Part shown: positions 1 to 64,000 of the stretch, in pieces
Position numbering within the stretch: position 1 is the first letter of the stretch
Layout: each line of letters begins with the position of its first letter
Source: Labilibaculum euxinicum
Lineage (GTDB): Bacteria > Bacteroidota > Bacteroidia > Bacteroidales > Marinifilaceae
DNA length: 64,000 nucleotides
Direction of reading: 5' to 3'
Assembly (NCBI RefSeq): GCF_009795715.1
Contig: NZ_WTCR01000007.1
Span: 186,001-250,000, forward strand
Made by a program: the position numbers and the translations under genes
The notes under the pieces: generated by a model
The model's input: only the letters and a program-made list of their open reading frames with translations
The model's database searches: none
What the model was told of the DNA's origin: nothing

Positions 1-82
1 CCCAAACAGCAAGAGTCAAAAGAAGATTTAAGACAATTAAAAATCCCCTTTTAAACACGGTAGAATCGATTTGTATTTTCAT
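1..82 (-). CDS. N-terminal fragment of an exported or membrane protein
   Basis: An ATG on the minus strand at 82 opens a reading frame that runs off the left edge of the window without a stop. Its 27 visible residues begin MKIQIDSTVFKRGF and continue into a hydrophobic stretch (LIVLNLLLTLAV), which looks like a signal peptide or first membrane helix. It points away from the GH97 gene, 200 bp downstream of that gene's stop, so it may be another gene of the same direction. Function cannot be told from so little sequence. Confidence 0.5.
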   Translation of the reverse strand, partial: MKIQIDSTVFKRGFLIVLNLLLTLAVW

Positions 83-282
83 TTGTTTAAAAATTATCAA
101 AACCACGATAACCTTTGCAATTTATAATCATGCACCTTTGTGCCCAATTATTTGCTCCGGTCATGTTGGTTACATCTGTTTATATTTTATTCTTTAAAGT
201 CAGATGAAACTCGCAAAAGATCATCATCCCCTTGTTTTGGGAAGTTTTATTAATGGCTCGTTTCATTTTATAGATTTATTCG

Positions 283-2205
283 TTAATTCATTGGTTTTAG
301 ACTAGCAACAAAACCGCCCCTTGGTAAAGACTTTACAAGAACAATACTTGATTTATCAACCACCATATATTTGGTTTTCAACTCTGTATCAAAACTTCCA
401 TCGGCAATTAAAATCAGCTTATATTTCATCCCATCAGGCAAAAAACCAAATTCAACGTTTTGTGTATTTTTTTTATCTTCGGAATAAAGCCCGCCTATGT
501 ACCATTGATTCCCTTTTCTTCGAGCCATAACAATGCTTTTTCCAGGATAGCCATTGAGTAGCCTGGTATCATCCCAACTATTTGGCACCTCTTTTAAAAA
601 GTTCTTAACTGCATCCGGCTGATTATAGTATCCCTCGGGACGATCGGCCAGATGTTGAATTCCCGACTCAAACACAACACTCAATGCCAGTTCATGCCCA
701 TAAGAGGTAGTATGTGGATACTGAGAATTAGTAAAAGTAACCGGTGTATAGTCCATACTTCCAACAACATTTCGGGTAAAAGGCAATATGGAATTATGTT
801 TTGGTGCAGTAGTCGTAAATTCCGGCCCATTATTATACCATTCAGCCCCACGCACACCTTCGTATGTCATCAAATTAGGATAAGTACGTGCCCAACCTCG
901 CGGTACTAAACAGCCATGAAAATAGACCATTATCTCAAATTGAGCTGCATCCTCCAAAATATCCAGATAATAGTTTATCATATTTTGTTTTTCGCTCTCG
1001 AAAAAATCAACTTTCACCCCAACTACGCCCAGCTTCTTTAACTTGGCAAACTCTTCCATGCGGTTTTCATGAGTCAACATCCTGTCTTTTGGTGTAGCGC
1101 CAACCCATGTGTGTTCGCCACCCGAGTTGTACCACATCAATGGCTTAACACCTATAGAATGAATGTATTTTAAAGCATCTTCCAATTGCCCGCCGTTACC
1201 CATGGCATCCCATTCCCAATCGAGTAAAGTGTATGGCCAATTAAAAGCAGCAGCCAAATCGGCAAATTTGCAAACTGTTTTAAAGTCTTTTGTGCCATGA
1301 TTATCGGACCAATAATTCCACGAAGCAACACCCGGCTTAATCCACTCCGTATCTTTAATAACAGATGGTGTTGACACATCATTTACCAAAGTAGATTCAA
1401 CTATATCGGAAAGGCTACCCATAATAATGACCCTCCAAGGAGATTGCCAAGGCAGTGTTACTGTTGGCTGTGTTTCACCGGTACCTCTACCATTCCACTG
1501 ATCGGGAAAGGTTATTTTATAACTATTTTTATCACCATAGTTCGTGAGTTTTGAGCCACAGTAATTTCGGTTAACATCGGCTTCATGAATTAAAAACCAA
1601 CACTTTTTATCGGCTGTATTAAAAAGTGCCGGATAACACCAATCCTTTTGAATATTACCATCTACCATTTCAGAGTAGAGCCCCTCATTTGCAGGATTAT
1701 ATTTTTCGAGCCATCTTTTTGTACTATCAGGAATAAAATAAGCTGTTAACTCATCTTTTACCAAGTATGTCCCATTTTTTTCAGGAAATTCGTACCGAAA
1801 AGCAATCCCATCATTATAAGCCCTGATAATTAGATTTAATTTTGCCTTCCCGGGATTTTGAAATGAAACAGTTATTTCGTTAGCAGAATTTGTGCATTTA
1901 GAACGCTTGCCAAGTAGAGTTGAATAGTTATCGGTTATTAATCGGGCTTTTCCTGTTTTAAGAAATTGTAAATCCCTACTAAAATTCTGGTCACTACGCA
2001 CCAATCCAAGATTTATTTTAGGAATAATCTGTGTTGATCCATTATTATCATAATTTACCCGTAAAAACCATGTATCTGACACAAACTCATTTGGAGCATT
2101 CACCACAACATTTATTTGTTTGTTTGGTGAGGTTACGGATGCAACTTGAGATAATATTGCAGTACTCCACACACATAATAATATTGAAATAAAAAAGAAT
2201 TTCAT
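283..2205 (-). CDS. GH97 family glycoside hydrolase (alpha-glucosidase/alpha-galactosidase type)
   Basis: The protein is a secreted GH97 enzyme, a family that cleaves alpha-linked glucose or galactose. The order is an N-terminal beta-sandwich (about residues 30-290), a central barrel with the motifs LLDWEWDAMG and GVKVDFFES, then TYEGVRGAEW and a short C-terminal beta domain. Counting from the longer in-frame ATG at 2235, the acidic residues of VKVDF (D410) and TYEGVRG (E459) sit where retaining GH97 enzymes have nucleophile and acid/base; this is inferred from spacing, not proven. I chose the ATG at 2205 because MKFFFISILLCVW begins a clean signal peptide; starting at 2235 adds ten polar residues. 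It lies 52 bp after the tandem esterase and is probably co-transcribed with it. In a xylan locus it could remove alpha-galactose side groups from complex xylan, but starch-like substrates are not excluded. Confidence 0.88.
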   Translation of the reverse strand: MKFFFISILLCVWSTAILSQVASVTSPNKQINVVVNAPNEFVSDTWFLRVNYDNNGSTQIIPKINLGLVRSDQNFSRDLQFLKTGKARLITDNYSTLLGKRSKCTNSANEITVSFQNPGKAKLNLIIRAYNDGIAFRYEFPEKNGTYLVKDELTAYFIPDSTKRWLEKYNPANEGLYSEMVDGNIQKDWCYPALFNTADKKCWFLIHEADVNRNYCGSKLTNYGDKNSYKITFPDQWNGRGTGETQPTVTLPWQSPWRVIIMGSLSDIVESTLVNDVSTPSVIKDTEWIKPGVASWNYWSDNHGTKDFKTVCKFADLAAAFNWPYTLLDWEWDAMGNGGQLEDALKYIHSIGVKPLMWYNSGGEHTWVGATPKDRMLTHENRMEEFAKLKKLGVVGVKVDFFESEKQNMINYYLDILEDAAQFEIMVYFHGCLVPRGWARTYPNLMTYEGVRGAEWYNNGPEFTTTAPKHNSILPFTRNVVGSMDYTPVTFTNSQYPHTTSYGHELALSVVFESGIQHLADRPEGYYNQPDAVKNFLKEVPNSWDDTRLLNGYPGKSIVMARRKGNQWYIGGLYSEDKKNTQNVEFGFLPDGMKYKLILIADGSFDTELKTKYMVVDKSSIVLVKSLPRGGFVASLKPMN

Positions 2206-2257
2206 TTTTATGCCTATTAATTTTACCTGACTCATTCAACTAAGAAACGCACTATTA

Positions 2258-4681
<2,424 letters not shown>

Positions 4682-4828
4682 GTTTCATTTTATTTTCAGA
4701 TAAGCTCAAGGGGAACTCTCAAGTGAACACAAATAACCACACCCTATAAAAAACAATAAATCAACCTTTTATATACTAATAAGAAACTCCCTCTCTCTCC
4801 GCATTTTAGGAAGCATCCTAAACCTAAA

Positions 4829-4854
4829 GCCTGCAAATCAATTGATTTACAGGC
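4829..4854 (-). terminator. Hairpin after uxuA, probable terminator
   Basis: GCCTGCAAATCA and TGATTTACAGGC form a 12-bp stem with one mismatch and a very short loop, extended by AAA/TTT outside. It starts 11 bp past the uxuA stop. The long T run lies on the plus-strand side (4855-4862) and the minus-strand side has only TTT, so termination of the uxuA transcript may be partial, with read-through to the esterase genes possible. Confidence 0.5.
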
Positions 4855-4864
4855 TTTTTTTTAT

Positions 4865-6070
4865 CTACTCTATAAACGATTCAATTCCTGTCATTAAACC
4901 ATCAAGCTCAGCCAAGCCCTTTAATCTGCCGATTAAGGGATAACCGGGATTGTACTGATGTTCGTAATCTGACAGTATTTTAATTCCGTGATCGGGACGA
5001 ACCGGCATGCGCACATCTTCCCGTCCTTCGGCTATCCGGCGTTTCTGCTCTTTTAATAAAGCACTGATTATTTTTACCATATTCTGGCTTCCCGAGATAT
5101 GGCCTGACTCATAAAAACTGCCATCTTCAAGCATCTGAGTATTACGCAAATGAACAAAATGAATGCGTTTCGAAAACCGCTCAATAATATGTGGCAAATC
5201 ATTTTCCCTGCGTGCAGACAAAGATCCTGCACAAAAAGTGATTCCATTATTTACTGATTTATTTGCTTCAAAAAGCCACTCATAATCCTCTTCTTGCCCA
5301 ATAATTCGAGGAAGACCCAAAACAGGAAATGGAGGATCATCAGGATGAATAGCAAATCGGACTCCTGCTTCTTCAGCCACAGGGATAACGTCATCCAGAA
5401 ACATCTTCAAATTATTGCGCATCGAATTTTTATCAAGCCCTTTATACTTTTCGATAAACTGCAGAAAAAGTGCTTTTGGATCCGTAACTGAACCATCAAT
5501 CAAACCATCAATAAATCCTTGAGTAACTACAATAATGTTGTAAGCGAGCTCCTCTGCCTCCTCTTCCGACATTGATTCATATGCCTTGGTTGCTGCTGTC
5601 ACAATCTCTTGTGGATAATCCTTATCGGCACCGGGTCTTTTTAGGATGTAGATATCGAAAGCCACAAAAGTGGGAAAATCAAAATACATGGATTCACCAC
5701 CATTGGCCAGCTTGTAATGAAGATTGGTGCGGGCCCAATCGAGAACCGGCATGAAATTATAACAGATCGTATCGATTCCACACTCGCCCAAATTCCGAAC
5801 AGATTTCTTATAATTTTCAATTAAACGGGGATAATCCTCCGAATGCAGTTTTATTCCTTCGGATACAGGTAAACTCTCTACCACACTCCATCGCATTCCT
5901 TTGGATTCTATCAATTCCTTCACTTTAAGAATCTCAGCTTTTTCCCAAATTTCCCCGTTGGGGATGTGGTGTAAAGCGGTAATTACACCTTCAACTCCCA
6001 TCTGAACCAACATATCCAGCGTAATTGGATCTTTAACACCAAACCAGCGCCAAGTTTTTTCTAATGCCAT
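4865..6070 (-). CDS. uxuA: D-mannonate dehydratase UxuA
   Basis: UxuA removes water from D-mannonate to give 2-keto-3-deoxygluconate, a cytoplasmic step of glucuronate catabolism. The 401-residue length matches the family, there is no signal peptide, and the sequence has the family hallmarks: the start LEKTWRWFGVKDPITL, the HHIPNGEIW segment, and the metal-site region AIHPDDPPFPVLGLPRI followed by the HFVHLRN and RPDHG motifs of the TIM-barrel fold. It follows the SDR oxidoreductase by 10 bp, so the two form an operon that converts fructuronate through mannonate. The sugar comes from the (4-O-methyl)glucuronic acid freed by the GH67/GH115 enzymes encoded upstream. Confidence 0.96.
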   Translation of the reverse strand: MALEKTWRWFGVKDPITLDMLVQMGVEGVITALHHIPNGEIWEKAEILKVKELIESKGMRWSVVESLPVSEGIKLHSEDYPRLIENYKKSVRNLGECGIDTICYNFMPVLDWARTNLHYKLANGGESMYFDFPTFVAFDIYILKRPGADKDYPQEIVTAATKAYESMSEEEAEELAYNIIVVTQGFIDGLIDGSVTDPKALFLQFIEKYKGLDKNSMRNNLKMFLDDVIPVAEEAGVRFAIHPDDPPFPVLGLPRIIGQEEDYEWLFEANKSVNNGITFCAGSLSARRENDLPHIIERFSKRIHFVHLRNTQMLEDGSFYESGHISGSQNMVKIISALLKEQKRRIAEGREDVRMPVRPDHGIKILSDYEHQYNPGYPLIGRLKGLAELDGLMTGIESFIE

Positions 6071-6080
6071 AATCTATGAT

Positions 6081-6887
6081 TTATACACCACTGAATGAGC
6101 TAAAACCTCCATCAACAGGCAATATCACACCTGTGATAAAGGATGCTGCATCAGAGCATAAAAATTGAACTGCTCCATTTAATTCTTTAATATCCCCAAA
6201 TCGTCCCATTGGCGTACGTGCCAATACTTTTTCACTTCTTTCGGTATATGAACCATCCGGGTTAATTAATACATTCCGGTTCTGATCTCCAATAAAGAAA
6301 CCCGGAGCAATTGCATTTACACGAATCTTTTCGCTAAACTTCGTTGCCATTTCCATGGCCATCCATTGAGTGAAAATATTGATTCCCGTCTTAGCTACGG
6401 AATATCCTAAAACACGGGTAATTGCAGAATAAGTTGCCATTGATGAAATGGTTATTATACTACCTTCCCCTTGTTCAGACATTGCTTCACCAAAAACAAG
6501 ACTTGGATACACAGTTCCATTCATATTGAGGTTATTTACTTTCTCAAAGTCCTCAATTTTCATATCGAAAACAGTTTGTTGTTCGGTAAGTGTTGCTCCA
6601 GGCAAATTACCTCCGGCTGCATTTACTAAAATGTCAACCTTTCCCCATTTATTGATGATTGTTTCCCGAGCTTGTTTGAGCTCATCCATACTTAAAACAC
6701 TGGATACAAAACCAATGGCCTCGCCACCCAATTCTTCCAACTCCTTTACCCGGTTGTTTACATTTTCTTTCCGGATATCAAGTATGGCAACTTTTACCCC
6801 TGCATTAATTAAACTACGGGCAATACTTCCTCCTAATACGCCCCCTCCACCGGTTACTACGGCAACTTTTCCTTTAATTTCAAACAT
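6081..6887 (-). CDS. SDR-family oxidoreductase, probable D-mannonate oxidoreductase
   Basis: This is a 268-residue short-chain dehydrogenase. The N-terminal cofactor motif is TGGGGVLGGSIA, NAAGGN is the structural motif, serine of ISSMATYS and the YSVAK pair are catalytic, and the C-terminus has the usual PVDGGFSSFSGV. SDR proteins paired with uxuA in Bacteroidota replace the longer UxuB polyol dehydrogenase and interconvert fructuronate and mannonate; that assignment here rests on adjacency. A 17-bp palindrome lies 17 bp before the ATG, between it and the NrtR-type regulator, which suggests direct repression by that regulator. Confidence 0.88.
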   Translation of the reverse strand: MFEIKGKVAVVTGGGGVLGGSIARSLINAGVKVAILDIRKENVNNRVKELEELGGEAIGFVSSVLSMDELKQARETIINKWGKVDILVNAAGGNLPGATLTEQQTVFDMKIEDFEKVNNLNMNGTVYPSLVFGEAMSEQGEGSIITISSMATYSAITRVLGYSVAKTGINIFTQWMAMEMATKFSEKIRVNAIAPGFFIGDQNRNVLINPDGSYTERSEKVLARTPMGRFGDIKELNGAVQFLCSDAASFITGVILPVDGGFSSFSGV

Positions 6888-6903
6888 CGTTTAATTTATT
6901 TTT

Positions 6904-6920
6904 AACGTATATTATACGTT
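6904..6920. promoter_or_regulatory. Palindromic operator for the NrtR-type regulator (uxu site)
   Basis: AACGTATATTATACGTT is a perfect palindrome with one central base. It sits just upstream of the SDR-uxuA start and is matched by a second copy upstream of the regulator gene. Together they give the form wACGTAyAwTrTACGTw. The placement, close to the start codon, fits repression. Confidence 0.7.
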
Positions 6921-6941
6921 ATCTAATTTGTATAAATTTTT

Positions 6942-7580
6942 TTAGCTATTCTCTTTTAATCGATATAAAAAAGCAGGACGCTGTTTTCCGCCGATTGTTT
7001 TTTCATTCAGTTTTTCAACCAGTCTCTGAGCCATTACTTTTTTTCTGAAATTTCTATTGTCAATTGTCTGTTGCAGAAACGTTTCATACAAGTACTGCAT
7101 TTGATTGAGCGGAAATTTTTCAGGCAACAAATTCACTAAAATTGGTTTTCTCCAAATCTCTTCCTTTAACCACTTTAAAGAATAAGAAATCATAGCATTG
7201 TGGTCGAAAGGCAATTTTTTAATATGATTCGTTTTACTCCACTTGATTCTTTTTGCATGCGCTCCTGCTATCAATTCAAACTGTTCCGGTTTCACCAAAG
7301 CACAATATAATATTGAAACAACTCTGCGATCAGGATAACGATTGGTTTCGCCAAACAAGCCTACTTGTGATAAAAAGAGATTTGACATTCCCGTTAACTC
7401 CTTAAGCAACCTATGAGCCGCATCATCGATATTTTCATCGATATAAATATTTCCACCCGGAAGTGACCATTCATTAAATTCAGGCTCCTTATCTCTTTTT
7501 ATTAATAAGACCTTCAATTCTCCATTCACGTAACCAAATATGGCACAGTCAATTGAAACATTTAACAATATCTCTCCCAT
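6942..7580 (-). CDS. NrtR/AraR-type transcriptional regulator with degenerate Nudix domain
   Basis: Residues 5-140 form a Nudix fold and about 150-212 a winged-helix DNA-binding domain (NFRKKVMAQRLVEKL near its start), the architecture of NrtR-family repressors, which in Bacteroidota include sugar regulators such as AraR. The Nudix box begins correctly (G43, E49, R57), but the REUxEE part reads RLLKEL, so the glutamates at the second and sixth positions are leucines. Catalysis is therefore unlikely and the domain probably senses a ligand. Palindromes stand upstream of this gene and of SDR-uxuA, so it likely regulates itself and glucuronate catabolism. The effector, perhaps a hexuronate or pentose intermediate, is inferred from context only. 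Confidence 0.88.
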   Translation of the reverse strand: MGEILLNVSIDCAIFGYVNGELKVLLIKRDKEPEFNEWSLPGGNIYIDENIDDAAHRLLKELTGMSNLFLSQVGLFGETNRYPDRRVVSILYCALVKPEQFELIAGAHAKRIKWSKTNHIKKLPFDHNAMISYSLKWLKEEIWRKPILVNLLPEKFPLNQMQYLYETFLQQTIDNRNFRKKVMAQRLVEKLNEKTIGGKQRPAFLYRLKENS

Positions 7581-7593
7581 TGAATAATTAGTT

Positions 7594-7610
7594 TACGTAC
7601 AATATACGTA
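7594..7610. promoter_or_regulatory. Palindromic operator for the NrtR-type regulator (autoregulatory site)
   Basis: TACGTACAATATACGTA is an imperfect 17-bp palindrome 14 bp before the regulator's ATG and matches the site at 6904-6920 in half-site and spacing. On the minus strand it overlaps a TATATTG that lies about 21 bp after a TTG, a plausible promoter, so binding would block it. Confidence 0.65.
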
Positions 7611-7646
7611 TATTATTTAAATAATAACAACTACTTAATATAGAAA

Positions 7647-7676
7647 ATGGTTGCCCGCGGAATAACGGACAACCAT
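7647..7676 (-). terminator. Terminator of the symporter-GH10-GH43-esterase-GH43 operon
   Basis: In the minus-strand transcript ATGGTTGTCCG pairs with CGGGCAACCAT (11 bp including one G-U pair, 8-base loop), followed by TTTTCT. It lies about 40 bp after the GH43 stop at 7719 and before the regulator's own promoter. Confidence 0.75.
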
Positions 7677-7718
7677 ACTTTTATAAGCTTGAAATATTTA
7701 ATAAAAACAGACTGTTAC

Positions 7719-9344
7719 CTATTTAGCATCATACTCAAACCAGTCAAACTCAGCCTCATTTGTTGACTCATGACCATTGCTGCTGGTATAAAAACCAATC
7801 ATAGGTCCGGTAAAATCGGTACCGCTCTGACTAGCATTTACAGTAGCATCCTGAATATCGCCAATAGGCTGAAGCGAAGTTTTATCCTTGCCAAAATAAA
7901 ATTGATATTTTAATTTATTTGCTTTTAATCCCAAGATTAAATTGCCTGATTTAACACACTCCATAGCAACCAACTTTTCATCACCTTCTTTTACGCGATA
8001 AAGTTTTACAACATTTTCACCATTCTCTGATGATTTCACTAATCTGAAATTACGTGCATTATTATAAACAGCAACAAAACCAGCTTCTTCGTTATCATTG
8101 GCGGGATTAAAATTCACTTTTGTAAAAGATTCAAAAGAAAATTCGCTGATTCGCTGTGCCAATAATGAAGGTTGCTCAAGTTTCGTCATCATTTGAGGAC
8201 GAGTATCCAAAGTAATTTTGCCTTTTGAAATATCATACCATTTCTCATACGGTGTGCGCAGAAAAACCCATTTCAAAGCCAAATTATCATCATCAAAATC
8301 ATCGCGAACAGGATACGACTCAACAGGTGTCCAAGGCAAGTTGGGCCTTTTTTCCTCGAAACGCACTTTACCAACTCCACGATTAAACAATGGCCAACCA
8401 TCTTCAAACTCCATTGGCACAAGATAAGTTTCGCGACCTAATAAATTTTTTCCCTCACACAAACGAACAGCTAACATTACAGCCCACCACTCATTATTTT
8501 GTGTTTGAATAATATCGCAATGCCCAACAGCAGAAATAGGATAATCGCGTCCTAAATTACGATGAGTTAATACCGGATTAATGTTTGAAGGTGTATACTT
8601 ACCATTCACTTTGTCACTTTCAAAAACCGTTATGGCATGATTGAAACTTGTGCCCCCTTCGGCAATCATTAACAGGTACCGGCCATTTACTTTATAAAGG
8701 TGTGGCCCTTCGCCCCAAACTGCATTTGTGGCATGACCAAAAGTGGCCTGAACCGGCTCACCCAAAAGTTGTTTTGTCTCCAAATCAAGTTGTTGAATAA
8801 AAACTCCATTCTGACCTTCCCATTCACGTTTCCCTGAAATATTATGAGCTCCAACATACCAACAAGTTCCATCATCATCCCAAAAAAGAGTAGGATCTAT
8901 TCCTGGTGTATTTAGCCAAACAGGGTCACTCCAAGGCCCTGCAGGATCTTTTGCCGTAACGTAAAAATTACCTTTGCAACCTACACAAGTCGTTATCATA
9001 TAAAATAAACCATCGTGATAACGCAACGTAGGAGCAAAAATACCTCTAGATGCTCTCAATCCTTCATTCAGCTGCAACTGTTCAGGTTTGTCCAACACAT
9101 GACCTATTTGTTTCCAATTTACCAAATCTTTACTATGGAAAATAGGTACTCCGGGAAACCATTCAAAGGAAGAATTGACCAAATAGTAATCATCATCTAC
9201 CCGACAAATTGATGGATCGGGGTAAAATCCTTTTAAAATTGGGTTCTCGTAAGTTTTATTCGTTTCTGTGGTATTTTCTTGTGCTCTAAGTGCTGTAATT
9301 GCGAGCAAAAATAATATCATCAGTGAAAATACATTCTTCTTCAT
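7719..9344 (-). CDS. GH43 beta-xylosidase/alpha-L-arabinofuranosidase, secreted
   Basis: The signal peptide MKKNVFSLMILFLLAITALRAQ is followed by a five-bladed GH43 propeller (about 30-340) and a C-terminal concanavalin-like beta-sandwich (about 350-541) of the kind that shapes the active site in XynB-like enzymes. The three catalytic acids are visible: D43 in GFYPDPS, D150 in GIDPTL and E212 in WGEGPHLY. The family trims xylose or arabinose from xylo-oligosaccharides. It is the last gene of a five-gene operon that begins with the symporter at 15209, with a 40-bp gap after the acetylesterase. Secretion suggests periplasmic work, in contrast to the other GH43 of this operon, which has no signal peptide. 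Confidence 0.93.
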   Translation of the reverse strand: MKKNVFSLMILFLLAITALRAQENTTETNKTYENPILKGFYPDPSICRVDDDYYLVNSSFEWFPGVPIFHSKDLVNWKQIGHVLDKPEQLQLNEGLRASRGIFAPTLRYHDGLFYMITTCVGCKGNFYVTAKDPAGPWSDPVWLNTPGIDPTLFWDDDGTCWYVGAHNISGKREWEGQNGVFIQQLDLETKQLLGEPVQATFGHATNAVWGEGPHLYKVNGRYLLMIAEGGTSFNHAITVFESDKVNGKYTPSNINPVLTHRNLGRDYPISAVGHCDIIQTQNNEWWAVMLAVRLCEGKNLLGRETYLVPMEFEDGWPLFNRGVGKVRFEEKRPNLPWTPVESYPVRDDFDDDNLALKWVFLRTPYEKWYDISKGKITLDTRPQMMTKLEQPSLLAQRISEFSFESFTKVNFNPANDNEEAGFVAVYNNARNFRLVKSSENGENVVKLYRVKEGDEKLVAMECVKSGNLILGLKANKLKYQFYFGKDKTSLQPIGDIQDATVNASQSGTDFTGPMIGFYTSSNGHESTNEAEFDWFEYDAK

Positions 9345-9384
9345 CAGTTATGCTTTGGTGATTAAAATTCTCAACACGTATCAA

Positions 9385-11325
9385 CTACCAAGTATCTGTT
9401 CTAAAAGGAGAAGCAGGCAAGCCTTCCTGATTAAACAGATTTGCTTTATTTGGATTGTCGGCCCAGGCATATCTGATTGCCTTAGGATTTTTCACCTGAT
9501 CACTCCACACAATTATCTTGTTGCCAACAATTTTTGCTTTTGCCCAGACAAATTTCTTATCCTTCCCTGCTATTGCAAATTCTTTTAGCTCTCCATCTCC
9601 TTTCGCCAGAAGCCCGCTTCCTACATTTTCAAAAGAAAGAATTACCTTGTTTTTTTCAACCGTCATAGATTGATACACTGGACCTGAATAAACAACATGA
9701 TCGTCGCCATAAGCAATCTTTTTTGCCACAAGAAGTAATCTTTCACCTACATCCTTCTTATTAAGTGGATGAATATCGTTCCACTCTCCAATATCAATGG
9801 TTACAGCCATTCCTGTATTTGGAATTGACAATATTTTGAGCTGAGCTTCCCTTAACATCGCCCAATTACTTTCTGACGGCTGATCTTTAGGCGACATAAA
9901 ATTAGGTAACTGAACACATAAAAAAGGAAAATCACCTTGCCCCCATTGCTTTCTCCAATTTTTAATAAGAGATGATAACAGATGTTCATACTCATTGGGG
10001 CGACCAGTATTAGACTCTCCCTGATACCATACCGCTCCTTTAATTTTGTAGTTCAATAATGGAGCAATCATTGCATTGTATAAGCCTCCTGATTTCCATC
10101 TGATAAAAGTTGGTCCTTGTAAAGGCTCCATTGCCACTCCCAGTTTGTACTTCCATTCTCCTTTAAGATCTATTTGAAAATCATCGAATACGATTTGATA
10201 TGGCTTACCGGCTACAAAACCACCTCTTCCACCATTACTGATCACACGAATCGAAATCGTATTTTTTCCTTCAACCAATATTCCTGCAGGAATAGTATAT
10301 CGACGCGGTGGGTATTGGTAGCTGGTTGTTCCTATAAATTTTCCGTTTACAAAGACTGAATCAGCATCAATAATTCGCCCCATATTTAGTAAGCCCTCTT
10401 TGTTACAATATTCAGCAGGAATTTCAATCTCTTTTCGAAACCAAACAACGCCATTCACATTTCCCAACTTCCCATCAGCCCAATAACCAGGAATGGTCAT
10501 GCTACTCCAATCGGAAGTATTACTATCTTTAGCCCGCCAGTTTCCTTTCTGACCTTCGTCATTTACTGCTGATTTTTGATACCAATTATTACTTCTACGA
10601 TTATCACTTTGCTCAATTGAATCAATTACAGCTTGACTTTTAAATTTTTGCAATTCAGCACTATACAACGGAAACTCTTTAAGTGCTTCTTCATTCAACC
10701 ATGCTTGTGCCGGAGAGCCACCTAAACTACTGTTAATTATCCCAATAGGAACATTATATTCTGAATTTAATTTTTGGGCGAAAAAATAAGATACTGCTGA
10801 AATATTATTAATCGTGTTCTTATTAATATCTACCCAATTTCCATCCGGCAAATCATTTTTAACAGTGTTGAAATTGTATTTCTTTGGCACTTCAAAATAT
10901 CTGATGTTTCTGTTATCGGCTTTTGCAATCTCTTCCTTGTAAAGAGGACTAACTCTTCGCATAGGCAATTCCATATTGGACTGACCTGAACAAACCCAAA
11001 CATCACCAACTAAAATATTTTTAAGATGAATCGTATCGCTTGCGCAGATATTCATTGCATAAGGGCCACCGGCTTTCTGTGCAGGAAGCATAACAAACCA
11101 TTCTCCCTTATCATCGGCAATGGTTTTATACAGAGAATCTCTGTAGTTAACTGATACCTTTTCATTCTTCGCACTCCAGCCCCAAATTTTGACATCCACA
11201 TTACGCTGAAGCACCAATCCATTTGAGATCAGTTTAGGCAAACGCAACTGAGCTGATACCATAAAAGGCATCAAAAAAAGACTACTCAAAAGAATAAAAG
11301 AAAGAGCTTTTCGATTAAAATACAT
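9385..11325 (-). CDS. SGNH/sialate O-acetylesterase-family acetyl (xylan) esterase
   Basis: This 646-residue secreted protein (signal peptide ends near FMVSAQ) has the blocks of the SASA/DUF303 esterase family: serine in VCSGQSNMELP, GGSPAQAWL, WYQGESNTGRPNE and DIGEWNDIHPLNK with the C-terminal catalytic histidine. A galactose-binding-like jelly roll (about 265-390, VVWFRKEIEIPAEY...GRIIDADSVFVNG) is inserted in the esterase domain, as in longer members. Despite the family name, relatives in xylan loci remove acetyl groups from xylan, and that is the likely role here because it sits between two GH43 genes. Position of the acetyl group attacked is unknown. Confidence 0.87.
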   Translation of the reverse strand: MYFNRKALSFILLSSLFLMPFMVSAQLRLPKLISNGLVLQRNVDVKIWGWSAKNEKVSVNYRDSLYKTIADDKGEWFVMLPAQKAGGPYAMNICASDTIHLKNILVGDVWVCSGQSNMELPMRRVSPLYKEEIAKADNRNIRYFEVPKKYNFNTVKNDLPDGNWVDINKNTINNISAVSYFFAQKLNSEYNVPIGIINSSLGGSPAQAWLNEEALKEFPLYSAELQKFKSQAVIDSIEQSDNRRSNNWYQKSAVNDEGQKGNWRAKDSNTSDWSSMTIPGYWADGKLGNVNGVVWFRKEIEIPAEYCNKEGLLNMGRIIDADSVFVNGKFIGTTSYQYPPRRYTIPAGILVEGKNTISIRVISNGGRGGFVAGKPYQIVFDDFQIDLKGEWKYKLGVAMEPLQGPTFIRWKSGGLYNAMIAPLLNYKIKGAVWYQGESNTGRPNEYEHLLSSLIKNWRKQWGQGDFPFLCVQLPNFMSPKDQPSESNWAMLREAQLKILSIPNTGMAVTIDIGEWNDIHPLNKKDVGERLLLVAKKIAYGDDHVVYSGPVYQSMTVEKNKVILSFENVGSGLLAKGDGELKEFAIAGKDKKFVWAKAKIVGNKIIVWSDQVKNPKAIRYAWADNPNKANLFNQEGLPASPFRTDTW

Positions 11326-11392
11326 TCCGTAATTTTTTTTAACTATTATTTAAAAATTGAATTCTCTTGTCTTAAACAATCAAAACACATGC

Positions 11393-12364
11393 CTAATCGG
11401 CCATTCCATCAATTGTTTTAATAGAACCATCTTCATTGTATTCTAACTCTGTAACTTTCATGCTGCGAAGCCATGTTTTTCCTCCTGATGGCTTGGAATC
11501 ATGATGAAACAGGTACCATTTCCCCTTAAATTCGCAAATAGAATGGTGCGTAGTCCAGCCTACTACAGGTGTAAGAATTACTCCTTTGTAAGTAAAAGGA
11601 CCATAAGGTGAATCTCCAACAGCATAACAAAGCAAATGAGTATTTCCGGTTGAGTAAGAAAAATAATATTTGCCATTGTACTTATGCATCCACGATGCTT
11701 CGAAGAAGCGGCGATCATGATCTCCAGCTTTTAAAGGCTCTCCATTTTCATCTAAAATAACAAGGCTTTTAGGTTCTTCGGAAAATTCCAACAGATCATC
11801 TGACATTTTTACAACCCGAGCCGGTAATGAAGGCTCTTCATCGGCAGGTTCGGAACCACACTCCTGTGCTTTATTGTTTCGGTAACGTTGCAACTGTCCT
11901 CCCCAAAGACCACCAAAATACATATAATGCTGACCATCCTCATCTTCAAAAACGGCAGGATCGATGCTATAACTTCCAATAATAGGGTGCTTTTCAGGAA
12001 CAAAAGGCCCTTCAGGCTTATCACTTACTGCAACACCGATGCGGAAAATATCTGTTTTATCTTTTACCGGAAAATACAAATAATACTTACCGTTCTTATG
12101 AGCAACATCAGTATCCCACATTTGACGACCGGCCCAAGGCACATCCTGCACATCCAAAACAACTCCATGATCTGTTACTTCACCATCTATATCATCCATT
12201 GAAAACACATGGTAATCTCGCATATCAAAATGATCGCCATTATCATTTTCAGGTATACCAGATTCAATATCGTGAGATGGATAAATATATAGCTTGCCGT
12301 TAAATACGTGTGCTGATGGATCTGCGGTATATAAACCATCAACTAAATACCTTGGGTTCTTCAT
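11393..12364 (-). CDS. GH43 beta-xylosidase, no signal peptide
   Basis: This is a compact single-domain GH43 of about 323 residues. Counted from the upstream ATG at 12394, the catalytic acids are D25 (YTADPSAH), D145 (SIDPAVF) and E232 (RFFEASW). I place the start at 12364 (MKNPRYLVDG), which matches the usual N-terminus of this group; the upstream ATG adds a lysine-rich decapeptide. There is no signal peptide, so it probably acts in the cytoplasm on xylo-oligosaccharides imported by the symporter encoded two genes upstream. It lies between the GH10 and the acetylesterase in the same operon. Arabinofuranosidase activity is a possible alternative. Confidence 0.92.
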   Translation of the reverse strand: MKNPRYLVDGLYTADPSAHVFNGKLYIYPSHDIESGIPENDNGDHFDMRDYHVFSMDDIDGEVTDHGVVLDVQDVPWAGRQMWDTDVAHKNGKYYLYFPVKDKTDIFRIGVAVSDKPEGPFVPEKHPIIGSYSIDPAVFEDEDGQHYMYFGGLWGGQLQRYRNNKAQECGSEPADEEPSLPARVVKMSDDLLEFSEEPKSLVILDENGEPLKAGDHDRRFFEASWMHKYNGKYYFSYSTGNTHLLCYAVGDSPYGPFTYKGVILTPVVGWTTHHSICEFKGKWYLFHHDSKPSGGKTWLRSMKVTELEYNEDGSIKTIDGMAD

Positions 12365-12477
12365 TATTTTATTTTTTTCAAGCTCTTTTATCAAGCTTTA
12401 TTCATATTATTAAATCGATAGAATAAGAGTATCAAATTCTTATTTAAATGACACTTTGGAATAAACTCTTTAACCGA

Positions 12478-13611
12478 TTACAGATCTTCGTTAATTATTT
12501 TTTCAACAATTGGTTTTGCTTTATACTCTCTGTCAAACAAAAGAGGATAATCTGTACGTCCGTTAACAGGCCAATAATTGCGCCATGACTGAGCATCACT
12601 AACTCCCCAAAGGGTAACACGGCTAATTTTATTGCTATGTTTATAAAACAATCTGAAAAAATCCTGATAACGCTCTGTCATTTTTGTGCTAATCGAATCA
12701 GGAAGTCCATTGGCGTATGGGTTTAACTCTTTCTTAAATTCAAAATTTAAAGCTATATCGGCTCCAGCATTCATATTTGGCATAGGAAGAACAGTCAAAT
12801 CCAGCTCCGTAACCATCACTTGAACACCCAATTCGGAAAAAGCCACTATGCTTTTCTCAAAATCCTCAATCGTAGGATCATCCATTGAGATGTGCCCCTG
12901 CATGCCAATACCATCAATTCTTACTCCTTGTTCCTGCAATGATTTCACCATAGCCACAACTCCTTCTCTTTTCCCCTTTTTCGCCATCGAGTAATCATTG
13001 TAGTAAAGCTCAGCTTCCGGGTCGGCTTCATGCGCAAATTCAAATGCCAGCTTAACAAAGTCTGCACCAATTATTTCATAAAATTTGCTTTTGCGCCAGG
13101 TTCCATCATCCAAAATAGCTTCATTTACAACATCCCAGCCTTTTATAATTCCTTTATAACGACCTACCACTGTGTGTATATGACTTCTCATTCTTTCAAT
13201 AAGAACATCTCTCGAAACATCATTTCCTTGCTTATCTACGAAAAGCCAATCTGGTGCCTGAGAATGCCAAATTAGAGTATGCCCCGTTATAAATAGCTTG
13301 TTATCAAGCCCAAACCGGACAAATTTATCCGCCATATCAAAATCAAACTCCCCTTCAACAGGTTGAACAACTTCACTTTTCATCACATTTTCAGCAACAA
13401 CAGCATTAAAATGTTGCTTAATGATTTTTATGGCAGAGGTGTCAGCACCATCTATTTGGGCACTATTTAATGCTGTACCTATATAAAACCTATCGCCAAC
13501 AGCCAATTTCAATGATACTGGCTTTACTTCTGTTTTTGAACAACTGCACAATACACCAAGCAGTAAAAACGCCAAAAAACCGGGGTTGTATATTTTTTTA
13601 AATCGATTCAT
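12478..13611 (-). CDS. GH10 endo-beta-1,4-xylanase, lipoprotein
   Basis: This is a single-domain GH10 enzyme of 377 residues behind a lipoprotein signal (LLLGVLCSC, lipid cysteine probably C24). Catalytic glutamates are E164 in WDVVNEAI and E269 in VMVTELDL, and the substrate-binding HTLIWHSQAP and WGVSDAQSW motifs are present. It hydrolyses internal xylan bonds. It follows the symporter gene by 110 bp. Its small size, no binding module, and its place in an operon with a symporter and exo-acting GH43s suggest it shortens already imported oligosaccharides in the periplasm, while the larger GH10 at 15955 works at the surface. Confidence 0.96.
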   Translation of the reverse strand: MNRFKKIYNPGFLAFLLLGVLCSCSKTEVKPVSLKLAVGDRFYIGTALNSAQIDGADTSAIKIIKQHFNAVVAENVMKSEVVQPVEGEFDFDMADKFVRFGLDNKLFITGHTLIWHSQAPDWLFVDKQGNDVSRDVLIERMRSHIHTVVGRYKGIIKGWDVVNEAILDDGTWRKSKFYEIIGADFVKLAFEFAHEADPEAELYYNDYSMAKKGKREGVVAMVKSLQEQGVRIDGIGMQGHISMDDPTIEDFEKSIVAFSELGVQVMVTELDLTVLPMPNMNAGADIALNFEFKKELNPYANGLPDSISTKMTERYQDFFRLFYKHSNKISRVTLWGVSDAQSWRNYWPVNGRTDYPLLFDREYKAKPIVEKIINEDL

Positions 13612-13721
13612 TAATTATAAGTTTTCTAATTTGTATTTTATGCCAGACTAAGCAATAAATGTTTTTTTCTTAGGATCATCAAGTTCGATGCCTGAAAAAC
13701 GATTCTCCTACAAATCACTAT

Positions 13722-15209
13722 CTAGGAACGCTTAAAATCAGTCATTAATCCTCGTCTTTTGCTCAATTCATCTTCAATCTCTACTTCCTTCTTTTTATCA
13801 ATCTTGTAGAAGAATAAACATCCTATTGCAATAAAAAATGTAATAGTTGGAAATACGCTTAAAGAAAGTTTTATACCATTAATTGTTTCAGGACTTTGAA
13901 CATCCAGCAGATGATTATACCCATAACTTGCTAAAATTCCCGCTACTAAAGCTCCACCAACGCTCAAACCTGCTTTTAAACCAAATATCATTGCTGAAAA
14001 AATAATTGCAGTTGCCCTACGGTTATTTTTACATTCGGAATAATCTGCAACATCGGCAATCATTGCCCACAACAGAGGTGTGGTAATTCCATAAAAGAAA
14101 CCATGCAACAACTGACTTATAAATACCAAAGCTATAGATTCCGGAGAATAAAAGTAAAATAAAAGCAAACATAAAGTGGCAAGAAAAAGACTCACTCCAA
14201 ATACATCTCTTTTGCCATATTTATCGGCCAGACCCTTTGAAAACATAATCCCAATAATCATGAAAATGATTCCTCCGGCATTAAAAAGACTAAAACCTGA
14301 TGTTGCAACATCTTCGGGCCACAAGAAGCCCACAAAGCCCATATTTGACAAAAGATTATTTAAACCACTAATAAAAGCATTAAAGCCAATATCATTTAAA
14401 AAAACTGCTAAATGTTGTTCACTTAAATAATTCTCGAAATAAAACACATACATACCGCCTTTCAGCGACAGCGTAATAAATACGAATACAGTAACAACAA
14501 GCATTACAATCCACGGCCTGTTTTTCATCAAATCTTTAACATCTTGTTTTACCGATGTTGTTTCTGTTTGAGTCGAAACCACACGTTCCTTTGTTGTTAA
14601 GAAAGTGATGATAAAAAAGACAATACCAACAAGTGCAAAAACTCCCATTACATTTTCAAAGCCTTTTGCCTTATCACCGTCACCAAATATCAACACCATA
14701 GGCAATAATAAACCTTGCACTATGAATTGAGCAACCATTACTGCAGTAAAACGATATGATGAAATACTGTTACGTTCGCCCATATTTCCTGTTAAAACGC
14801 CACTCAAAGCCGAGTAAGGTAAATTATTGGCACTATAAAGTAGTACTAATAAGATATAAGTAATAAATGCGTAAGCAATTTTACCTCCCGGACTAAACTG
14901 CGGCGTACTAAAAGCCAATAAGGCCATAAGCCCAAAAGGGACTGATGTCCAAAGAATCCATGGACGAAATTTCCCCCACCTTGTTTTGGTACGATCAGCA
15001 ATAACACCCATTATCGGGTTAAAACATGCTCCAATCATACCTCCTGAAAAAATAATTACGGAGGCTGTTCCTGCCGGAATCTTATACACATCCGTATAAA
15101 AGAAGGCTAAAAACGTCATCAACGTTTGAAAAATTAAGTTAGCCGCCAAATCGCCTAAGCTATAACCAACCTTTTCAATTACCGATACTTTATCTGATTT
15201 TAATGTCAT
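13722..15209 (-). CDS. GPH-family sugar:cation symporter (xylo-oligosaccharide/xyloside type)
   Basis: This 495-residue inner-membrane protein has about twelve hydrophobic segments and the glycoside-pentoside-hexuronide signature: EKVGYSLGDLAANLIFQ near the start, MGVIADRTKTRWGKFRPWIL after the second helix, and MIADVADYSE in the second half. Family members import sugars or short glycosides with Na+ or H+. As first gene of the operon with xylanase and xylosidases, the substrate is probably xylose or xylo-oligosaccharides; glucuronides are also possible because the same family carries hexuronides. The promoter carries the four-copy HTCS-type array about 140-208 bp upstream of the ATG. Confidence 0.92.
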   Translation of the reverse strand: MTLKSDKVSVIEKVGYSLGDLAANLIFQTLMTFLAFFYTDVYKIPAGTASVIIFSGGMIGACFNPIMGVIADRTKTRWGKFRPWILWTSVPFGLMALLAFSTPQFSPGGKIAYAFITYILLVLLYSANNLPYSALSGVLTGNMGERNSISSYRFTAVMVAQFIVQGLLLPMVLIFGDGDKAKGFENVMGVFALVGIVFFIITFLTTKERVVSTQTETTSVKQDVKDLMKNRPWIVMLVVTVFVFITLSLKGGMYVFYFENYLSEQHLAVFLNDIGFNAFISGLNNLLSNMGFVGFLWPEDVATSGFSLFNAGGIIFMIIGIMFSKGLADKYGKRDVFGVSLFLATLCLLLFYFYSPESIALVFISQLLHGFFYGITTPLLWAMIADVADYSECKNNRRATAIIFSAMIFGLKAGLSVGGALVAGILASYGYNHLLDVQSPETINGIKLSLSVFPTITFFIAIGCLFFYKIDKKKEVEIEDELSKRRGLMTDFKRS

Positions 15210-15309
15210 TTTGTAATATTTAATACTGACTTTATTATTCGATGTTATTTATTAAAAAAGTAGCTCCTTATAAACTCTAATTTCTGTGCGAGCCACCCAA
15301 ACTGTCAAC

Positions 15310-15417
15310 CAAAAATACTTGTATTGAAATAAACTCTCGTGATGCTGTGTTACACAAATTTGTTAGTTTGTTACATATTTTTCATTCCCGTTACATTTAA
15401 TTTCATTTTGGTTACAT
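15310..15417 (-). promoter_or_regulatory. Promoter of the symporter operon with four-copy GTTAC array
   Basis: On the plus strand GTTACA(T) begins at 15349, 15370, 15390 and 15411, so the spacing is 21, 20 and 21 bp. A perfect minus-strand -7 box TATTTTTG lies at 15317-15310, 31 bp from the first repeat. Between them, TATTGAAAT (from 15322) is shared with the susC promoter at the same offset. The same array precedes the susC and GH67 genes. It is most likely the activator site of the xylan HTCS. Confidence 0.75.
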
Positions 15418-15887
15418 CCTGTTTGTGCAGCTTCTTAAAAGATCAAATTGTATAACTATTCGCTGTCTGTTTATAATTTGTTCTGTGCATAGAGTTCTTC
15501 TTGATATCGCTATTTTCAATTGGTACAACAATTGTAATTATTCAGAGAAACAACCTATCTATATTGTCCAGACATAGAGAAATCCGGTCTTTATAATTCC
15601 TGATTTTTGCCTGTTCAAGACCCTTAGGTTTATTTATGATGACCGTTAAGTTTATTGAATTATGCCAGCGATGTAGTATTAATTTAGGCTGACTATCCGT
15701 TTAATTAAAACAATTTAATCACAATCTTCGTCGTACAGTAGTATTCTTCTCCCATTCAAACAATCTATAAAAAGATCAAAAAAAAGGATACTGAATCCAA
15801 TTCGGTTCTTGTCCATTTTAATTCCTTCTATCATTCCAGAATCAACTCACTTATTACTTACATTACTGGGCTCAGCTTTATTTAATT
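15418..15887. other. Intergenic stretch without recognisable content
   Basis: Between the regulatory array and the hairpin after the large GH10 I see no open frame longer than a few dozen codons, no RNA gene and no clear repeat. Confidence 0.5.
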
Positions 15888-15929
15888 CCCTCACAACCAA
15901 TACATTAAAACACACATTGGTTATGAGGG
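15888..15929 (-). terminator. Hairpin after the SusCD-GH10 operon
   Basis: CCCTCACAACCAAT pairs with ATTGGTTATGAGGG (14 bp, one mismatch, 14-base loop). It sits 26 bp past the stop of the large GH10 gene. In the transcript it is followed by AATTAAAT, not a U run, so it may protect the 3' end rather than act as a simple intrinsic terminator. Confidence 0.55.
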
Positions 15930-15954
15930 ATTACAGTAATTTAATATTAAAAAA

Positions 15955-18141
15955 TTAGTATTCAAGTTCACCCGAGAAATCTTCACTTACATCGCGTCCT
16001 GCGAGACCATCACACACTCCTTTAAAAGCATGTTTCCGGTTGTAATCTGCATCCCAAAGATTTGGTGATTCATCTGGAAGCCAGTATTCATGTTCATCCT
16101 CATTATCGGAAATACCCCATATTGTTACACCATATTGCTGTGCGACAGGAATATATTTCATATACATATCCAGAACATATTGATACATGTCTGCCTGAGA
16201 AGCTAATTGTGCCACAGTTGGATTCTTAGTTCCCAATCTCACATCCAGCTCCGATATTTTAATCAATTTTCCGCTGGCAGCCAACTTTTGAAACATTTCT
16301 GCAATCTTATCACGATCGCTATTAATGGATATGTGCATTTGAGTTCCAATACCATCAACGGTTGCTCCCTGACTTTCAATGTACTCCACGTACTCGATCA
16401 ATCCTTCACATTTGGATATGCTGGACTCGAGATTATAATCATTAATAAAAAGCTTATCTGTCGTATTACCATTCTGACGAGCCAATTTAAATGCAGTTAC
16501 AGCATAGTCTTTTCCAAGATATTTTACCCATGAAAAGTAATCACTTGCAGGATCAGTTACATTTCCATCTCTTAGTGTTCCGTCTTCTTTCATTGGTTCG
16601 TTCACTACATCCCATGCATGAATATTATCGTTATAATGGGTTACCATTCCTGTAATCCAATTTTCCATTGCATTCCCAATGATTTCAGATTTTTCCTCAT
16701 CTGTTTTTTCAATAATGGTTGGACCTGAATCACCTCCATCAGCAGCTCCCGTGGTAACAACTACATTATCTACATAATAAGTACCTTCAACACCTCCCAA
16801 ATCAAAGTTTAAACCTGTTTCTCCACCATCGGCAGTAAATACCCATTCTACATATTGCCATGTTGGAGATGTAGCTTGATCCCCCTGGTAATGAGCTGAA
16901 CCCGTTGTAGAACAACGAACAGAACCTGCAGCTTCAGATTTTATAAAATAAGAAATAGTATATTCTTCGCCTGCAGTTAAGTTTGCAGTAAAATCAGAAT
17001 GAATTTGTGTTTTCCACTGGTTTCCAGCACCACTATTCGCAGCATCAGCAATTACTTTCATAGCACCATTGCCTTCGTAAGCATCAGCTGCATCAGCAAG
17101 ACTTAATGCTGTATCACCACCATTCCACTTTGCCCATCCATCAATGCCTTCGTCAAATGTTCCATTAGCAATCATATTTACAACTTCAGGCACTGCATCC
17201 TGATCCACTACCTTAATATTATCAACATCAATAAGATATGTCACCCCAGGCAAATAACCTAAATCAAAGTTCATTTTGAAAGTTACACCTGTAAAATCGT
17301 TTACTGTAAATTTCACTTGTTGCCATTGAGTGCTTGTTTCAAAAGCTTCAGTCCAGGATCCTCCTGTACTATACCAATCCTTATATGGATAATTATTCTC
17401 CAAACCACTAAAAGAAATGCGGCCTTTACCTGCCTGATCTGATTTGATATAAAAAGAAATTTCATAAGTATGTCCGCTTACAACGGGGATTTCAGGAGTT
17501 ATCAACTGTAGTTCATAAGCTTGGGCTGATGACGAACCTGCAATCATTTTAACTGCTTGTGAACTGCTGGACAAACCAGCACCATCCTCTACAGAAATTC
17601 CATCACCACTATTCCAGGCACCCCAACCTGTGAGCGTTCCATCTTTTAAACCAGATAAATCGAGTGAATTACTCCCTCCGGAAGCAGGGATTACTGTCGA
17701 TGCAATTAAACCATTCAGATAACTGGCATTTTGATTGGAATGCCAAACCAGGGTATGACCAAATACTGAAAGTCCGGCTTCTTTGGTTTTAGCAATAAAT
17801 GCATCCACCTTATCGAATCCGATTTCTCCTTTGGAGTTAACCATTGGTTTATGCTTCATGGCGTACCCAACTGTTACTTCATCAAAGTTTTCATTGGTTA
17901 AATTACGGTATGCCTCATTATTCATGTACTGATCAAGGCCGATACCAACACCAAGAGTGAAATCGGTATAGGTATTTAAGGTCTCGTATCTACTTATTTT
18001 TTCAGCCAACTCTAAAGGTAGATCGGCTATACTTACTTCGCCATGTGTTGGATCTGTGTACCAATCCATTATTTGATCATCGCATGATGAAAAGATCATG
18101 GAAACAACAGCGATTACAGGTAATATTTTTATGTATTTCAT
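15955..18141 (-). CDS. GH10 xylanase with two carbohydrate-binding modules inserted in the catalytic domain, lipoprotein
   Basis: The lipobox (MIFSSC, C20) predicts a surface lipoprotein. The GH10 barrel starts normally (about 40-150, with VFGHTLVWHSNQ), is interrupted by two CBM4/CBM22-like beta-sandwiches (about 165-312 and 322-465, each ending in a TYxxDxDN or TYYVDNV strand), and resumes at about 480. The catalytic glutamates lie after the insertion: E515 in WDVVNEPM and E631 in KISELDVRLG. Inserted CBM tandems are known in GH10 enzymes of Bacteroides and Prevotella xylan loci. It is the last gene of the SusCD operon, 82 bp after the glycan-binding protein, and should make the first cuts in xylan at the cell surface. 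Confidence 0.95.
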   Translation of the reverse strand: MKYIKILPVIAVVSMIFSSCDDQIMDWYTDPTHGEVSIADLPLELAEKISRYETLNTYTDFTLGVGIGLDQYMNNEAYRNLTNENFDEVTVGYAMKHKPMVNSKGEIGFDKVDAFIAKTKEAGLSVFGHTLVWHSNQNASYLNGLIASTVIPASGGSNSLDLSGLKDGTLTGWGAWNSGDGISVEDGAGLSSSSQAVKMIAGSSSAQAYELQLITPEIPVVSGHTYEISFYIKSDQAGKGRISFSGLENNYPYKDWYSTGGSWTEAFETSTQWQQVKFTVNDFTGVTFKMNFDLGYLPGVTYLIDVDNIKVVDQDAVPEVVNMIANGTFDEGIDGWAKWNGGDTALSLADAADAYEGNGAMKVIADAANSGAGNQWKTQIHSDFTANLTAGEEYTISYFIKSEAAGSVRCSTTGSAHYQGDQATSPTWQYVEWVFTADGGETGLNFDLGGVEGTYYVDNVVVTTGAADGGDSGPTIIEKTDEEKSEIIGNAMENWITGMVTHYNDNIHAWDVVNEPMKEDGTLRDGNVTDPASDYFSWVKYLGKDYAVTAFKLARQNGNTTDKLFINDYNLESSISKCEGLIEYVEYIESQGATVDGIGTQMHISINSDRDKIAEMFQKLAASGKLIKISELDVRLGTKNPTVAQLASQADMYQYVLDMYMKYIPVAQQYGVTIWGISDNEDEHEYWLPDESPNLWDADYNRKHAFKGVCDGLAGRDVSEDFSGELEY

Positions 18142-18223
18142 TTTTCTTTGTTTTAGAATAACACGATTTGTCTAAGCATTATCTCGACTTGACAAATTCA
18201 TAGTTACTATCGCTTAAATATGT

Positions 18224-19609
18224 TTATTCTTCATCTTCAGGAAAATCACTATAAGTTGGTGTTTCCAAAGAAACGATTCTCCAATTATCAGTATAGACAC
18301 TAACAGAAGTAGCCGCGGAAGTGAATTCAGTTTCACTGTCGCTATCATTTCCTGTGATATTTGCGAGAGTAAAATCAGTGTTTTCGAAGTAAAATCCAAA
18401 GTTCTTATAATTGGCTGCTTCCCGATAAGCTAATATATCTTCAAAAGTGAAACCGTCTTCTGAAAAATCATAAATCATATTCAAAGGAATGCTTACTGTA
18501 GTCCAACCGGTAGTTTGAAAATCTTTCACCTCGCCATTAACCACCCACGGTACGTAATTGTAACAGGCACCACTCCATTCTCCTCCATTAAATCCATTTA
18601 CCAAACATATTTTTAAGTAACCAGTCTCTGTCCATGCTTCAGGTACATAAATATCAAACTGCAATGCAACATCAGCAAGAGGTGTTGTTGCCGGAATATA
18701 AGGTGTTAACTGACCACGCCAGTCATCCGAATTATTTCCTGCTGTCCACACTTCTGAACAACGAGGTGTTGCTGCATCAAATGATGCAATACGCGAAGGA
18801 CGATGCGGCACATACGTTCCCTGAGAAACATTTCCAGTACCCATAGATGCTGATTCCAAATCTTCATCCATAATCATACTCGTTGCAGTACCCCAAAAAC
18901 CATGTGCACCATTTCCATCAAAATCAAGTATTACCCCTTTTTTGAAATTAAAACAGGCAGGAGAATAAGCCCCTCCATTAGAGCATTCGATCAGTAAGGA
19001 ACCACCTTCTTCTGAAACGCCATCAGGAACAACTACTGTGAAAAATTCTCCATCAACATCAGAAGTAATTCCCTCTGTTACTTCAACATTACCAGGAAAA
19101 ACTACTTTGCTAACTTCAACTAAACCAAAACCATTTACAGTAATAGTTTCACCTGCTAATGGTAAAGTATGGGAGATACTTGTTATAGATGGTGCTGCAG
19201 AGCGAATTTCAAATGAAAATGTAGCTTCATTGCCATCATTTGTCATTCGAATGGTATTTCGAACATCAGCTTCGGCTTCAACCGTTGGTGTATTTTTGGA
19301 AACACTTACCAACATTGAATTCTCCGAAACATATACAGGATTAAAATAAGATGAAAATCCATTAATGTAAACTTTCCTTAGCCCTGTGAAACCAGAACCT
19401 TCAATTCTGATCAACTGTCCCAAACGGGCAAATGTTACTTCTCTGTCAGGTAACGATGAATCCACATCTTCCAAATAGACTTTACTTATCGTAATTGGAC
19501 CATTACTTAAATCCTCATCATCACAAGCTGTAAACAGCATTGCAAGAAGCATTATTGAAAAGAATGCGACGGATATCCAACGATTTTTATTTAAATTATT
19601 TCTCTTCAT
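18224..19609 (-). CDS. IPT/TIG-domain surface glycan-binding lipoprotein (SusE/F position)
   Basis: The start at 19609 ([11 protein letters not shown]) gives a lipoprotein signal ending AMLFTAC; an ATG eight codons earlier is possible. Two IPT/TIG immunoglobulin-like repeats follow (about 45-145, [17 protein letters not shown], and 145-230, [24 protein letters not shown]), and the C-terminal half (about 230-450) has a beta-sandwich with [11 protein letters not shown] and aromatic residues suited to bind a glycan chain. Proteins of this plan encoded after susD act as surface xylan or xyloglucan binders. The order SusC-SusD-this protein-GH10 is the common xylan core. It has no catalytic motif. 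Confidence 0.88.
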
Positions 19610-19652
19610 GTTAATCGATATTTTAAATTCCAATTCACTTATTATCTAACAA

Positions 19653-21284
19653 TTAGAATAAATCAGTTATTTTTTCTTCAGTAAACTCATACGGTACCGG
19701 TGTTTCTTTCAACAATGGATTTTGCACCACTTCCGATTCCGGATAAGGCAACAGAAAAATGGTTTCATCTACATTGCCAATAGAGCGTGATGATCTCGTT
19801 CGGGTTTCATCTTCAGTTGCTGTATTTGTTGAAGTATCATAAGTAAAAGGGACTATCGTTCCACGTTCCTGGTTGATAATGTAATTTATCACCTCTTGTT
19901 GTTTGTAATACGATCGGCGAACCAAATCGTACCAATACTGACCTTCCATGCATAACTCTACTCTTCGTTCATGAATAATATCCTCATAAGTAAGACTGGA
20001 TTTATCCTCAAGTCCGGCACGAAAACGAAGTTTATTAAAATATAGTAAAGCTGTTGCATCGGATGTACTTTCAGTATTCCCTAAAACAGCTTCGGAATAG
20101 TTTAAATAAACTTCAGCCAAGCGCAACATATTCGTGTTTAGAGCAGAGTTCTGTTTCGAAATTTTCGCATTATCTTTTGTAGATCCTACAACTCCTTTTT
20201 TCACATTTAGAGCTTCTTGTGTTTTTTCATAGGTATATCCACCATTCGCTTTGTTAATTTCAGGATAATAATCACCATATCCCATCCAGGTAGCTTTACG
20301 ACGAGCATCAGCAGATTCGTACTCCAGTAACACATTGTAAGAAGCTCTTGTCCAATATCCCCATGCAGCATCATCGCCGGTAATTTCAGATCCAGCTGCA
20401 AAGTAAGCCTGCTGTGTATTGGTCACACCATAATCTCCATTTGGAACCCACTGCAGTGCAAACATCGACTCTGAATTATTGTTGTTTTCTATCATGAATA
20501 TATCAGCATAATCGTCCATTAATTCATAAGGACCTTTATCCATAACCATTTCAGCAGCTTTTTTAGCTAAATCAAGATATTCCTGACTACGTATTCCACT
20601 GTTTGGATCTGCTCCTAAACCAGAAAATGATAAATAAATACGAGATAACATTCCAAATGCGCTGTATCTTGTTAAACGACCATCCTGTGCCGCCTGTTCA
20701 GGTAAATATTTAGCTGCATATTCCAAATCCCGCATTACAAATTCATACACATCAGTAACTGGGTTGGTGCTTACAATCGGATTATTCACCAATGTTCCAG
20801 GATCTTCAGAAATAATTACATCTCCCCATAAAGAAGCCAGATACCAGTAAGCTGTTCCTCTCATAAAGCGCGCCTCAGCGATATATTGTTTTTGTAAATC
20901 ATCTTCAACACTACTTCCTTTAATACCAATAATTACTAAATTAGATTGTTGAATTACATTGTAAAGCGATTGCCATGCCGACACCAGAGGTCCGGTCAAA
21001 CCTGTTTCTGTTAAATCACTAAACGGATAAATATAATCCGAGTACGGAGCATATAAATTGTAAGAGCGCCCATCGCCCAAACCATAATAAAATTTATCGT
21101 TAAAATCGAACCAAACTTTGTTGTAAAGTGGCGCTGTTGCCGCTTTAAAGTCTTCTTCTGACTGATAGAAATTTTCTTCAGTAATTTGATCTTGAGGTTC
21201 TTCCTCTAAAAAATCGCTGCACCCAGTCCAAATAATGGGAAAAGCCATCAATAGAATCGTGTATATGATATGTATTTTTTTCAT
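19653..21284 (-). CDS. SusD/RagB-family glycan-binding lipoprotein (xylan locus)
   Basis: The protein of about 543 residues has the lipobox IIWTGCSDFLEEEPQDQ and the SusD features: the N-terminal segment with EENFYQSEEDFKAATAPLYN, helical TPR units, and a C-terminal part with INQERRVELCMEGQYWYDLVR-like order (HERRVELCMEGQYW). I start at 21284 (MKKIHIIYT), which opens the signal peptide, not at 21326. SusD caps the SusC pore and captures oligosaccharides at the surface. It follows susC by 59 bp. Confidence 0.95.
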   Translation of the reverse strand: MKKIHIIYTILLMAFPIIWTGCSDFLEEEPQDQITEENFYQSEEDFKAATAPLYNKVWFDFNDKFYYGLGDGRSYNLYAPYSDYIYPFSDLTETGLTGPLVSAWQSLYNVIQQSNLVIIGIKGSSVEDDLQKQYIAEARFMRGTAYWYLASLWGDVIISEDPGTLVNNPIVSTNPVTDVYEFVMRDLEYAAKYLPEQAAQDGRLTRYSAFGMLSRIYLSFSGLGADPNSGIRSQEYLDLAKKAAEMVMDKGPYELMDDYADIFMIENNNNSESMFALQWVPNGDYGVTNTQQAYFAAGSEITGDDAAWGYWTRASYNVLLEYESADARRKATWMGYGDYYPEINKANGGYTYEKTQEALNVKKGVVGSTKDNAKISKQNSALNTNMLRLAEVYLNYSEAVLGNTESTSDATALLYFNKLRFRAGLEDKSSLTYEDIIHERRVELCMEGQYWYDLVRRSYYKQQEVINYIINQERGTIVPFTYDTSTNTATEDETRTRSSRSIGNVDETIFLLPYPESEVVQNPLLKETPVPYEFTEEKITDLF

Positions 21285-21343
21285 CTGTATCGTATTTTTA
21301 TTACATGTGCTGCCTATTCTCTTCATCTTAAGTATAAATTCAT

Positions 21344-24300
21344 TTAGAATGTAACATTTACCCCAAATGTATAGATACGAGGTGAAGGATAACGAGCATT
21401 ATCAATACCTGTTAAAAGTGCATCCTGATTGGTTGATCCAATTTCAGGATCATAACCCGAATATTTTGTAAAAGTATATACGTTTTGGAGGTTGGTATAA
21501 ACTTTAATATTTTGAATTCCAAATCGGGATACTAACTTACGTGGAAAATTATAACCAAAAGAGATACTTTGAATTCGCAGGTACGAACCATCCTCTACAA
21601 ATCTATTACTGTAACGATAGTTAGAGGTTGATGAGGCTGAAGAAGCACCTATACGTGGCATATCCGAATCGCCCCCTACAATTTGTACGTTGCGGTAATC
21701 ATTTGGACCATTTGGATCGATTAACGACAATTGCGCATAACCCAATGCTGATTTCAACAAGTTGGTACTTTCACGTGGATTTTCTAACCAGCGACGTTGG
21801 TAGTTTACCACTTCATTTCCATATGAACCAGATAGAAAGATATTCAAATCAAATCCTTTATAAGAAAATGAATTACCAATTCCGAACGTGAAATCAGCCT
21901 CAGGATTCCCAATATAACCTCGGTCTTCCTCGTTAATTACACCATCCTTATTTATATCCTCAAAAATATAATCTCCAATCCAAACACTATTTTCACCAAT
22001 ATCCATTCCTTCAGGTAAGGCTGTTGGAACAACTTCTCCGGCACTGTTCTTGTAATAAAAATCAGTAGCCTTCTCAAAACGGCCAATCACTTTATATCCA
22101 TAATATTGACCTATTGGCTTGCCCACTGCCGTACGGGTAACTACGGTATTATCTGATCCTTGCTGGATATTTCTATTTAAAATACCGGTTTCCGTATTAA
22201 GAGATAACACTTTATTACGGTTAATGGAAAAAACCAGATTGGAACGCCACAGAAAATCTCCTTTATCAATGTTAACGGTATTCAATGTCAACTCAATTCC
22301 TTTATTTTCGAGCGACCCAACATTTACCCATGGTGCTGATGTTGCCCCTACTCCTGATGTACCAACGTAAGCAGGTAAAGGCAACTGCAATAATAAGTTC
22401 TTCGTTTTCTTGTAGTAAACATCTGCAATAAACTCGATGCGATTGTTAAAAAGATTCAAGTCAATTCCCGCATTACTTGAATAAGTCGTTTCCCATTGCA
22501 GATCTTCATTTGCAGTATTGGCAGCAAGTAATCCCGTTCCCCAATTTGTTGCTGATGCTGCATATGTTGAGGTATATGCATAGTTAGGTACATTTTGGTT
22601 CCCAACGGTACCCCAACCCAGGCGAAGTTTCAGGTTGTTAATGACTGCATTATCCTTCAGGAAATTTTCATTGGATACTTTCCATGCTATTGCCGCGGAA
22701 GGAAACCATCCCCATCGGTTATCTTTATAAAATTTTGATGAACCATCATAACGTAAAGTTGCTGTCAATAAATATTTATCATCAAAAGAGTAGAACATTC
22801 TACCAAAATAGGAACTAATTGAGCTAGTTCCGCTGCTGTTAGAATTTTTAGCTGTTGTAGCATCACCTGCATCCAAATCGGTTGCACCATTGGTTAAATA
22901 TCCTGAACGATAAGCATAAAGGTTTTCCCAATGAGATTCCTGCATTTCCTGTCCTAACATCATGTTGATATTATGAATACCAAATTCACGATTGTAAGTC
23001 AGAATATTTTTCCAGTTCCAATACTTATTGTATGTCTTTGTGCGTGAGCCTTCGCTTACTTCATTTACAATAGCCCCAAAAGTATAGGTTGGATTAAAAG
23101 TATAGATATTACCAAATCCATAATCAAAAGAATATTCTGTTTTAAATGTAAGCCCTTTTATCAGTGTCGCTTCTGCAAAAGTGGAAGCTCTGATTCCAGC
23201 TTTTTCATTTCGGTTGTCTTTGATCATAGCCAAACCAACAGGATTGTTCTGAACGTACTCGTCAGTATCCGGACCATCAAAAGATCCATCGGCATTTCGA
23301 ACCGCTACATTAGGTGTTTGTTTAAGGGCAGTCAGAATTAGAGATTCATCTGAAACAGTCGTTTTTTGTTTGGAGTTGCTGAATGCGAAATTCACACCAA
23401 TTTTTAAAAAATCTTTCACCTGAGAGTCGAAAGTTCCCCTTAGGTTGAATCGCTCGAATGCTGAACCAACAGCTATCCCATCCTGATCAAGATAACCAAC
23501 TCCCATGGCATAAGTACTTTTATCTGTGCCACCGGAAACTGACAAGTTATGACTTTGCATCATTGCATGAGTAAACATTTCGTCCTGCCAATCAGTACCT
23601 TCACCCAAAAGATCAGTACGGACAAAATTATTATCCAAAGGTACAATTCCCATGTCTGCACGAGTATTTTTATGTATCGCATACTCTTGCAGATTAAGTA
23701 AATCAAGTTTTTTAGGCATCTCCTGCCATCCCATATAACCATCGTAAGTTATAGTAGCTTCCCCTTTCTTTCCACGCTTGGTGGTAATAATAATAACTCC
23801 ATTTGCTGCTCTGGATCCGTAAATAGCAGTTGCCGAAGCATCTTTCAAAACATCCATAGAAACAATGTCTGATGGATTTATTGATGAAAGAGCATTTTCG
23901 TTTCCAGAACCTGTTGCCCCATCAATAATTATCCCATCAATAACAAAAATTGGTTCATTTGAGCCATTCAGAGAACTGATACCACGAATGCGAATAGAAG
24001 AACCTGCACCCGGCGCTCCGCTGTTTTGCTGCACCTGTACTCCTGCTGCACGCCCCTGTAAAACCTGATCGATAGACGTGGTAACCGATTGGCTAATTGC
24101 TTCGCTTGAAACAGAAACCACTGATCCGGTTACGTCGGAACGCTTCATTTGACCATAACCAACTATAACAACCTCATCAAGAGATTGTACATCCTCAGCC
24201 ATTACAACATTAATGGTGTTTTGATTATTCACCTCAATCGTTTGAGTATTGAAACCAATAAAATTAAATGTAAGCCTGGCATTTGAAGGTACATCCATAC

Positions 24301-24499
24301 TGTAAACACCATCAATATTAGTAATAGTACCCTGGGTTGTACCTAAAATAACAATATTAACACCAGGTAAGGATTCTCCTCCTGAGTCAGTTACTTTACC
24401 CGTTACTCTTATCGTCTGGGCTAATGTTACCAAAGGCACAGCGATTAAAAGGAGCAATAGAAATATCCCCTTTTTTGTTCGAACATAGCATTTTTTCAT
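21344..24499 (-). CDS. SusC/RagA-family TonB-dependent outer-membrane transporter (xylan locus)
   Basis: The order in this 1051-residue protein is: signal peptide (GIFLLLLLIAVPLVTLAQ), a carboxypeptidase-regulatory-like domain (about 30-110), the TonB box DEVVIVGYG, the plug with LQGRAAGVQVQQNSG and GSRAANGVIIITTKRG, and the beta-barrel ending in YTFGVNVTF with the terminal aromatic residue of outer-membrane barrels. There is no STN domain, so signalling through an anti-sigma factor is not expected. It imports xylo-oligosaccharides together with the SusD partner. The promoter region is 555 bp long and carries the four-copy GTTAC array. Confidence 0.97.
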   Translation of the reverse strand: MKKCYVRTKKGIFLLLLLIAVPLVTLAQTIRVTGKVTDSGGESLPGVNIVILGTTQGTITNIDGVYSMDVPSNARLTFNFIGFNTQTIEVNNQNTINVVMAEDVQSLDEVVIVGYGQMKRSDVTGSVVSVSSEAISQSVTTSIDQVLQGRAAGVQVQQNSGAPGAGSSIRIRGISSLNGSNEPIFVIDGIIIDGATGSGNENALSSINPSDIVSMDVLKDASATAIYGSRAANGVIIITTKRGKKGEATITYDGYMGWQEMPKKLDLLNLQEYAIHKNTRADMGIVPLDNNFVRTDLLGEGTDWQDEMFTHAMMQSHNLSVSGGTDKSTYAMGVGYLDQDGIAVGSAFERFNLRGTFDSQVKDFLKIGVNFAFSNSKQKTTVSDESLILTALKQTPNVAVRNADGSFDGPDTDEYVQNNPVGLAMIKDNRNEKAGIRASTFAEATLIKGLTFKTEYSFDYGFGNIYTFNPTYTFGAIVNEVSEGSRTKTYNKYWNWKNILTYNREFGIHNINMMLGQEMQESHWENLYAYRSGYLTNGATDLDAGDATTAKNSNSSGTSSISSYFGRMFYSFDDKYLLTATLRYDGSSKFYKDNRWGWFPSAAIAWKVSNENFLKDNAVINNLKLRLGWGTVGNQNVPNYAYTSTYAASATNWGTGLLAANTANEDLQWETTYSSNAGIDLNLFNNRIEFIADVYYKKTKNLLLQLPLPAYVGTSGVGATSAPWVNVGSLENKGIELTLNTVNIDKGDFLWRSNLVFSINRNKVLSLNTETGILNRNIQQGSDNTVVTRTAVGKPIGQYYGYKVIGRFEKATDFYYKNSAGEVVPTALPEGMDIGENSVWIGDYIFEDINKDGVINEEDRGYIGNPEADFTFGIGNSFSYKGFDLNIFLSGSYGNEVVNYQRRWLENPRESTNLLKSALGYAQLSLIDPNGPNDYRNVQIVGGDSDMPRIGASSASSTSNYRYSNRFVEDGSYLRIQSISFGYNFPRKLVSRFGIQNIKVYTNLQNVYTFTKYSGYDPEIGSTNQDALLTGIDNARYPSPRIYTFGVNVTF

Positions 24500-24640
24500 A
24501 AATTTAAAATTTGCAGTATTTAATTCTGATTTAATTACTAACTGTTTAAGTATTAAAAACAGTGGTTCTATATGTGGTGGTTTTATTGATTATTTGTGAA
24601 TGAGTAATATAAAATATGATCGCAATTAAATTTTGTTGTT

Positions 24641-24748
24641 TAAAATTACTTCTATTGAAATTAACTAACATGCAAGCTTGTTACTAATATTTGTTTGTTT
24701 GTTACATCGTTTGCGTGCCCGTTACATTTTATTTTATTTTGGTTACAT
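24641..24748 (-). promoter_or_regulatory. Promoter of the xylan susC operon with four-copy GTTAC array
   Basis: GTTACT at 24680 and GTTACAT at 24701, 24721 and 24742 repeat the 21-20-21 bp spacing seen upstream of the symporter. A -7-like box TAATTTTA (24648-24641) lies at the same distance, 31 bp, and between box and array TATTGAAAT is shared with the symporter promoter. The last base of the -7 box is A where the consensus has G, which fits activator dependence. Confidence 0.75.
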
Positions 24749-25054
24749 TGATGGCTTAATTGCTTGTATTTAACCATTTTCAAGCCACCTAAAAACATTT
24801 TCAACATTTTATATTTATCTTTTAGTAAAGAACTTCGGATCAAGCTAAGCTTCATTGAATATGAATATAAACTCTCATAATTACTCGGAAAATGAAATAC
24901 AGATATTGAAGGCTAAATTGAATTTCACTCTAACAAAATAATTCCAACATATAAAGATCAGACAATCGTACACTACGCATTTAAACCGATTCTTTACTTC
25001 CGAAATACAGCCCGCTAAATGATGTCAAAAAATCCCTTAACTCGATTCGTTTTT
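24749..25054. other. Intergenic stretch after the GH2 gene
   Basis: No gene, strong hairpin or repeat is visible between the array and the GH2 stop. A minus-strand open frame at 24661-24855 runs into the regulatory array and has no family features. Confidence 0.4.
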
Positions 25055-27808
25055 CTATTTTACCTGAACAGTCGTTGCAATTTTCCGGATACCTTCTGAT
25101 TCTGCAATCACTTTAATTGTTCCGACCTCTCCTTGCTTTGCCTTAACAATTACCAATGCCAGTCCGTTAAATGCTTTGCGTTCATGAGAAGAAAATATTT
25201 CCAGATCGGATGGATCTCCATTATCTGTGGCAACAATCTCTCCCGGGCCTTCAATGCTGAATTTTATCAGATTATTTGAACGAGGCACCACAATTCCTTC
25301 CTGATCGCACACACTAACTGTAATAAAGGATAAATCTTTTCCATCACCTGTAATATAATTTCTATCCGCAGAAAGTTTTAATTGGCTGGCCTTTCCTGTT
25401 GTTTTCACGATCTCTTCAGCCCACTTTTCTCCATTTTTGTAAGCAATAGCTTTCAACTCTCCCGGAGTATATTTCACTTCGTCCCAACGAAAACGGTATT
25501 CTCCATCTATTTTTTTCTGATGTCCAAGCGATTTTCCGTTTAAAAACAATTCCACCTCATCGCCAGAAGTTGCAACATGAACCGGAGTAATTTCACCCAC
25601 TCTTTCGGGCCAGTTCCAATGCGGAAAAATATGTACCATAGGTAATTCCGGACGCCATCTTGCCTGATAAAGGAAATAACGGTCTTTTTTAAAGCCTGCC
25701 AAATCAATAATTCCACAATAGGAACTGCGTGAAAGATAATATGGTGTTGGTTCGCCAATATAATCCCAGCCCGACCAAACAAACTCACCAGCAACATAGG
25801 GATGTTTATCCTGAGTAGCGAATACCTTATCGGCCGACGAGCCAAATGGAGCCGTATACAATTCGTAGGAACTAACATATTTCGTATTAGGATCACCACC
25901 AGAACCATCCATAGCAGGTGCACTGCTTCCGGCAAATACAGGAAACAAATAAGTTCCGCGAGTACTTAAAGCTGATGCCGTTTCACTGCTCACAATAAGC
26001 TTTCCTGGATATTTCTCATGGAAATCTGGATAAAGCGGATGTGTATGAATTCCTTTCATCGCAACATAAGCGGGTGCATTCCGAATTCCTTCTCCCTGAT
26101 AATTTAAACTGATTACATCCGGCACTTCAGAAAACGGCATATCTGGTTTTGCAAAATTCATCGATGCCGTTGCAGGTCGTGAAGGATCTTCCTCTTTTAC
26201 AATATCGCGTAAACGTTTTGAAATTGAAGTGCCTTCTTTATCTGTATATTGTTCTCCAACTTCGTTGCCATAGCTCCACATTATAACTGAAGGACAATTT
26301 CTGTCTCTGCGCACAAAAGCACGTGTATCCTGTTCATACCAGTCCGGGAAAATCAGATGAAAATCAAGCGGTGTTTTCTTTCTTTCCCACACATCAAAAA
26401 TCTCATCTACCACCAAAAACCCCATTCTATCAGTCAATTCAAGTAATTCAGGAGCCGGAGGATTATGCGACAAACGAATAGCATTACAGCCCAGTTCATG
26501 CAACATTTCTAACTGGCGTTCAGCTGCACGTTTGTTAAAAGCTGCTCCCAAAGCTCCTAAATCGTGATGCTGATTAACACCTTGAATCCTTACAGCTTCT
26601 CCATTCACCACGATACCTTTTTCTGAATTATACTCTACAGAGCGAATTCCAAAACGAGTTTTATAAGTATCAATCAGCTTCCCGTCTTTCTGTAATGAGA
26701 TTACAGCCAAATACAAGTTTGGAGTTTGCGTTGGAAGTGGTCCCCACAAAGCCGGTTTTTCAATTGTAACGGTGTTTTTAATTTCAGTATTTCCAGAAGC
26801 GGAAACGATAACTTTTTCCGGAGAAAAACGGGCAACAGGATCACCTGTTTGAACACCATTTTTGTCCAAAGCATAAACAGTTGTATTCACTTCAATATGG
26901 CATTCAGACTTGCTGTCATTATCAACAGTTACAACTAAATCTACTTCAGCCGCTTTTTCGGAAACATTGCGCGATGTAATAACTGTACCCCACTGACCAA
27001 CATGCACCGAATTTGTTTTTGTTAACCAAACACTACGGTACAATCCTCCACCAGGATACCATCGGGCAGAGTTGGGTGGATTATCAATTCGGATTGCCAA
27101 TTGGTTCACTCCACCGGGAATAATGTAAGACGTTAAATCAACCTGCCATGAATTATAACCGTAAGGCCATCCTCCCACCAAATTTCCATTTAACCATACA
27201 ATTGCATATGACATAGCACCTTCTATTTCCAGGAAAATTGATTTTCCTGCATCATCAGTCGAAATATCCAGTTTCCTGCGGTACCATGCTGTTCCTTGAC
27301 TCGCCAAACGTCCCATTCCTCCGCCAACTTCAGATTCCCAACCTTCCTGAAATGGCTCTTCGATACCCCAATCATGAGGTAAATTCAATTTTCTCCACGA
27401 ACTATCATCAAAATCAGCCTGAACAAAAGGAAAATCACTTCCGGGATTTCCTTCCGGACGAATATGACGCTTTTCAGAATCCTTAATAAAATGATTTCCT
27501 GTTGGTAAAACCCAATCTTTCAGTACAGTTTGCTTCGCATCAACACGAACCGCTTCTGTTGGTTTCGAATCTGCAACCTTATCATCCTTACTATCATTCA
27601 CTTCAGGACGCACATCATAAATAAGACTATCTGCATCTGCCTGCGAAACATACTTAAAAAAATACCAACCGCTGTTGATTAAAATACGTTCACGGGAATT
27701 TGTTTCGCTATTTTTTGTTTTCGAACATGACAGGAAAATTAAACATCCTAAAAGCACAAAAAGGCTCCTTGCTATCCAGTTCTTAAATGATCTTTTATTT
27801 GCATTCAT
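25055..27808 (-). CDS. GH2 family glycoside hydrolase, lipoprotein
   Basis: This is a 917-residue GH2 enzyme with lipoprotein signal (CLIFLSC, C28). The order is sugar-binding jelly roll (about 45-270, GTAWYRRKL, YGYNSWQVDLT), immunoglobulin-like domain (280-390), TIM barrel (395-690) and C-terminal beta domains including a DUF4982-like one. The acid/base is E516 in WSYGNEVGE and the nucleophile is most likely E609 in VSSETAS. GH2 members with this layout are mostly beta-galactosidases, but others act on glucuronides, mannosides or arabinopyranosides. It follows GH115 by 137 bp in an operon with two alpha-glucuronidases, so it probably removes a sugar that decorates or blocks glucuronoxylan; which sugar is open. 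Confidence 0.9.
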   Translation of the reverse strand: MNANKRSFKNWIARSLFVLLGCLIFLSCSKTKNSETNSRERILINSGWYFFKYVSQADADSLIYDVRPEVNDSKDDKVADSKPTEAVRVDAKQTVLKDWVLPTGNHFIKDSEKRHIRPEGNPGSDFPFVQADFDDSSWRKLNLPHDWGIEEPFQEGWESEVGGGMGRLASQGTAWYRRKLDISTDDAGKSIFLEIEGAMSYAIVWLNGNLVGGWPYGYNSWQVDLTSYIIPGGVNQLAIRIDNPPNSARWYPGGGLYRSVWLTKTNSVHVGQWGTVITSRNVSEKAAEVDLVVTVDNDSKSECHIEVNTTVYALDKNGVQTGDPVARFSPEKVIVSASGNTEIKNTVTIEKPALWGPLPTQTPNLYLAVISLQKDGKLIDTYKTRFGIRSVEYNSEKGIVVNGEAVRIQGVNQHHDLGALGAAFNKRAAERQLEMLHELGCNAIRLSHNPPAPELLELTDRMGFLVVDEIFDVWERKKTPLDFHLIFPDWYEQDTRAFVRRDRNCPSVIMWSYGNEVGEQYTDKEGTSISKRLRDIVKEEDPSRPATASMNFAKPDMPFSEVPDVISLNYQGEGIRNAPAYVAMKGIHTHPLYPDFHEKYPGKLIVSSETASALSTRGTYLFPVFAGSSAPAMDGSGGDPNTKYVSSYELYTAPFGSSADKVFATQDKHPYVAGEFVWSGWDYIGEPTPYYLSRSSYCGIIDLAGFKKDRYFLYQARWRPELPMVHIFPHWNWPERVGEITPVHVATSGDEVELFLNGKSLGHQKKIDGEYRFRWDEVKYTPGELKAIAYKNGEKWAEEIVKTTGKASQLKLSADRNYITGDGKDLSFITVSVCDQEGIVVPRSNNLIKFSIEGPGEIVATDNGDPSDLEIFSSHERKAFNGLALVIVKAKQGEVGTIKVIAESEGIRKIATTVQVK

Positions 27809-27945
27809 ACTCTTTTAATTTTATATTGATATCCGATCCTATTCTGCAAAAAGATATGCTCCAACAAATGCCAATTTAAAATTTACAGGTCTTTGCAATA
27901 ACTCATATACTTCTTTAGGTAATTTACAAATCACTGGTTCAATAT

Positions 27946-30837
27946 TCAATTGTACATTTTACACTCCGGAGGTCCCAAATAAGATGGTTTGAGTCCACCA
28001 TTATCAATCATCAATTTTTGAAGCACAATTCCCGGATCAATCAACCAATATTTCACAGTATGGGTTTCTGTATTATTCAGTTTGTGTTTTGACTTTCTTA
28101 CTAATTTATTATCGGATACCGCTGTACACCACCATTCTGCGTAATTCCAATCCTTACCTGTACAACCTTCATGCAGGTTAATAATCTGAGGTTCTTCATC
28201 ATCTACAGATACCGCATATTTTAATCCGTCTTTATTCTTAAAATCCTGTGTTGGTGCCAAACACATAAAAAGAGTAATGGAATCATTTTTAGGTTTATTA
28301 AGCAATGTGAATGTATATTCCAAATGTGAATTGTCCTTACTAAACTCCTGATAACCTTTATTTACCGGCAATGATGTTACACCTCCTTTTGTGTTTCCCA
28401 AACCATTTATCACTTCCCAAGCAAATCCCTGACTGGTACTGCTTGAATTAAAGTCTGCAGCTTCAATGCTTACCACTCCGTTGTTCTCAATAAATCCTTG
28501 TAACTTCTTTTTATTCAGATCAATTTTATCTGCAATAACACCTAGTTCAATCACCTGACCATTACCAGATACAGAAATTGTTCCTGCTGAATTGCCGACA
28601 GGAAGTTGATCCCAGTTAACAGAAACAAAATGCCGATCCTCCTCTTTTAGATTATTTCCAATTCCACTGATTTTCAACCACTCAGGAGCTTCAACTTTAT
28701 AATCTATTGCTCTTTTCCCAGTGTTGAAAAGCTCAAAATAAAATTTCTGCTGATTGATATTATCGAAATTTGAAAGATTCGCTGTAGAATCATGCTCTGT
28801 CCAAATTTTATCTTTCCCTTCAATCTTTATACAAAGCTGTCCTACTTCCGGCACTTTCAAATAGGTTACCTGAGGCATCGTATTAGAGTCCGGATGGTTC
28901 CAATAGGTATAACCAATATGCTGCTGTGCCATCATATGATTCCACTTACCATCAGCTAATTCAGTATGAAACTCAAGAGTAAGCAATGAATCACGTTTAA
29001 AAAGTTCAACTACTTTATCAGCCATCAAGTTAGTTGCAGCTCTATTTTCTTTAGCATACTGCTTATTTTTAGCCACATACAAATACATTTCATTCAGATT
29101 AGCACAAATAGTTACTGGAAAATAAACCAATTGATAAAAGGCATCTTTTTGATCCTCATCTATGATATCATAAAGACTTTTAGCTCTTTGTGCTAAACGA
29201 TTGTAATCCTCAACTACTTTTTCAAATTCCCGGTAATGAATCAAACTATAGGTATGATTGTCCAATAATTCAGGTGTGCGACGCCTGTTATATTTTGTAT
29301 ATAAATCCAGCAGTTCAGCGATTTCTTTTGCATATTTTCCAGAGAATTGTTCTGATGCCCAATTTGTTGTATATTCTGATAATTCATTTACAGTAACCGA
29401 CTCAGGATTCCATGCATAGTCGAAGAAAAATGAAATAGGTAACTCCATTGGTTTCAAGTCGCCAACATTCACAATCCAAATACGATCAACCCCGTGTTCA
29501 TATGTTAATCTTAATTGCTCCCAAACCCGCGGTAATGAATTCGTATTGAGCCACTTGTAATTACGCGGACCTCCCACATAATCAAAATGATAATACATAC
29601 CGTAACCTCCCGAACGTTCAGCAGCTTCTGGTTCCGGCAATACCCTAACATTTCCCCAGTTGTCATCACAAAACAATAGTGTAACATCATCAGGTACTTT
29701 CATACCTTTGTCGTAATATTCCTGAACTTCTTTGTATAAAGCCCAAACCTGCGGTGTTTCATTAGCTGGCTTCTGAGTCACCTCTTCTATAATTTTTCGT
29801 TGATTGGCAACAATATCTTCCAGTAGTTCGATGTTGGTTCCTTCTTCCATGGCTTCATCGCCATCTCCTCTCATAGCAAGAGTAACAACACTTTCCTTAT
29901 TACCCATTCGTTCAATTCCCTCTTTCCAGAAAGCATCCAATTGGCTTTTGTTGCTCTTATAATTCCATGCTTTTCCACCGTATGGTTTCCATTCTGCATG
30001 AGCTCTCATCAATGGTTCATGATGTGATGTGCTCATTACAATTCCAAATTCATCTGCCAGCTGAGCATTTAGCGGATCGTCGCTATTAAAACTTGCCCAC
30101 CACATAGCAGGCCACAAGAAGTTGCCTTTTAAGCGTAAAATCAATTCGAAAACATGCTCATACATTTGATGATTGAATCCGCCGTAATTCTCAACCGCCC
30201 ATCGTCCTAAAGCAGGTTCCTCATCGTTTAAAAAAATACCGCGATATTTAACTTTTGGCTCACCCAAATTATATCTGCCTGCTTTAATAAATACCTCGGA
30301 GTGCTTTTTTACAGGAACATCAGCCCAAAAATACCAAGGAGAAACTCCCATTTTACGGCTAATATCGAACATGCCGTAAATTGTGCCTCTTTTATCGCTC
30401 CCGGCAATCACTAAAGCTCTATCAACGTTTGGTAAAGGATTCTCAACTACTTCAATTAAACTATTATCCCATTTCCCCTTTACATCATCTACAATTAACT
30501 TACCAGACTTAATTAATCCGTCTATCAATTGACTTTTTCCAATTGTTCCTATAATGATAACAGTACCCTGAGGATTTTTTCCAATATGCAAAGGACTAGT
30601 TACTCCTGTTACTTTTTCGATGTCTTTTTGAAATAATTCAGCGACTTTAATTACACCTGAATAGTCTTTATCATCAATATATATGGGAGTGCCTTTTTGA
30701 GATTTTACTATCGGGAAATTGTTCTCATTTACTGAAAAAGACACAAATTTATTCTCACTTAATTCCTTACCTGTACCATTTTTACAAGAGATTATACTGA
30801 ACAAGACAATCAACTCTAACACAATAAATCTTATCAT
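27946..30837 (-). CDS. GH115 xylan alpha-1,2-glucuronidase, lipoprotein
   Basis: GH115 enzymes remove (4-O-methyl)glucuronic acid from internal residues of xylan chains. The roughly 960-residue length and motifs are typical: YGMFDISRKMGVSPWYFWADVP near 180, the RGIFLNDEEPAL segment, WPAMWWASFNSDDP, and STSHHEPLMRAH; the C-terminal part (after about 790) is a beta-sandwich domain. I start at 30837, giving MIRFIVLELIVLFSIISC as lipoprotein signal; ATGs at 30861 and 30912 are in frame. It lies between GH67 and GH2 with the stop 137 bp before the GH2 start. Together with GH67 it covers internal and terminal glucuronic acid. Confidence 0.95.
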   Translation of the reverse strand: MIRFIVLELIVLFSIISCKNGTGKELSENKFVSFSVNENNFPIVKSQKGTPIYIDDKDYSGVIKVAELFQKDIEKVTGVTSPLHIGKNPQGTVIIIGTIGKSQLIDGLIKSGKLIVDDVKGKWDNSLIEVVENPLPNVDRALVIAGSDKRGTIYGMFDISRKMGVSPWYFWADVPVKKHSEVFIKAGRYNLGEPKVKYRGIFLNDEEPALGRWAVENYGGFNHQMYEHVFELILRLKGNFLWPAMWWASFNSDDPLNAQLADEFGIVMSTSHHEPLMRAHAEWKPYGGKAWNYKSNKSQLDAFWKEGIERMGNKESVVTLAMRGDGDEAMEEGTNIELLEDIVANQRKIIEEVTQKPANETPQVWALYKEVQEYYDKGMKVPDDVTLLFCDDNWGNVRVLPEPEAAERSGGYGMYYHFDYVGGPRNYKWLNTNSLPRVWEQLRLTYEHGVDRIWIVNVGDLKPMELPISFFFDYAWNPESVTVNELSEYTTNWASEQFSGKYAKEIAELLDLYTKYNRRRTPELLDNHTYSLIHYREFEKVVEDYNRLAQRAKSLYDIIDEDQKDAFYQLVYFPVTICANLNEMYLYVAKNKQYAKENRAATNLMADKVVELFKRDSLLTLEFHTELADGKWNHMMAQQHIGYTYWNHPDSNTMPQVTYLKVPEVGQLCIKIEGKDKIWTEHDSTANLSNFDNINQQKFYFELFNTGKRAIDYKVEAPEWLKISGIGNNLKEEDRHFVSVNWDQLPVGNSAGTISVSGNGQVIELGVIADKIDLNKKKLQGFIENNGVVSIEAADFNSSSTSQGFAWEVINGLGNTKGGVTSLPVNKGYQEFSKDNSHLEYTFTLLNKPKNDSITLFMCLAPTQDFKNKDGLKYAVSVDDEEPQIINLHEGCTGKDWNYAEWWCTAVSDNKLVRKSKHKLNNTETHTVKYWLIDPGIVLQKLMIDNGGLKPSYLGPPECKMYN

Positions 30838-31008
30838 ATTGATTTTATTTGTTTTTATCATTAAACTGAAACACATTACCTCGGGCTGCATTAATTGGCT
30901 GTTTTCACTCACAATCTCAGCTGAAGTTCAATAAAACTTAAATTTCTAAAGTCCTTCTCCAGGTACTTAAAAAAAAACATTTATCATCCATTTAGTTATT
31001 GTTAATCA

Positions 31009-33153
31009 TTAATTATGGTGAGTCTTTAAAAATTTAAGTTTCTTAAGATCTTCCAATTTATATTTTGGTTGATCCAGTTGAGAAGGAATTGGTCTGTGGG
31101 AAAAAGTTTGAAAATAAAGCAAACACGCATCCCTCCACCATATAGCTTCCTTTAATTGTATTGCCAATTTATTTTGCACATCATTAAATCTATTTTTATC
31201 CACTTTTGATTGAAGAGAATTCCAGGTGCATTGAAAATATTTTACCTGTTCAACACCCATGCTGTATCTGTAACACAATTCTGTCCATAAATCCCTGCCA
31301 TTAATCAATTCATAATTCCATGGCAAATGATGAAACCACAGCAAAAGTTCTTCCGGGCAAAGTGCAGGATCGTTATAAACTGAAAACAAAGGTTCTGCAT
31401 ACTGACTGACTGCATTACTTCCGCTTGATGATCGGTTAAATCCAATACCAATGCTATCTGCCTTATGGTAATAAGTTGGCAACCAGTCTGGTCTTGCTCC
31501 GGAAATCTCGCACCAGGGTTCTGGACCATAATGATGGCCCCACCCCATTAAATGATGTAATCCCAGTGGTGTCATATAATTTACAACGGCTTCTCTGGAT
31601 TCCATCATTACACCTGACATTTGATTCAGAAAATCCGGATCGTGTGAAAAGGTTTGCATTAACCACTCCGTTGCAATTTTCCTGGCAGATAATTGATGAT
31701 TCCAGGCCAAACGACCAAAAGCATACCAATTGGCCTGAGCAAAATGATGTCCGCACCAATTACTGTCTAAACCTATATTAGCAACCCCGGCAATAGCTGT
31801 TATCGAGTCATCGTAAACAGATCCGTCGGTAATCCTGGATACTGTAGAGTTTCTTCCATTTGTGTAGGTGTCTGAGTTTAAAAACTCCTTAAACAGTGTT
31901 CCTAAATAAACCAAGTGGTCCGAAAAACCCAAATATTCTTGTGTTATCTGTAATTCTGGCATCAGGGTAGTTTGGTGCAATGCACCAAACAAAGGACTGA
32001 ATGGCTCTCTGGGCTGAAAGTCAACAGGGCCGTTTTTCACTTGAAGTATTACATTTTTGCGAAATTTCCCATCCAGAGGTTTAAATTCATCATAAGCTTG
32101 TTTAGCGCGATCGTTTCCGTTGGAATTGTAAACAAAGGCTCTCCACATCACAATGCCTCCATGTGGTTTTAAAGCGTCGGCAAGCATATTGGCACCGTCA
32201 GCATGTGTTCTTCCAAAATCCTGAGGTCCGGGCAGTCCTTCAGAATTAGCTTTCACTAAAAAACCGCCAAAATCAGGAATTAATGAATAGATCTCATTGG
32301 CCTTCTCCTTCCACCAATTCTGTACTTCTTCTTTTAAAGGATCAGAATTCTCTAATCCACCTAATGCACTTGGTGAGGAAAAATTAATCGACAAATAAAC
32401 TTTGATTCCGTATGGGCGAAAAGTATTTGCTAACACTTTTACTTTTTCCAGATATTCCAGTTTTAGAATATCGGGTTTGGCATTAACGTTATTTAATACA
32501 GTTCCATTAATACCTATTGATGCATTTGCCTTAGCATATTCCACATATCTTGGACTGATCTTTTCTGGAAGATCTTCCCATTGCCAAATTGAATGACCAG
32601 CGTATCCTCTTTCAACCGTGCCGTCTAAATTATCCCAATGATTCAGAATTCTTCGTTGGTATGATGGTACTTCTACAATGTCAAAATTTGCTTTATGTGT
32701 ATTCTCAGTTTGTAAGTATCTTAAATAATGATAGGTACCATATAATGCTCCTAAATCGGTATTTGCAATAATAATGGTTACATTATTGCCTACTGTTCTT
32801 ATGATATAACCGTCATTCCCTAATACACTCAACTCTTCTTTCTTAAAGTAAGATGATAAATCTTTTTGGCTGGATGTGCCAACGCATAAACCATTTGAAT
32901 TCAATCGGCTTACATCCTTCACCTCCCTATTATACAATTTATTAAGACCACTTTTGAGTTCATTGTGAATGATGGTAAAAGTTGGAGATGATTGTGGTAT
33001 CCAAATAAAAGATGGGCAGGCAAACGACGCGCTTTCAATCGTTTCCATATGTGTAAACCACAATTCTGAACCATCCAATTTATTTTGACCTGAAGCCCAT
33101 TGTGTTACAGTAATAAAATACAAAAATATGATCAAGAAATATTTAGTAAGCAT
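31009..33153 (-). CDS. GH67 alpha-glucuronidase, secreted
   Basis: GH67 enzymes release glucuronic acid from the non-reducing end xylose of aldouronic acids. With the start at 33153 (MLTKYFLIIFLYFITV, a signal peptide; an ATG at 33192 is less likely) the conserved acids are E305 in ANSEGLPGP, and D378 (NGPVDFQP) and E406 (QITQEYL), whose 28-residue spacing equals that of the paired general bases described for characterised members. Length about 714 residues is normal. It is first of the operon GH67-GH115-GH2 and faces the HTCS gene. The shared upstream region holds the GTTAC array. Confidence 0.95.
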   Translation of the reverse strand: MLTKYFLIIFLYFITVTQWASGQNKLDGSELWFTHMETIESASFACPSFIWIPQSSPTFTIIHNELKSGLNKLYNREVKDVSRLNSNGLCVGTSSQKDLSSYFKKEELSVLGNDGYIIRTVGNNVTIIIANTDLGALYGTYHYLRYLQTENTHKANFDIVEVPSYQRRILNHWDNLDGTVERGYAGHSIWQWEDLPEKISPRYVEYAKANASIGINGTVLNNVNAKPDILKLEYLEKVKVLANTFRPYGIKVYLSINFSSPSALGGLENSDPLKEEVQNWWKEKANEIYSLIPDFGGFLVKANSEGLPGPQDFGRTHADGANMLADALKPHGGIVMWRAFVYNSNGNDRAKQAYDEFKPLDGKFRKNVILQVKNGPVDFQPREPFSPLFGALHQTTLMPELQITQEYLGFSDHLVYLGTLFKEFLNSDTYTNGRNSTVSRITDGSVYDDSITAIAGVANIGLDSNWCGHHFAQANWYAFGRLAWNHQLSARKIATEWLMQTFSHDPDFLNQMSGVMMESREAVVNYMTPLGLHHLMGWGHHYGPEPWCEISGARPDWLPTYYHKADSIGIGFNRSSSGSNAVSQYAEPLFSVYNDPALCPEELLLWFHHLPWNYELINGRDLWTELCYRYSMGVEQVKYFQCTWNSLQSKVDKNRFNDVQNKLAIQLKEAIWWRDACLLYFQTFSHRPIPSQLDQPKYKLEDLKKLKFLKTHHN

Positions 33154-33308
33154 ATGTATCGGTTTTGGCTTTATTAAAATATATTTTCGCAATTGCTAAA
33201 AACATATTAGGGTTAACAAATCAGATTCTTTATTTTTATCAAATTCACTTTTTCACCTCAACCATAGAATTTGGCATTCAGTATTCAAGTGTTAATTTCT
33301 TTGGACTA

Positions 33309-33417
33309 CAAGATACGTATAGTCTCTTCTTGAACTAAAACACTCTTGTTACCAACTATTTTCTGTTAGTTACTGCGAATTACATATTTGTTACATTATC
33401 TTTCCTATTGGTTACAT
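33309..33417 (-). promoter_or_regulatory. GH67-operon promoter with four-copy GTTAC array, shared with divergent HTCS gene
   Basis: GTTAC copies begin at 33348, 33369, 33390 and 33411, exactly 21 bp apart; the last two continue as GTTACAT. The orientation and the distance to the minus-strand -7 position (CAAGATA at 33309-33315, a poor match) are the same as in the symporter and susC promoters, so the GH67 operon is the likely target. The HTCS gene starts 76 bp to the right, so autoregulation is also possible. Confidence 0.65.
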
Positions 33418-33492
33418 TGTGCTGTTAAGCTTAAATTAAGGCTTGTAATTTTCACACTATTTAGTATTTTTTAATATTTTTAGACACCATTA

Positions 33493-36400
33493 ATGAAAAC
33501 TGACAAAACTATGCGCTCAAAACAATATATCACACTTCTTATTCTCTTATTCTCAATATCCGCTTTTTCTCAAAAAAAAAAATTATTCGACTATAACGAA
33601 GGATTATCCAATAGTTTAATTAATCAGGTTTACCAAGATCATTTAAATTTTTTATGGGTCGCTACCGAAGATGGATTAAATCGATTTGATGGAATCAAAT
33701 TTAAGTCCTACGCAAACAATATAAATCTTAGCAATACATTAAAAAACAATTTTGTAACCGCATTATCTGAAGATAAAAAGGGAAATTTATGGGTTGCTCA
33801 AATAAATGGATTGCAAATATACAATCATGAAACAGAATCTTTCCATGAAATAGAATTAGCTCTGTCTCATCAAAAAGATCATCTGTTTATATCCTGTATG
33901 ATAACATCATCAAATGGTGACATTTGGTTGGCAACAACAGGGCATGGATTGATTCGAATCGATAAAAACACCCTAAAACCAGATTATTGTGAAAAGCTAA
34001 ATGAACAATTGGGCAAACATAGTCTGATAGATATTTTTGAAGACAAAGAAGGAACATTATGGATCGCTTCCAACCAGAGTTTAAATTCTTTTGATCCGGA
34101 CACGAAGGAAATTAAGAATTTCACCTTATCCAAAAACAATCAAACATTCTTCTTGAATAAAGAAATTTCATGTATCTGTGAAGGAGATCAGGACATTATA
34201 TATATAGGGTTTTTAAACGGTGGATTAGCTCAGTTAGATAAACAAACCGGAGTTGTAAAACCAATCAACTGTGCAAACCAAAATGAAGATAATCTTCCGG
34301 TAAAAGATATTCTTTTTGATTCAAAAAATCGGCTGTGGGTAGGAACAGATGGTTTTGGCTTAAAGCTATTGAACAAAGAATCAAATCTGTTGGAAAACTA
34401 TACCACTGTGAATGCCTCTTTCGATTTTTTAAAGAGTAAAATTCATTCTATTATCGAAGATAAAACGGGTAATATTTGGTTGGGTATTTTTCAAAAAGGC
34501 ATTTACTTACTACCCGAATCGCAAGAAACATTTAAGACTTATGGATACAAAGCCTTTGATCAAAATAGTATCGGATCAAGCTGTATAACGGCAATTGACG
34601 GAAATGGCAAAGAACTTTGGATTGCAACAGATGGAGACGGCCTGTATTATTTGAACCGATCAACTAAAAAAGTTAAACACATCCCTTTAAAAAATGAAAG
34701 TGGGATTTTTGTTGGAGAGAATATTCTTACTCTGTATAATGATACAAACGACTATCTGTGGTTAGGCAGATATATTAATGGTCTTATCAGATATGATAAG
34801 AAAAACCAAAGTTTTAAGACCTTTACTACTAAAAAGAACAACACCTCAGGTAAAACTTATAATAAAATCACGTCAATCACAAAAAACAAGCAAAACCAAC
34901 TGATCATAGGAACCTTAGACGATGGAATATGTAGGTTTGACACTCAAAAAGAATTGTACTACGACGGACTAGACATTCCCAAATCGCTGAATGAAAAAAT
35001 TCCTAAATGGATTCTTTGCGTTTACATTGATAAAGCTCAAAATTTATGGATCGGAACCTATGTTGGACTCTTTCATGTTAACCTAAAAACAAAATCACTA
35101 ACTCAGTATTCGAAAGAAAACGGACTGCTAAAAAATAACACCGTCGACTGTATTATTTCCGATAGTGAAAATAACATATGGGTTGGTACCTACGAAGGAT
35201 TGGTGAAAATAAACGGTGATAGCTCCAGCTTCTATGATACCAACGATGGTTTATGCAACAATGTGGTCTGTTCAATAGTTGAAGATGAATACAACCAACT
35301 ATGGATTGGAACACATAACGGATTGTCCAGATTCAATCCAAAAGATGAGTCTTTTACCAACTATTATTCCTACGATGGTATTCAGGCAAATGAATTCTCA
35401 AGAAATGCAGCCTTTAAATCAGATAAACAAGAACTTTTTTTTGGTGGTATAAATGGAATTACACAAATCTGCAAAGATTATGCAACTATCGTCAGAGAAG
35501 TGAGAGATGTTATTCTTACAGAATTTTTAAGTTTCGACAAACCAGTGAAAATTGGTGATAAATCGGGTAAGCATGTAATTTTGGATAAATCAATAGTTCT
35601 TGCAGATACAATCAGGCTTCGCGAACAGGATAATGTATTTTCAATTGAATTTACTTCAGCCGATTTTGCGAATCAAACAGCCGTTTCTTACGAATATATA
35701 ATGGAAGGTTTTGATTTAAGCTGGAACGTAACAAACTCGACCAATAAAAGGGCTACCTACACCAATTTAAATCATGGAATCTATACCTTTTGGGTGCGTG
35801 CCGTTGATAAAGAGAACCTCTCAACACCAAGAAAACTTACCATTATTATCTACCCCCCCTGGTATAAAATGCTTTGGGCAAAAATTTTATGGATACTATT
35901 AACCGGCACTTTTATTTATGGAATATTTCTGTTATACATGGAGAAGGTGAAACGCCTGCACGCCGAAAAGGTGAATGAAATGAAAATGCAGTTTTTCATC
36001 AATATATCACACGAAATTAAAACCCCTTTATCGTTAATATTAGATCCCTTAGAAAAATTAATCAAACAAGATTTTGGTGAGAAAAACTCGAGGCTGTTCT
36101 TTATTATGCAGCAAAATGCCAATAGAATATACCGTTTGGTTAGCCAAATGATGGATGTGAGGCGAATTGACAAAGGACAGATCCTTATTAAATTTCAACA
36201 AACAAACATCTACAGCTTTATTAAGGAGATAGCTCAATCTTTCGAACTGTTAGCCAACGATAAGAACATATCTTTCAGTATAACTACCAGCGATCCGGAT
36301 ATTGAGGTATGGATAGATCCTCTGAATTTTGAAAAGGTTATTTTCAACCTATTATCAAATGCTTTTAAATTTACACTTTCAGGAGGTGAAATAGAATTAA

Positions 36401-37569
36401 GTATCACAAAAGAAACCATTGGAAAAGGAAATCATCAACATGAACAGGTAAAAATAACTGTCAGCGATACAGGTGTTGGAATTAAGGAAAGTGAAATTGA
36501 GCGAATTTTTGATCGCTTTTACCAAGTTTATTCGCCGGATACGAAACAATCAACAGGTACAGGCATTGGTTTGCATCTTTCCCGTTCATTGGTTAGCTTA
36601 CACAAAGGCAAACTTTTGGCCGAAAACCGTAATGACCAAACCGGAAGCCGATTCATCATTACACTTCCTCTTGGAAATGAGCATCTTTCCCCAAAAGATC
36701 TTATCACAGAAAAAACAGCTTTTCAGGCTCCGTCACATAAATATATTTCGCAGGTATCAAAAGAGAACATCCAAACTCCTGTTGATAAAAGCGTAAAACG
36801 CAAAACCAATTACAAGATTATGATTGTTGATGATGAAGTTGACATCAGAAACTATCTGTACAATGAATTATCTGCCTATTATAAAGTAGTGGCGTGTGAA
36901 AATGGTAAAAAAGCTCATGAAATTTTATTGGACGAAAAACCAGATCTGATTATTAGTGATATTATGATGCCGGAAATGGATGGTATCACTTTGTGCAAAA
37001 AAATAAAAACAAATATTCTAACCAACCATATTCCTGTTATTTTACTTACGGCACTTTCTAAGGAAGAAAATGAAACAGAGGGCATTGAAACGGGTGCCGA
37101 CATGTATTTGGTAAAACCTTTCAAAAGTGAATTTATCCTTAAAATGATTTCTAATATTTTAGAAAACCGGAAAAAGATATACAGCAAATTACAGACTAAG
37201 AAAGAACATGAAATAGAAAATATAGAAATAAAATCGCACGACGAAATATTGATGCAAAAAGTAATGGCAATTATTAAAGATAACATCTCTAACAGTGAGC
37301 TAAATGTTGAAATGCTGGCCGATGGTGTTGGAATCAGCAGAGTACATATGCATCGAAAATTAAAAGAGCTGACCAATCAGTCGGCCCGTGATTTCATCAA
37401 AAACATTCGGATGAAACAGGCAGCCTATCTGCTTACAACAAGTAAAATTAACATCGGAGAAATAGGTTATGCGATCGGGTATTCTAATTTATCACATTTT
37501 TCAAAATCTTTTAAAGCTTATTATGGTGTATCACCAAAAGAATATTCATCAAAGCAACACGAGAGTTGA
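33493..37569 (+). CDS. Hybrid two-component system sensor/regulator (HTCS) of the xylan locus
   Basis: This single chain of 1358 residues joins sensor and regulator. After a signal peptide (about 1-25) come some thirteen Reg_prop repeats of the form LWVGTxxGLxxFD (two periplasmic beta-propellers, about 30-670), a Y_Y_Y domain (about 700-775), one membrane helix (about 790-812), a histidine kinase with H840 in INISHEIKTP and an ATPase domain with GTGIGLHLS, a receiver with phospho-acceptor D1156 in IISDIMMPEMDG, and a C-terminal AraC-type helix-turn-helix (about 1255-1358, ending GVSPKEYSS). HTCS proteins bind an oligosaccharide in the periplasm and activate the PUL. It faces the GH67 operon and presumably binds the GTTAC arrays. 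A second ATG six codons in is an alternative start. Confidence 0.97.
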   Translation: MKTDKTMRSKQYITLLILLFSISAFSQKKKLFDYNEGLSNSLINQVYQDHLNFLWVATEDGLNRFDGIKFKSYANNINLSNTLKNNFVTALSEDKKGNLWVAQINGLQIYNHETESFHEIELALSHQKDHLFISCMITSSNGDIWLATTGHGLIRIDKNTLKPDYCEKLNEQLGKHSLIDIFEDKEGTLWIASNQSLNSFDPDTKEIKNFTLSKNNQTFFLNKEISCICEGDQDIIYIGFLNGGLAQLDKQTGVVKPINCANQNEDNLPVKDILFDSKNRLWVGTDGFGLKLLNKESNLLENYTTVNASFDFLKSKIHSIIEDKTGNIWLGIFQKGIYLLPESQETFKTYGYKAFDQNSIGSSCITAIDGNGKELWIATDGDGLYYLNRSTKKVKHIPLKNESGIFVGENILTLYNDTNDYLWLGRYINGLIRYDKKNQSFKTFTTKKNNTSGKTYNKITSITKNKQNQLIIGTLDDGICRFDTQKELYYDGLDIPKSLNEKIPKWILCVYIDKAQNLWIGTYVGLFHVNLKTKSLTQYSKENGLLKNNTVDCIISDSENNIWVGTYEGLVKINGDSSSFYDTNDGLCNNVVCSIVEDEYNQLWIGTHNGLSRFNPKDESFTNYYSYDGIQANEFSRNAAFKSDKQELFFGGINGITQICKDYATIVREVRDVILTEFLSFDKPVKIGDKSGKHVILDKSIVLADTIRLREQDNVFSIEFTSADFANQTAVSYEYIMEGFDLSWNVTNSTNKRATYTNLNHGIYTFWVRAVDKENLSTPRKLTIIIYPPWYKMLWAKILWILLTGTFIYGIFLLYMEKVKRLHAEKVNEMKMQFFINISHEIKTPLSLILDPLEKLIKQDFGEKNSRLFFIMQQNANRIYRLVSQMMDVRRIDKGQILIKFQQTNIYSFIKEIAQSFELLANDKNISFSITTSDPDIEVWIDPLNFEKVIFNLLSNAFKFTLSGGEIELSITKETIGKGNHQHEQVKITVSDTGVGIKESEIERIFDRFYQVYSPDTKQSTGTGIGLHLSRSLVSLHKGKLLAENRNDQTGSRFIITLPLGNEHLSPKDLITEKTAFQAPSHKYISQVSKENIQTPVDKSVKRKTNYKIMIVDDEVDIRNYLYNELSAYYKVVACENGKKAHEILLDEKPDLIISDIMMPEMDGITLCKKIKTNILTNHIPVILLTALSKEENETEGIETGADMYLVKPFKSEFILKMISNILENRKKIYSKLQTKKEHEIENIEIKSHDEILMQKVMAIIKDNISNSELNVEMLADGVGISRVHMHRKLKELTNQSARDFIKNIRMKQAAYLLTTSKINIGEIGYAIGYSNLSHFSKSFKAYYGVSPKEYSSKQHES

Positions 37570-37595
37570 AAAATCTTAATTCATTTTAATAAAAT

Positions 37596-37627
37596 AAAAA
37601 AGATGAACCGTTGAGTTCATCTTTTTT
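37596..37627. terminator. Bidirectional terminator between HTCS and the rhamnose operon
   Basis: AAAAAAGATGAAC and GTTCATCTTTTTT form a perfect 13-bp stem with a 6-base loop, with U runs in both directions. It separates the converging HTCS and aldolase genes. Confidence 0.9.
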
Positions 37628-37648
37628 GCTTTATAATACTGATTCAAA

Positions 37649-38950
37649 TTAACTTAAAAATTTCTTTCTCAAATCTTCAACCTGCTCATCATTAATAGGA
37701 ACCATTTTTCCAAGAGGAGCACCGATCACTAGAGATTTAGCACTAAACTCAGCTACCTCAAGTCTGTCAAATGCCTGCATCATAGAGCCACCAGTTACCA
37801 AAAATGAGTTGTTTGCAACCAAAACAGCAGGAACTGTATCGCAAATCATTTCGGGAATTGTAGTATTCCCTTGAAATTGAGTTTCAATTGGCAGGCAAGG
37901 TACATCCTGTAGGAAAATCCAGCTTTCTGGTATCGTTCTTACATCAAATTTAACGCCTGTTGTACCGTAAGCCATTAAATAGGGAGACTGAGTAATAATG
38001 ATTGTATTCACATTTGGATTTTGCTCATAAATCATCTGATGCAACTTGGTTGAACGGCTTGGTGTTTTGCCTTCCTCCGGTTTACCATCTTTAATCTGAA
38101 CAATGTCCTCAGTTTTAAGATCCCATCGGGCTATTCCTGTTGGAGTAATCAAAAAATCGTTTCCTTCGGCACGCATCGAGATTGTTCCAAAAGAGCTGAT
38201 CATTAAATTTTGACGACAAGCACGGTGAACAAATTCAACAATCTCCGATCGAAGTGCTTTTTCGATGGTTGTATTTACCACATTGGTATTGCAGTCTTTA
38301 ACTTCGGGCATTTGAGCTTCGTAGGCTTTAATTTGCTCATCGGTTAAGTAAGTTGGATTCCCAATTCCTTTGGCGTTAATGATGGTTTGACAGCAAAACT
38401 CCAATGTTTCAAAACGAGTATAAGCATCCAGCATATCTGTACCACCCAAAACAGTACCGTGATTTTCCATAATTACGGCCATGTAATCGCTGCCAATAAA
38501 TTGTTTCGCGATTACTGCTCCCAAAGCCTCACTGCCTGGCAATTCATATTCTGCATAACCTATTTTTCCGCATACTTTTTTAGCCTGAGGAATAATATTT
38601 GTATTTGGTATTTCTCGAACAATACTGAAAGAAACCAATGCCGGCGGATGCGCGTGAATTACTGCTTTTATTTCAGGACGAGCATCATATATTGCCTTGT
38701 GAAAAGGATATTCCGACGAAGGTTTGTGCTTGCCAACAATCGTTCCGTCTTTTTTCACACAAATAATATCATCTTCGGTCAATTTGCCTTTATCAATAGC
38801 CGATGGGGTTACCCATATGTCGCCATTTTCATCCATGATAGAAATATTCCCTCCTGATGTGGTGGTCATTCCATCTCTGTAAATTTTACCAATAACTTGT
38901 GTTAACTGAGTTTTTGGATGTAATAAATTCGGATTAAAATTTTTCATCAT
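37649..38950 (-). CDS. Two-domain class II aldolase, probable rhamnulose-1-phosphate aldolase
   Basis: Position as last gene of a rhamnose cassette suggests it splits rhamnulose-1-phosphate into dihydroxyacetone phosphate and lactaldehyde. Numbered from the ATG at 38950 (MMKNFNPNLL), the first class II aldolase domain (about 10-210) has the catalytic glutamate E80 in SSEY and zinc ligands H99 and H101 in HAHP and H164 in ENHGTV. The second domain (about 230-430) aligns with it but has SRST, TQSP and NNSF at these places, so it cannot bind the metal and is probably structural or regulatory. Characterised single-domain aldolases have about half the length. The ORF can start upstream at 38989, with no family support for the extra residues. 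Confidence 0.85.
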   Translation of the reverse strand: MMKNFNPNLLHPKTQLTQVIGKIYRDGMTTTSGGNISIMDENGDIWVTPSAIDKGKLTEDDIICVKKDGTIVGKHKPSSEYPFHKAIYDARPEIKAVIHAHPPALVSFSIVREIPNTNIIPQAKKVCGKIGYAEYELPGSEALGAVIAKQFIGSDYMAVIMENHGTVLGGTDMLDAYTRFETLEFCCQTIINAKGIGNPTYLTDEQIKAYEAQMPEVKDCNTNVVNTTIEKALRSEIVEFVHRACRQNLMISSFGTISMRAEGNDFLITPTGIARWDLKTEDIVQIKDGKPEEGKTPSRSTKLHQMIYEQNPNVNTIIITQSPYLMAYGTTGVKFDVRTIPESWIFLQDVPCLPIETQFQGNTTIPEMICDTVPAVLVANNSFLVTGGSMMQAFDRLEVAEFSAKSLVIGAPLGKMVPINDEQVEDLRKKFLS

Positions 38951-39007
38951 TCTATAAGTTAGTATCAAGACACAAGTATCGAGACACACGATTTAAATAA
39001 TTTCTTT

Positions 39008-40162
39008 TTAGTATGCTGCTTCGTAAATCTTAATGGTCTCTTCCAAGGAAACTTCTCTTGGGTTACCTCCAGTACAAACATCGGCCATCGCATTTTTCGC
39101 CATCGCTTTAAAGTCCTTCGGATCAACATTCAATTCTTTTAATCCTGCAGGAATACCAACATCTTTCGACAATTTTTTAATAGCATCAATAGCCGCTTTC
39201 TTCTTTTCATCTACCGACATACCTGTTGTATCTGCACCCAAGGCTTCTGCTACCTTACCCAATTTTTCGCCACACACCTCAGCATTAAATTCTTCTACAT
39301 AAGGCAAAAGAATTGCATTACAAACACCATGAGGCAAATCGTACATTCCACCCAACTGGTGAGCCATTGAGTGTACATATCCCAAACCGCAATTTGAGAA
39401 TGCTTGTCCGGCAATGAATTGTCCCCAAGCCATTTTTGTTCTGGCTTCAATATTCTGTCCATCTTTTACTGCATCTCTTAAACTACTGCCGATTAGCTCT
39501 ATCGACTTTAGTGCAAGCGTATCCGACCATTCAAAAGCACCCGCAGTTACGTAAGCTTCAATGGCGTGAGTTAAGGCATCCATTCCTGTTGCGGCTGTTA
39601 AAGAGGCAGGTTTATTCAACATTAACATACTATCGTTAACTGCAATATCCACCAAACAGTTTTTATCAACCATCACCATTTTTACTTTACGCTTTTCGTC
39701 GGTGATCACATAGTTGATCGTAATTTCACTTGCAGTACCAGCAGTTGTATTGATTGCGATTATTGGTAAAGATTTCTTTTTTGAAACATGAATTCCTTCA
39801 TAATCTTCAATAGAACCACCATTGGTTGCTAAAACACCAACAGCTTTACCACAATCCTGAGGAGAACCACCGCCCAAGGTTATGATACAATCACATTTAT
39901 TTTCTGTTAAAATAGCTAAACCTTCCTTTACGTTTTCGGTATTTGGATTTTGCTTTACACTACTATAAGTCACATAATCCAGGCCAGCTCCTTTTAGTAC
40001 ATCTTCCACTTTTTCTGCCACACCAATCTTCACCAAAACCTCATCTGTTACAAATAAAGCTTTTGTAAAACCTCTGGCGGCCAGTTCATCTTTTAATTCC
40101 AGTAAAGCATTTGGACCTACCAAACTTAAAGGTGGCAAGTAAATTCGTCTGCAAGTATTCAT
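39008..40162 (-). CDS. fucO: Lactaldehyde reductase (iron-dependent alcohol dehydrogenase)
   Basis: This is a group III iron-dependent alcohol dehydrogenase of 384 residues. It has the NAD-binding GGGSPQDCGKAVG and the metal-binding histidines in GMDALTHAIEAY and in GLGYVHSMAHQLGGMYDLPHG. FucO reduces L-lactaldehyde, the three-carbon product of the rhamnulose-1-phosphate aldolase, to 1,2-propanediol. It lies 27 bp after the kinase gene and 57 bp before the aldolase, which supports the assignment; the equivalent gene is part of the Bacteroides rhamnose operon. Confidence 0.93.
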   Translation of the reverse strand: MNTCRRIYLPPLSLVGPNALLELKDELAARGFTKALFVTDEVLVKIGVAEKVEDVLKGAGLDYVTYSSVKQNPNTENVKEGLAILTENKCDCIITLGGGSPQDCGKAVGVLATNGGSIEDYEGIHVSKKKSLPIIAINTTAGTASEITINYVITDEKRKVKMVMVDKNCLVDIAVNDSMLMLNKPASLTAATGMDALTHAIEAYVTAGAFEWSDTLALKSIELIGSSLRDAVKDGQNIEARTKMAWGQFIAGQAFSNCGLGYVHSMAHQLGGMYDLPHGVCNAILLPYVEEFNAEVCGEKLGKVAEALGADTTGMSVDEKKKAAIDAIKKLSKDVGIPAGLKELNVDPKDFKAMAKNAMADVCTGGNPREVSLEETIKIYEAAY

Positions 40163-40189
40163 TTTTGTTTATTTTGAGATTGTTATGTT

Positions 40190-41551
40190 TTATTTTGACT
40201 CTAATTCAATTTTATTGGTCGTAAAACCCTCTAAATTTCCGGCAATTACCAGGGCCGCTCCAAGCGCACTTGCATTATCAATTTCAGAAGTACGAACTTT
40301 TTTATCCGTAAAGTAATTGGTAAGAAGACTTACAAATATTTTATTTCGCGAAAAACCTCCTGATACGTAAATCGTTTTTGTTGTATCCCTTTTCGGAATA
40401 ACAAGTTCTACAGAACGAACACACAAACGGGTTAATTCCATTACCAAGCGAGTGTATGCTTCATCATAATCTGCGAAAACAGATAAATCCACTTTTTCGA
40501 GTCCTTCACTGAATTTTTCAATTCCTTCGGGGAAAAATAATAAAGCTTTGCCGAATTTCAGATTGATGGAATTTACTGCATCTTCGCAATAATCGATATT
40601 TTGAAAATACTTATCACTTGCATTAAAATGATGATTGAGCCTGGCAATGCATGCTTCATGAAAATGCCCCATAAATAACCGGGATGACTTCACCTGTTGC
40701 TTTTCAGGAGTCAGAAAACACAAACAATCGTTCTTCAATTGTTCGCTTGTTAAAGGCTCTTCGTTAAATGGATTCATGCTAATGCACCACGTTCCGGTGG
40801 AAACCAAAATAAAATCTTCTTTTGAATTGTGAAGATAAGGAACCAAGGATGCGGAGCTATCGTGAATACCAACTCCTGTTTTAATTTCTTTTCCTTTAAT
40901 CAGAGCAGGATAAACCTGATCGTTATTAACAGGTTTTGGCAATTTTAAGCCTTCCTTTTTTAGCCATGGATGATATTGCATTTTATCGAAATCCCATAGA
41001 AAAGTGTGACAGCCAATAGAGGTTGGTTCAGATGTTATCTGCCCGGTTAAAACCAAAGAAAGATATTGCGGAAAATGAAGTATATTCTCCACCTTTTCCC
41101 AAAGATCTTGTTTTTCTTTTTTTAACCAAAGCACCTGAATTCCAGAATTTAAAAGCAATCCCAAAGCCGGGCTGGCCGTTTGACGGCAAAACTCATCCAT
41201 TCCGCGGTATTCTTGAAATAAGGATTCCTGAATTTCAGGATTTACTTGCTTTAGGTAGTTGTAAATTGGCGTTACTAATTTACCTTCTTTGTTTAAAAAG
41301 GCAAGAGATGCACCATAGGTTGAGAAATTAATGGCCTGAATATCGAACTTTCCTTCCTCAACAAGAACACTCAAAGTATTCACCATCCAATTTTGAATCA
41401 ATTGAATATCATCGCATTCAAAACCATCATCGTCAACTGTCGTCGAAAATTTCTCTTCGTATTGATAAACCAAATTAAACACCCGATCGAATAGAAGTAT
41501 TTTTTTATTGGTTTTGCCAATATCAAAAACTGCGATTACTTTAGTATCCAT
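40190..41551 (-). CDS. rhaB: FGGY-family carbohydrate kinase, probable rhamnulokinase
   Basis: The protein has the two actin-like halves of FGGY kinases: VFDIGKTNKKILLFD at the N-terminus, the central GIHDSSASLVPY segment with its catalytic aspartate, TGTWCISMNPF, and the C-terminal phosphate-binding YVSGGFSRNKIF. At 453 residues it is of the size of the kinase in the Bacteroides thetaiotaomicron rhamnose operon (rhaK). It phosphorylates L-rhamnulose at position 1. It lies between the isomerase (76 bp away) and lactaldehyde reductase. Function is assigned by family and operon. Confidence 0.9.
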   Translation of the reverse strand: MDTKVIAVFDIGKTNKKILLFDRVFNLVYQYEEKFSTTVDDDGFECDDIQLIQNWMVNTLSVLVEEGKFDIQAINFSTYGASLAFLNKEGKLVTPIYNYLKQVNPEIQESLFQEYRGMDEFCRQTASPALGLLLNSGIQVLWLKKEKQDLWEKVENILHFPQYLSLVLTGQITSEPTSIGCHTFLWDFDKMQYHPWLKKEGLKLPKPVNNDQVYPALIKGKEIKTGVGIHDSSASLVPYLHNSKEDFILVSTGTWCISMNPFNEEPLTSEQLKNDCLCFLTPEKQQVKSSRLFMGHFHEACIARLNHHFNASDKYFQNIDYCEDAVNSINLKFGKALLFFPEGIEKFSEGLEKVDLSVFADYDEAYTRLVMELTRLCVRSVELVIPKRDTTKTIYVSGGFSRNKIFVSLLTNYFTDKKVRTSEIDNASALGAALVIAGNLEGFTTNKIELESK

Positions 41552-41627
41552 CTATTGTAATTTTGATTCAATAAAAAAGCGAACCAGATGATGAAACAAA
41601 TGTGTTTCATCATCCAGCTCCTTCTAC

Positions 41628-42893
41628 TTATCTTTTAGATAAAACTTCTTTTTCGTAAGCTTGTATTTCTGCGATATAATCCTCGCTAACAGGTACACCT
41701 TCTTGTAAACAGTAGTAATCCCAAACAGCACCAAATGGCTTTGTTTTCAACTCCTCAAGAAGTGCTAAACGTTCAAAATTCTGCCCGTTTTCTTCATATT
41801 TCACTAATGTAGAAGTAGGCTCCAACATAGCAATCATAAACGCTTTTTGTGCTGCACGTGTACCTACTACATAAGCACCAATACGATTGATAGAAGCGTC
41901 AAAAAAGTCAAGACCTACATTTACGCGACCGATAAAGTCGTTACGTACTATTTCAGAAGCGATCAACTGTACTTCTTCGTTAAGTGTTACCACGTGATCA
42001 GAATCCCAGCGAACAGGACGTGTTACGTGAAGTAATACTTCGTCTACAAACTGAAGGCACGAAGAAATCTTATCGCCTACAACCTCTGTTGGATGGAAGT
42101 GACCATTATCCAAACAAATCATTTTGTTGTTCTTGATAGCATATCCCAGGTAATAATCGTGTGAACCTACAGTCATAGACTCAGCACCTATACCAAATAC
42201 TTTACTCTCAACAGCATCCTTCATGTATTCTTTTGGAAATTCTGCAGCGAAACCTTCATCAAGAGATTTAGTCAACTGTGAACGCATTCCGTTACGATCG
42301 ACCGGGGTATCTTTAGATCCATCAGGAATCCAGGTATTCAATACACAAGGGCTTTCCAGCTGTTTACCAATTTCAGCAGCAATTTCGCGTGTACGCTTAA
42401 GGTGTTCTACCCAAAATTTACGTACCTCTTCATCTTTAGAAGATAAAGTAAATCCACTATCAGCCTTAGGGTGAGAGAAGAATGAACCATTAAAGTCCAT
42501 ACCAATACCTTGCTTTTTACACCAGTCTATCCATCCTTGGAAATGCTTTACTTCAATAGCATCACGATCAGCAGCTCCATCAGAGAAGTCACCGTATAAA
42601 GCATGTACGTTTACGCGTTGCTTACCTGGCAGCAATGACATTACCTTTTCCAGATCAGCCATAATTTCAGTTACATTACGTGCTTTTCCAGGATAATTAC
42701 CTGTAGCCTGAATACCTCCGGAAAGTTGACCGTCAGGATTCTCAGTACCCGACACATCATCAGTTTGCCAGCAGTGAAGACTGATTTTAATTTCATTGAT
42801 TTTATTCAATACAGCTTCAGTATCAACACCTAAAGCAGCATACTGCTCCTTGGCCAACTCATAGGCCTTTTTAATCATTTCTTTATTTGCCAT
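41628..42893 (-). CDS. rhaI: L-rhamnose isomerase
   Basis: The enzyme interconverts L-rhamnose and L-rhamnulose in the cytoplasm. This 421-residue sequence belongs to the xylose-isomerase-like TIM-barrel rhamnose isomerases; recognisable parts are SLHCWQTDDVSGTENPDGQ, LNTWIPDGSKDTP, the metal-binding CLDNGHFHPTE and VRWDSDHVV, and GLDFFDASINRIGA. It follows the transporter gene by 97 bp. A half-site similar to the NrtR operator (ACGTATA at 42898) occurs before the ATG but lacks its partner half. Confidence 0.96.
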   Translation of the reverse strand: MANKEMIKKAYELAKEQYAALGVDTEAVLNKINEIKISLHCWQTDDVSGTENPDGQLSGGIQATGNYPGKARNVTEIMADLEKVMSLLPGKQRVNVHALYGDFSDGAADRDAIEVKHFQGWIDWCKKQGIGMDFNGSFFSHPKADSGFTLSSKDEEVRKFWVEHLKRTREIAAEIGKQLESPCVLNTWIPDGSKDTPVDRNGMRSQLTKSLDEGFAAEFPKEYMKDAVESKVFGIGAESMTVGSHDYYLGYAIKNNKMICLDNGHFHPTEVVGDKISSCLQFVDEVLLHVTRPVRWDSDHVVTLNEEVQLIASEIVRNDFIGRVNVGLDFFDASINRIGAYVVGTRAAQKAFMIAMLEPTSTLVKYEENGQNFERLALLEELKTKPFGAVWDYYCLQEGVPVSEDYIAEIQAYEKEVLSKR

Positions 42894-42990
42894 AACACGT
42901 ATATATTCTAAATAAAATACTTCTTCTAATTCAACAGAAACAGGTGAATCATCTGAATTAATATTCTCTAAAACTTAAAAAAAATGCCAT

Positions 42991-44061
42991 TTACATTGCA
43001 TTCCCCAAACCAACAATCACCACGGAAACAATAATAACGGCTATACCAATAGTTATCGTCCATTTTGTTTTAGGAGCTACTCCTTTCCATTCATTTCGGT
43101 AGATTCCCCACATATTAGCGGTTAGAATGATGGTGGACATATGAAGAATCCAGGAACTTGCACCATTCCCAAGTTTACTCTCGCCCATTCCGTAAAAGAA
43201 AAACTGGAGAAACCATGTGGTTCCGGCCAGTGCAGAAAACAAGATGTTATTCCGGATAGGTGTCGATTTATTTCCAAAATCTTTATAGGACTTATTTTTA
43301 AAACTTAAAATAGTAGTCCATATTAAATTGGTTGTTAGTCCCCCCCAAAGAATTACCACAAATGATACATTGTTTTGAAACAAGTGACTTGAACCTTCAA
43401 ATAAATAATCGGGTAATAAGGCTGCCGATTCGGCCATGGTTTTACCTGCTTCAATACCAAAATTAAAGAATGAACTAAGGATACCAGATAAAATAGCGAT
43501 CACTAAACCTTTCACCAAACTAAACTCTGCAACGCTCTTTTTTTGATCCTCCTCGCTTAACTCACCTTCTTTCAACATTCCTGCATAACCACACAAGGCA
43601 ATACCAACAAGACAAACTACTACTCCAACTAACACTAATTGTCCCCCTGAAGAGGCCAACATATCGGTAAAAGAAACCTTCCCCGCTGTTGGATTAATAT
43701 TGTAATATATGGAAGGAACGATTGCACCAAAAGCTGAACAAAACCCAAGAACTACCGAATTCCCTAATGACATGCCTAAATAACGAACACCTAAACCATA
43801 AGTAAGGCCGCCAATGCCCCAACAAAGGCCTAATGTAAATGTAAGAGCAAAAATCTGGGATGAACTGGCTAAAATAATATCAAAAAAGCCTGGGATCGTT
43901 AAATATGCTGCTATTGGTGGTACTATTAACCATGAGAATAAACCGCCAACAATCCAAAAGCTCTCCCATGCCCAGCCTTTTACTTTGTTAAAAGGCATGT
44001 AAAAACTACCTGATGCGACTCCACCTAATGAATGATAAATAATTCCTAATAACGCGTGCAT
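42991..44061 (-). CDS. rhaT: L-rhamnose/proton symporter RhaT
   Basis: RhaT-type transporters have about ten membrane helices and bring L-rhamnose into the cytoplasm with protons. This 356-residue protein has the family start ALLGIIYHSLGGVASGSFYMPF, the ESFWIVGGLFSWLIVPPI segment, and later GIEAGK and LWGGLTTNLIW. It is first of the operon RhaT-RhaI-RhaB-FucO-aldolase and is divergent from rhaR. A Bacteroidota-type promoter lies 66 bp upstream. Confidence 0.95.
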   Translation of the reverse strand: MHALLGIIYHSLGGVASGSFYMPFNKVKGWAWESFWIVGGLFSWLIVPPIAAYLTIPGFFDIILASSSQIFALTFTLGLCWGIGGLTYGLGVRYLGMSLGNSVVLGFCSAFGAIVPSIYYNINPTAGKVSFTDMLASSGGQLVLVGVVVCLVGIALCGYAGMLKEGELSEEDQKKSVAEFSLVKGLVIAILSGILSSFFNFGIEAGKTMAESAALLPDYLFEGSSHLFQNNVSFVVILWGGLTTNLIWTTILSFKNKSYKDFGNKSTPIRNNILFSALAGTTWFLQFFFYGMGESKLGNGASSWILHMSTIILTANMWGIYRNEWKGVAPKTKWTITIGIAVIIVSVVIVGLGNAM

Positions 44062-44126
44062 ATTTTCGGATTTAGTTTGATTTAATTGGTATTTTTGTTT
44101 TTGTTATATTCTGATAATATGAGACA

Positions 44127-44158
44127 CAAATGTATATTGACACCTACATAATTTCAAT
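44127..44158 (-). promoter_or_regulatory. Promoter of the rhamnose operon
   Basis: On the minus strand ATTG and TACATTTG are 20 bases apart, matching the Bacteroidota -33 and TAnnTTTG -7 elements. It lies in the 136-bp gap between rhaT and rhaR, where RhaR presumably also binds; I could not define its site. Confidence 0.6.
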
Positions 44159-44197
44159 ACACAAACTGGCGTTTCATTTGCACTTTTTGGACCAATA

Positions 44198-45073
44198 ATG
44201 GAAGATTTTTTCAAATACATATCTGCAAGTGAAGAAGACAAGGATTGGGGGCTCTATTTAAATGTGGCCGGAAAATCAAAAGTCCCCTCAGGAATCACCT
44301 ATCCATCTGCAGAACATCCCAGTGGATATCACTTTTCATGGGCCAAAGGACGCACTCTAAATGAATATCAGATTAACTACATTACGAAAGGAACAGGGAT
44401 ACTCGAAAACGCCCGGGGAAAATTTGCGGTTAAGCCCGGTTCATTACTAATTATCCGAAAAGGGGAATGGCATCGCTACAGACCTACCAAAAATGAAGGT
44501 TGGCTTGAACATTACATTGGTTTTGACGGCATGTTTGCGAACCACTTTTTACAGGAAAATCAAATTCTGCAAGGACAATCGGTTATCCATTGCGGTGTGC
44601 GCGAAGATTTTATTGATACTTACTACAAAATTTTCGAGTTGGTTCGAAACGAAGATCCAGGAAACCAGCACATTGCTGCCGGACTGGTGATTAAATTACT
44701 TGGATGTATAGTCTCCTGGGAAAAGCAAAAAAACTTCTCTGGAAAACCTATTGAAAAGCTGATTCTGGAAGCTCGTTTTTACATGCGGGAACATATTGAA
44801 CAAGAGGTAGATCTTCAAAAACTTGCAGAAGATAATTGCATTGGCTACTCCTATTTCCGAAAGATGTTTAAAAAATATACAGGGATCTCTCCCCACCAAT
44901 ATCATTTGGATTTAAAAATCATGAGATCAAAAGAACTGATTCTAACAACTAATAAATCGATGAAAGAAATCAGTTACGAACTTGGCTTTCAGTCTATTCA
45001 TTATTTTAGCCGGATATTTAAGAAAAAAGTAGGACAAAATCCGTCTGAACTGCGGGGAACCGTAACTAAATAG
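44198..45073 (+). CDS. rhaR: AraC-family regulator of rhamnose catabolism (RhaR-like)
   Basis: The 291-residue protein has an AraC-type cupin domain (about 30-150; GIL...GSLLIIRKGEWHRYRP) and a C-terminal pair of helix-turn-helices (about 190-288; LQKLAEDNCIGYSYFRKMF and MKEISYELGFQSIHYFSRIF, ending with KKKVGQNPSELR). It is divergent from the RhaT operon in the same arrangement as rhaR of Bacteroides thetaiotaomicron, where the regulator responds to L-rhamnose. It is an activator by analogy. Confidence 0.9.
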   Translation: MEDFFKYISASEEDKDWGLYLNVAGKSKVPSGITYPSAEHPSGYHFSWAKGRTLNEYQINYITKGTGILENARGKFAVKPGSLLIIRKGEWHRYRPTKNEGWLEHYIGFDGMFANHFLQENQILQGQSVIHCGVREDFIDTYYKIFELVRNEDPGNQHIAAGLVIKLLGCIVSWEKQKNFSGKPIEKLILEARFYMREHIEQEVDLQKLAEDNCIGYSYFRKMFKKYTGISPHQYHLDLKIMRSKELILTTNKSMKEISYELGFQSIHYFSRIFKKKVGQNPSELRGTVTK

Positions 45074-45083
45074 TTGAAAACGA

Positions 45084-45116
45084 AAAAGAGACCATCAATT
45101 TAAGATAGTCTCTTTT
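45084..45116. terminator. Bidirectional terminator between rhaR and the pectin operon
   Basis: AAAAGAGAC and GTCTCTTTT pair, and after one mismatch three more pairs follow. U-rich ends on both sides serve the converging rhaR and GH28 genes. Confidence 0.8.
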
Positions 45117-45162
45117 CCTTTACTTAGATATAATAAAAGCTAAATCCATTGAACACAGCAAC

Positions 45163-46602
45163 TTAGTCTTTAATCCTTACATCTTTATTATTGCTAAGCT
45201 TTAACTTATTTTCTTTTGCTCCACGCACTTTAAAATCAGTAAACTTCCAGTTTTTTGCATAAGATATATTCCCAGCATTATCTCCTTCGAAGCTTACATT
45301 CTTAAACTGAAAATTATCAATGGTACTTTCCTCTATACCGGTTACCTTGATGCACGTTTGAGCATTAATGGCATGAACATTTTCGAAAAACATATTTTTG
45401 AATTTAGGCATGCCCTTTTCAGGTGGTACTACCCCCAATAATTTTTTCCAATGAATCGGTAACTCTCCATAATTATAACCTTCAGGCAATTTTGAATTGC
45501 TATAGGATGGATTCCAATTTAAGTTCACAACAAACGGATCCCTTACCCCATCCATTTGGATGTTATACATGTAAATATTTTCGATTGTACCCCCTCTTTG
45601 CGAAGTACTTTTAAATCGCAAACCATATTTAGTCCCTAATCCTTTCATGTTGTATATCAGCACATTTCTGACACTTCCTGAAGTTTCACTACCACAAGTA
45701 AACAAACCATCGCCACGGCCGGCAATACAATCACGAATCACAATATATTCACACGGACGATTCACTTTTAAACCATCAGAATCCCGGCCAGCTTTTAAGC
45801 AAAAATTATCATCATTACAATTTACGTAACAATTTTGCACCAGAATTCTGCTTGATGAATCAATATCGACGCCATCGGTACTAGGTCCTTTTCCTTCAAT
45901 GTTATTATTGATCGTCATGCCTTGAACGGTTACGTATTCCGAATACAAAATATGAACAGACCAGAAACCAGCCTGATACAACACAAAATCTTTCAACATT
46001 ACATCTTTTGAATTCTCGATAATGATACCTCTTGGTCTTTTGCAATCGTAATCAACAACCCAACGCAAACCTTTCGGGTCATACTCTTTGCGCATGCTGT
46101 GATATTTGTCCCAAAATACTTTTCCTTTGCCATGAACAACACCATCACCAGTAATGGCCACATTATGCTGATCAATAATATTAATTAATCCTGCAGGCCA
46201 ATCCATTTCAATACCAGCTACTCTTGTTGGAATTTCTTTATAATCATTAATATCCTGACTTCCTTCTATTTGTACCCCTTTCGGGATGTCGAGAATTACG
46301 TTAGATTTTAAAAACACCGATCCTGTAAGGTAAATACCTGTTTGAAAGCGAACTACACCTCCACCAAGTTCGGCACATTTATCTATAGATTCCTGTATCG
46401 ATTTGGTACACAAGGTAACACCATCTCCAACGGCACCAAAATCGGAAGGATTGTAGATTACTCCTCTTGAAACAGGTTGCGTTCTAGCTCCTACATCAGC
46501 AATCCAATTGCAGGAAGAGAGATCAGGCTCAAAATCCTGCCCCATACTTGAAATAGATATCATCAGGAATATTCCTATTAAACTTATTTGTTTCCAACTC
46601 AT
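45163..46602 (-). CDS. GH28 family hydrolase (polygalacturonase/rhamnogalacturonan hydrolase type), variant active site
   Basis: This is a secreted right-handed beta-helix of the GH28 family (signal peptide to about SSMGQ), with the family's aspartates in STDGVDIDS (D243, D246) and NCNDDNFCLK (D264, D265), and GLRFKST in place of the RIK motif. The usual GHG histidine is replaced: the segment reads GRGDGLFTCGSE, with D298 at the histidine position. Such variants exist in Bacteroidota members, so it may still be active but on a different galacturonic acid linkage. It is the last gene of the six-gene operon that starts at 56951. Substrate is inferred as pectin. Confidence 0.87.
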   Translation of the reverse strand: MSWKQISLIGIFLMISISSMGQDFEPDLSSCNWIADVGARTQPVSRGVIYNPSDFGAVGDGVTLCTKSIQESIDKCAELGGGVVRFQTGIYLTGSVFLKSNVILDIPKGVQIEGSQDINDYKEIPTRVAGIEMDWPAGLINIIDQHNVAITGDGVVHGKGKVFWDKYHSMRKEYDPKGLRWVVDYDCKRPRGIIIENSKDVMLKDFVLYQAGFWSVHILYSEYVTVQGMTINNNIEGKGPSTDGVDIDSSSRILVQNCYVNCNDDNFCLKAGRDSDGLKVNRPCEYIVIRDCIAGRGDGLFTCGSETSGSVRNVLIYNMKGLGTKYGLRFKSTSQRGGTIENIYMYNIQMDGVRDPFVVNLNWNPSYSNSKLPEGYNYGELPIHWKKLLGVVPPEKGMPKFKNMFFENVHAINAQTCIKVTGIEESTIDNFQFKNVSFEGDNAGNISYAKNWKFTDFKVRGAKENKLKLSNNKDVRIKD

Positions 46603-46651
46603 CTGTCTATCTGTTTTTCTAATTATTAATTGATTTTCTATTCTATTAATA

Positions 46652-48307
46652 TCAGTTCTTCAATTCAATTTTATCTTCGGAAAAACTGCTTGTTTTATCC
46701 TTAATCTGATGAATGTCTGTGTTCCAGATTTCCAATCCTGTTTTCAAACTATCAGGATATGAAACATTATCAAACTCTATGTTTGAAACATTTTCAACGA
46801 TTACAGCCGGTCCCGTAAGTGGCGAAATAGAAACATTTTTCAGGCTAATATTTTCCGATTCACAAAATTTACCACCCAATTGAGCCGACATATAAACATT
46901 CTCAATTTGAATACCGCTGATTTTCATTTCCGGCAGACCATTAAAAAACATAGCCCGTCGTGAATTTACAGAAACAATATCATTAAAATAAAGATTACGG
47001 AAACTTGGCGTTTCTTCATTTACACTAGGGATATTTGTTGCTTCCACATCAGACTTTTTGTCTCCTATGAGTTCTGCGGAGGGTGAATTTCCGCCATAAT
47101 ATAAATTGAAAGAAAGCGCGTCAGTAACAATATTTTGCATGCTAATGTTTGAAACATATATGTTCTCAACAACACCGCCTCTTCCTCTTCTGCTTTTAAA
47201 ACGCAATCCAACATCAGTACCTAAAAACGAGCAGTTACTTACTTTAATGTTTTTAACCCCGCCAGACATTTCACTACCAACAACAAAACCTCCGTGGCCT
47301 TTATACACAAAGCAATTATCAACAATCACATTTTCGGTCGGAATTCCACGTTTGCGTCCATCTTCATCTTTTCCCGATTTAATGCAGATACCATCATCCC
47401 CTACATCAAATTTACTGTTTACAATAATGGCATTTTCGCAGGACTCCAAATCAAGACCATCACCATTTTGAGCATAAGATGGGTTTCTCACTGTTACATT
47501 ATCAACAATTATATTTCGACACATTAATGGATGAATATTCCAGCTGGGAGAATTAGAAAAACTGACTCCTTGCAAAAGCACATTTTCACATTCAATCAAA
47601 CTAATCATAACCGGACGCAGAAAATCTTTAATGGATTGCCATTCTTCCTCTGTCTTTAAATTCCTAGGAACATTCATACTGCTTACAGCATCACCTTTAA
47701 GCGATTTTTCATTGGGAAACCAATAATCACATCTTTTATAAGCACCACCTTTTGCTGTTATTTTTTTCCACTGACTCTCTGTAACCTTTTGCTTTTTTAC
47801 TGGTCGCCAAGCATCTCCGGATCCGTCAATGCATCCTTGTCCTGTTATCGCAATATTTTTAAGATTCTTTCCTGATACAGGCGATTGACAACGTCGTGTA
47901 TCGAGTCCCTCAAAACTGGTTTCCACCAATGGATAATCGTTAAAGTCCCGGCTAAACTGAATCAAAGCTCCTTTTTCAAGATGAAGATTAATATTGCTCT
48001 TCAGTTCAATTGGTCCTGTCAGCCATATTCCTTGAGGTACCAGCAAAGTTCCTCCACCTTTCTCAGCCAAATCATCAATGGCCGTTTTAAATGCCACTGT
48101 ATTTTTGAATTGCCCGTTACCAATACCTCCAAAGGAGGTAATGTTTATTTCCCGATCGGGAAACTGCGGTGCATAAACGAAAGGCATGTTAAAAGGTAAA
48201 TTTTCATATAAATATGAAAATCTATAAGACTCATTTTCTGGCTTTTGTCCCCCCATGGAACAACCCGCTAAAAGTATAAACCAGATATATTTCGTGAATA
48301 ATTTCAT
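46652..48307 (-). CDS. GH28 family hydrolase, lipoprotein (pectin locus)
   Basis: Start at 48307 (MKLFTKYIWFILLAGC) gives a lipoprotein; the longer frame from 48349 would overlap the GH105 gene and adds a basic stretch without support. The parallel beta-helix has the full GH28 motif set: NGDGLDLES, VGDDGICIKSGKD, KGHGGFVVGSEMSGG and LRFKSRRGRGG. GH28 cleaves between galacturonic acid residues or between galacturonic acid and rhamnose. It differs from its neighbour at 45163 in retaining the GHG histidine, so the pair probably splits two tasks. It is 49 bp upstream of that gene and 20 bp downstream of GH105. Confidence 0.9.
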   Translation of the reverse strand: MKLFTKYIWFILLAGCSMGGQKPENESYRFSYLYENLPFNMPFVYAPQFPDREINITSFGGIGNGQFKNTVAFKTAIDDLAEKGGGTLLVPQGIWLTGPIELKSNINLHLEKGALIQFSRDFNDYPLVETSFEGLDTRRCQSPVSGKNLKNIAITGQGCIDGSGDAWRPVKKQKVTESQWKKITAKGGAYKRCDYWFPNEKSLKGDAVSSMNVPRNLKTEEEWQSIKDFLRPVMISLIECENVLLQGVSFSNSPSWNIHPLMCRNIIVDNVTVRNPSYAQNGDGLDLESCENAIIVNSKFDVGDDGICIKSGKDEDGRKRGIPTENVIVDNCFVYKGHGGFVVGSEMSGGVKNIKVSNCSFLGTDVGLRFKSRRGRGGVVENIYVSNISMQNIVTDALSFNLYYGGNSPSAELIGDKKSDVEATNIPSVNEETPSFRNLYFNDIVSVNSRRAMFFNGLPEMKISGIQIENVYMSAQLGGKFCESENISLKNVSISPLTGPAVIVENVSNIEFDNVSYPDSLKTGLEIWNTDIHQIKDKTSSFSEDKIELKN

Positions 48308-48327
48308 TTTATTTTTTTTATGATTCT

Positions 48328-49479
48328 TTATTTTCCCAACTCCAAACATCCCATTATAAATGGTCCGGTAGCTTTACTGTCGTTATCTCTAATTCTTTCG
48401 TTGACATAGTAATTGAAGCTGCCATCTCGATATGGTTTTCCGCCCAAACCAGCAACGGCACAACATTTGGTTAAGCTTAATGTGCCATCCTCATTTTTTA
48501 CAATCAGGTTATTCATCAAGCCATTGTAAGCTTTAAGTGCTGTTTTTCGGTATTTTTTATCGATGTATCCTTTGTTTACAGCTTTTGCATAACAGTACAT
48601 ATACATCGAAGAAGCTGATGCTTCCAGATAATTTCCTTCTCTATATCCCTGATCTAAAACCTGATACCACAATCCTGTTTCATCCTGATAATGCGACAGT
48701 GCTTCTGCCACACCATCAACAATATTCAGTAAGTTTTTTCTTTGCGGATAATTTTCAGGGACGTAATCCAATATATCAACCAGAGCCATAAACCACCAGC
48801 CCATACTTCTTCCCCAAAAATTTGGTGACTGACCGGTTATCTTATCAGCCCACTTCTGATTATGGCTTTCATCCCATGCATGATAATACAAACCTGTTTT
48901 CGCATCTCGGGTGTGTTTATCGCATATTACAAACTGATTGATAGCATCATCCAACAAATCCGATTGATCAAAAGTAACAGCATATTGAGCTAAAAAAGGA
49001 GCTCCCATATATAAACCGTCCAACCAAACCTGATGCTGATAAATAAGCTTGTGCCAAAAAGCTCCTTCGTGTGTTCGGGGATGCATCTTTAGTTGCTGAA
49101 TTAATCGATCCATGGCTAATTTATATTTCTCATTTCCCGTCTCTTTATATACATCAAAAAGAATTTTCCCGGAATTAATGTAGTCGATGTTATACGATTC
49201 AACTTTGTATAAATGAATCTCTCCATTTTCATTTATAAGCGAATCGGACCATTTGATAACATAGTCGAGGTATTTGCTGTTGCCGGTTTCCTTCCATACT
49301 TTCAGCATTGCCAAACATCCCAAGCCTTGCGAATAACCAAAATACAATCTCTTACCATGATCCAACTGCCAGGCTTCAGGAAATCGTTTCATCTCCGAAT
49401 CTGCAAACTGAACAGCTGTTGATTGTGCTTGTGTTAGCTGACTTATTAGGAGTAGTGAATAAAGAATTATTGTTCTCAT
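48328..49479 (-). CDS. GH105 unsaturated rhamnogalacturonyl/galacturonyl hydrolase
   Basis: The signal peptide (MRTIILYSLLLISQLTQAQ) is followed by an (alpha/alpha)6 barrel of 360 residues with GH105 motifs: YFGYSQGLGCLAMLKVW, WLDGLYMGAPF with catalytic D154, and FWGRSMGWWFMALVD. The family removes the unsaturated galacturonic acid left by pectin lyases. No lyase is encoded in the window, so its substrate must be made by enzymes elsewhere, for example PL9, PL11 or PL4 types. It lies in the operon between the acetylesterase (18 bp) and the GH28 lipoprotein. Confidence 0.93.
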   Translation of the reverse strand: MRTIILYSLLLISQLTQAQSTAVQFADSEMKRFPEAWQLDHGKRLYFGYSQGLGCLAMLKVWKETGNSKYLDYVIKWSDSLINENGEIHLYKVESYNIDYINSGKILFDVYKETGNEKYKLAMDRLIQQLKMHPRTHEGAFWHKLIYQHQVWLDGLYMGAPFLAQYAVTFDQSDLLDDAINQFVICDKHTRDAKTGLYYHAWDESHNQKWADKITGQSPNFWGRSMGWWFMALVDILDYVPENYPQRKNLLNIVDGVAEALSHYQDETGLWYQVLDQGYREGNYLEASASSMYMYCYAKAVNKGYIDKKYRKTALKAYNGLMNNLIVKNEDGTLSLTKCCAVAGLGGKPYRDGSFNYYVNERIRDNDSKATGPFIMGCLELGK

Positions 49480-49497
49480 ATTGTAATAATTATCGTT

Positions 49498-51018
49498 TTA
49501 TTTTGTAGTATCAGTTCTAAAAGGAGATGCAGGCAGTCCTTCTATATTGTATAAATTAGCCCTAAAGAAATTGCCCCATCCATACCTTACATTTTCAATT
49601 TGATTTACCTGTTCTGATGATACAATTATCTTTCCGCCATTTATTGTCGCCTTGGCAGGATAAAAAACACCATTGGAAGATGCTGCCGTAAAACCTTTTA
49701 TGGAATCATTCGGGCACATAAGTCCGTTATTGCAAAAATCAAAAGAAAGTACAGCCTGATGGTCTTTTATTTTCATGGATACAAATCTTGGTCCTGAAAA
49801 GGGTATTTTCTTTTTATATGTTTTTGCCAGAGCCCAGTTTGCCAAACGCTCTCCTGGAATTTGTTTGTTATGCGGATGAATATTAATTGAATCTCCGGCA
49901 TCGGTTATCACTGCCATTCCTGTATTGTTTCCTGATTGCCATGTTTTTAACTGAGCTTCACGAATTTGCGGAGGTTGTTTGTAATGGGGTGCAATTTGTA
50001 CAAAGTAAAATGGCATTTCCGGCTGTTGCCATTCTGTTCGCCAACTTTCAATCATTTTGGTAAACACATACTGATAATCATTGTATCTGATGGAATTGGA
50101 TTCGCCCTGATACCAAACTACACCTTTTATGGAATAGTTAATAATGGGATGGATCATTCCGTTCCATAATGTTGAAAGAGCCTTGTTGTGATAAATACCT
50201 TTGGGCTTGGATGGTTTCTTTATTTTTTCATCGGTATTAGCAGAAGCTAATTTGGCGACTTCCAGCTCATAGTTTTTTAAGTTTGTTTCGTATTGCTTTA
50301 GGTCTTGCGGATAATGATCTCTGGAAGAATAAAACTCGTTAATTAATGCAGTATAAACAGAATCATGTTCCATTACCTCCATTTTTGTCCATGCTTCAGC
50401 AGGAGTTCCCCCCCATGTAGATTGAATTAAACCTATTGGAACGTTCAGGTTTTGGTAAAGTTTACGTCCGAAAAAGTAGCCAACAGCAGAAAACGTTTTT
50501 ACAGATTCACTATTGCAAATTTCCCAATGTCCATTACAGCTATCCAATTCATGCTCGGGCGATAATTTTTGATCGATATGAAATAATCTGATTTCGGGAT
50601 AATTGGCTTCTTGAATAACTTCCTCATAGTTAATAACCCCTGTTTGCCATCTTAGTATTTTAGCTACCGGAAAATCCATGTTTGATTGTCCGGAGCATAA
50701 CCATACTTCGCCAATTAATACATTTTTAATAACAATGGTATTTTCACCTTTTATAGTAATGGTTTGGTTTGCTGATGCTTTTGGTGTTTTTATAATAAGA
50801 CTCCATCTTTCATCTTTGCCACTTGTGGTAAAGTAGTTTTTTCCCCAACTGGTGTTTATATTTATTTTTTCTCCAAATAAGGCTTTGCCCCACAATGTAA
50901 CTTCTGATTGTTGCTGCAATACCATATTATCTGAAATAATTGCCGGCAAAAACACTTTTTCTGAAGTTCTAAAGAATACAAAAAGCAAAAAAAAAGCATA
51001 TAATAATCTGTATTTCAT
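49498..51018 (-). CDS. SGNH/sialate O-acetylesterase-family esterase (pectin locus)
   Basis: This protein of 506 residues has the same family blocks as the xylan-locus enzyme at 9385: LCSGQSNMDFP (nucleophile serine), WGGTPAEAW, WYQGESNSIRYND and the catalytic region INIHPHNKQIPGE. It is shorter because the inserted jelly roll is missing. A signal sequence covers the first 20 residues. In a rhamnogalacturonan locus it most likely removes acetyl groups from galacturonic acid. A REP-like hairpin element lies 32 bp ahead of the ATG, and the leader around the start shares 18 bases with that of the susD gene at 59185. Confidence 0.85.
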   Translation of the reverse strand: MKYRLLYAFFLLFVFFRTSEKVFLPAIISDNMVLQQQSEVTLWGKALFGEKININTSWGKNYFTTSGKDERWSLIIKTPKASANQTITIKGENTIVIKNVLIGEVWLCSGQSNMDFPVAKILRWQTGVINYEEVIQEANYPEIRLFHIDQKLSPEHELDSCNGHWEICNSESVKTFSAVGYFFGRKLYQNLNVPIGLIQSTWGGTPAEAWTKMEVMEHDSVYTALINEFYSSRDHYPQDLKQYETNLKNYELEVAKLASANTDEKIKKPSKPKGIYHNKALSTLWNGMIHPIINYSIKGVVWYQGESNSIRYNDYQYVFTKMIESWRTEWQQPEMPFYFVQIAPHYKQPPQIREAQLKTWQSGNNTGMAVITDAGDSINIHPHNKQIPGERLANWALAKTYKKKIPFSGPRFVSMKIKDHQAVLSFDFCNNGLMCPNDSIKGFTAASSNGVFYPAKATINGGKIIVSSEQVNQIENVRYGWGNFFRANLYNIEGLPASPFRTDTTK

Positions 51019-51049
51019 CTGTTTATAATTTTAAGTTTTTATCAGATGG

Positions 51050-51100
51050 TCCCGAAAGCTTTTGGGATTACCATGCTGGAATAATCATTTCCCTGTGTGT
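51050..51100 (-). repeat. REP-like double-hairpin element, copy 1
   Basis: TCCCGAAAGCTTTTGGGA forms a hairpin with one wobble pair, followed by a 31-base block at 51070-51100 that is identical but for one base to the one at 59247-59277. On the minus strand this block contains GGAAATGATTATTCC, a weaker second hairpin. It lies between the DUF4450-type gene and the acetylesterase inside one operon. Confidence 0.65.
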
Positions 51101-51189
51101 AGAAAGCTTTATACATGGACATTTCATCTATTTAAATTTATTTTTCAATGATCAAATAATAGATCGTTGGATATTTGTCTCTGTGGTAT

Positions 51190-54100
51190 TTATTTTAATA
51201 AAGTGATTCCCATTAATCCGATCACAACATCGTTTGCCAGGCTTTCCAAGCTTATGCTTTGCAATTCTTTGGATGAATTTAAAGGCAAATCAATGAAAAT
51301 ACCCGCCCCTCCTTCTATTTCTCTTCCATCTACTTCGTCTTTGTTTATCCCTAATTCATCGCCCAAATTCCTGCTAACAATTCCCGTTTTAAAAGCTATT
51401 CGGTATGGAGCTGGTCGTTCCAAAGCAAAAGCGTGATCATCTACATACAAATCCTGCTCTATTGGCAACCAATTATCCGGATTGACTAAATTTAATTCTT
51501 CGTGAGTGCCATCGGTATAATGAACTTTTATGAGTCCATTTGGTATATGACATTGCATGTGGTTTGTACTTCCAGCCATCATAAAATAGGCATGTCGTGC
51601 CTTTCCAGATACCGGAATATTCACTTTCGTTGGATAATTATCCCACAAACTGATAAAAACTGTATTTTTCCTTTCTAAATCACAAATCGTGCGAAACGGA
51701 ACATGAAATGGTGTATTCAGAAGGTTATTTTTAGCAGAAGCTCTTAACCCACTGTCATCAATTTCTGCTGTATGGGTCGGATGACACCATTCGCCAATTC
51801 CCTGTGTTGGAATTTGCAAAGTGGTATAAGGCGACCTTGGCGACAAATACTCTTGCTTAAATATATCCGATACAGATGCATTAAAAAATTGATCCATATT
51901 CACCATTTTATAATTACCGGAATTTACTTTCACATTCCAATTGGTGATTGTTTTTTGAAATAAACACTTATCATCATTCAAAATTTGAAGCCGATTACTG
52001 CCAAATACAGCACAAGTATCAGGAATTTTAATTAAAGCTGATGTTTGTCCTGCTTCTACTGACAACGGAATTGAAAACTGATTTACCATCACATTGCCCG
52101 AAAATAACTTGTTGCCATTGTTGGTGATTGAAAAGGCCAGTTCTTCATCTTCGGCATTATAAGAAATATCAAATGCATCTTTAATTTCAATATTTACCGG
52201 TTCCCACCATTTCATTTGGCCTTGTTCTAATTGTGCAAATAAAGTCCGGTTTCCTACTTCACCCACTAATTGTCCCGTAATGGATTTGGATTTCACAGAT
52301 GCCTGATTCAATACATTTTGAGGATCGTAAATAGCTGCAATTTTATTTGTTGTGCTAAATTTCCATTGATCATCAGCCACTCCTATTTTTTGGTAATCTG
52401 ATTTTTTAAGATTTTTACCCTTCCAAACAATTTGAATCTGTGCACTATCTTTTAGTTCAGCATTAATTTGAATCAAAGGACTTCCAATATTTTCAACAAG
52501 CAACCATGATTTTGATTCTCCATTAACCAAAACCTCTGAAATTTGGTCTCTTACTGCCAACACCTTTAATTCCAGATTTAACTTTTCAGCCAGTTTATTT
52601 CTGATCAAGTAAATATCCGTTTCTTCTTCCCTATCGAATTTCAAAGTAATATCAGCAGTAGCTATACTTGCATGCTCCCATCCGGAAGGAAATCCGGGAC
52701 GAAGCTCCAGCTGGTTGTTTAATAAATCCGGATGAATTCCAAATAACCCTTCTACCAATACTCTGGAATACATTCCAACAGGATCACCAAAATCGCGGTA
52801 ACATTCTCCTCGGGCTTTATCGTAATAACTAATTTGTCCGATATTACCGGGACTGCTTCCCAGATACATTCCGTCTAAAACAGAGCTTTTGAACAGTTTA
52901 AAACCTTCATCGTATCTACCTGCCTGCCAATAGGCAAGTGCGGTATGAGCCACCTCGGCAAAAGCCACATTATTAATAGACCAAGAGTATGGAAACCAAT
53001 GAGTTGTAGAAATTGTTTCGTAATTGATCCCATCGTTCAATCCCTTAGCTTGAACGGGAATGTGAGGAATTTCAGTGTCCATATACCTTGTGGCCTGATA
53101 AGCCTGAAATATATCTGATACATCAGAATCCAAGGCATGATAAATTGTCCAAACACCTGCATCGGGATGAACATTTTTATTTCCCATAAAATCAACGTAT
53201 TCTGCCCACCACCCTTTCTCAGCCAACCAAAGTTTTGAGTTAAGTGCTTTCATTATTTTTTCAGATTCAGCAAGATAAACTTGCGGATCTGCTCCAATTT
53301 TTGAAGCTATTAATGCAGCCATTTTATTCGCCCTGTAATTGTATGCCGAAGAATGTGTAACTGCACCACTGTTGTAATAAAGAGCATCACTTGCCCAAAT
53401 GCTTGCATAAGCATCATATAGGCCATCGTTATCGGGATCAAAATTTAATTTTTCCCATTTCAGATGGCGCTTGATAACCGGCCAAACTTTTTTGGCATAT
53501 TCCCAATCTCCAGTCCAGTTCAAATGCCAAAGCAACTCATCAATATAACACAGGTTCATATCATAATGATGCATTTTTGTTGTCTGATTTGGATTGCGGC
53601 AAATGTAACCATTGCTATACATTGGAGTACCCCATTTTTTTAAAGCTCTTGCCAAATTCAGAGAGGAATCCTGAGCTGGATGAGGAATTGATGGTTCTAT
53701 ATCGGTTATTTGCGATGCTGCATAATTATCGAAATGCTGCCTGGCTTTTTTATGCCAACCAACACAATCTCCAACATAAGCAGCCCGCCAACCATTAAGC
53801 CGCATCCTCCAACCAATGGCTCCATGCATCCAGCAATTGTCCCAAATGGCATCGGCAGCAGTACTCAATACACCGCCTAATGGATTAATAAAAGAATCCG
53901 GCGTTTCTATTTGAACTGCATTTGCAATTTCTTTTCTTCTTGCTTCTGCCCGATCGTATAGTTTCGACAAATCACTATATTTCAAAAACTTATCACTCTT
54001 CAACTGAATGCACACAAACTTTTTCACCGAATTTTCCAACGGTACTTTTGCCAACAAAACAGATTTATTATCAGACACTTTAGAGTTCCAAACCTGCATG

Positions 54101-54795
54101 GGAGAATCTAAAGAGAACGGAGATCCTGTTTTTAGCTTTGAATCTACAGGAAAACAAGCTTCAATAGATCTGGGGTTTTTAGTGTTCTGTCCATAATCCA
54201 ACAAAAAACAGTTCTTGTAAATACTATAATCATTACCTAAACAATCATTGGCATGCAAATCAAAACAGTCCGGTTTATCCACACCAAGATCCCCATTTCG
54301 CGAAAACCGTTTATTACTTGCCCCGCCATACATCAATAAAAGTTCAGTACCTTCAGGGATGTTCTCAGTTTCAATTTTCATGATCATCCCATCTGAATCT
54401 GCCAAAGCCAATACCGCAAGTTTTATAATACCATTACTGATAAAAGAATCCTGTATTTCGTAAATTCGACATCCCGGATAATAAGTACTTTTAATTTGAG
54501 AAGCACTATTTAACCAGACGCTGTTTTGCCCGTCCACAAGACCCAATTGAAGATTTCCACCCATATTTGGCATAAAAAAACCAAACTCAGGCACATCTCC
54601 GGTCTCTACACGAAATGCACTATGTCCTCCATACAGTGCCCGATTAAATTTTTTATTCCCATTAAGGATAACAAAACCATCATTATCTGGTTGGTATCGA
54701 AGTTCCCGTTCCAATTTATTTTTCGCATCAGATTTATACTGAGCTCCTGCACAGATAAATGAAAGAGATAATATTGCTGTTAAAAATAATTTCAT
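51190..54795 (-). CDS. Large secreted DUF4450-type protein with predicted (alpha/alpha)6 glycosidase domain
   Basis: The signal peptide (ILSLSFICAGAQ) leads into a segment that I recognise as DUF4450 (RYQPDNDGFVILNGNKKFNRA, with FRVETGDVPEFGFFMP). Residues about 300-720 carry helical-barrel motifs such as WMHGAIGWRMRLNGWRAAY, NLCYIDELLWHLNWTG, WWAEYVD and YSWSINNVAFAEVAHTALAYW, typical of (alpha/alpha)6 hydrolases; the C-terminal 450 residues are beta-rich. The position, 29 bp after a GH65-like gene and upstream of the acetylesterase, GH105 and GH28 genes, suggests cleavage of a rhamnogalacturonan side chain or backbone. Substrate and catalytic residues are unknown. At 1201 residues it is long even for such enzymes. 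Confidence 0.7.
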   Translation of the reverse strand: MKLFLTAILSLSFICAGAQYKSDAKNKLERELRYQPDNDGFVILNGNKKFNRALYGGHSAFRVETGDVPEFGFFMPNMGGNLQLGLVDGQNSVWLNSASQIKSTYYPGCRIYEIQDSFISNGIIKLAVLALADSDGMIMKIETENIPEGTELLLMYGGASNKRFSRNGDLGVDKPDCFDLHANDCLGNDYSIYKNCFLLDYGQNTKNPRSIEACFPVDSKLKTGSPFSLDSPMQVWNSKVSDNKSVLLAKVPLENSVKKFVCIQLKSDKFLKYSDLSKLYDRAEARRKEIANAVQIETPDSFINPLGGVLSTAADAIWDNCWMHGAIGWRMRLNGWRAAYVGDCVGWHKKARQHFDNYAASQITDIEPSIPHPAQDSSLNLARALKKWGTPMYSNGYICRNPNQTTKMHHYDMNLCYIDELLWHLNWTGDWEYAKKVWPVIKRHLKWEKLNFDPDNDGLYDAYASIWASDALYYNSGAVTHSSAYNYRANKMAALIASKIGADPQVYLAESEKIMKALNSKLWLAEKGWWAEYVDFMGNKNVHPDAGVWTIYHALDSDVSDIFQAYQATRYMDTEIPHIPVQAKGLNDGINYETISTTHWFPYSWSINNVAFAEVAHTALAYWQAGRYDEGFKLFKSSVLDGMYLGSSPGNIGQISYYDKARGECYRDFGDPVGMYSRVLVEGLFGIHPDLLNNQLELRPGFPSGWEHASIATADITLKFDREEETDIYLIRNKLAEKLNLELKVLAVRDQISEVLVNGESKSWLLVENIGSPLIQINAELKDSAQIQIVWKGKNLKKSDYQKIGVADDQWKFSTTNKIAAIYDPQNVLNQASVKSKSITGQLVGEVGNRTLFAQLEQGQMKWWEPVNIEIKDAFDISYNAEDEELAFSITNNGNKLFSGNVMVNQFSIPLSVEAGQTSALIKIPDTCAVFGSNRLQILNDDKCLFQKTITNWNVKVNSGNYKMVNMDQFFNASVSDIFKQEYLSPRSPYTTLQIPTQGIGEWCHPTHTAEIDDSGLRASAKNNLLNTPFHVPFRTICDLERKNTVFISLWDNYPTKVNIPVSGKARHAYFMMAGSTNHMQCHIPNGLIKVHYTDGTHEELNLVNPDNWLPIEQDLYVDDHAFALERPAPYRIAFKTGIVSRNLGDELGINKDEVDGREIEGGAGIFIDLPLNSSKELQSISLESLANDVVIGLMGITLLK

Positions 54796-54824
54796 TCAAT
54801 TTTTATTGTGTTTTTCATTCCTGA

Positions 54825-56951
54825 TTAAGGCATTACAGCCAAATCTTCCCATACCACATTCCAGCTTCCATCCTTAGGAAATCCGGGAGTGCCAATCGTA
54901 TTGTTATCCCATCCGGCACACATCATGGAAACAGCAGTTAACAAACCACCATTACCAGGCAGATAAACCCTTAAACGATCATCCTGATAATTATGACCAT
55001 TAACTAAATAGGTGTTGGTTCGTTTGTCCATTAACAAAGCTTCCACTGCTTTTTCAGGTTCACCCAATCTGGCCGCGCACATTGCTACCATAGGATAATC
55101 CCATCCCCATGTTTCATCCCAATTCCATTTATCTAAAATCCAGTTAAGGGTGTTTTTCATATCGTCCGGTCTTGCCAATTTGCATTGAGGTAAAATCCCC
55201 AAAGCACCCAATACGGCCGGATGATCGGAAGTGAAACGGATATCTTCGTAAGTATCCAGAGCATCTTCTGCTGCCAGATACAAACCATCCTTTTCGGCTA
55301 ATGGCGATAATTTTTCTATTATATCATCCCATTTTTCATTTCTTTTTTCGCCTAAGCGTTCGCGCCAATTTTGGGCAACTGATAAGGCATAATGCCAATA
55401 AGACAACTCGAATGGCGGATTAATAGTTTCTGCTGCCCGTAATGATTCCTGTGCAGGAATAATTCCTTTCAGAACATATCTGTCTCCCTTCTCATCATAA
55501 GTGACAAATGAGGCCATAAATTCAGCTGTTGCATTCACCAGCTCCTTATACTTGGTAAGCACTTCTTTCGAAGGATGACTGCGGTATACCAGCTCGCTCA
55601 TGTAAATAAAATGTGGTTGTTGCCAAATTAAAAACGAACCTACCGAAGAAGGTGCTTCGGTGGCCGAAGTATCGGTCATTTTCATCCAACGAACACCATC
55701 AAAGCCTTGTCGTTCGGCTATTTTTTTTGCTGCTGAATAAGCTGTAGAATACCAATCCAGACTTCTCTCCAATAAATCAGTCCGGTTCCATAATGCAAAT
55801 TGAACAGCATGCCACCAGTGCATTTCCAAATGAAATTTACCGAACCAACTGTTGTAGGTTAAACCTGTTTCCTGCGGAGGAATGGATCCGGCACATTGTA
55901 TCGCCATTAAGTATTGAGATAAAATTACGCGTCGTTCCAATTCGTTCGCTCGTTTATCAGTACATTTCGAAAAATCAATGGCACCACCATTTTTCCAAAA
56001 TGATTGCCAATATTCCGATGATTTCACAAGAACATTGTCTAAAGAATCTGTATTATCAGGTTTCTCTTTCGAATAGGCACAGGTAAAAGAAAATTGATTA
56101 CTGCTTGGCGATAAAACAAAATAATGAGGAGCTTTTTCATCCATCTGCGCCTTTCCTTCCCATTTAATTTTCACAAAATAACAGTCATTATCCAATGTCC
56201 GTTTCAACAAACAAAAGCCATCACCTTGAGAAACGACCTCCGTTTTGTGTTTTTCGGGGACATCCCAATTGCTGGCATCATCTGAATGATTTCCTGTTGG
56301 ATAAGGAAATTTAAAATTGATTTTTAACTGAGACTTACCAATAAGTGCTGATGATATTTGTGCCTGCACTTCATCTATAGATGGATGACATGCTGTCTTC
56401 ACCAAAACAGAATCAGAATCCAATTTAAATTGACTAAGCAGTAAACCATCCCACAATTTCAATTCCTGATGAATATCAGCGATATCTTCCGGATTAACTG
56501 CACTTCCATCTTGATGACTTAATTCCAATCCTATATAACCTAAATGTAAACGATGCGGATTTTTCCTAAACCAGTTGGCTGCATCATGCGCTCTTCCCTG
56601 AGTTCTACTTTGCACAGCATACAACTCATCTTTTCCTCTAAAATTGTAGGTTTTTAAAGCTTCTTCCGGCTTATAATTATTGGGATTAAGAAAACTATGC
56701 CATCCCCATTGTGATTGAGTTCCCAGAGGAACCCCATTTTTATAGTTGTTTGGAAAAGTTTGCAATCCTGTGACATCTGCCGTAAAAGCAAAATTTCCAT
56801 TCCCAACCGATAAAGAACTTAATTCGTCAATTTTGGTTATGACCGGATTATTTCGCGTTACTAATTCGTATCGGTTTATTTTGACAGGCACTTTATTTTG
56901 ACAGGCGAATAAGGCCAAACAGGCTATTCCAATTAGTAAGAATTGTTTCAT
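54825..56951 (-). CDS. Predicted (alpha/alpha)6-barrel glycosidase (GH65-like), lipoprotein
   Basis: Lipobox LALFAC (C17). An N-terminal beta-sandwich (about 25-310, SVGNGNFAFTADVTGLQTF) precedes an (alpha/alpha)6 barrel (about 330-700) with FHLEMHWWHAVQFALW (residues 373-388, E376), GLTYNSWFGK, PPFELSYWHYAL and WDETWGWDYPM. This arrangement resembles GH65-type phosphorylases and hydrolases but the exact family is unclear, and I could not name catalytic residues. It is the first gene of the pectin degradation operon, preceded by a promoter with two ATTGTAC boxes. Possible roles are removal of a rhamnose, galacturonic acid or other side-chain unit from pectin. Confidence 0.65.
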   Translation of the reverse strand: MKQFLLIGIACLALFACQNKVPVKINRYELVTRNNPVITKIDELSSLSVGNGNFAFTADVTGLQTFPNNYKNGVPLGTQSQWGWHSFLNPNNYKPEEALKTYNFRGKDELYAVQSRTQGRAHDAANWFRKNPHRLHLGYIGLELSHQDGSAVNPEDIADIHQELKLWDGLLLSQFKLDSDSVLVKTACHPSIDEVQAQISSALIGKSQLKINFKFPYPTGNHSDDASNWDVPEKHKTEVVSQGDGFCLLKRTLDNDCYFVKIKWEGKAQMDEKAPHYFVLSPSSNQFSFTCAYSKEKPDNTDSLDNVLVKSSEYWQSFWKNGGAIDFSKCTDKRANELERRVILSQYLMAIQCAGSIPPQETGLTYNSWFGKFHLEMHWWHAVQFALWNRTDLLERSLDWYSTAYSAAKKIAERQGFDGVRWMKMTDTSATEAPSSVGSFLIWQQPHFIYMSELVYRSHPSKEVLTKYKELVNATAEFMASFVTYDEKGDRYVLKGIIPAQESLRAAETINPPFELSYWHYALSVAQNWRERLGEKRNEKWDDIIEKLSPLAEKDGLYLAAEDALDTYEDIRFTSDHPAVLGALGILPQCKLARPDDMKNTLNWILDKWNWDETWGWDYPMVAMCAARLGEPEKAVEALLMDKRTNTYLVNGHNYQDDRLRVYLPGNGGLLTAVSMMCAGWDNNTIGTPGFPKDGSWNVVWEDLAVMP

Positions 56952-57039
56952 AATAGGATAAATTCTTTATTATTTATGGATTTAATTTTCGTCATTTACT
57001 AAAAAAATACACTTTAATTTTGGTATAGATATGGAAACT

Positions 57040-57103
57040 CAAATCTAAGACATGAAGATAATGCATCGTATGAAGGATTGTACAAATCTATGGAATATTG
57101 TAC
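57040..57103 (-). promoter_or_regulatory. Promoter of the pectin degradation operon with two ATTGTAC boxes
   Basis: ATTGTAC occurs at 57077 and 57097, 20 bp apart. A perfect minus-strand -7 box TAGATTTG covers 57047-57040, 30 bp from the first box. The same two-box layout and distance recur upstream of the pectin susC gene. Probable binding site of the second HTCS. Confidence 0.7.
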
Positions 57104-57228
57104 GGGCTCATACTACAGATCTAAATGGTTGATTCTAATGCATTTCGTAAATAATCAGACTTATACGGGAAAATGATTTTTACAACAGAAGAAGAAATAA
57201 CACTCTTATAATAATAGTATTTTAAGAC

Positions 57229-57269
57229 AATTACCACTGCCAGGCGCTGATTGCCCAGCAATGGTAATT
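57229..57269 (-). terminator. Hairpin after the pectin susCD operon
   Basis: AATTACCACTGC and GCAATGGTAATT pair over 12 bp (one wobble in the minus-strand transcript), about 90 bp past the SusD stop. It separates the susCD operon from the promoter at 57040. The T-rich tail is on the plus-strand side, so the strength for the minus transcript is uncertain. Confidence 0.55.
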
Positions 57270-57358
57270 TTGTTATTTCCCTAAACTAATTCTAAATTAA
57301 TAATCTTATTAACAATAAATTAAATGTCACACTATTTAAATACGAGAACCAATTATCA

Positions 57359-59185
57359 TTAATAAAGAGGATGTTGCTGCCCCTCTAATCCAGAATTCAC
57401 ATCAATCATATTTTGATTTAATGGTAATAGTTCTACTTTATTTTTTTCTAATCCTCTAAATAGAGATTCAATCCATATTTCATCTGCATTTAAAGTTTTT
57501 GAATTGGATAAATCATCATTTCCAAACATATCAAGTACGGTATATCCCTGGGTTTTCAAATCTGCTATTTCAGTATCAGATAATTCATTTTTATAACTCA
57601 AATAATTTACGGCAACAAGGGGATCTTCAAATTCTGTTGCTTTAATAGAGTTGTATGCTCTATACATGTCAGCATCATGATAAGATCCTGTATGGTTAGC
57701 TAATTTTATTAAGTTTTGCTTCGTTTCTGTTAATGTTTCAAAAAGAATACCCCAGCGAATCAGATCCGTTCTTCTTAAACTTTCAAATCCTAATTCCAGT
57801 TTTCGCTCATTTATAATCGCTTTTTTAAATTCATTGTAAGTAGAGGGAATATCACCAATTTTAGACTCATCATTGTTAAATGCTCTCATACGTACAGCCT
57901 TTAAGGCTTTTTCAGCTTCAGTTCCAGGTGAACTATGCAGTTCATTTTCTGCCTCAGCATACATTAGCAAAACATCTGCATAGCGTAACATAGGCCAATT
58001 AATATTACGCTTATTCACCGCAACACCAATCTCAGCTTTCCAGTCTACCCTAAATTTGCCTATGGTACATCCCGCATATGTACTTAGTTTACGCTCATCA
58101 TCTGAATTAATATCATAATTGCAAATCGTTACATCTCTTCTGGTATCACCATCGTTAAAATCGAACCAGTAGGTGGGAATAGCGTGCATAGCTGGTTTTA
58201 CCTTTGAATACATGCTATTTGGGTGAGAATAAATACCATTCGTATAACCTATAGAATATCCATTCACGTTAGATCCATATTGACCAGTTTCAAGCAAAGA
58301 TTCAGAGTTATACCGACCATTAACTAAATCCCGAAAAACATCTGTATAGTTATTCTCCAATTCATTTTCTCCTTTTTGAATAACTTCATAACACGCTTCG
58401 GAAGCTATTTTATAAAGCTCATTAATTCTTTCTTTATCAGCTCTTTGAGCCAATGTAACCGATCCTGAAGAATACGATTCCAGATCCCATCTTAATGAAT
58501 ATCCTGCTCCATATAAAGCTGCTCTGGCCAGTATGCCATAAGCCGCATTTTTTGAAAATCGTTCAGGGGTTGGATATACACCTTGGCTTTTCCAAGGAAG
58601 TAATTCTGTTGCTTTTTGAAGATCCGAAATAACTCCGTCCATAATCGTATCGCGGCTTACTCTTGATGAGGTAAACGTATCCATATCTTCAACAGGTTTT
58701 GTTGGATATGGCACATCACCAAAAAATCTAACAATATTCATAAGATTCATACCTCGTATGGCATATACTTCACCCAACAAAAAATCAATACTTTTTTGAT
58801 CGGAAACAGAGCTCCCCTCTCGCATCGCTGTAAGCTTTTTTATACAAACATTGGCATATTCAATACCTGCATATAAGGCTGTATATGTTGATGAAGGAAT
58901 GTTTGAGGTGGTGTAAACGTAGTTTCCAATTTGATTTTTTGAATTGGTATCACCTTCACTTGATATGCACTCGTCGGTACCCATACCCAATTGGTAATAC
59001 AATTCCCGGTTAAAAGTATTTGGATAACAGGCTAAAACCGCCATTTCTGCTCTGCTGACAGATTCAAAAACTGAACTACTATCGAATTTCGATTCCGAAG
59101 GCATATCTAACCAGTCTTCGCAGGAACTAAGTGTAAAACTCAGCAACAAAAGAATCATTATATAACTTAAATTTATTTTTTTCAT
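57359..59185 (-). CDS. SusD/RagB-family glycan-binding lipoprotein (pectin locus)
   Basis: The real start is 59185 (MKKINLSYIMILLLLSFTLSSCEDW, a lipoprotein signal); the frame open from 59305 runs through the REP-like element, so the additional 40 residues are not credible. SusD features include the helical repeats, RWDLESYSSG, YADVLLMYAEAENEL and the C-terminal GFESLRRTDLIRWG and IKATEFEDP segments. It is paired with the SusC encoded upstream and binds pectin fragments at the surface. The gap of 124 bp between susC stop and this start is long for a susCD pair and holds the repeat element. Confidence 0.95.
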   Translation of the reverse strand: MKKINLSYIMILLLLSFTLSSCEDWLDMPSESKFDSSSVFESVSRAEMAVLACYPNTFNRELYYQLGMGTDECISSEGDTNSKNQIGNYVYTTSNIPSSTYTALYAGIEYANVCIKKLTAMREGSSVSDQKSIDFLLGEVYAIRGMNLMNIVRFFGDVPYPTKPVEDMDTFTSSRVSRDTIMDGVISDLQKATELLPWKSQGVYPTPERFSKNAAYGILARAALYGAGYSLRWDLESYSSGSVTLAQRADKERINELYKIASEACYEVIQKGENELENNYTDVFRDLVNGRYNSESLLETGQYGSNVNGYSIGYTNGIYSHPNSMYSKVKPAMHAIPTYWFDFNDGDTRRDVTICNYDINSDDERKLSTYAGCTIGKFRVDWKAEIGVAVNKRNINWPMLRYADVLLMYAEAENELHSSPGTEAEKALKAVRMRAFNNDESKIGDIPSTYNEFKKAIINERKLELGFESLRRTDLIRWGILFETLTETKQNLIKLANHTGSYHDADMYRAYNSIKATEFEDPLVAVNYLSYKNELSDTEIADLKTQGYTVLDMFGNDDLSNSKTLNADEIWIESLFRGLEKNKVELLPLNQNMIDVNSGLEGQQHPLY

Positions 59186-59221
59186 CTGTTTATAATTTGT
59201 TTTGATTTGCCATATAGCCTG

Positions 59222-59277
59222 TCCCGAACTTGTTTCGGGAGAACTAACCATGCTGGAATAATCATTCCCCTGTGTGT
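59222..59277 (-). repeat. REP-like double-hairpin element, copy 2
   Basis: TCCCGAA and TTCGGGA form a perfect 7-bp stem (59222-59240). The 31-base block at 59247-59277 is almost identical to 51070-51100 and on the minus strand contains GGAATGATTATTCC, a second small hairpin. The element stands 37 bp before the susD ATG and after the susC stop. Confidence 0.7.
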
Positions 59278-59309
59278 TAAAATCACTTTGATATGGTCGT
59301 TTCATATGA

Positions 59310-62300
59310 TTAAAAAGTAAGATTTAAACCCAAAACACAACTTTTTGCTCTTGGGTAAGCAGAATTATCAATACCTCTTGTTAACAAATTCGAAGTAGCA
59401 GATACTTCAGGATCGTATCCTGAGTATTTCGTGAACGTATGAATATTATTTAAAGTGCAATAAAACCTAAGACTATTCACTTTCATTCGTTTTAGGATCT
59501 TGGCAGGTAAGGTATATCCCAAAGTAATGTTGTTTATCCGCAAAAAGGATCCATCTTCAATATAATAATCCAATGCATCGGTGATGGCTATTTTATTACT
59601 TGAGTTTAAACTCCACATAGCATCACTATTGTGCTGCTGAGAATTAAGTCCTGCCAATTGCTGTAAATTTGTTGTTTCTTCTCCTGTTGTAGGATCCACC
59701 AATACAAAGCGGTCTGCCATAACAGATAATGAATTTTGATTTGGCAGATAAGGACCTATGAATCGCTGCGAATTCATATTAAACACATCATTTCCGTAGG
59801 AGAAACTCATAAATGCTGAAAAATCAAACCCTTTGTATTTAAAGGTATTTACTATACCTCCAGTAAAAATAGGCTCAGCATTACCAATTACTTTTCTATC
59901 ATCAGTAGACCAAACAGGGTTTCCATCATCATCCGTATTGCCTTCTGTAGTTTTATATTTTACATCTCCAGGTTTTATTGAACTTCTTATTTTTCCTTTC
60001 AAACTAGGTACACCATCATTTAAAGAATAAGATCCGTCTGAATTTTGAGAAAAGTCATCTGTAGTATATATACCATCATACTGATAACCATAGAACTGAC
60101 CTAAGGGTTTACCAACTTCTATTAGAAAATCAATACGAGAGTCATAATTTTGCTTAAAATAATCATCCTTATCATCACCGTATATTGCCAATACTTTTGA
60201 TTTATTAAATGAAATATTGAAATCTGTAGTCCATTTAAAATTATCATTCTTAATATTAGTAGTATTTAGCACAAACTCATATCCTCTGTTTCGAATTGAT
60301 CCAATATTTTGATATTGATAACTATAACCTGTTGAAGTTGGTATTTTATTTTTTATCAGAAGATCATTTGACTTGTTATTATAGAACTCTGCAGTTAAAT
60401 TTACTCTACTATTAAAAAATGAAACATCCAGACCAATATTTGTAGATCTTGTTGTTTCCCATTTTAAATTTGGATTTCCTACAGTATTTCCTGGCTTTAA
60501 ACTTACAACCTGCTTGTTGTCAACGGCATAAAAACCAGACTGATAATCGGTAGCATACATATTATTGCTAATATTGCAATTACCTGTAGTTCCATAACCA
60601 ATACGTAATTTCAAATTGTTAAGCACATCCATATTACTCATAAAAGACTCCTCTGAAACCCGCCATGCAGCTGATACAGATGGGAAATATCCCCATTGTT
60701 TGCCTTTTGAAAATTTAGAAGAACCATCACCTCGAATTGTTGCGGTTACTAAATACCTTTCATCAAAATTGTAGTTTAACCGACTAAAAGCTGAAACAAT
60801 TCCATTAGTACTTTTCCCCGATGAATATGAATATACCTGACCAGCCATGCTGACATCATTTAATCCAAAGTTATTTTCAGGAAATTCATAATAAGTATTT
60901 TTTAGGTTCATCGACTCTGAATAATATGTTTCCTGTCCTAATAGCACATTAAATTTGTGAGCACCTGTTTCTCCTTTCCATGTTAGAGTGTTGGTAACCT
61001 GCCAACTATATTTTTCGCTGTTGTCCCTATTCCCATAAGGTCCTTTATTGTTTTGGGCTGTTTTTGTACGTCCGTCATCCCAAGATTCGGATCTTACCTG
61101 CTGCCACAAATAACTACCTGCTGTTCTGAATTTAATATTCTTATTAATATCAATATCCAATGAGGCATTGGTGGTATACAAGCGTGTATACTTTGTCTTG
61201 GTAACTGCATCATTTGTAATTAAAGGATTGTAAATGTCGTATTGAGAATCAATATCCTGCATTTCATCACTAATATCCGTATTAATTAATTGATCATCGG
61301 TATACAATACACCTCCAGTGACAGGCTGCAAAATTGACATTTTCAATAAACCTCCTAAAGAACCTCCTCCTTCTAATTTTGTTCCTAAAAAGCTTGAACT
61401 AAATGTAAGGTTAATTCCTTTTCGTAATTCATGGTTGATTTTAGCCCTGATTCCATTTCGGATATAACCTGATTTATCAACCAAACCATCCTGACCCGTA
61501 TAATTGTAACTCAACATATATTGGGTTTTTTCACCACTACCGGTAATGTTCAGATTGTGATTTGTCATTTTCGCTGTGCCACCAAAAACAACATCCTGCC
61601 AATTGATACCAGAGACAGAACCATATTGACTTTGAATGCGATCGTAAGCACCTGTATAAAAATTACTATTGGTAATATCGCCTCCATAAACATTAGCCCA
61701 GTTACTAATTTGTCCGTTTAATGTTTGAAATTCATATTGATACTCAACATATTCTTGTGTATTCAACAGATTTAACTCGGAACCCAGCTTTTCAAAACTA
61801 ACGTAAGCATTGTAATTAACTTCTGTTTTTCCTTTTTTACCAGATTTGGTGGTAATAATAACTACTCCATTCGAACCTCTTGCACCATATATCGCTGTTG
61901 CAGAAGCATCTTTCATTACATCAATCGATTCAATATCATTAATATCGATATTTTTTAAACCATCATCCATTTGAAAGCCATCCACAATATATAATGGAGA
62001 AGAGCCTTGAGTAATAGACGTACCACCTCGTACAACAATATTAATATCTGCTCCGGGAGCACCACTTTGAGTAATCACACTCACCCCAGCTATTTTTCCT
62101 GTAATGGCTTGCGCTGCAGTAGTTACCGGAACCTGAACAAGCTCCTTCCCTCCCACAGAACTTACAGCTCCGGTTAAATCTTTTTTTCTAGCCGTTCCAT
62201 AACCAATAACAACGACTTCATCTAATTCAGAAATTTCTTCTTTTAATTGAATATTAATGGTGGTGGCATCATTAACTACAATCGTTTGTGTAATTAAGCC

Positions 62301-62549
62301 AACAAATGAAAAAGTAATTTTTGAATCTTTACCAGCAACCGTTATAGAATAATTACCATCAATATCTGAAAGAGTTCCGTTTGACGTCCCCTCCTCAATA
62401 ATAGTCACGCCCGGTATGGTAGTAACTCCGTCTGTAACGTTTCCGGAAACAGTAATTTGAGAGATGGCATTAAAACTAAATCCATACAAGATGATAATTA
62501 AAACCAACCACCGTTTCACGATACGTGTTTTGTTTGTGTGCTTTTTCAT
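59310..62549 (-). CDS. SusC/RagA-family TonB-dependent outer-membrane transporter (pectin locus)
   Basis: This 1079-residue protein has a signal peptide (WLVLIIILYGFSFNAISQ), a carboxypeptidase-regulatory-like domain (about 33-110), the TonB box DEVVVIGYG, the plug with ITGKIAGVSVITQSG and YGARGSNGVVIITTKSG, and a beta-barrel that ends LGLNLTF. There is no STN domain. It belongs to a different subgroup from the xylan SusC and presumably transports rhamnogalacturonan oligosaccharides. It is the first gene of a susCD operon, divergent from the second HTCS, with ATTGTAC boxes upstream. Confidence 0.97.
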   Translation of the reverse strand: MKKHTNKTRIVKRWLVLIIILYGFSFNAISQITVSGNVTDGVTTIPGVTIIEEGTSNGTLSDIDGNYSITVAGKDSKITFSFVGLITQTIVVNDATTINIQLKEEISELDEVVVIGYGTARKKDLTGAVSSVGGKELVQVPVTTAAQAITGKIAGVSVITQSGAPGADINIVVRGGTSITQGSSPLYIVDGFQMDDGLKNIDINDIESIDVMKDASATAIYGARGSNGVVIITTKSGKKGKTEVNYNAYVSFEKLGSELNLLNTQEYVEYQYEFQTLNGQISNWANVYGGDITNSNFYTGAYDRIQSQYGSVSGINWQDVVFGGTAKMTNHNLNITGSGEKTQYMLSYNYTGQDGLVDKSGYIRNGIRAKINHELRKGINLTFSSSFLGTKLEGGGSLGGLLKMSILQPVTGGVLYTDDQLINTDISDEMQDIDSQYDIYNPLITNDAVTKTKYTRLYTTNASLDIDINKNIKFRTAGSYLWQQVRSESWDDGRTKTAQNNKGPYGNRDNSEKYSWQVTNTLTWKGETGAHKFNVLLGQETYYSESMNLKNTYYEFPENNFGLNDVSMAGQVYSYSSGKSTNGIVSAFSRLNYNFDERYLVTATIRGDGSSKFSKGKQWGYFPSVSAAWRVSEESFMSNMDVLNNLKLRIGYGTTGNCNISNNMYATDYQSGFYAVDNKQVVSLKPGNTVGNPNLKWETTRSTNIGLDVSFFNSRVNLTAEFYNNKSNDLLIKNKIPTSTGYSYQYQNIGSIRNRGYEFVLNTTNIKNDNFKWTTDFNISFNKSKVLAIYGDDKDDYFKQNYDSRIDFLIEVGKPLGQFYGYQYDGIYTTDDFSQNSDGSYSLNDGVPSLKGKIRSSIKPGDVKYKTTEGNTDDDGNPVWSTDDRKVIGNAEPIFTGGIVNTFKYKGFDFSAFMSFSYGNDVFNMNSQRFIGPYLPNQNSLSVMADRFVLVDPTTGEETTNLQQLAGLNSQQHNSDAMWSLNSSNKIAITDALDYYIEDGSFLRINNITLGYTLPAKILKRMKVNSLRFYCTLNNIHTFTKYSGYDPEVSATSNLLTRGIDNSAYPRAKSCVLGLNLTF

Positions 62550-62611
62550 AGAAATACTATTTTATAAACTTATTTTAAGTGGATAAAAAATTATCTGTTA
62601 TTTATATCCGC

Positions 62612-62750
62612 TAAAACTACGGTCAGGAATATTCGTATCAAATACAATATTGTCCAAATCAATACAATATTGTACCTATCAACCCGTACATAAAAATACA
62701 ATAGCCTGTACACGTGTAATTTACGAGATAACACATTCACTATTGTACAT
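62612..62750 (-). promoter_or_regulatory. Promoter of the pectin susC operon with ATTGTAC boxes
   Basis: AATACAATATTGT occurs twice at 62641 and 62661, 20 bp apart, giving ATTGTCC at 62649 and ATTGTAC at 62669. Further GTAC-containing copies lie at 62685, 62707 and 62742-62748. A -7-like box TAGTTTTA lies at 62619-62612, 30 bp from the first box, as in the promoter at 57040. Its final base is A, as in the xylan susC promoter. Confidence 0.7.
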
Positions 62751-63121
62751 GAATGCTTAAGAACAAAAAAAGCATAAAAAGCAAGGTGGATAGGATGAAT
62801 CTACGGAAGTGTCTCCATCAAAATAATGATAAGTAGGTGTATTTTTATCATCAACAGATTAGCTTAAACCCAAAACATGACTATTTTTACAAGCCTATAT
62901 AAATATCAATCAGCGAATACTCATTCAATCCAATTATTTTTTCTATAATCGTTTTATAGAACCTATTTGTAAAAGCAATATTTACATTCCGTTTGTTACG
63001 ATACAAACCTTTCGCTTGAACTTTATAAACTGGAATCCAACTCGTATCAATAAAAACGAATAGGAGATCATACATTTACCGGAAGCGTATAAATTGAAGA
63101 TTTAGCCAAAAATGAAAACAA
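62751..63121. other. Intergenic stretch before the second HTCS gene
   Basis: No clear gene. A 62-codon open frame on the minus strand (62887-63075) is weakly protein-like but matches no family I can name. The plus-strand promoter of the HTCS gene should be in this region, but I find no good -7 box. Confidence 0.4.
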
Positions 63122-64000
63122 ATGAACATTAAGTATTTTTTTCTTAGTTGCTTTTTATTTATCTATCTAAATGTAAATGCTGAAAAATCTTTCAGAATAC
63201 AAAATTTAACCACTAAAGATGGTTTATCACAAAACACCATTAGTTGCATTCTGCAGGATAAACAAGGATTTTTATGGTTTGGATCATTAAATGGTTTAAA
63301 TAAGTACGATGGAAATGAGTTTACTGCTCTTCAACCGAGCTATGGACAAACCACCACATTATCCGACAGCAGAATAAAAAACATCCGCGAAGACAAATTT
63401 GGGTATTTATGGGTACAAACCAATATAGATCATATAAATTGCTATAACCCTCAATCAGAAAGCTTTATTAGCCTTAATTCTGCAAATAATCAATATGCAA
63501 ATATTTACTTTGCTCAATCAGGAGATGTTTGGCTTTGGGGAAATAAAAACGATTGTCTCAAGCTTACTCACACCCCAAAAGGACTAGAATCCAAGTCTTT
63601 TGGAAATAATTCACTAGGCTCTGGTACGGTTAATTTTATTTCAGAAGTGAAATCCGGAGAAATATGGATTGGGACACATAACAAACTATTCTGCTTTAAA
63701 GACAAGCAATTGAAGCTACTCATTAAAAATTCCAATTTTCATTCCATCGTTGAAAATGGTGCTTTTGTTTATGTTTTTACCGATAACAACAAAATGTACA
63801 AAATAGATAAAGAATCGCATAAAATTACCAATGAGGTTAAGCTTCACTTTCCTATTCACAGTTCGCTGCACAACACAGCACTTCTTTCCTTAAACAACAT
63901 ACTTATCACCACTCATGAAGAAAGCTATGTTTTGAACACGCAAACGTTACAAATCCACCTGGCAAATTCACTTTTTAAAGGTCAATCACTTAAAAATGCC
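63122..64000 (+). CDS. Second HTCS regulator (pectin locus), N-terminal part
   Basis: The gene runs off the right end of the window; 293 residues are seen. The start MNIKYFFLSCFLFIYLNVNA is a signal peptide and is followed by Reg_prop repeats of the sensor propeller: GLSQNTISCILQDKQGFLWF, GYLWVQT and GEIWIGTHNKLFCF. This is the N-terminus of the same type of hybrid sensor as at 33493, facing the pectin susC gene. The kinase, receiver and DNA-binding parts are predicted beyond the window. It probably activates the two operons that carry ATTGTAC boxes. Confidence 0.9.
   Translation, partial: MNIKYFFLSCFLFIYLNVNAEKSFRIQNLTTKDGLSQNTISCILQDKQGFLWFGSLNGLNKYDGNEFTALQPSYGQTTTLSDSRIKNIREDKFGYLWVQTNIDHINCYNPQSESFISLNSANNQYANIYFAQSGDVWLWGNKNDCLKLTHTPKGLESKSFGNNSLGSGTVNFISEVKSGEIWIGTHNKLFCFKDKQLKLLIKNSNFHSIVENGAFVYVFTDNNKMYKIDKESHKITNEVKLHFPIHSSLHNTALLSLNNILITTHEESYVLNTQTLQIHLANSLFKGQSLKNA

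Follow-up and report, generated by a model that had tools for sequence, protein, structure and literature searches.

Four-copy GTTAC arrays in three xylan promoters of Labilibaculum euxinicum as probable operators of a hybrid two-component system

The xylan locus and its arrays

The window, a stretch of 64,000 nucleotides from Labilibaculum euxinicum, carries three candidate minus-strand operons with genes for xylan use and, divergent from the GH67 gene, the gene of a hybrid two-component system (HTCS), as well as a stand-alone AraC-type gene at 44198-45073, about 11 kb away (Table 1). UxuA, the last of the genes listed for the symporter operon, is a mannonate dehydratase, and its presence along with two alpha-glucuronidase families points to glucuronoxylan as the likely substrate of the gene set. 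The preliminary description had placed twelve GTTAC starts in the three promoters, with a 20-21 bp period and a common orientation, and each is where it was said to be, four per array, with the gaps given in Table 1 and with every copy read as GTTAC on the plus strand and the minus-strand gene to be controlled lying to the left. The word itself had been given as GTTAC(AT). The AT tail is found on copies 3 and 4 of all three arrays, but on copy 2 in just two of them and on copy 1 in none, and the arrays of more distant relatives refine the site word to GTWACA. A −7-like box had also been claimed beside the copy nearest the gene; measured against TAnnTTTG, the −7 consensus of the Bacteroidota sigma-ABfr (PMC7366714), it is exact at array 1 and partial at arrays 2 and 3.

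Table 1. Features of the xylan locus, in coordinates of the window
Feature	Position	Strand	Remarks
Candidate symporter operon	4865..15209	-	genes grouped by small gaps; MFS_2 symporter (13722-15209), GH10, GH43, SASA esterase, GH43 xylosidase, ORF 6942-7580, SDR, UxuA
−7 box TATTTTTG (TAnnTTTG), symporter operon	15310..15317	-	exact; at −39 from copy 1
Array 1	15349..15417	+	GTTAC at 15349, 15370, 15390, 15411; gaps 21-20-21
Candidate susC operon	15955..24499	-	genes grouped by small gaps; susC, susD, surface glycan-binding protein, CBM-GH10 xylanase
−7-like box TAATTTTA, susC operon	24641..24648	-	one mismatch
Array 2	24680..24748	+	GTTAC at 24680, 24701, 24721, 24742; gaps 21-20-21
Candidate GH67 operon	25055..33192	-	genes grouped by small gaps; GH67 (31009-33192), GH115, GH2
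−7-like box TATCTTG, array 3 promoter	33309..33315	-	one base short of consensus
Array 3, between divergent GH67 and HTCS genes	33348..33417	+	GTTAC at 33348, 33369, 33390, 33411; gaps 21-21-21
Hybrid two-component system (HTCS)	33493..37569	+	Reg_prop propeller, Y_Y_Y, HisKA, HATPase_c, receiver, AraC-type HTH_18
AraC-type DNA-binding domain, recognition helix SRVHMHRKLKEL	37210..37566	+	alignment and structure model

By a simple product the number of four-copy chains expected by chance is 6e-7, and the triple-GTTAC pattern matches 6 times in the window against 0 in 100 dinucleotide shuffles. Single GTTAC words number 67 on the plus and 53 on the minus strand of the window, and the nine pairs of them at 20 or 21 bp all lie inside the arrays, with no others on either strand. 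Over the whole genome (5,055,185 bases) the triple pattern has 8 matches, 6 in the three arrays and the remaining 2 in a GTTACTT tandem repeat at C37:2113, and a reversed-pattern control over the same 5,055,185 bases has 0; the genome scan that had been proposed at the outset so finds the arrays not scattered, the tandem repeat being all that lies outside them. The full 21-20-21 pattern with up to 3 mismatches returns arrays 1 and 2 only across the genome, and exact GTTACAT-N14-GTTACAT occurs 3 times, always as copies 3 and 4 of an array. At up to 2 mismatches this pair is in no genome-wide excess (42+41 versus 39+49 for the control). Arrays 1 and 2 are alike outside their cores too (36/47 in the spacers, 30/60 on the gene side) and so may be copies of one promoter, a likeness which array 3 does not share.

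The HTCS and the recurrence of the arrays beside its relatives

A single chain of the HTCS holds Reg_prop/Y_Y_Y sensor domains, kinase, receiver and AraC-type HTH, with a hydrophobic stretch seen in the alignment near residues 790-812. Its REC-HTH half matches PDB chain 12aw, named hybrid two-component system protein, at E 3.2e-49. The S/CHIP loop of HTCS receivers, with 84% S/C at its first position (PMC11253607) and thus frequent and not universal, reads NHIP in this protein and in its five relatives of the genus. A model of the DNA-binding domain has seven helices at a mean pLDDT of 91.8 and shows the pair of HTH motifs, linked through a long helix, that is expected of AraC/XylS proteins; the nearest folds include AraT, YesN, AraC and MarA (TM 0.73-0.80 by query length), a type of domain that inserts its two HTH motifs into consecutive major grooves. 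Nearly all relatives in which the recognition helix could be located carry it as SRVH[ML][HY]RK, with L076 as a departure, and across 15 aligned domains the S, R, V, H and RKLKE of SRVH..RKLKE do not vary. The helix is also present in one control HTCS, L157.

Among eight relatives of the same genus the HTCS is 97% identical in G005, 96% in G002, 91% in G007 and G008 and 90% in G006, and among the matches listed for G001, G003 and G004 the best reach only 32-34%. All five genomes with the HTCS keep the arrays, three in G005 and two in each of the others with gaps unchanged, and so the predicted conservation in orthologous promoters is borne out. Slot 1 is GTTAC in 13 of the 14 promoters of the genus, the window's three included, the exception being the G006 susC array with ATTAC as copy 1. 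Variable columns number 1 of 60 in GTTAC versus 23 of 142 in the spacers (Fisher p 0.0019). The −7 box of the symporter is unchanged in all five symporter promoters of the genus, the window's own included, and the box of array 3 is found with at most one mismatch at −39 or −40 in G002, G006, G007 and G008, though not in this form in G005. In G002, G007 and G008 the stretch from symporter to GH67 has a largely different gene content, including a susC only 32% identical, and the symporter and GH67 arrays are retained despite this. GH67 goes with the HTCS, six genomes having both and three lacking both (nine genomes, with the window's own), a co-occurrence which is weak by itself because gene neighbours travel together. 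The triple-GTTAC matches inspected in G001 (1) and G004 (all but one of 7) are of another kind, and in four tandem-repeat-rich members of the family (G023, G044, G048, G052) the triple pattern is unspecific.

A search of 393 genomes of the order, with E up to 1e-220 as cut-off, gave relatives of the HTCS at 34-54% identity in 33, the source genome counted among them. Neighbourhoods were read from 25 genomes, one of which (G011) belongs to the same family. GTTAC chains lie in 14 of 256 upstream regions near these relatives, with G430 and G080 entered twice in this count, which puts GTTAC first of 120 permuted words; its complement gives 7 regions and every other permuted word at most 3. One of the 14 regions, in G367, precedes an unrelated-looking gene of 202 aa. 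A rerun with GTWAC gives 20 regions in 13 of 26 neighbourhoods, with the related words GWTAC and GTAWC at 11 and 8 and the next word at 3. Arrays recur beside HTCS relatives down to about 36% identity, and the genes behind the distant GTWACA arrays include susC, symporter, GH115, GH3 and esterase. G430, with an HTCS 54% identical, has four GTWACA at 21-20-21, and G272, G360, G219, G422 and G080 have four slots too, some of them degenerate. Slot 1 is GTWAC in just 3 of 14 distant promoters, so that outside the genus the four slots may not all be working sites, and TAnnTTTG is exact in 10 of the 14, at offsets from −37 to −40. Distant arrays also show a second box, T-rich and very weak (0.38 bit), which stands 11 bases away from the GTWACA G.

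When neighbourhoods are sorted after the fact, GTWAC arrays lie in 10 of 13 that have a relative of the symporter, GH10, CBM-GH10, GH67 or GH115 and in 3 of 13 that have none. In G282, G422 and G379 there are also arrays close to HTCS relatives around which most xylan genes are missing. By sites phased to a box, 14 of 34 genomes are positive (G078, G011, G080, G430, G272, G198, G219, G360, G191, G283, G379, B. xylanisolvens, B. oleiciplenus and Parabacteroides, the last only with more flank), so that the expected conservation extends, as GTWACA, to part of the more distant HTCS relatives; 20 of the 34 are negative, including G084 and G133 at their xylan loci and L150, a 42% relative in which the recognition helix is present. 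In named genomes plain GTTAC arrays were found beside 0 of 9 relatives and at 0 of 51 control loci, the former result arising because the word was too narrow and some flanks were too short, and GTWAC arrays were found beside 2 of 9 and at 1 of 51, this one a doubtful match. The control match, at L151 beside an unrelated HTCS, was set aside as unlike a promoter-phased array in appearance. A free-motif test for four copies, of low power, gave p of 1/40 or less in 4 of 21 susC promoters near relatives, and near other HTCSs in 2 of 19 (L126, L129) and then in 0 of 7 further promoters. The best window of G422 in this test is A/T-rich and is not the motif.

Slot geometry and the −7 box

Exact GTWACA pairs near HTCS relatives lie 20 (7 pairs), 21 (21), 22 (2), 41 (7) and 62 bp (2) apart in counts with a few overlapping loci entered twice, any other distance having at most 2 pairs, and near other HTCSs no such pair at 20-22 bp is seen. 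Phasing was computed from exact CAAANNTA, which reads TAnnTTTG on the gene strand, over 64 loci near relatives and 91 control loci. Near relatives exact GTWACA stands at +39/40 (12), +60/61 (19), +80/81 (15) and +101/102 (11) from the box, making 57 box-site pairs on eight slot offsets against a mean of 0.70 for each other offset; the 91 control loci have 3 pairs on the same eight. With slot windows of 38-40, 59-61, 79-82 and 100-103, boxes with at least two exact slot sites number 21 near relatives versus 0 in the control loci beside other HTCSs, and these counts are independent of how slot 1 is placed. With no phased box in any of the 91 controls and the one doubtful match among the 51 above, arrays are nearly absent beside other HTCSs, in keeping with the original assignment to the xylan HTCS. 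The offset −4 is also high, with 10 cases near relatives and 8 in controls, and is caused by the overlap of the two words.

All 23 promoters have a gap of 21 bp between slots 3 and 4, and 13 of 14 have it between slots 1 and 2, a count from which six distant promoters, in which slot 1 had been set by a one-period step towards the gene, were left out. The gap between slots 2 and 3 is 20, 21 or 22 bp in 12, 8 and 2 promoters (n=22), and differs from gap 3-4 with a Fisher value of 1.9e-6 in a table with one row per promoter, where relatives and duplicated promoters are not independent. Fixed outer gaps about a variable middle one suggest that the slots pair as two dimers side by side, 1+2 and 3+4, with a movable joint. 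Of the stacked multimer on one DNA face put forward in the preliminary description, the direct-repeat slots of about 21 bp are thus retained, and in place of one uniform stack the spacing suggests two dimers.

The operator reading and its alternatives

It is probable, at about 0.86, that each array is an operator of the HTCS at 33493-37569 through which the symporter, susC and GH67 operons are driven together. Comparative genomics, the genome scan and published XB1A genetics all support the view that the array is the site of the xylan HTCS, and the protein originally assigned to it is very probably the right one. Each slot of 20-22 bp, with GTWACA as its main box, would take one AraC-type DNA-binding domain. 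Xylan oligosaccharides, the presumed inducer, would be sensed and two membrane HTCS dimers phosphorylated, one of which may then sit on slots 1+2 and the other on 3+4, along a single helix face. The slots, at about +39, +60, +80/81 and +101/102 from the −7 box, would fall at roughly −44, −65, −86 and −107 from the start site, and these distances would allow the nearest dimer to touch RNA polymerase; such a contact may underlie the joint activation of the three operons.

Genetics relevant to this come from Despres et al. 2016 (PMC4855328). With its PUL 43 HTCS knocked out, B. xylanisolvens XB1A no longer grew on insoluble oat-spelt xylan, grew much less on wheat arabinoxylan and was affected on xylose as well; PUL 43 and four genes of rPUL 70 (GH67, GH10, transporter, GH2) were expressed at a strongly lowered level, the authors leaving direct versus indirect control undecided. 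The PUL 43 HTCS, BXY_29350, and both loci were matched here by gene content only; XB1A has one HTCS at 39% identity, which is this best match, with the next best at 31%, and one GH67 match, and arrays lie in both regions. The PUL 43-like region has an array of four slots (gaps 21-20-21, box at −39) ahead of a 476-residue ORF that just precedes tandem susC/D genes, although only 1 of its 4 words is exact GTWACA. Upstream of the rPUL 70-like operon (esterase/GH2-like, symporter, GH10, GH67) exact GTTACA stands at +60, +81 and +102 from the box and slot 1 is degenerate. The accessible text of PMC4855328 names no binding site and reports a xylose effect, the arrays being identified here from sequence. 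Direct control by one HTCS through the shared arrays is the simplest reading, and these arrays are likely to be a direct cause of the PUL 43-rPUL 70 cross-regulation.

How many dimers a working operator needs may be argued either way. An operator that works with one HTCS dimer bound to a single slot pair, the other copies being weak extras from promoter duplication, would fit the finding that copies 3 and 4 are the sole GTTACAT-GTTACAT pair in all three arrays, the degeneracy of slot 1 outside the genus, the mere two exact sites in the symporter promoters of G078 and G191 and in one promoter of G379, and the published B. thetaiotaomicron-type motif of two sites averaging 21 bp (PMC3878776). 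This reading nonetheless seems unlikely: slot 1 is kept as GTTAC almost throughout the genus, the exact pair in G078, G191 and G379 is slots 1-2 and not 3-4, and promoters from several families again show three to four phased slots, with a constant spacing between box and slot 1.

That another regulator binds the arrays, whether a stand-alone AraC-type protein such as that at 44198-45073 or a Crp-like one, is quite improbable. Many AraC-type proteins do bind direct repeats about 21 bp apart, and the gene is not far off; against this, the arrays track HTCS relatives with the SRVH..RKLKE helix while the other neighbours change, and for a Crp-like protein the BT4338 motif is a palindrome, wwwTATGTTnTAnAACATAwww (PMC11501099). 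Still harder to credit are arrays that serve no dedicated protein and are structural or mobile repeats, as phased bends or a tandem-repeat expansion would be. These genomes do contain GTTACTT and GTTACGGAA arrays with a comparable period, but in the promoter arrays the spacers differ between copies, the cores are conserved and the position is fixed to the −7 box, and the scans of this genome turned up no similar non-tandem array elsewhere.

A broader proposal may be made for the xylan HTCS clade of Bacteroidales, although it is tentative and rather less than evenly poised: an obligate pair of membrane-bound dimers would act on a rigid four-slot ruler, with fixed 21-bp pairs, a joint of 20-22 bp and a weak slot 1, so that firing would occur only once the second dimer is recruited; the same ruler at unlinked operons would let one HTCS command several loci, as for PUL 43 and rPUL 70. 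In gut Bacteroidota, HTCSs rank among the main regulators of polysaccharide loci. With GTWACA slots at set distances from the −7 box as a readable site, xylan regulons could be recognised in the sequence itself, the shared layout may explain how one sensor switches distant gene clusters jointly, and whether one dimer or two act at a promoter becomes open to direct test.

The direct repeat of about 21 bp is a known form of HTCS site, and the four-slot promoter-phased form is a variant thereof. The Bacteroides operators of Ravcheev et al. 2013 (PMC3878776) share with the arrays an AraC-type HTCS, a repeat of close to 21 bp ahead of susC and enzyme operons (here judged by position, with control proposed), a single DNA face and a proposed dimer, and differ in that their motif consists of two sites, whereas the arrays here have four slots (three to four in several other promoters), a variable middle gap and phasing to the −7 box. 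Section 8 of that paper describes no xylan-specific HTCS regulon, and earlier site evidence, in the texts accessible, consists of predicted sites and of gel shifts on whole promoters only. A four-slot promoter-phased HTCS operator was not found in the literature listings and article passages searched. XynR of Prevotella bryantii, an HTCS required to induce xylan genes (Miyazaki et al. 2003, as cited in PMC8002723), is alike in the role proposed here for the HTCS. The arrays may also be set beside a classical operator of another kind. At araI1-araI2 of E. coli, AraC meets direct half-sites 21 bp apart with the nearer one beside the promoter, as is the arrangement here; AraC is soluble, binds arabinose and acts as one dimer, whereas two pairs and a membrane-anchored kinase fusion are proposed for the arrays.

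Array 3 and the HTCS gene

The start codon of the HTCS (hybrid two-component system) gene lies some 75 bp beyond the end of array 3, the GTTAC array between this gene and the divergent GH67 gene, and therefore the HTCS may also control its own gene. In Bacteroides xylanisolvens XB1A two GTAACAT copies, 21 bp apart, stand upstream of that strain's own HTCS gene. The receiver loop here reads NHIP in place of the S/CHIP tied in PMC11253607 to REC-DNA-binding-domain inhibition; autoinhibition in this xylan HTCS clade may differ.

Coordinates of the features discussed
Feature	Location
Array 3 to HTCS start codon	window 33348-33493
HTCS	window 33493-37569 (+)
susC promoter, Chitinophagaceae	L129:4478-4926
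Heptamer repeat, source genome	G000:C37:2113-2166
GH67 match, relative G007	G007:C1:1587353-1589524
GH67 match, relative G008	G008:C4:30708-32879

Other repeat arrays

A GTTTACT-like four-copy array with 21 bp spacing occupies a susC promoter (L129) adjoining a different HTCS and hints that further HTCS clades may use four slots; this promoter has no exact −7 box. Distinct from the xylan arrays are those that combine GTTACGGAA with some 12 variable bases in a unit recurring every 21-22 bp, roughly nine times at most; they are apparently intergenic and occur at six loci (L222 to L227; genomes G004, G017, G028 and G001). Upstream of four of these (L222, L223, L225, L227) is a conserved ORF of about 250 residues (MSDQQ...) without a Pfam match. 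The heptamer GTTACTT is tandemly repeated in both the source genome and its relative G005.

GH67 in two relatives

The GH67 matches of G007 and G008 each hold one in-frame TAA, perhaps merely reflecting a match that begins 5' of the true start.
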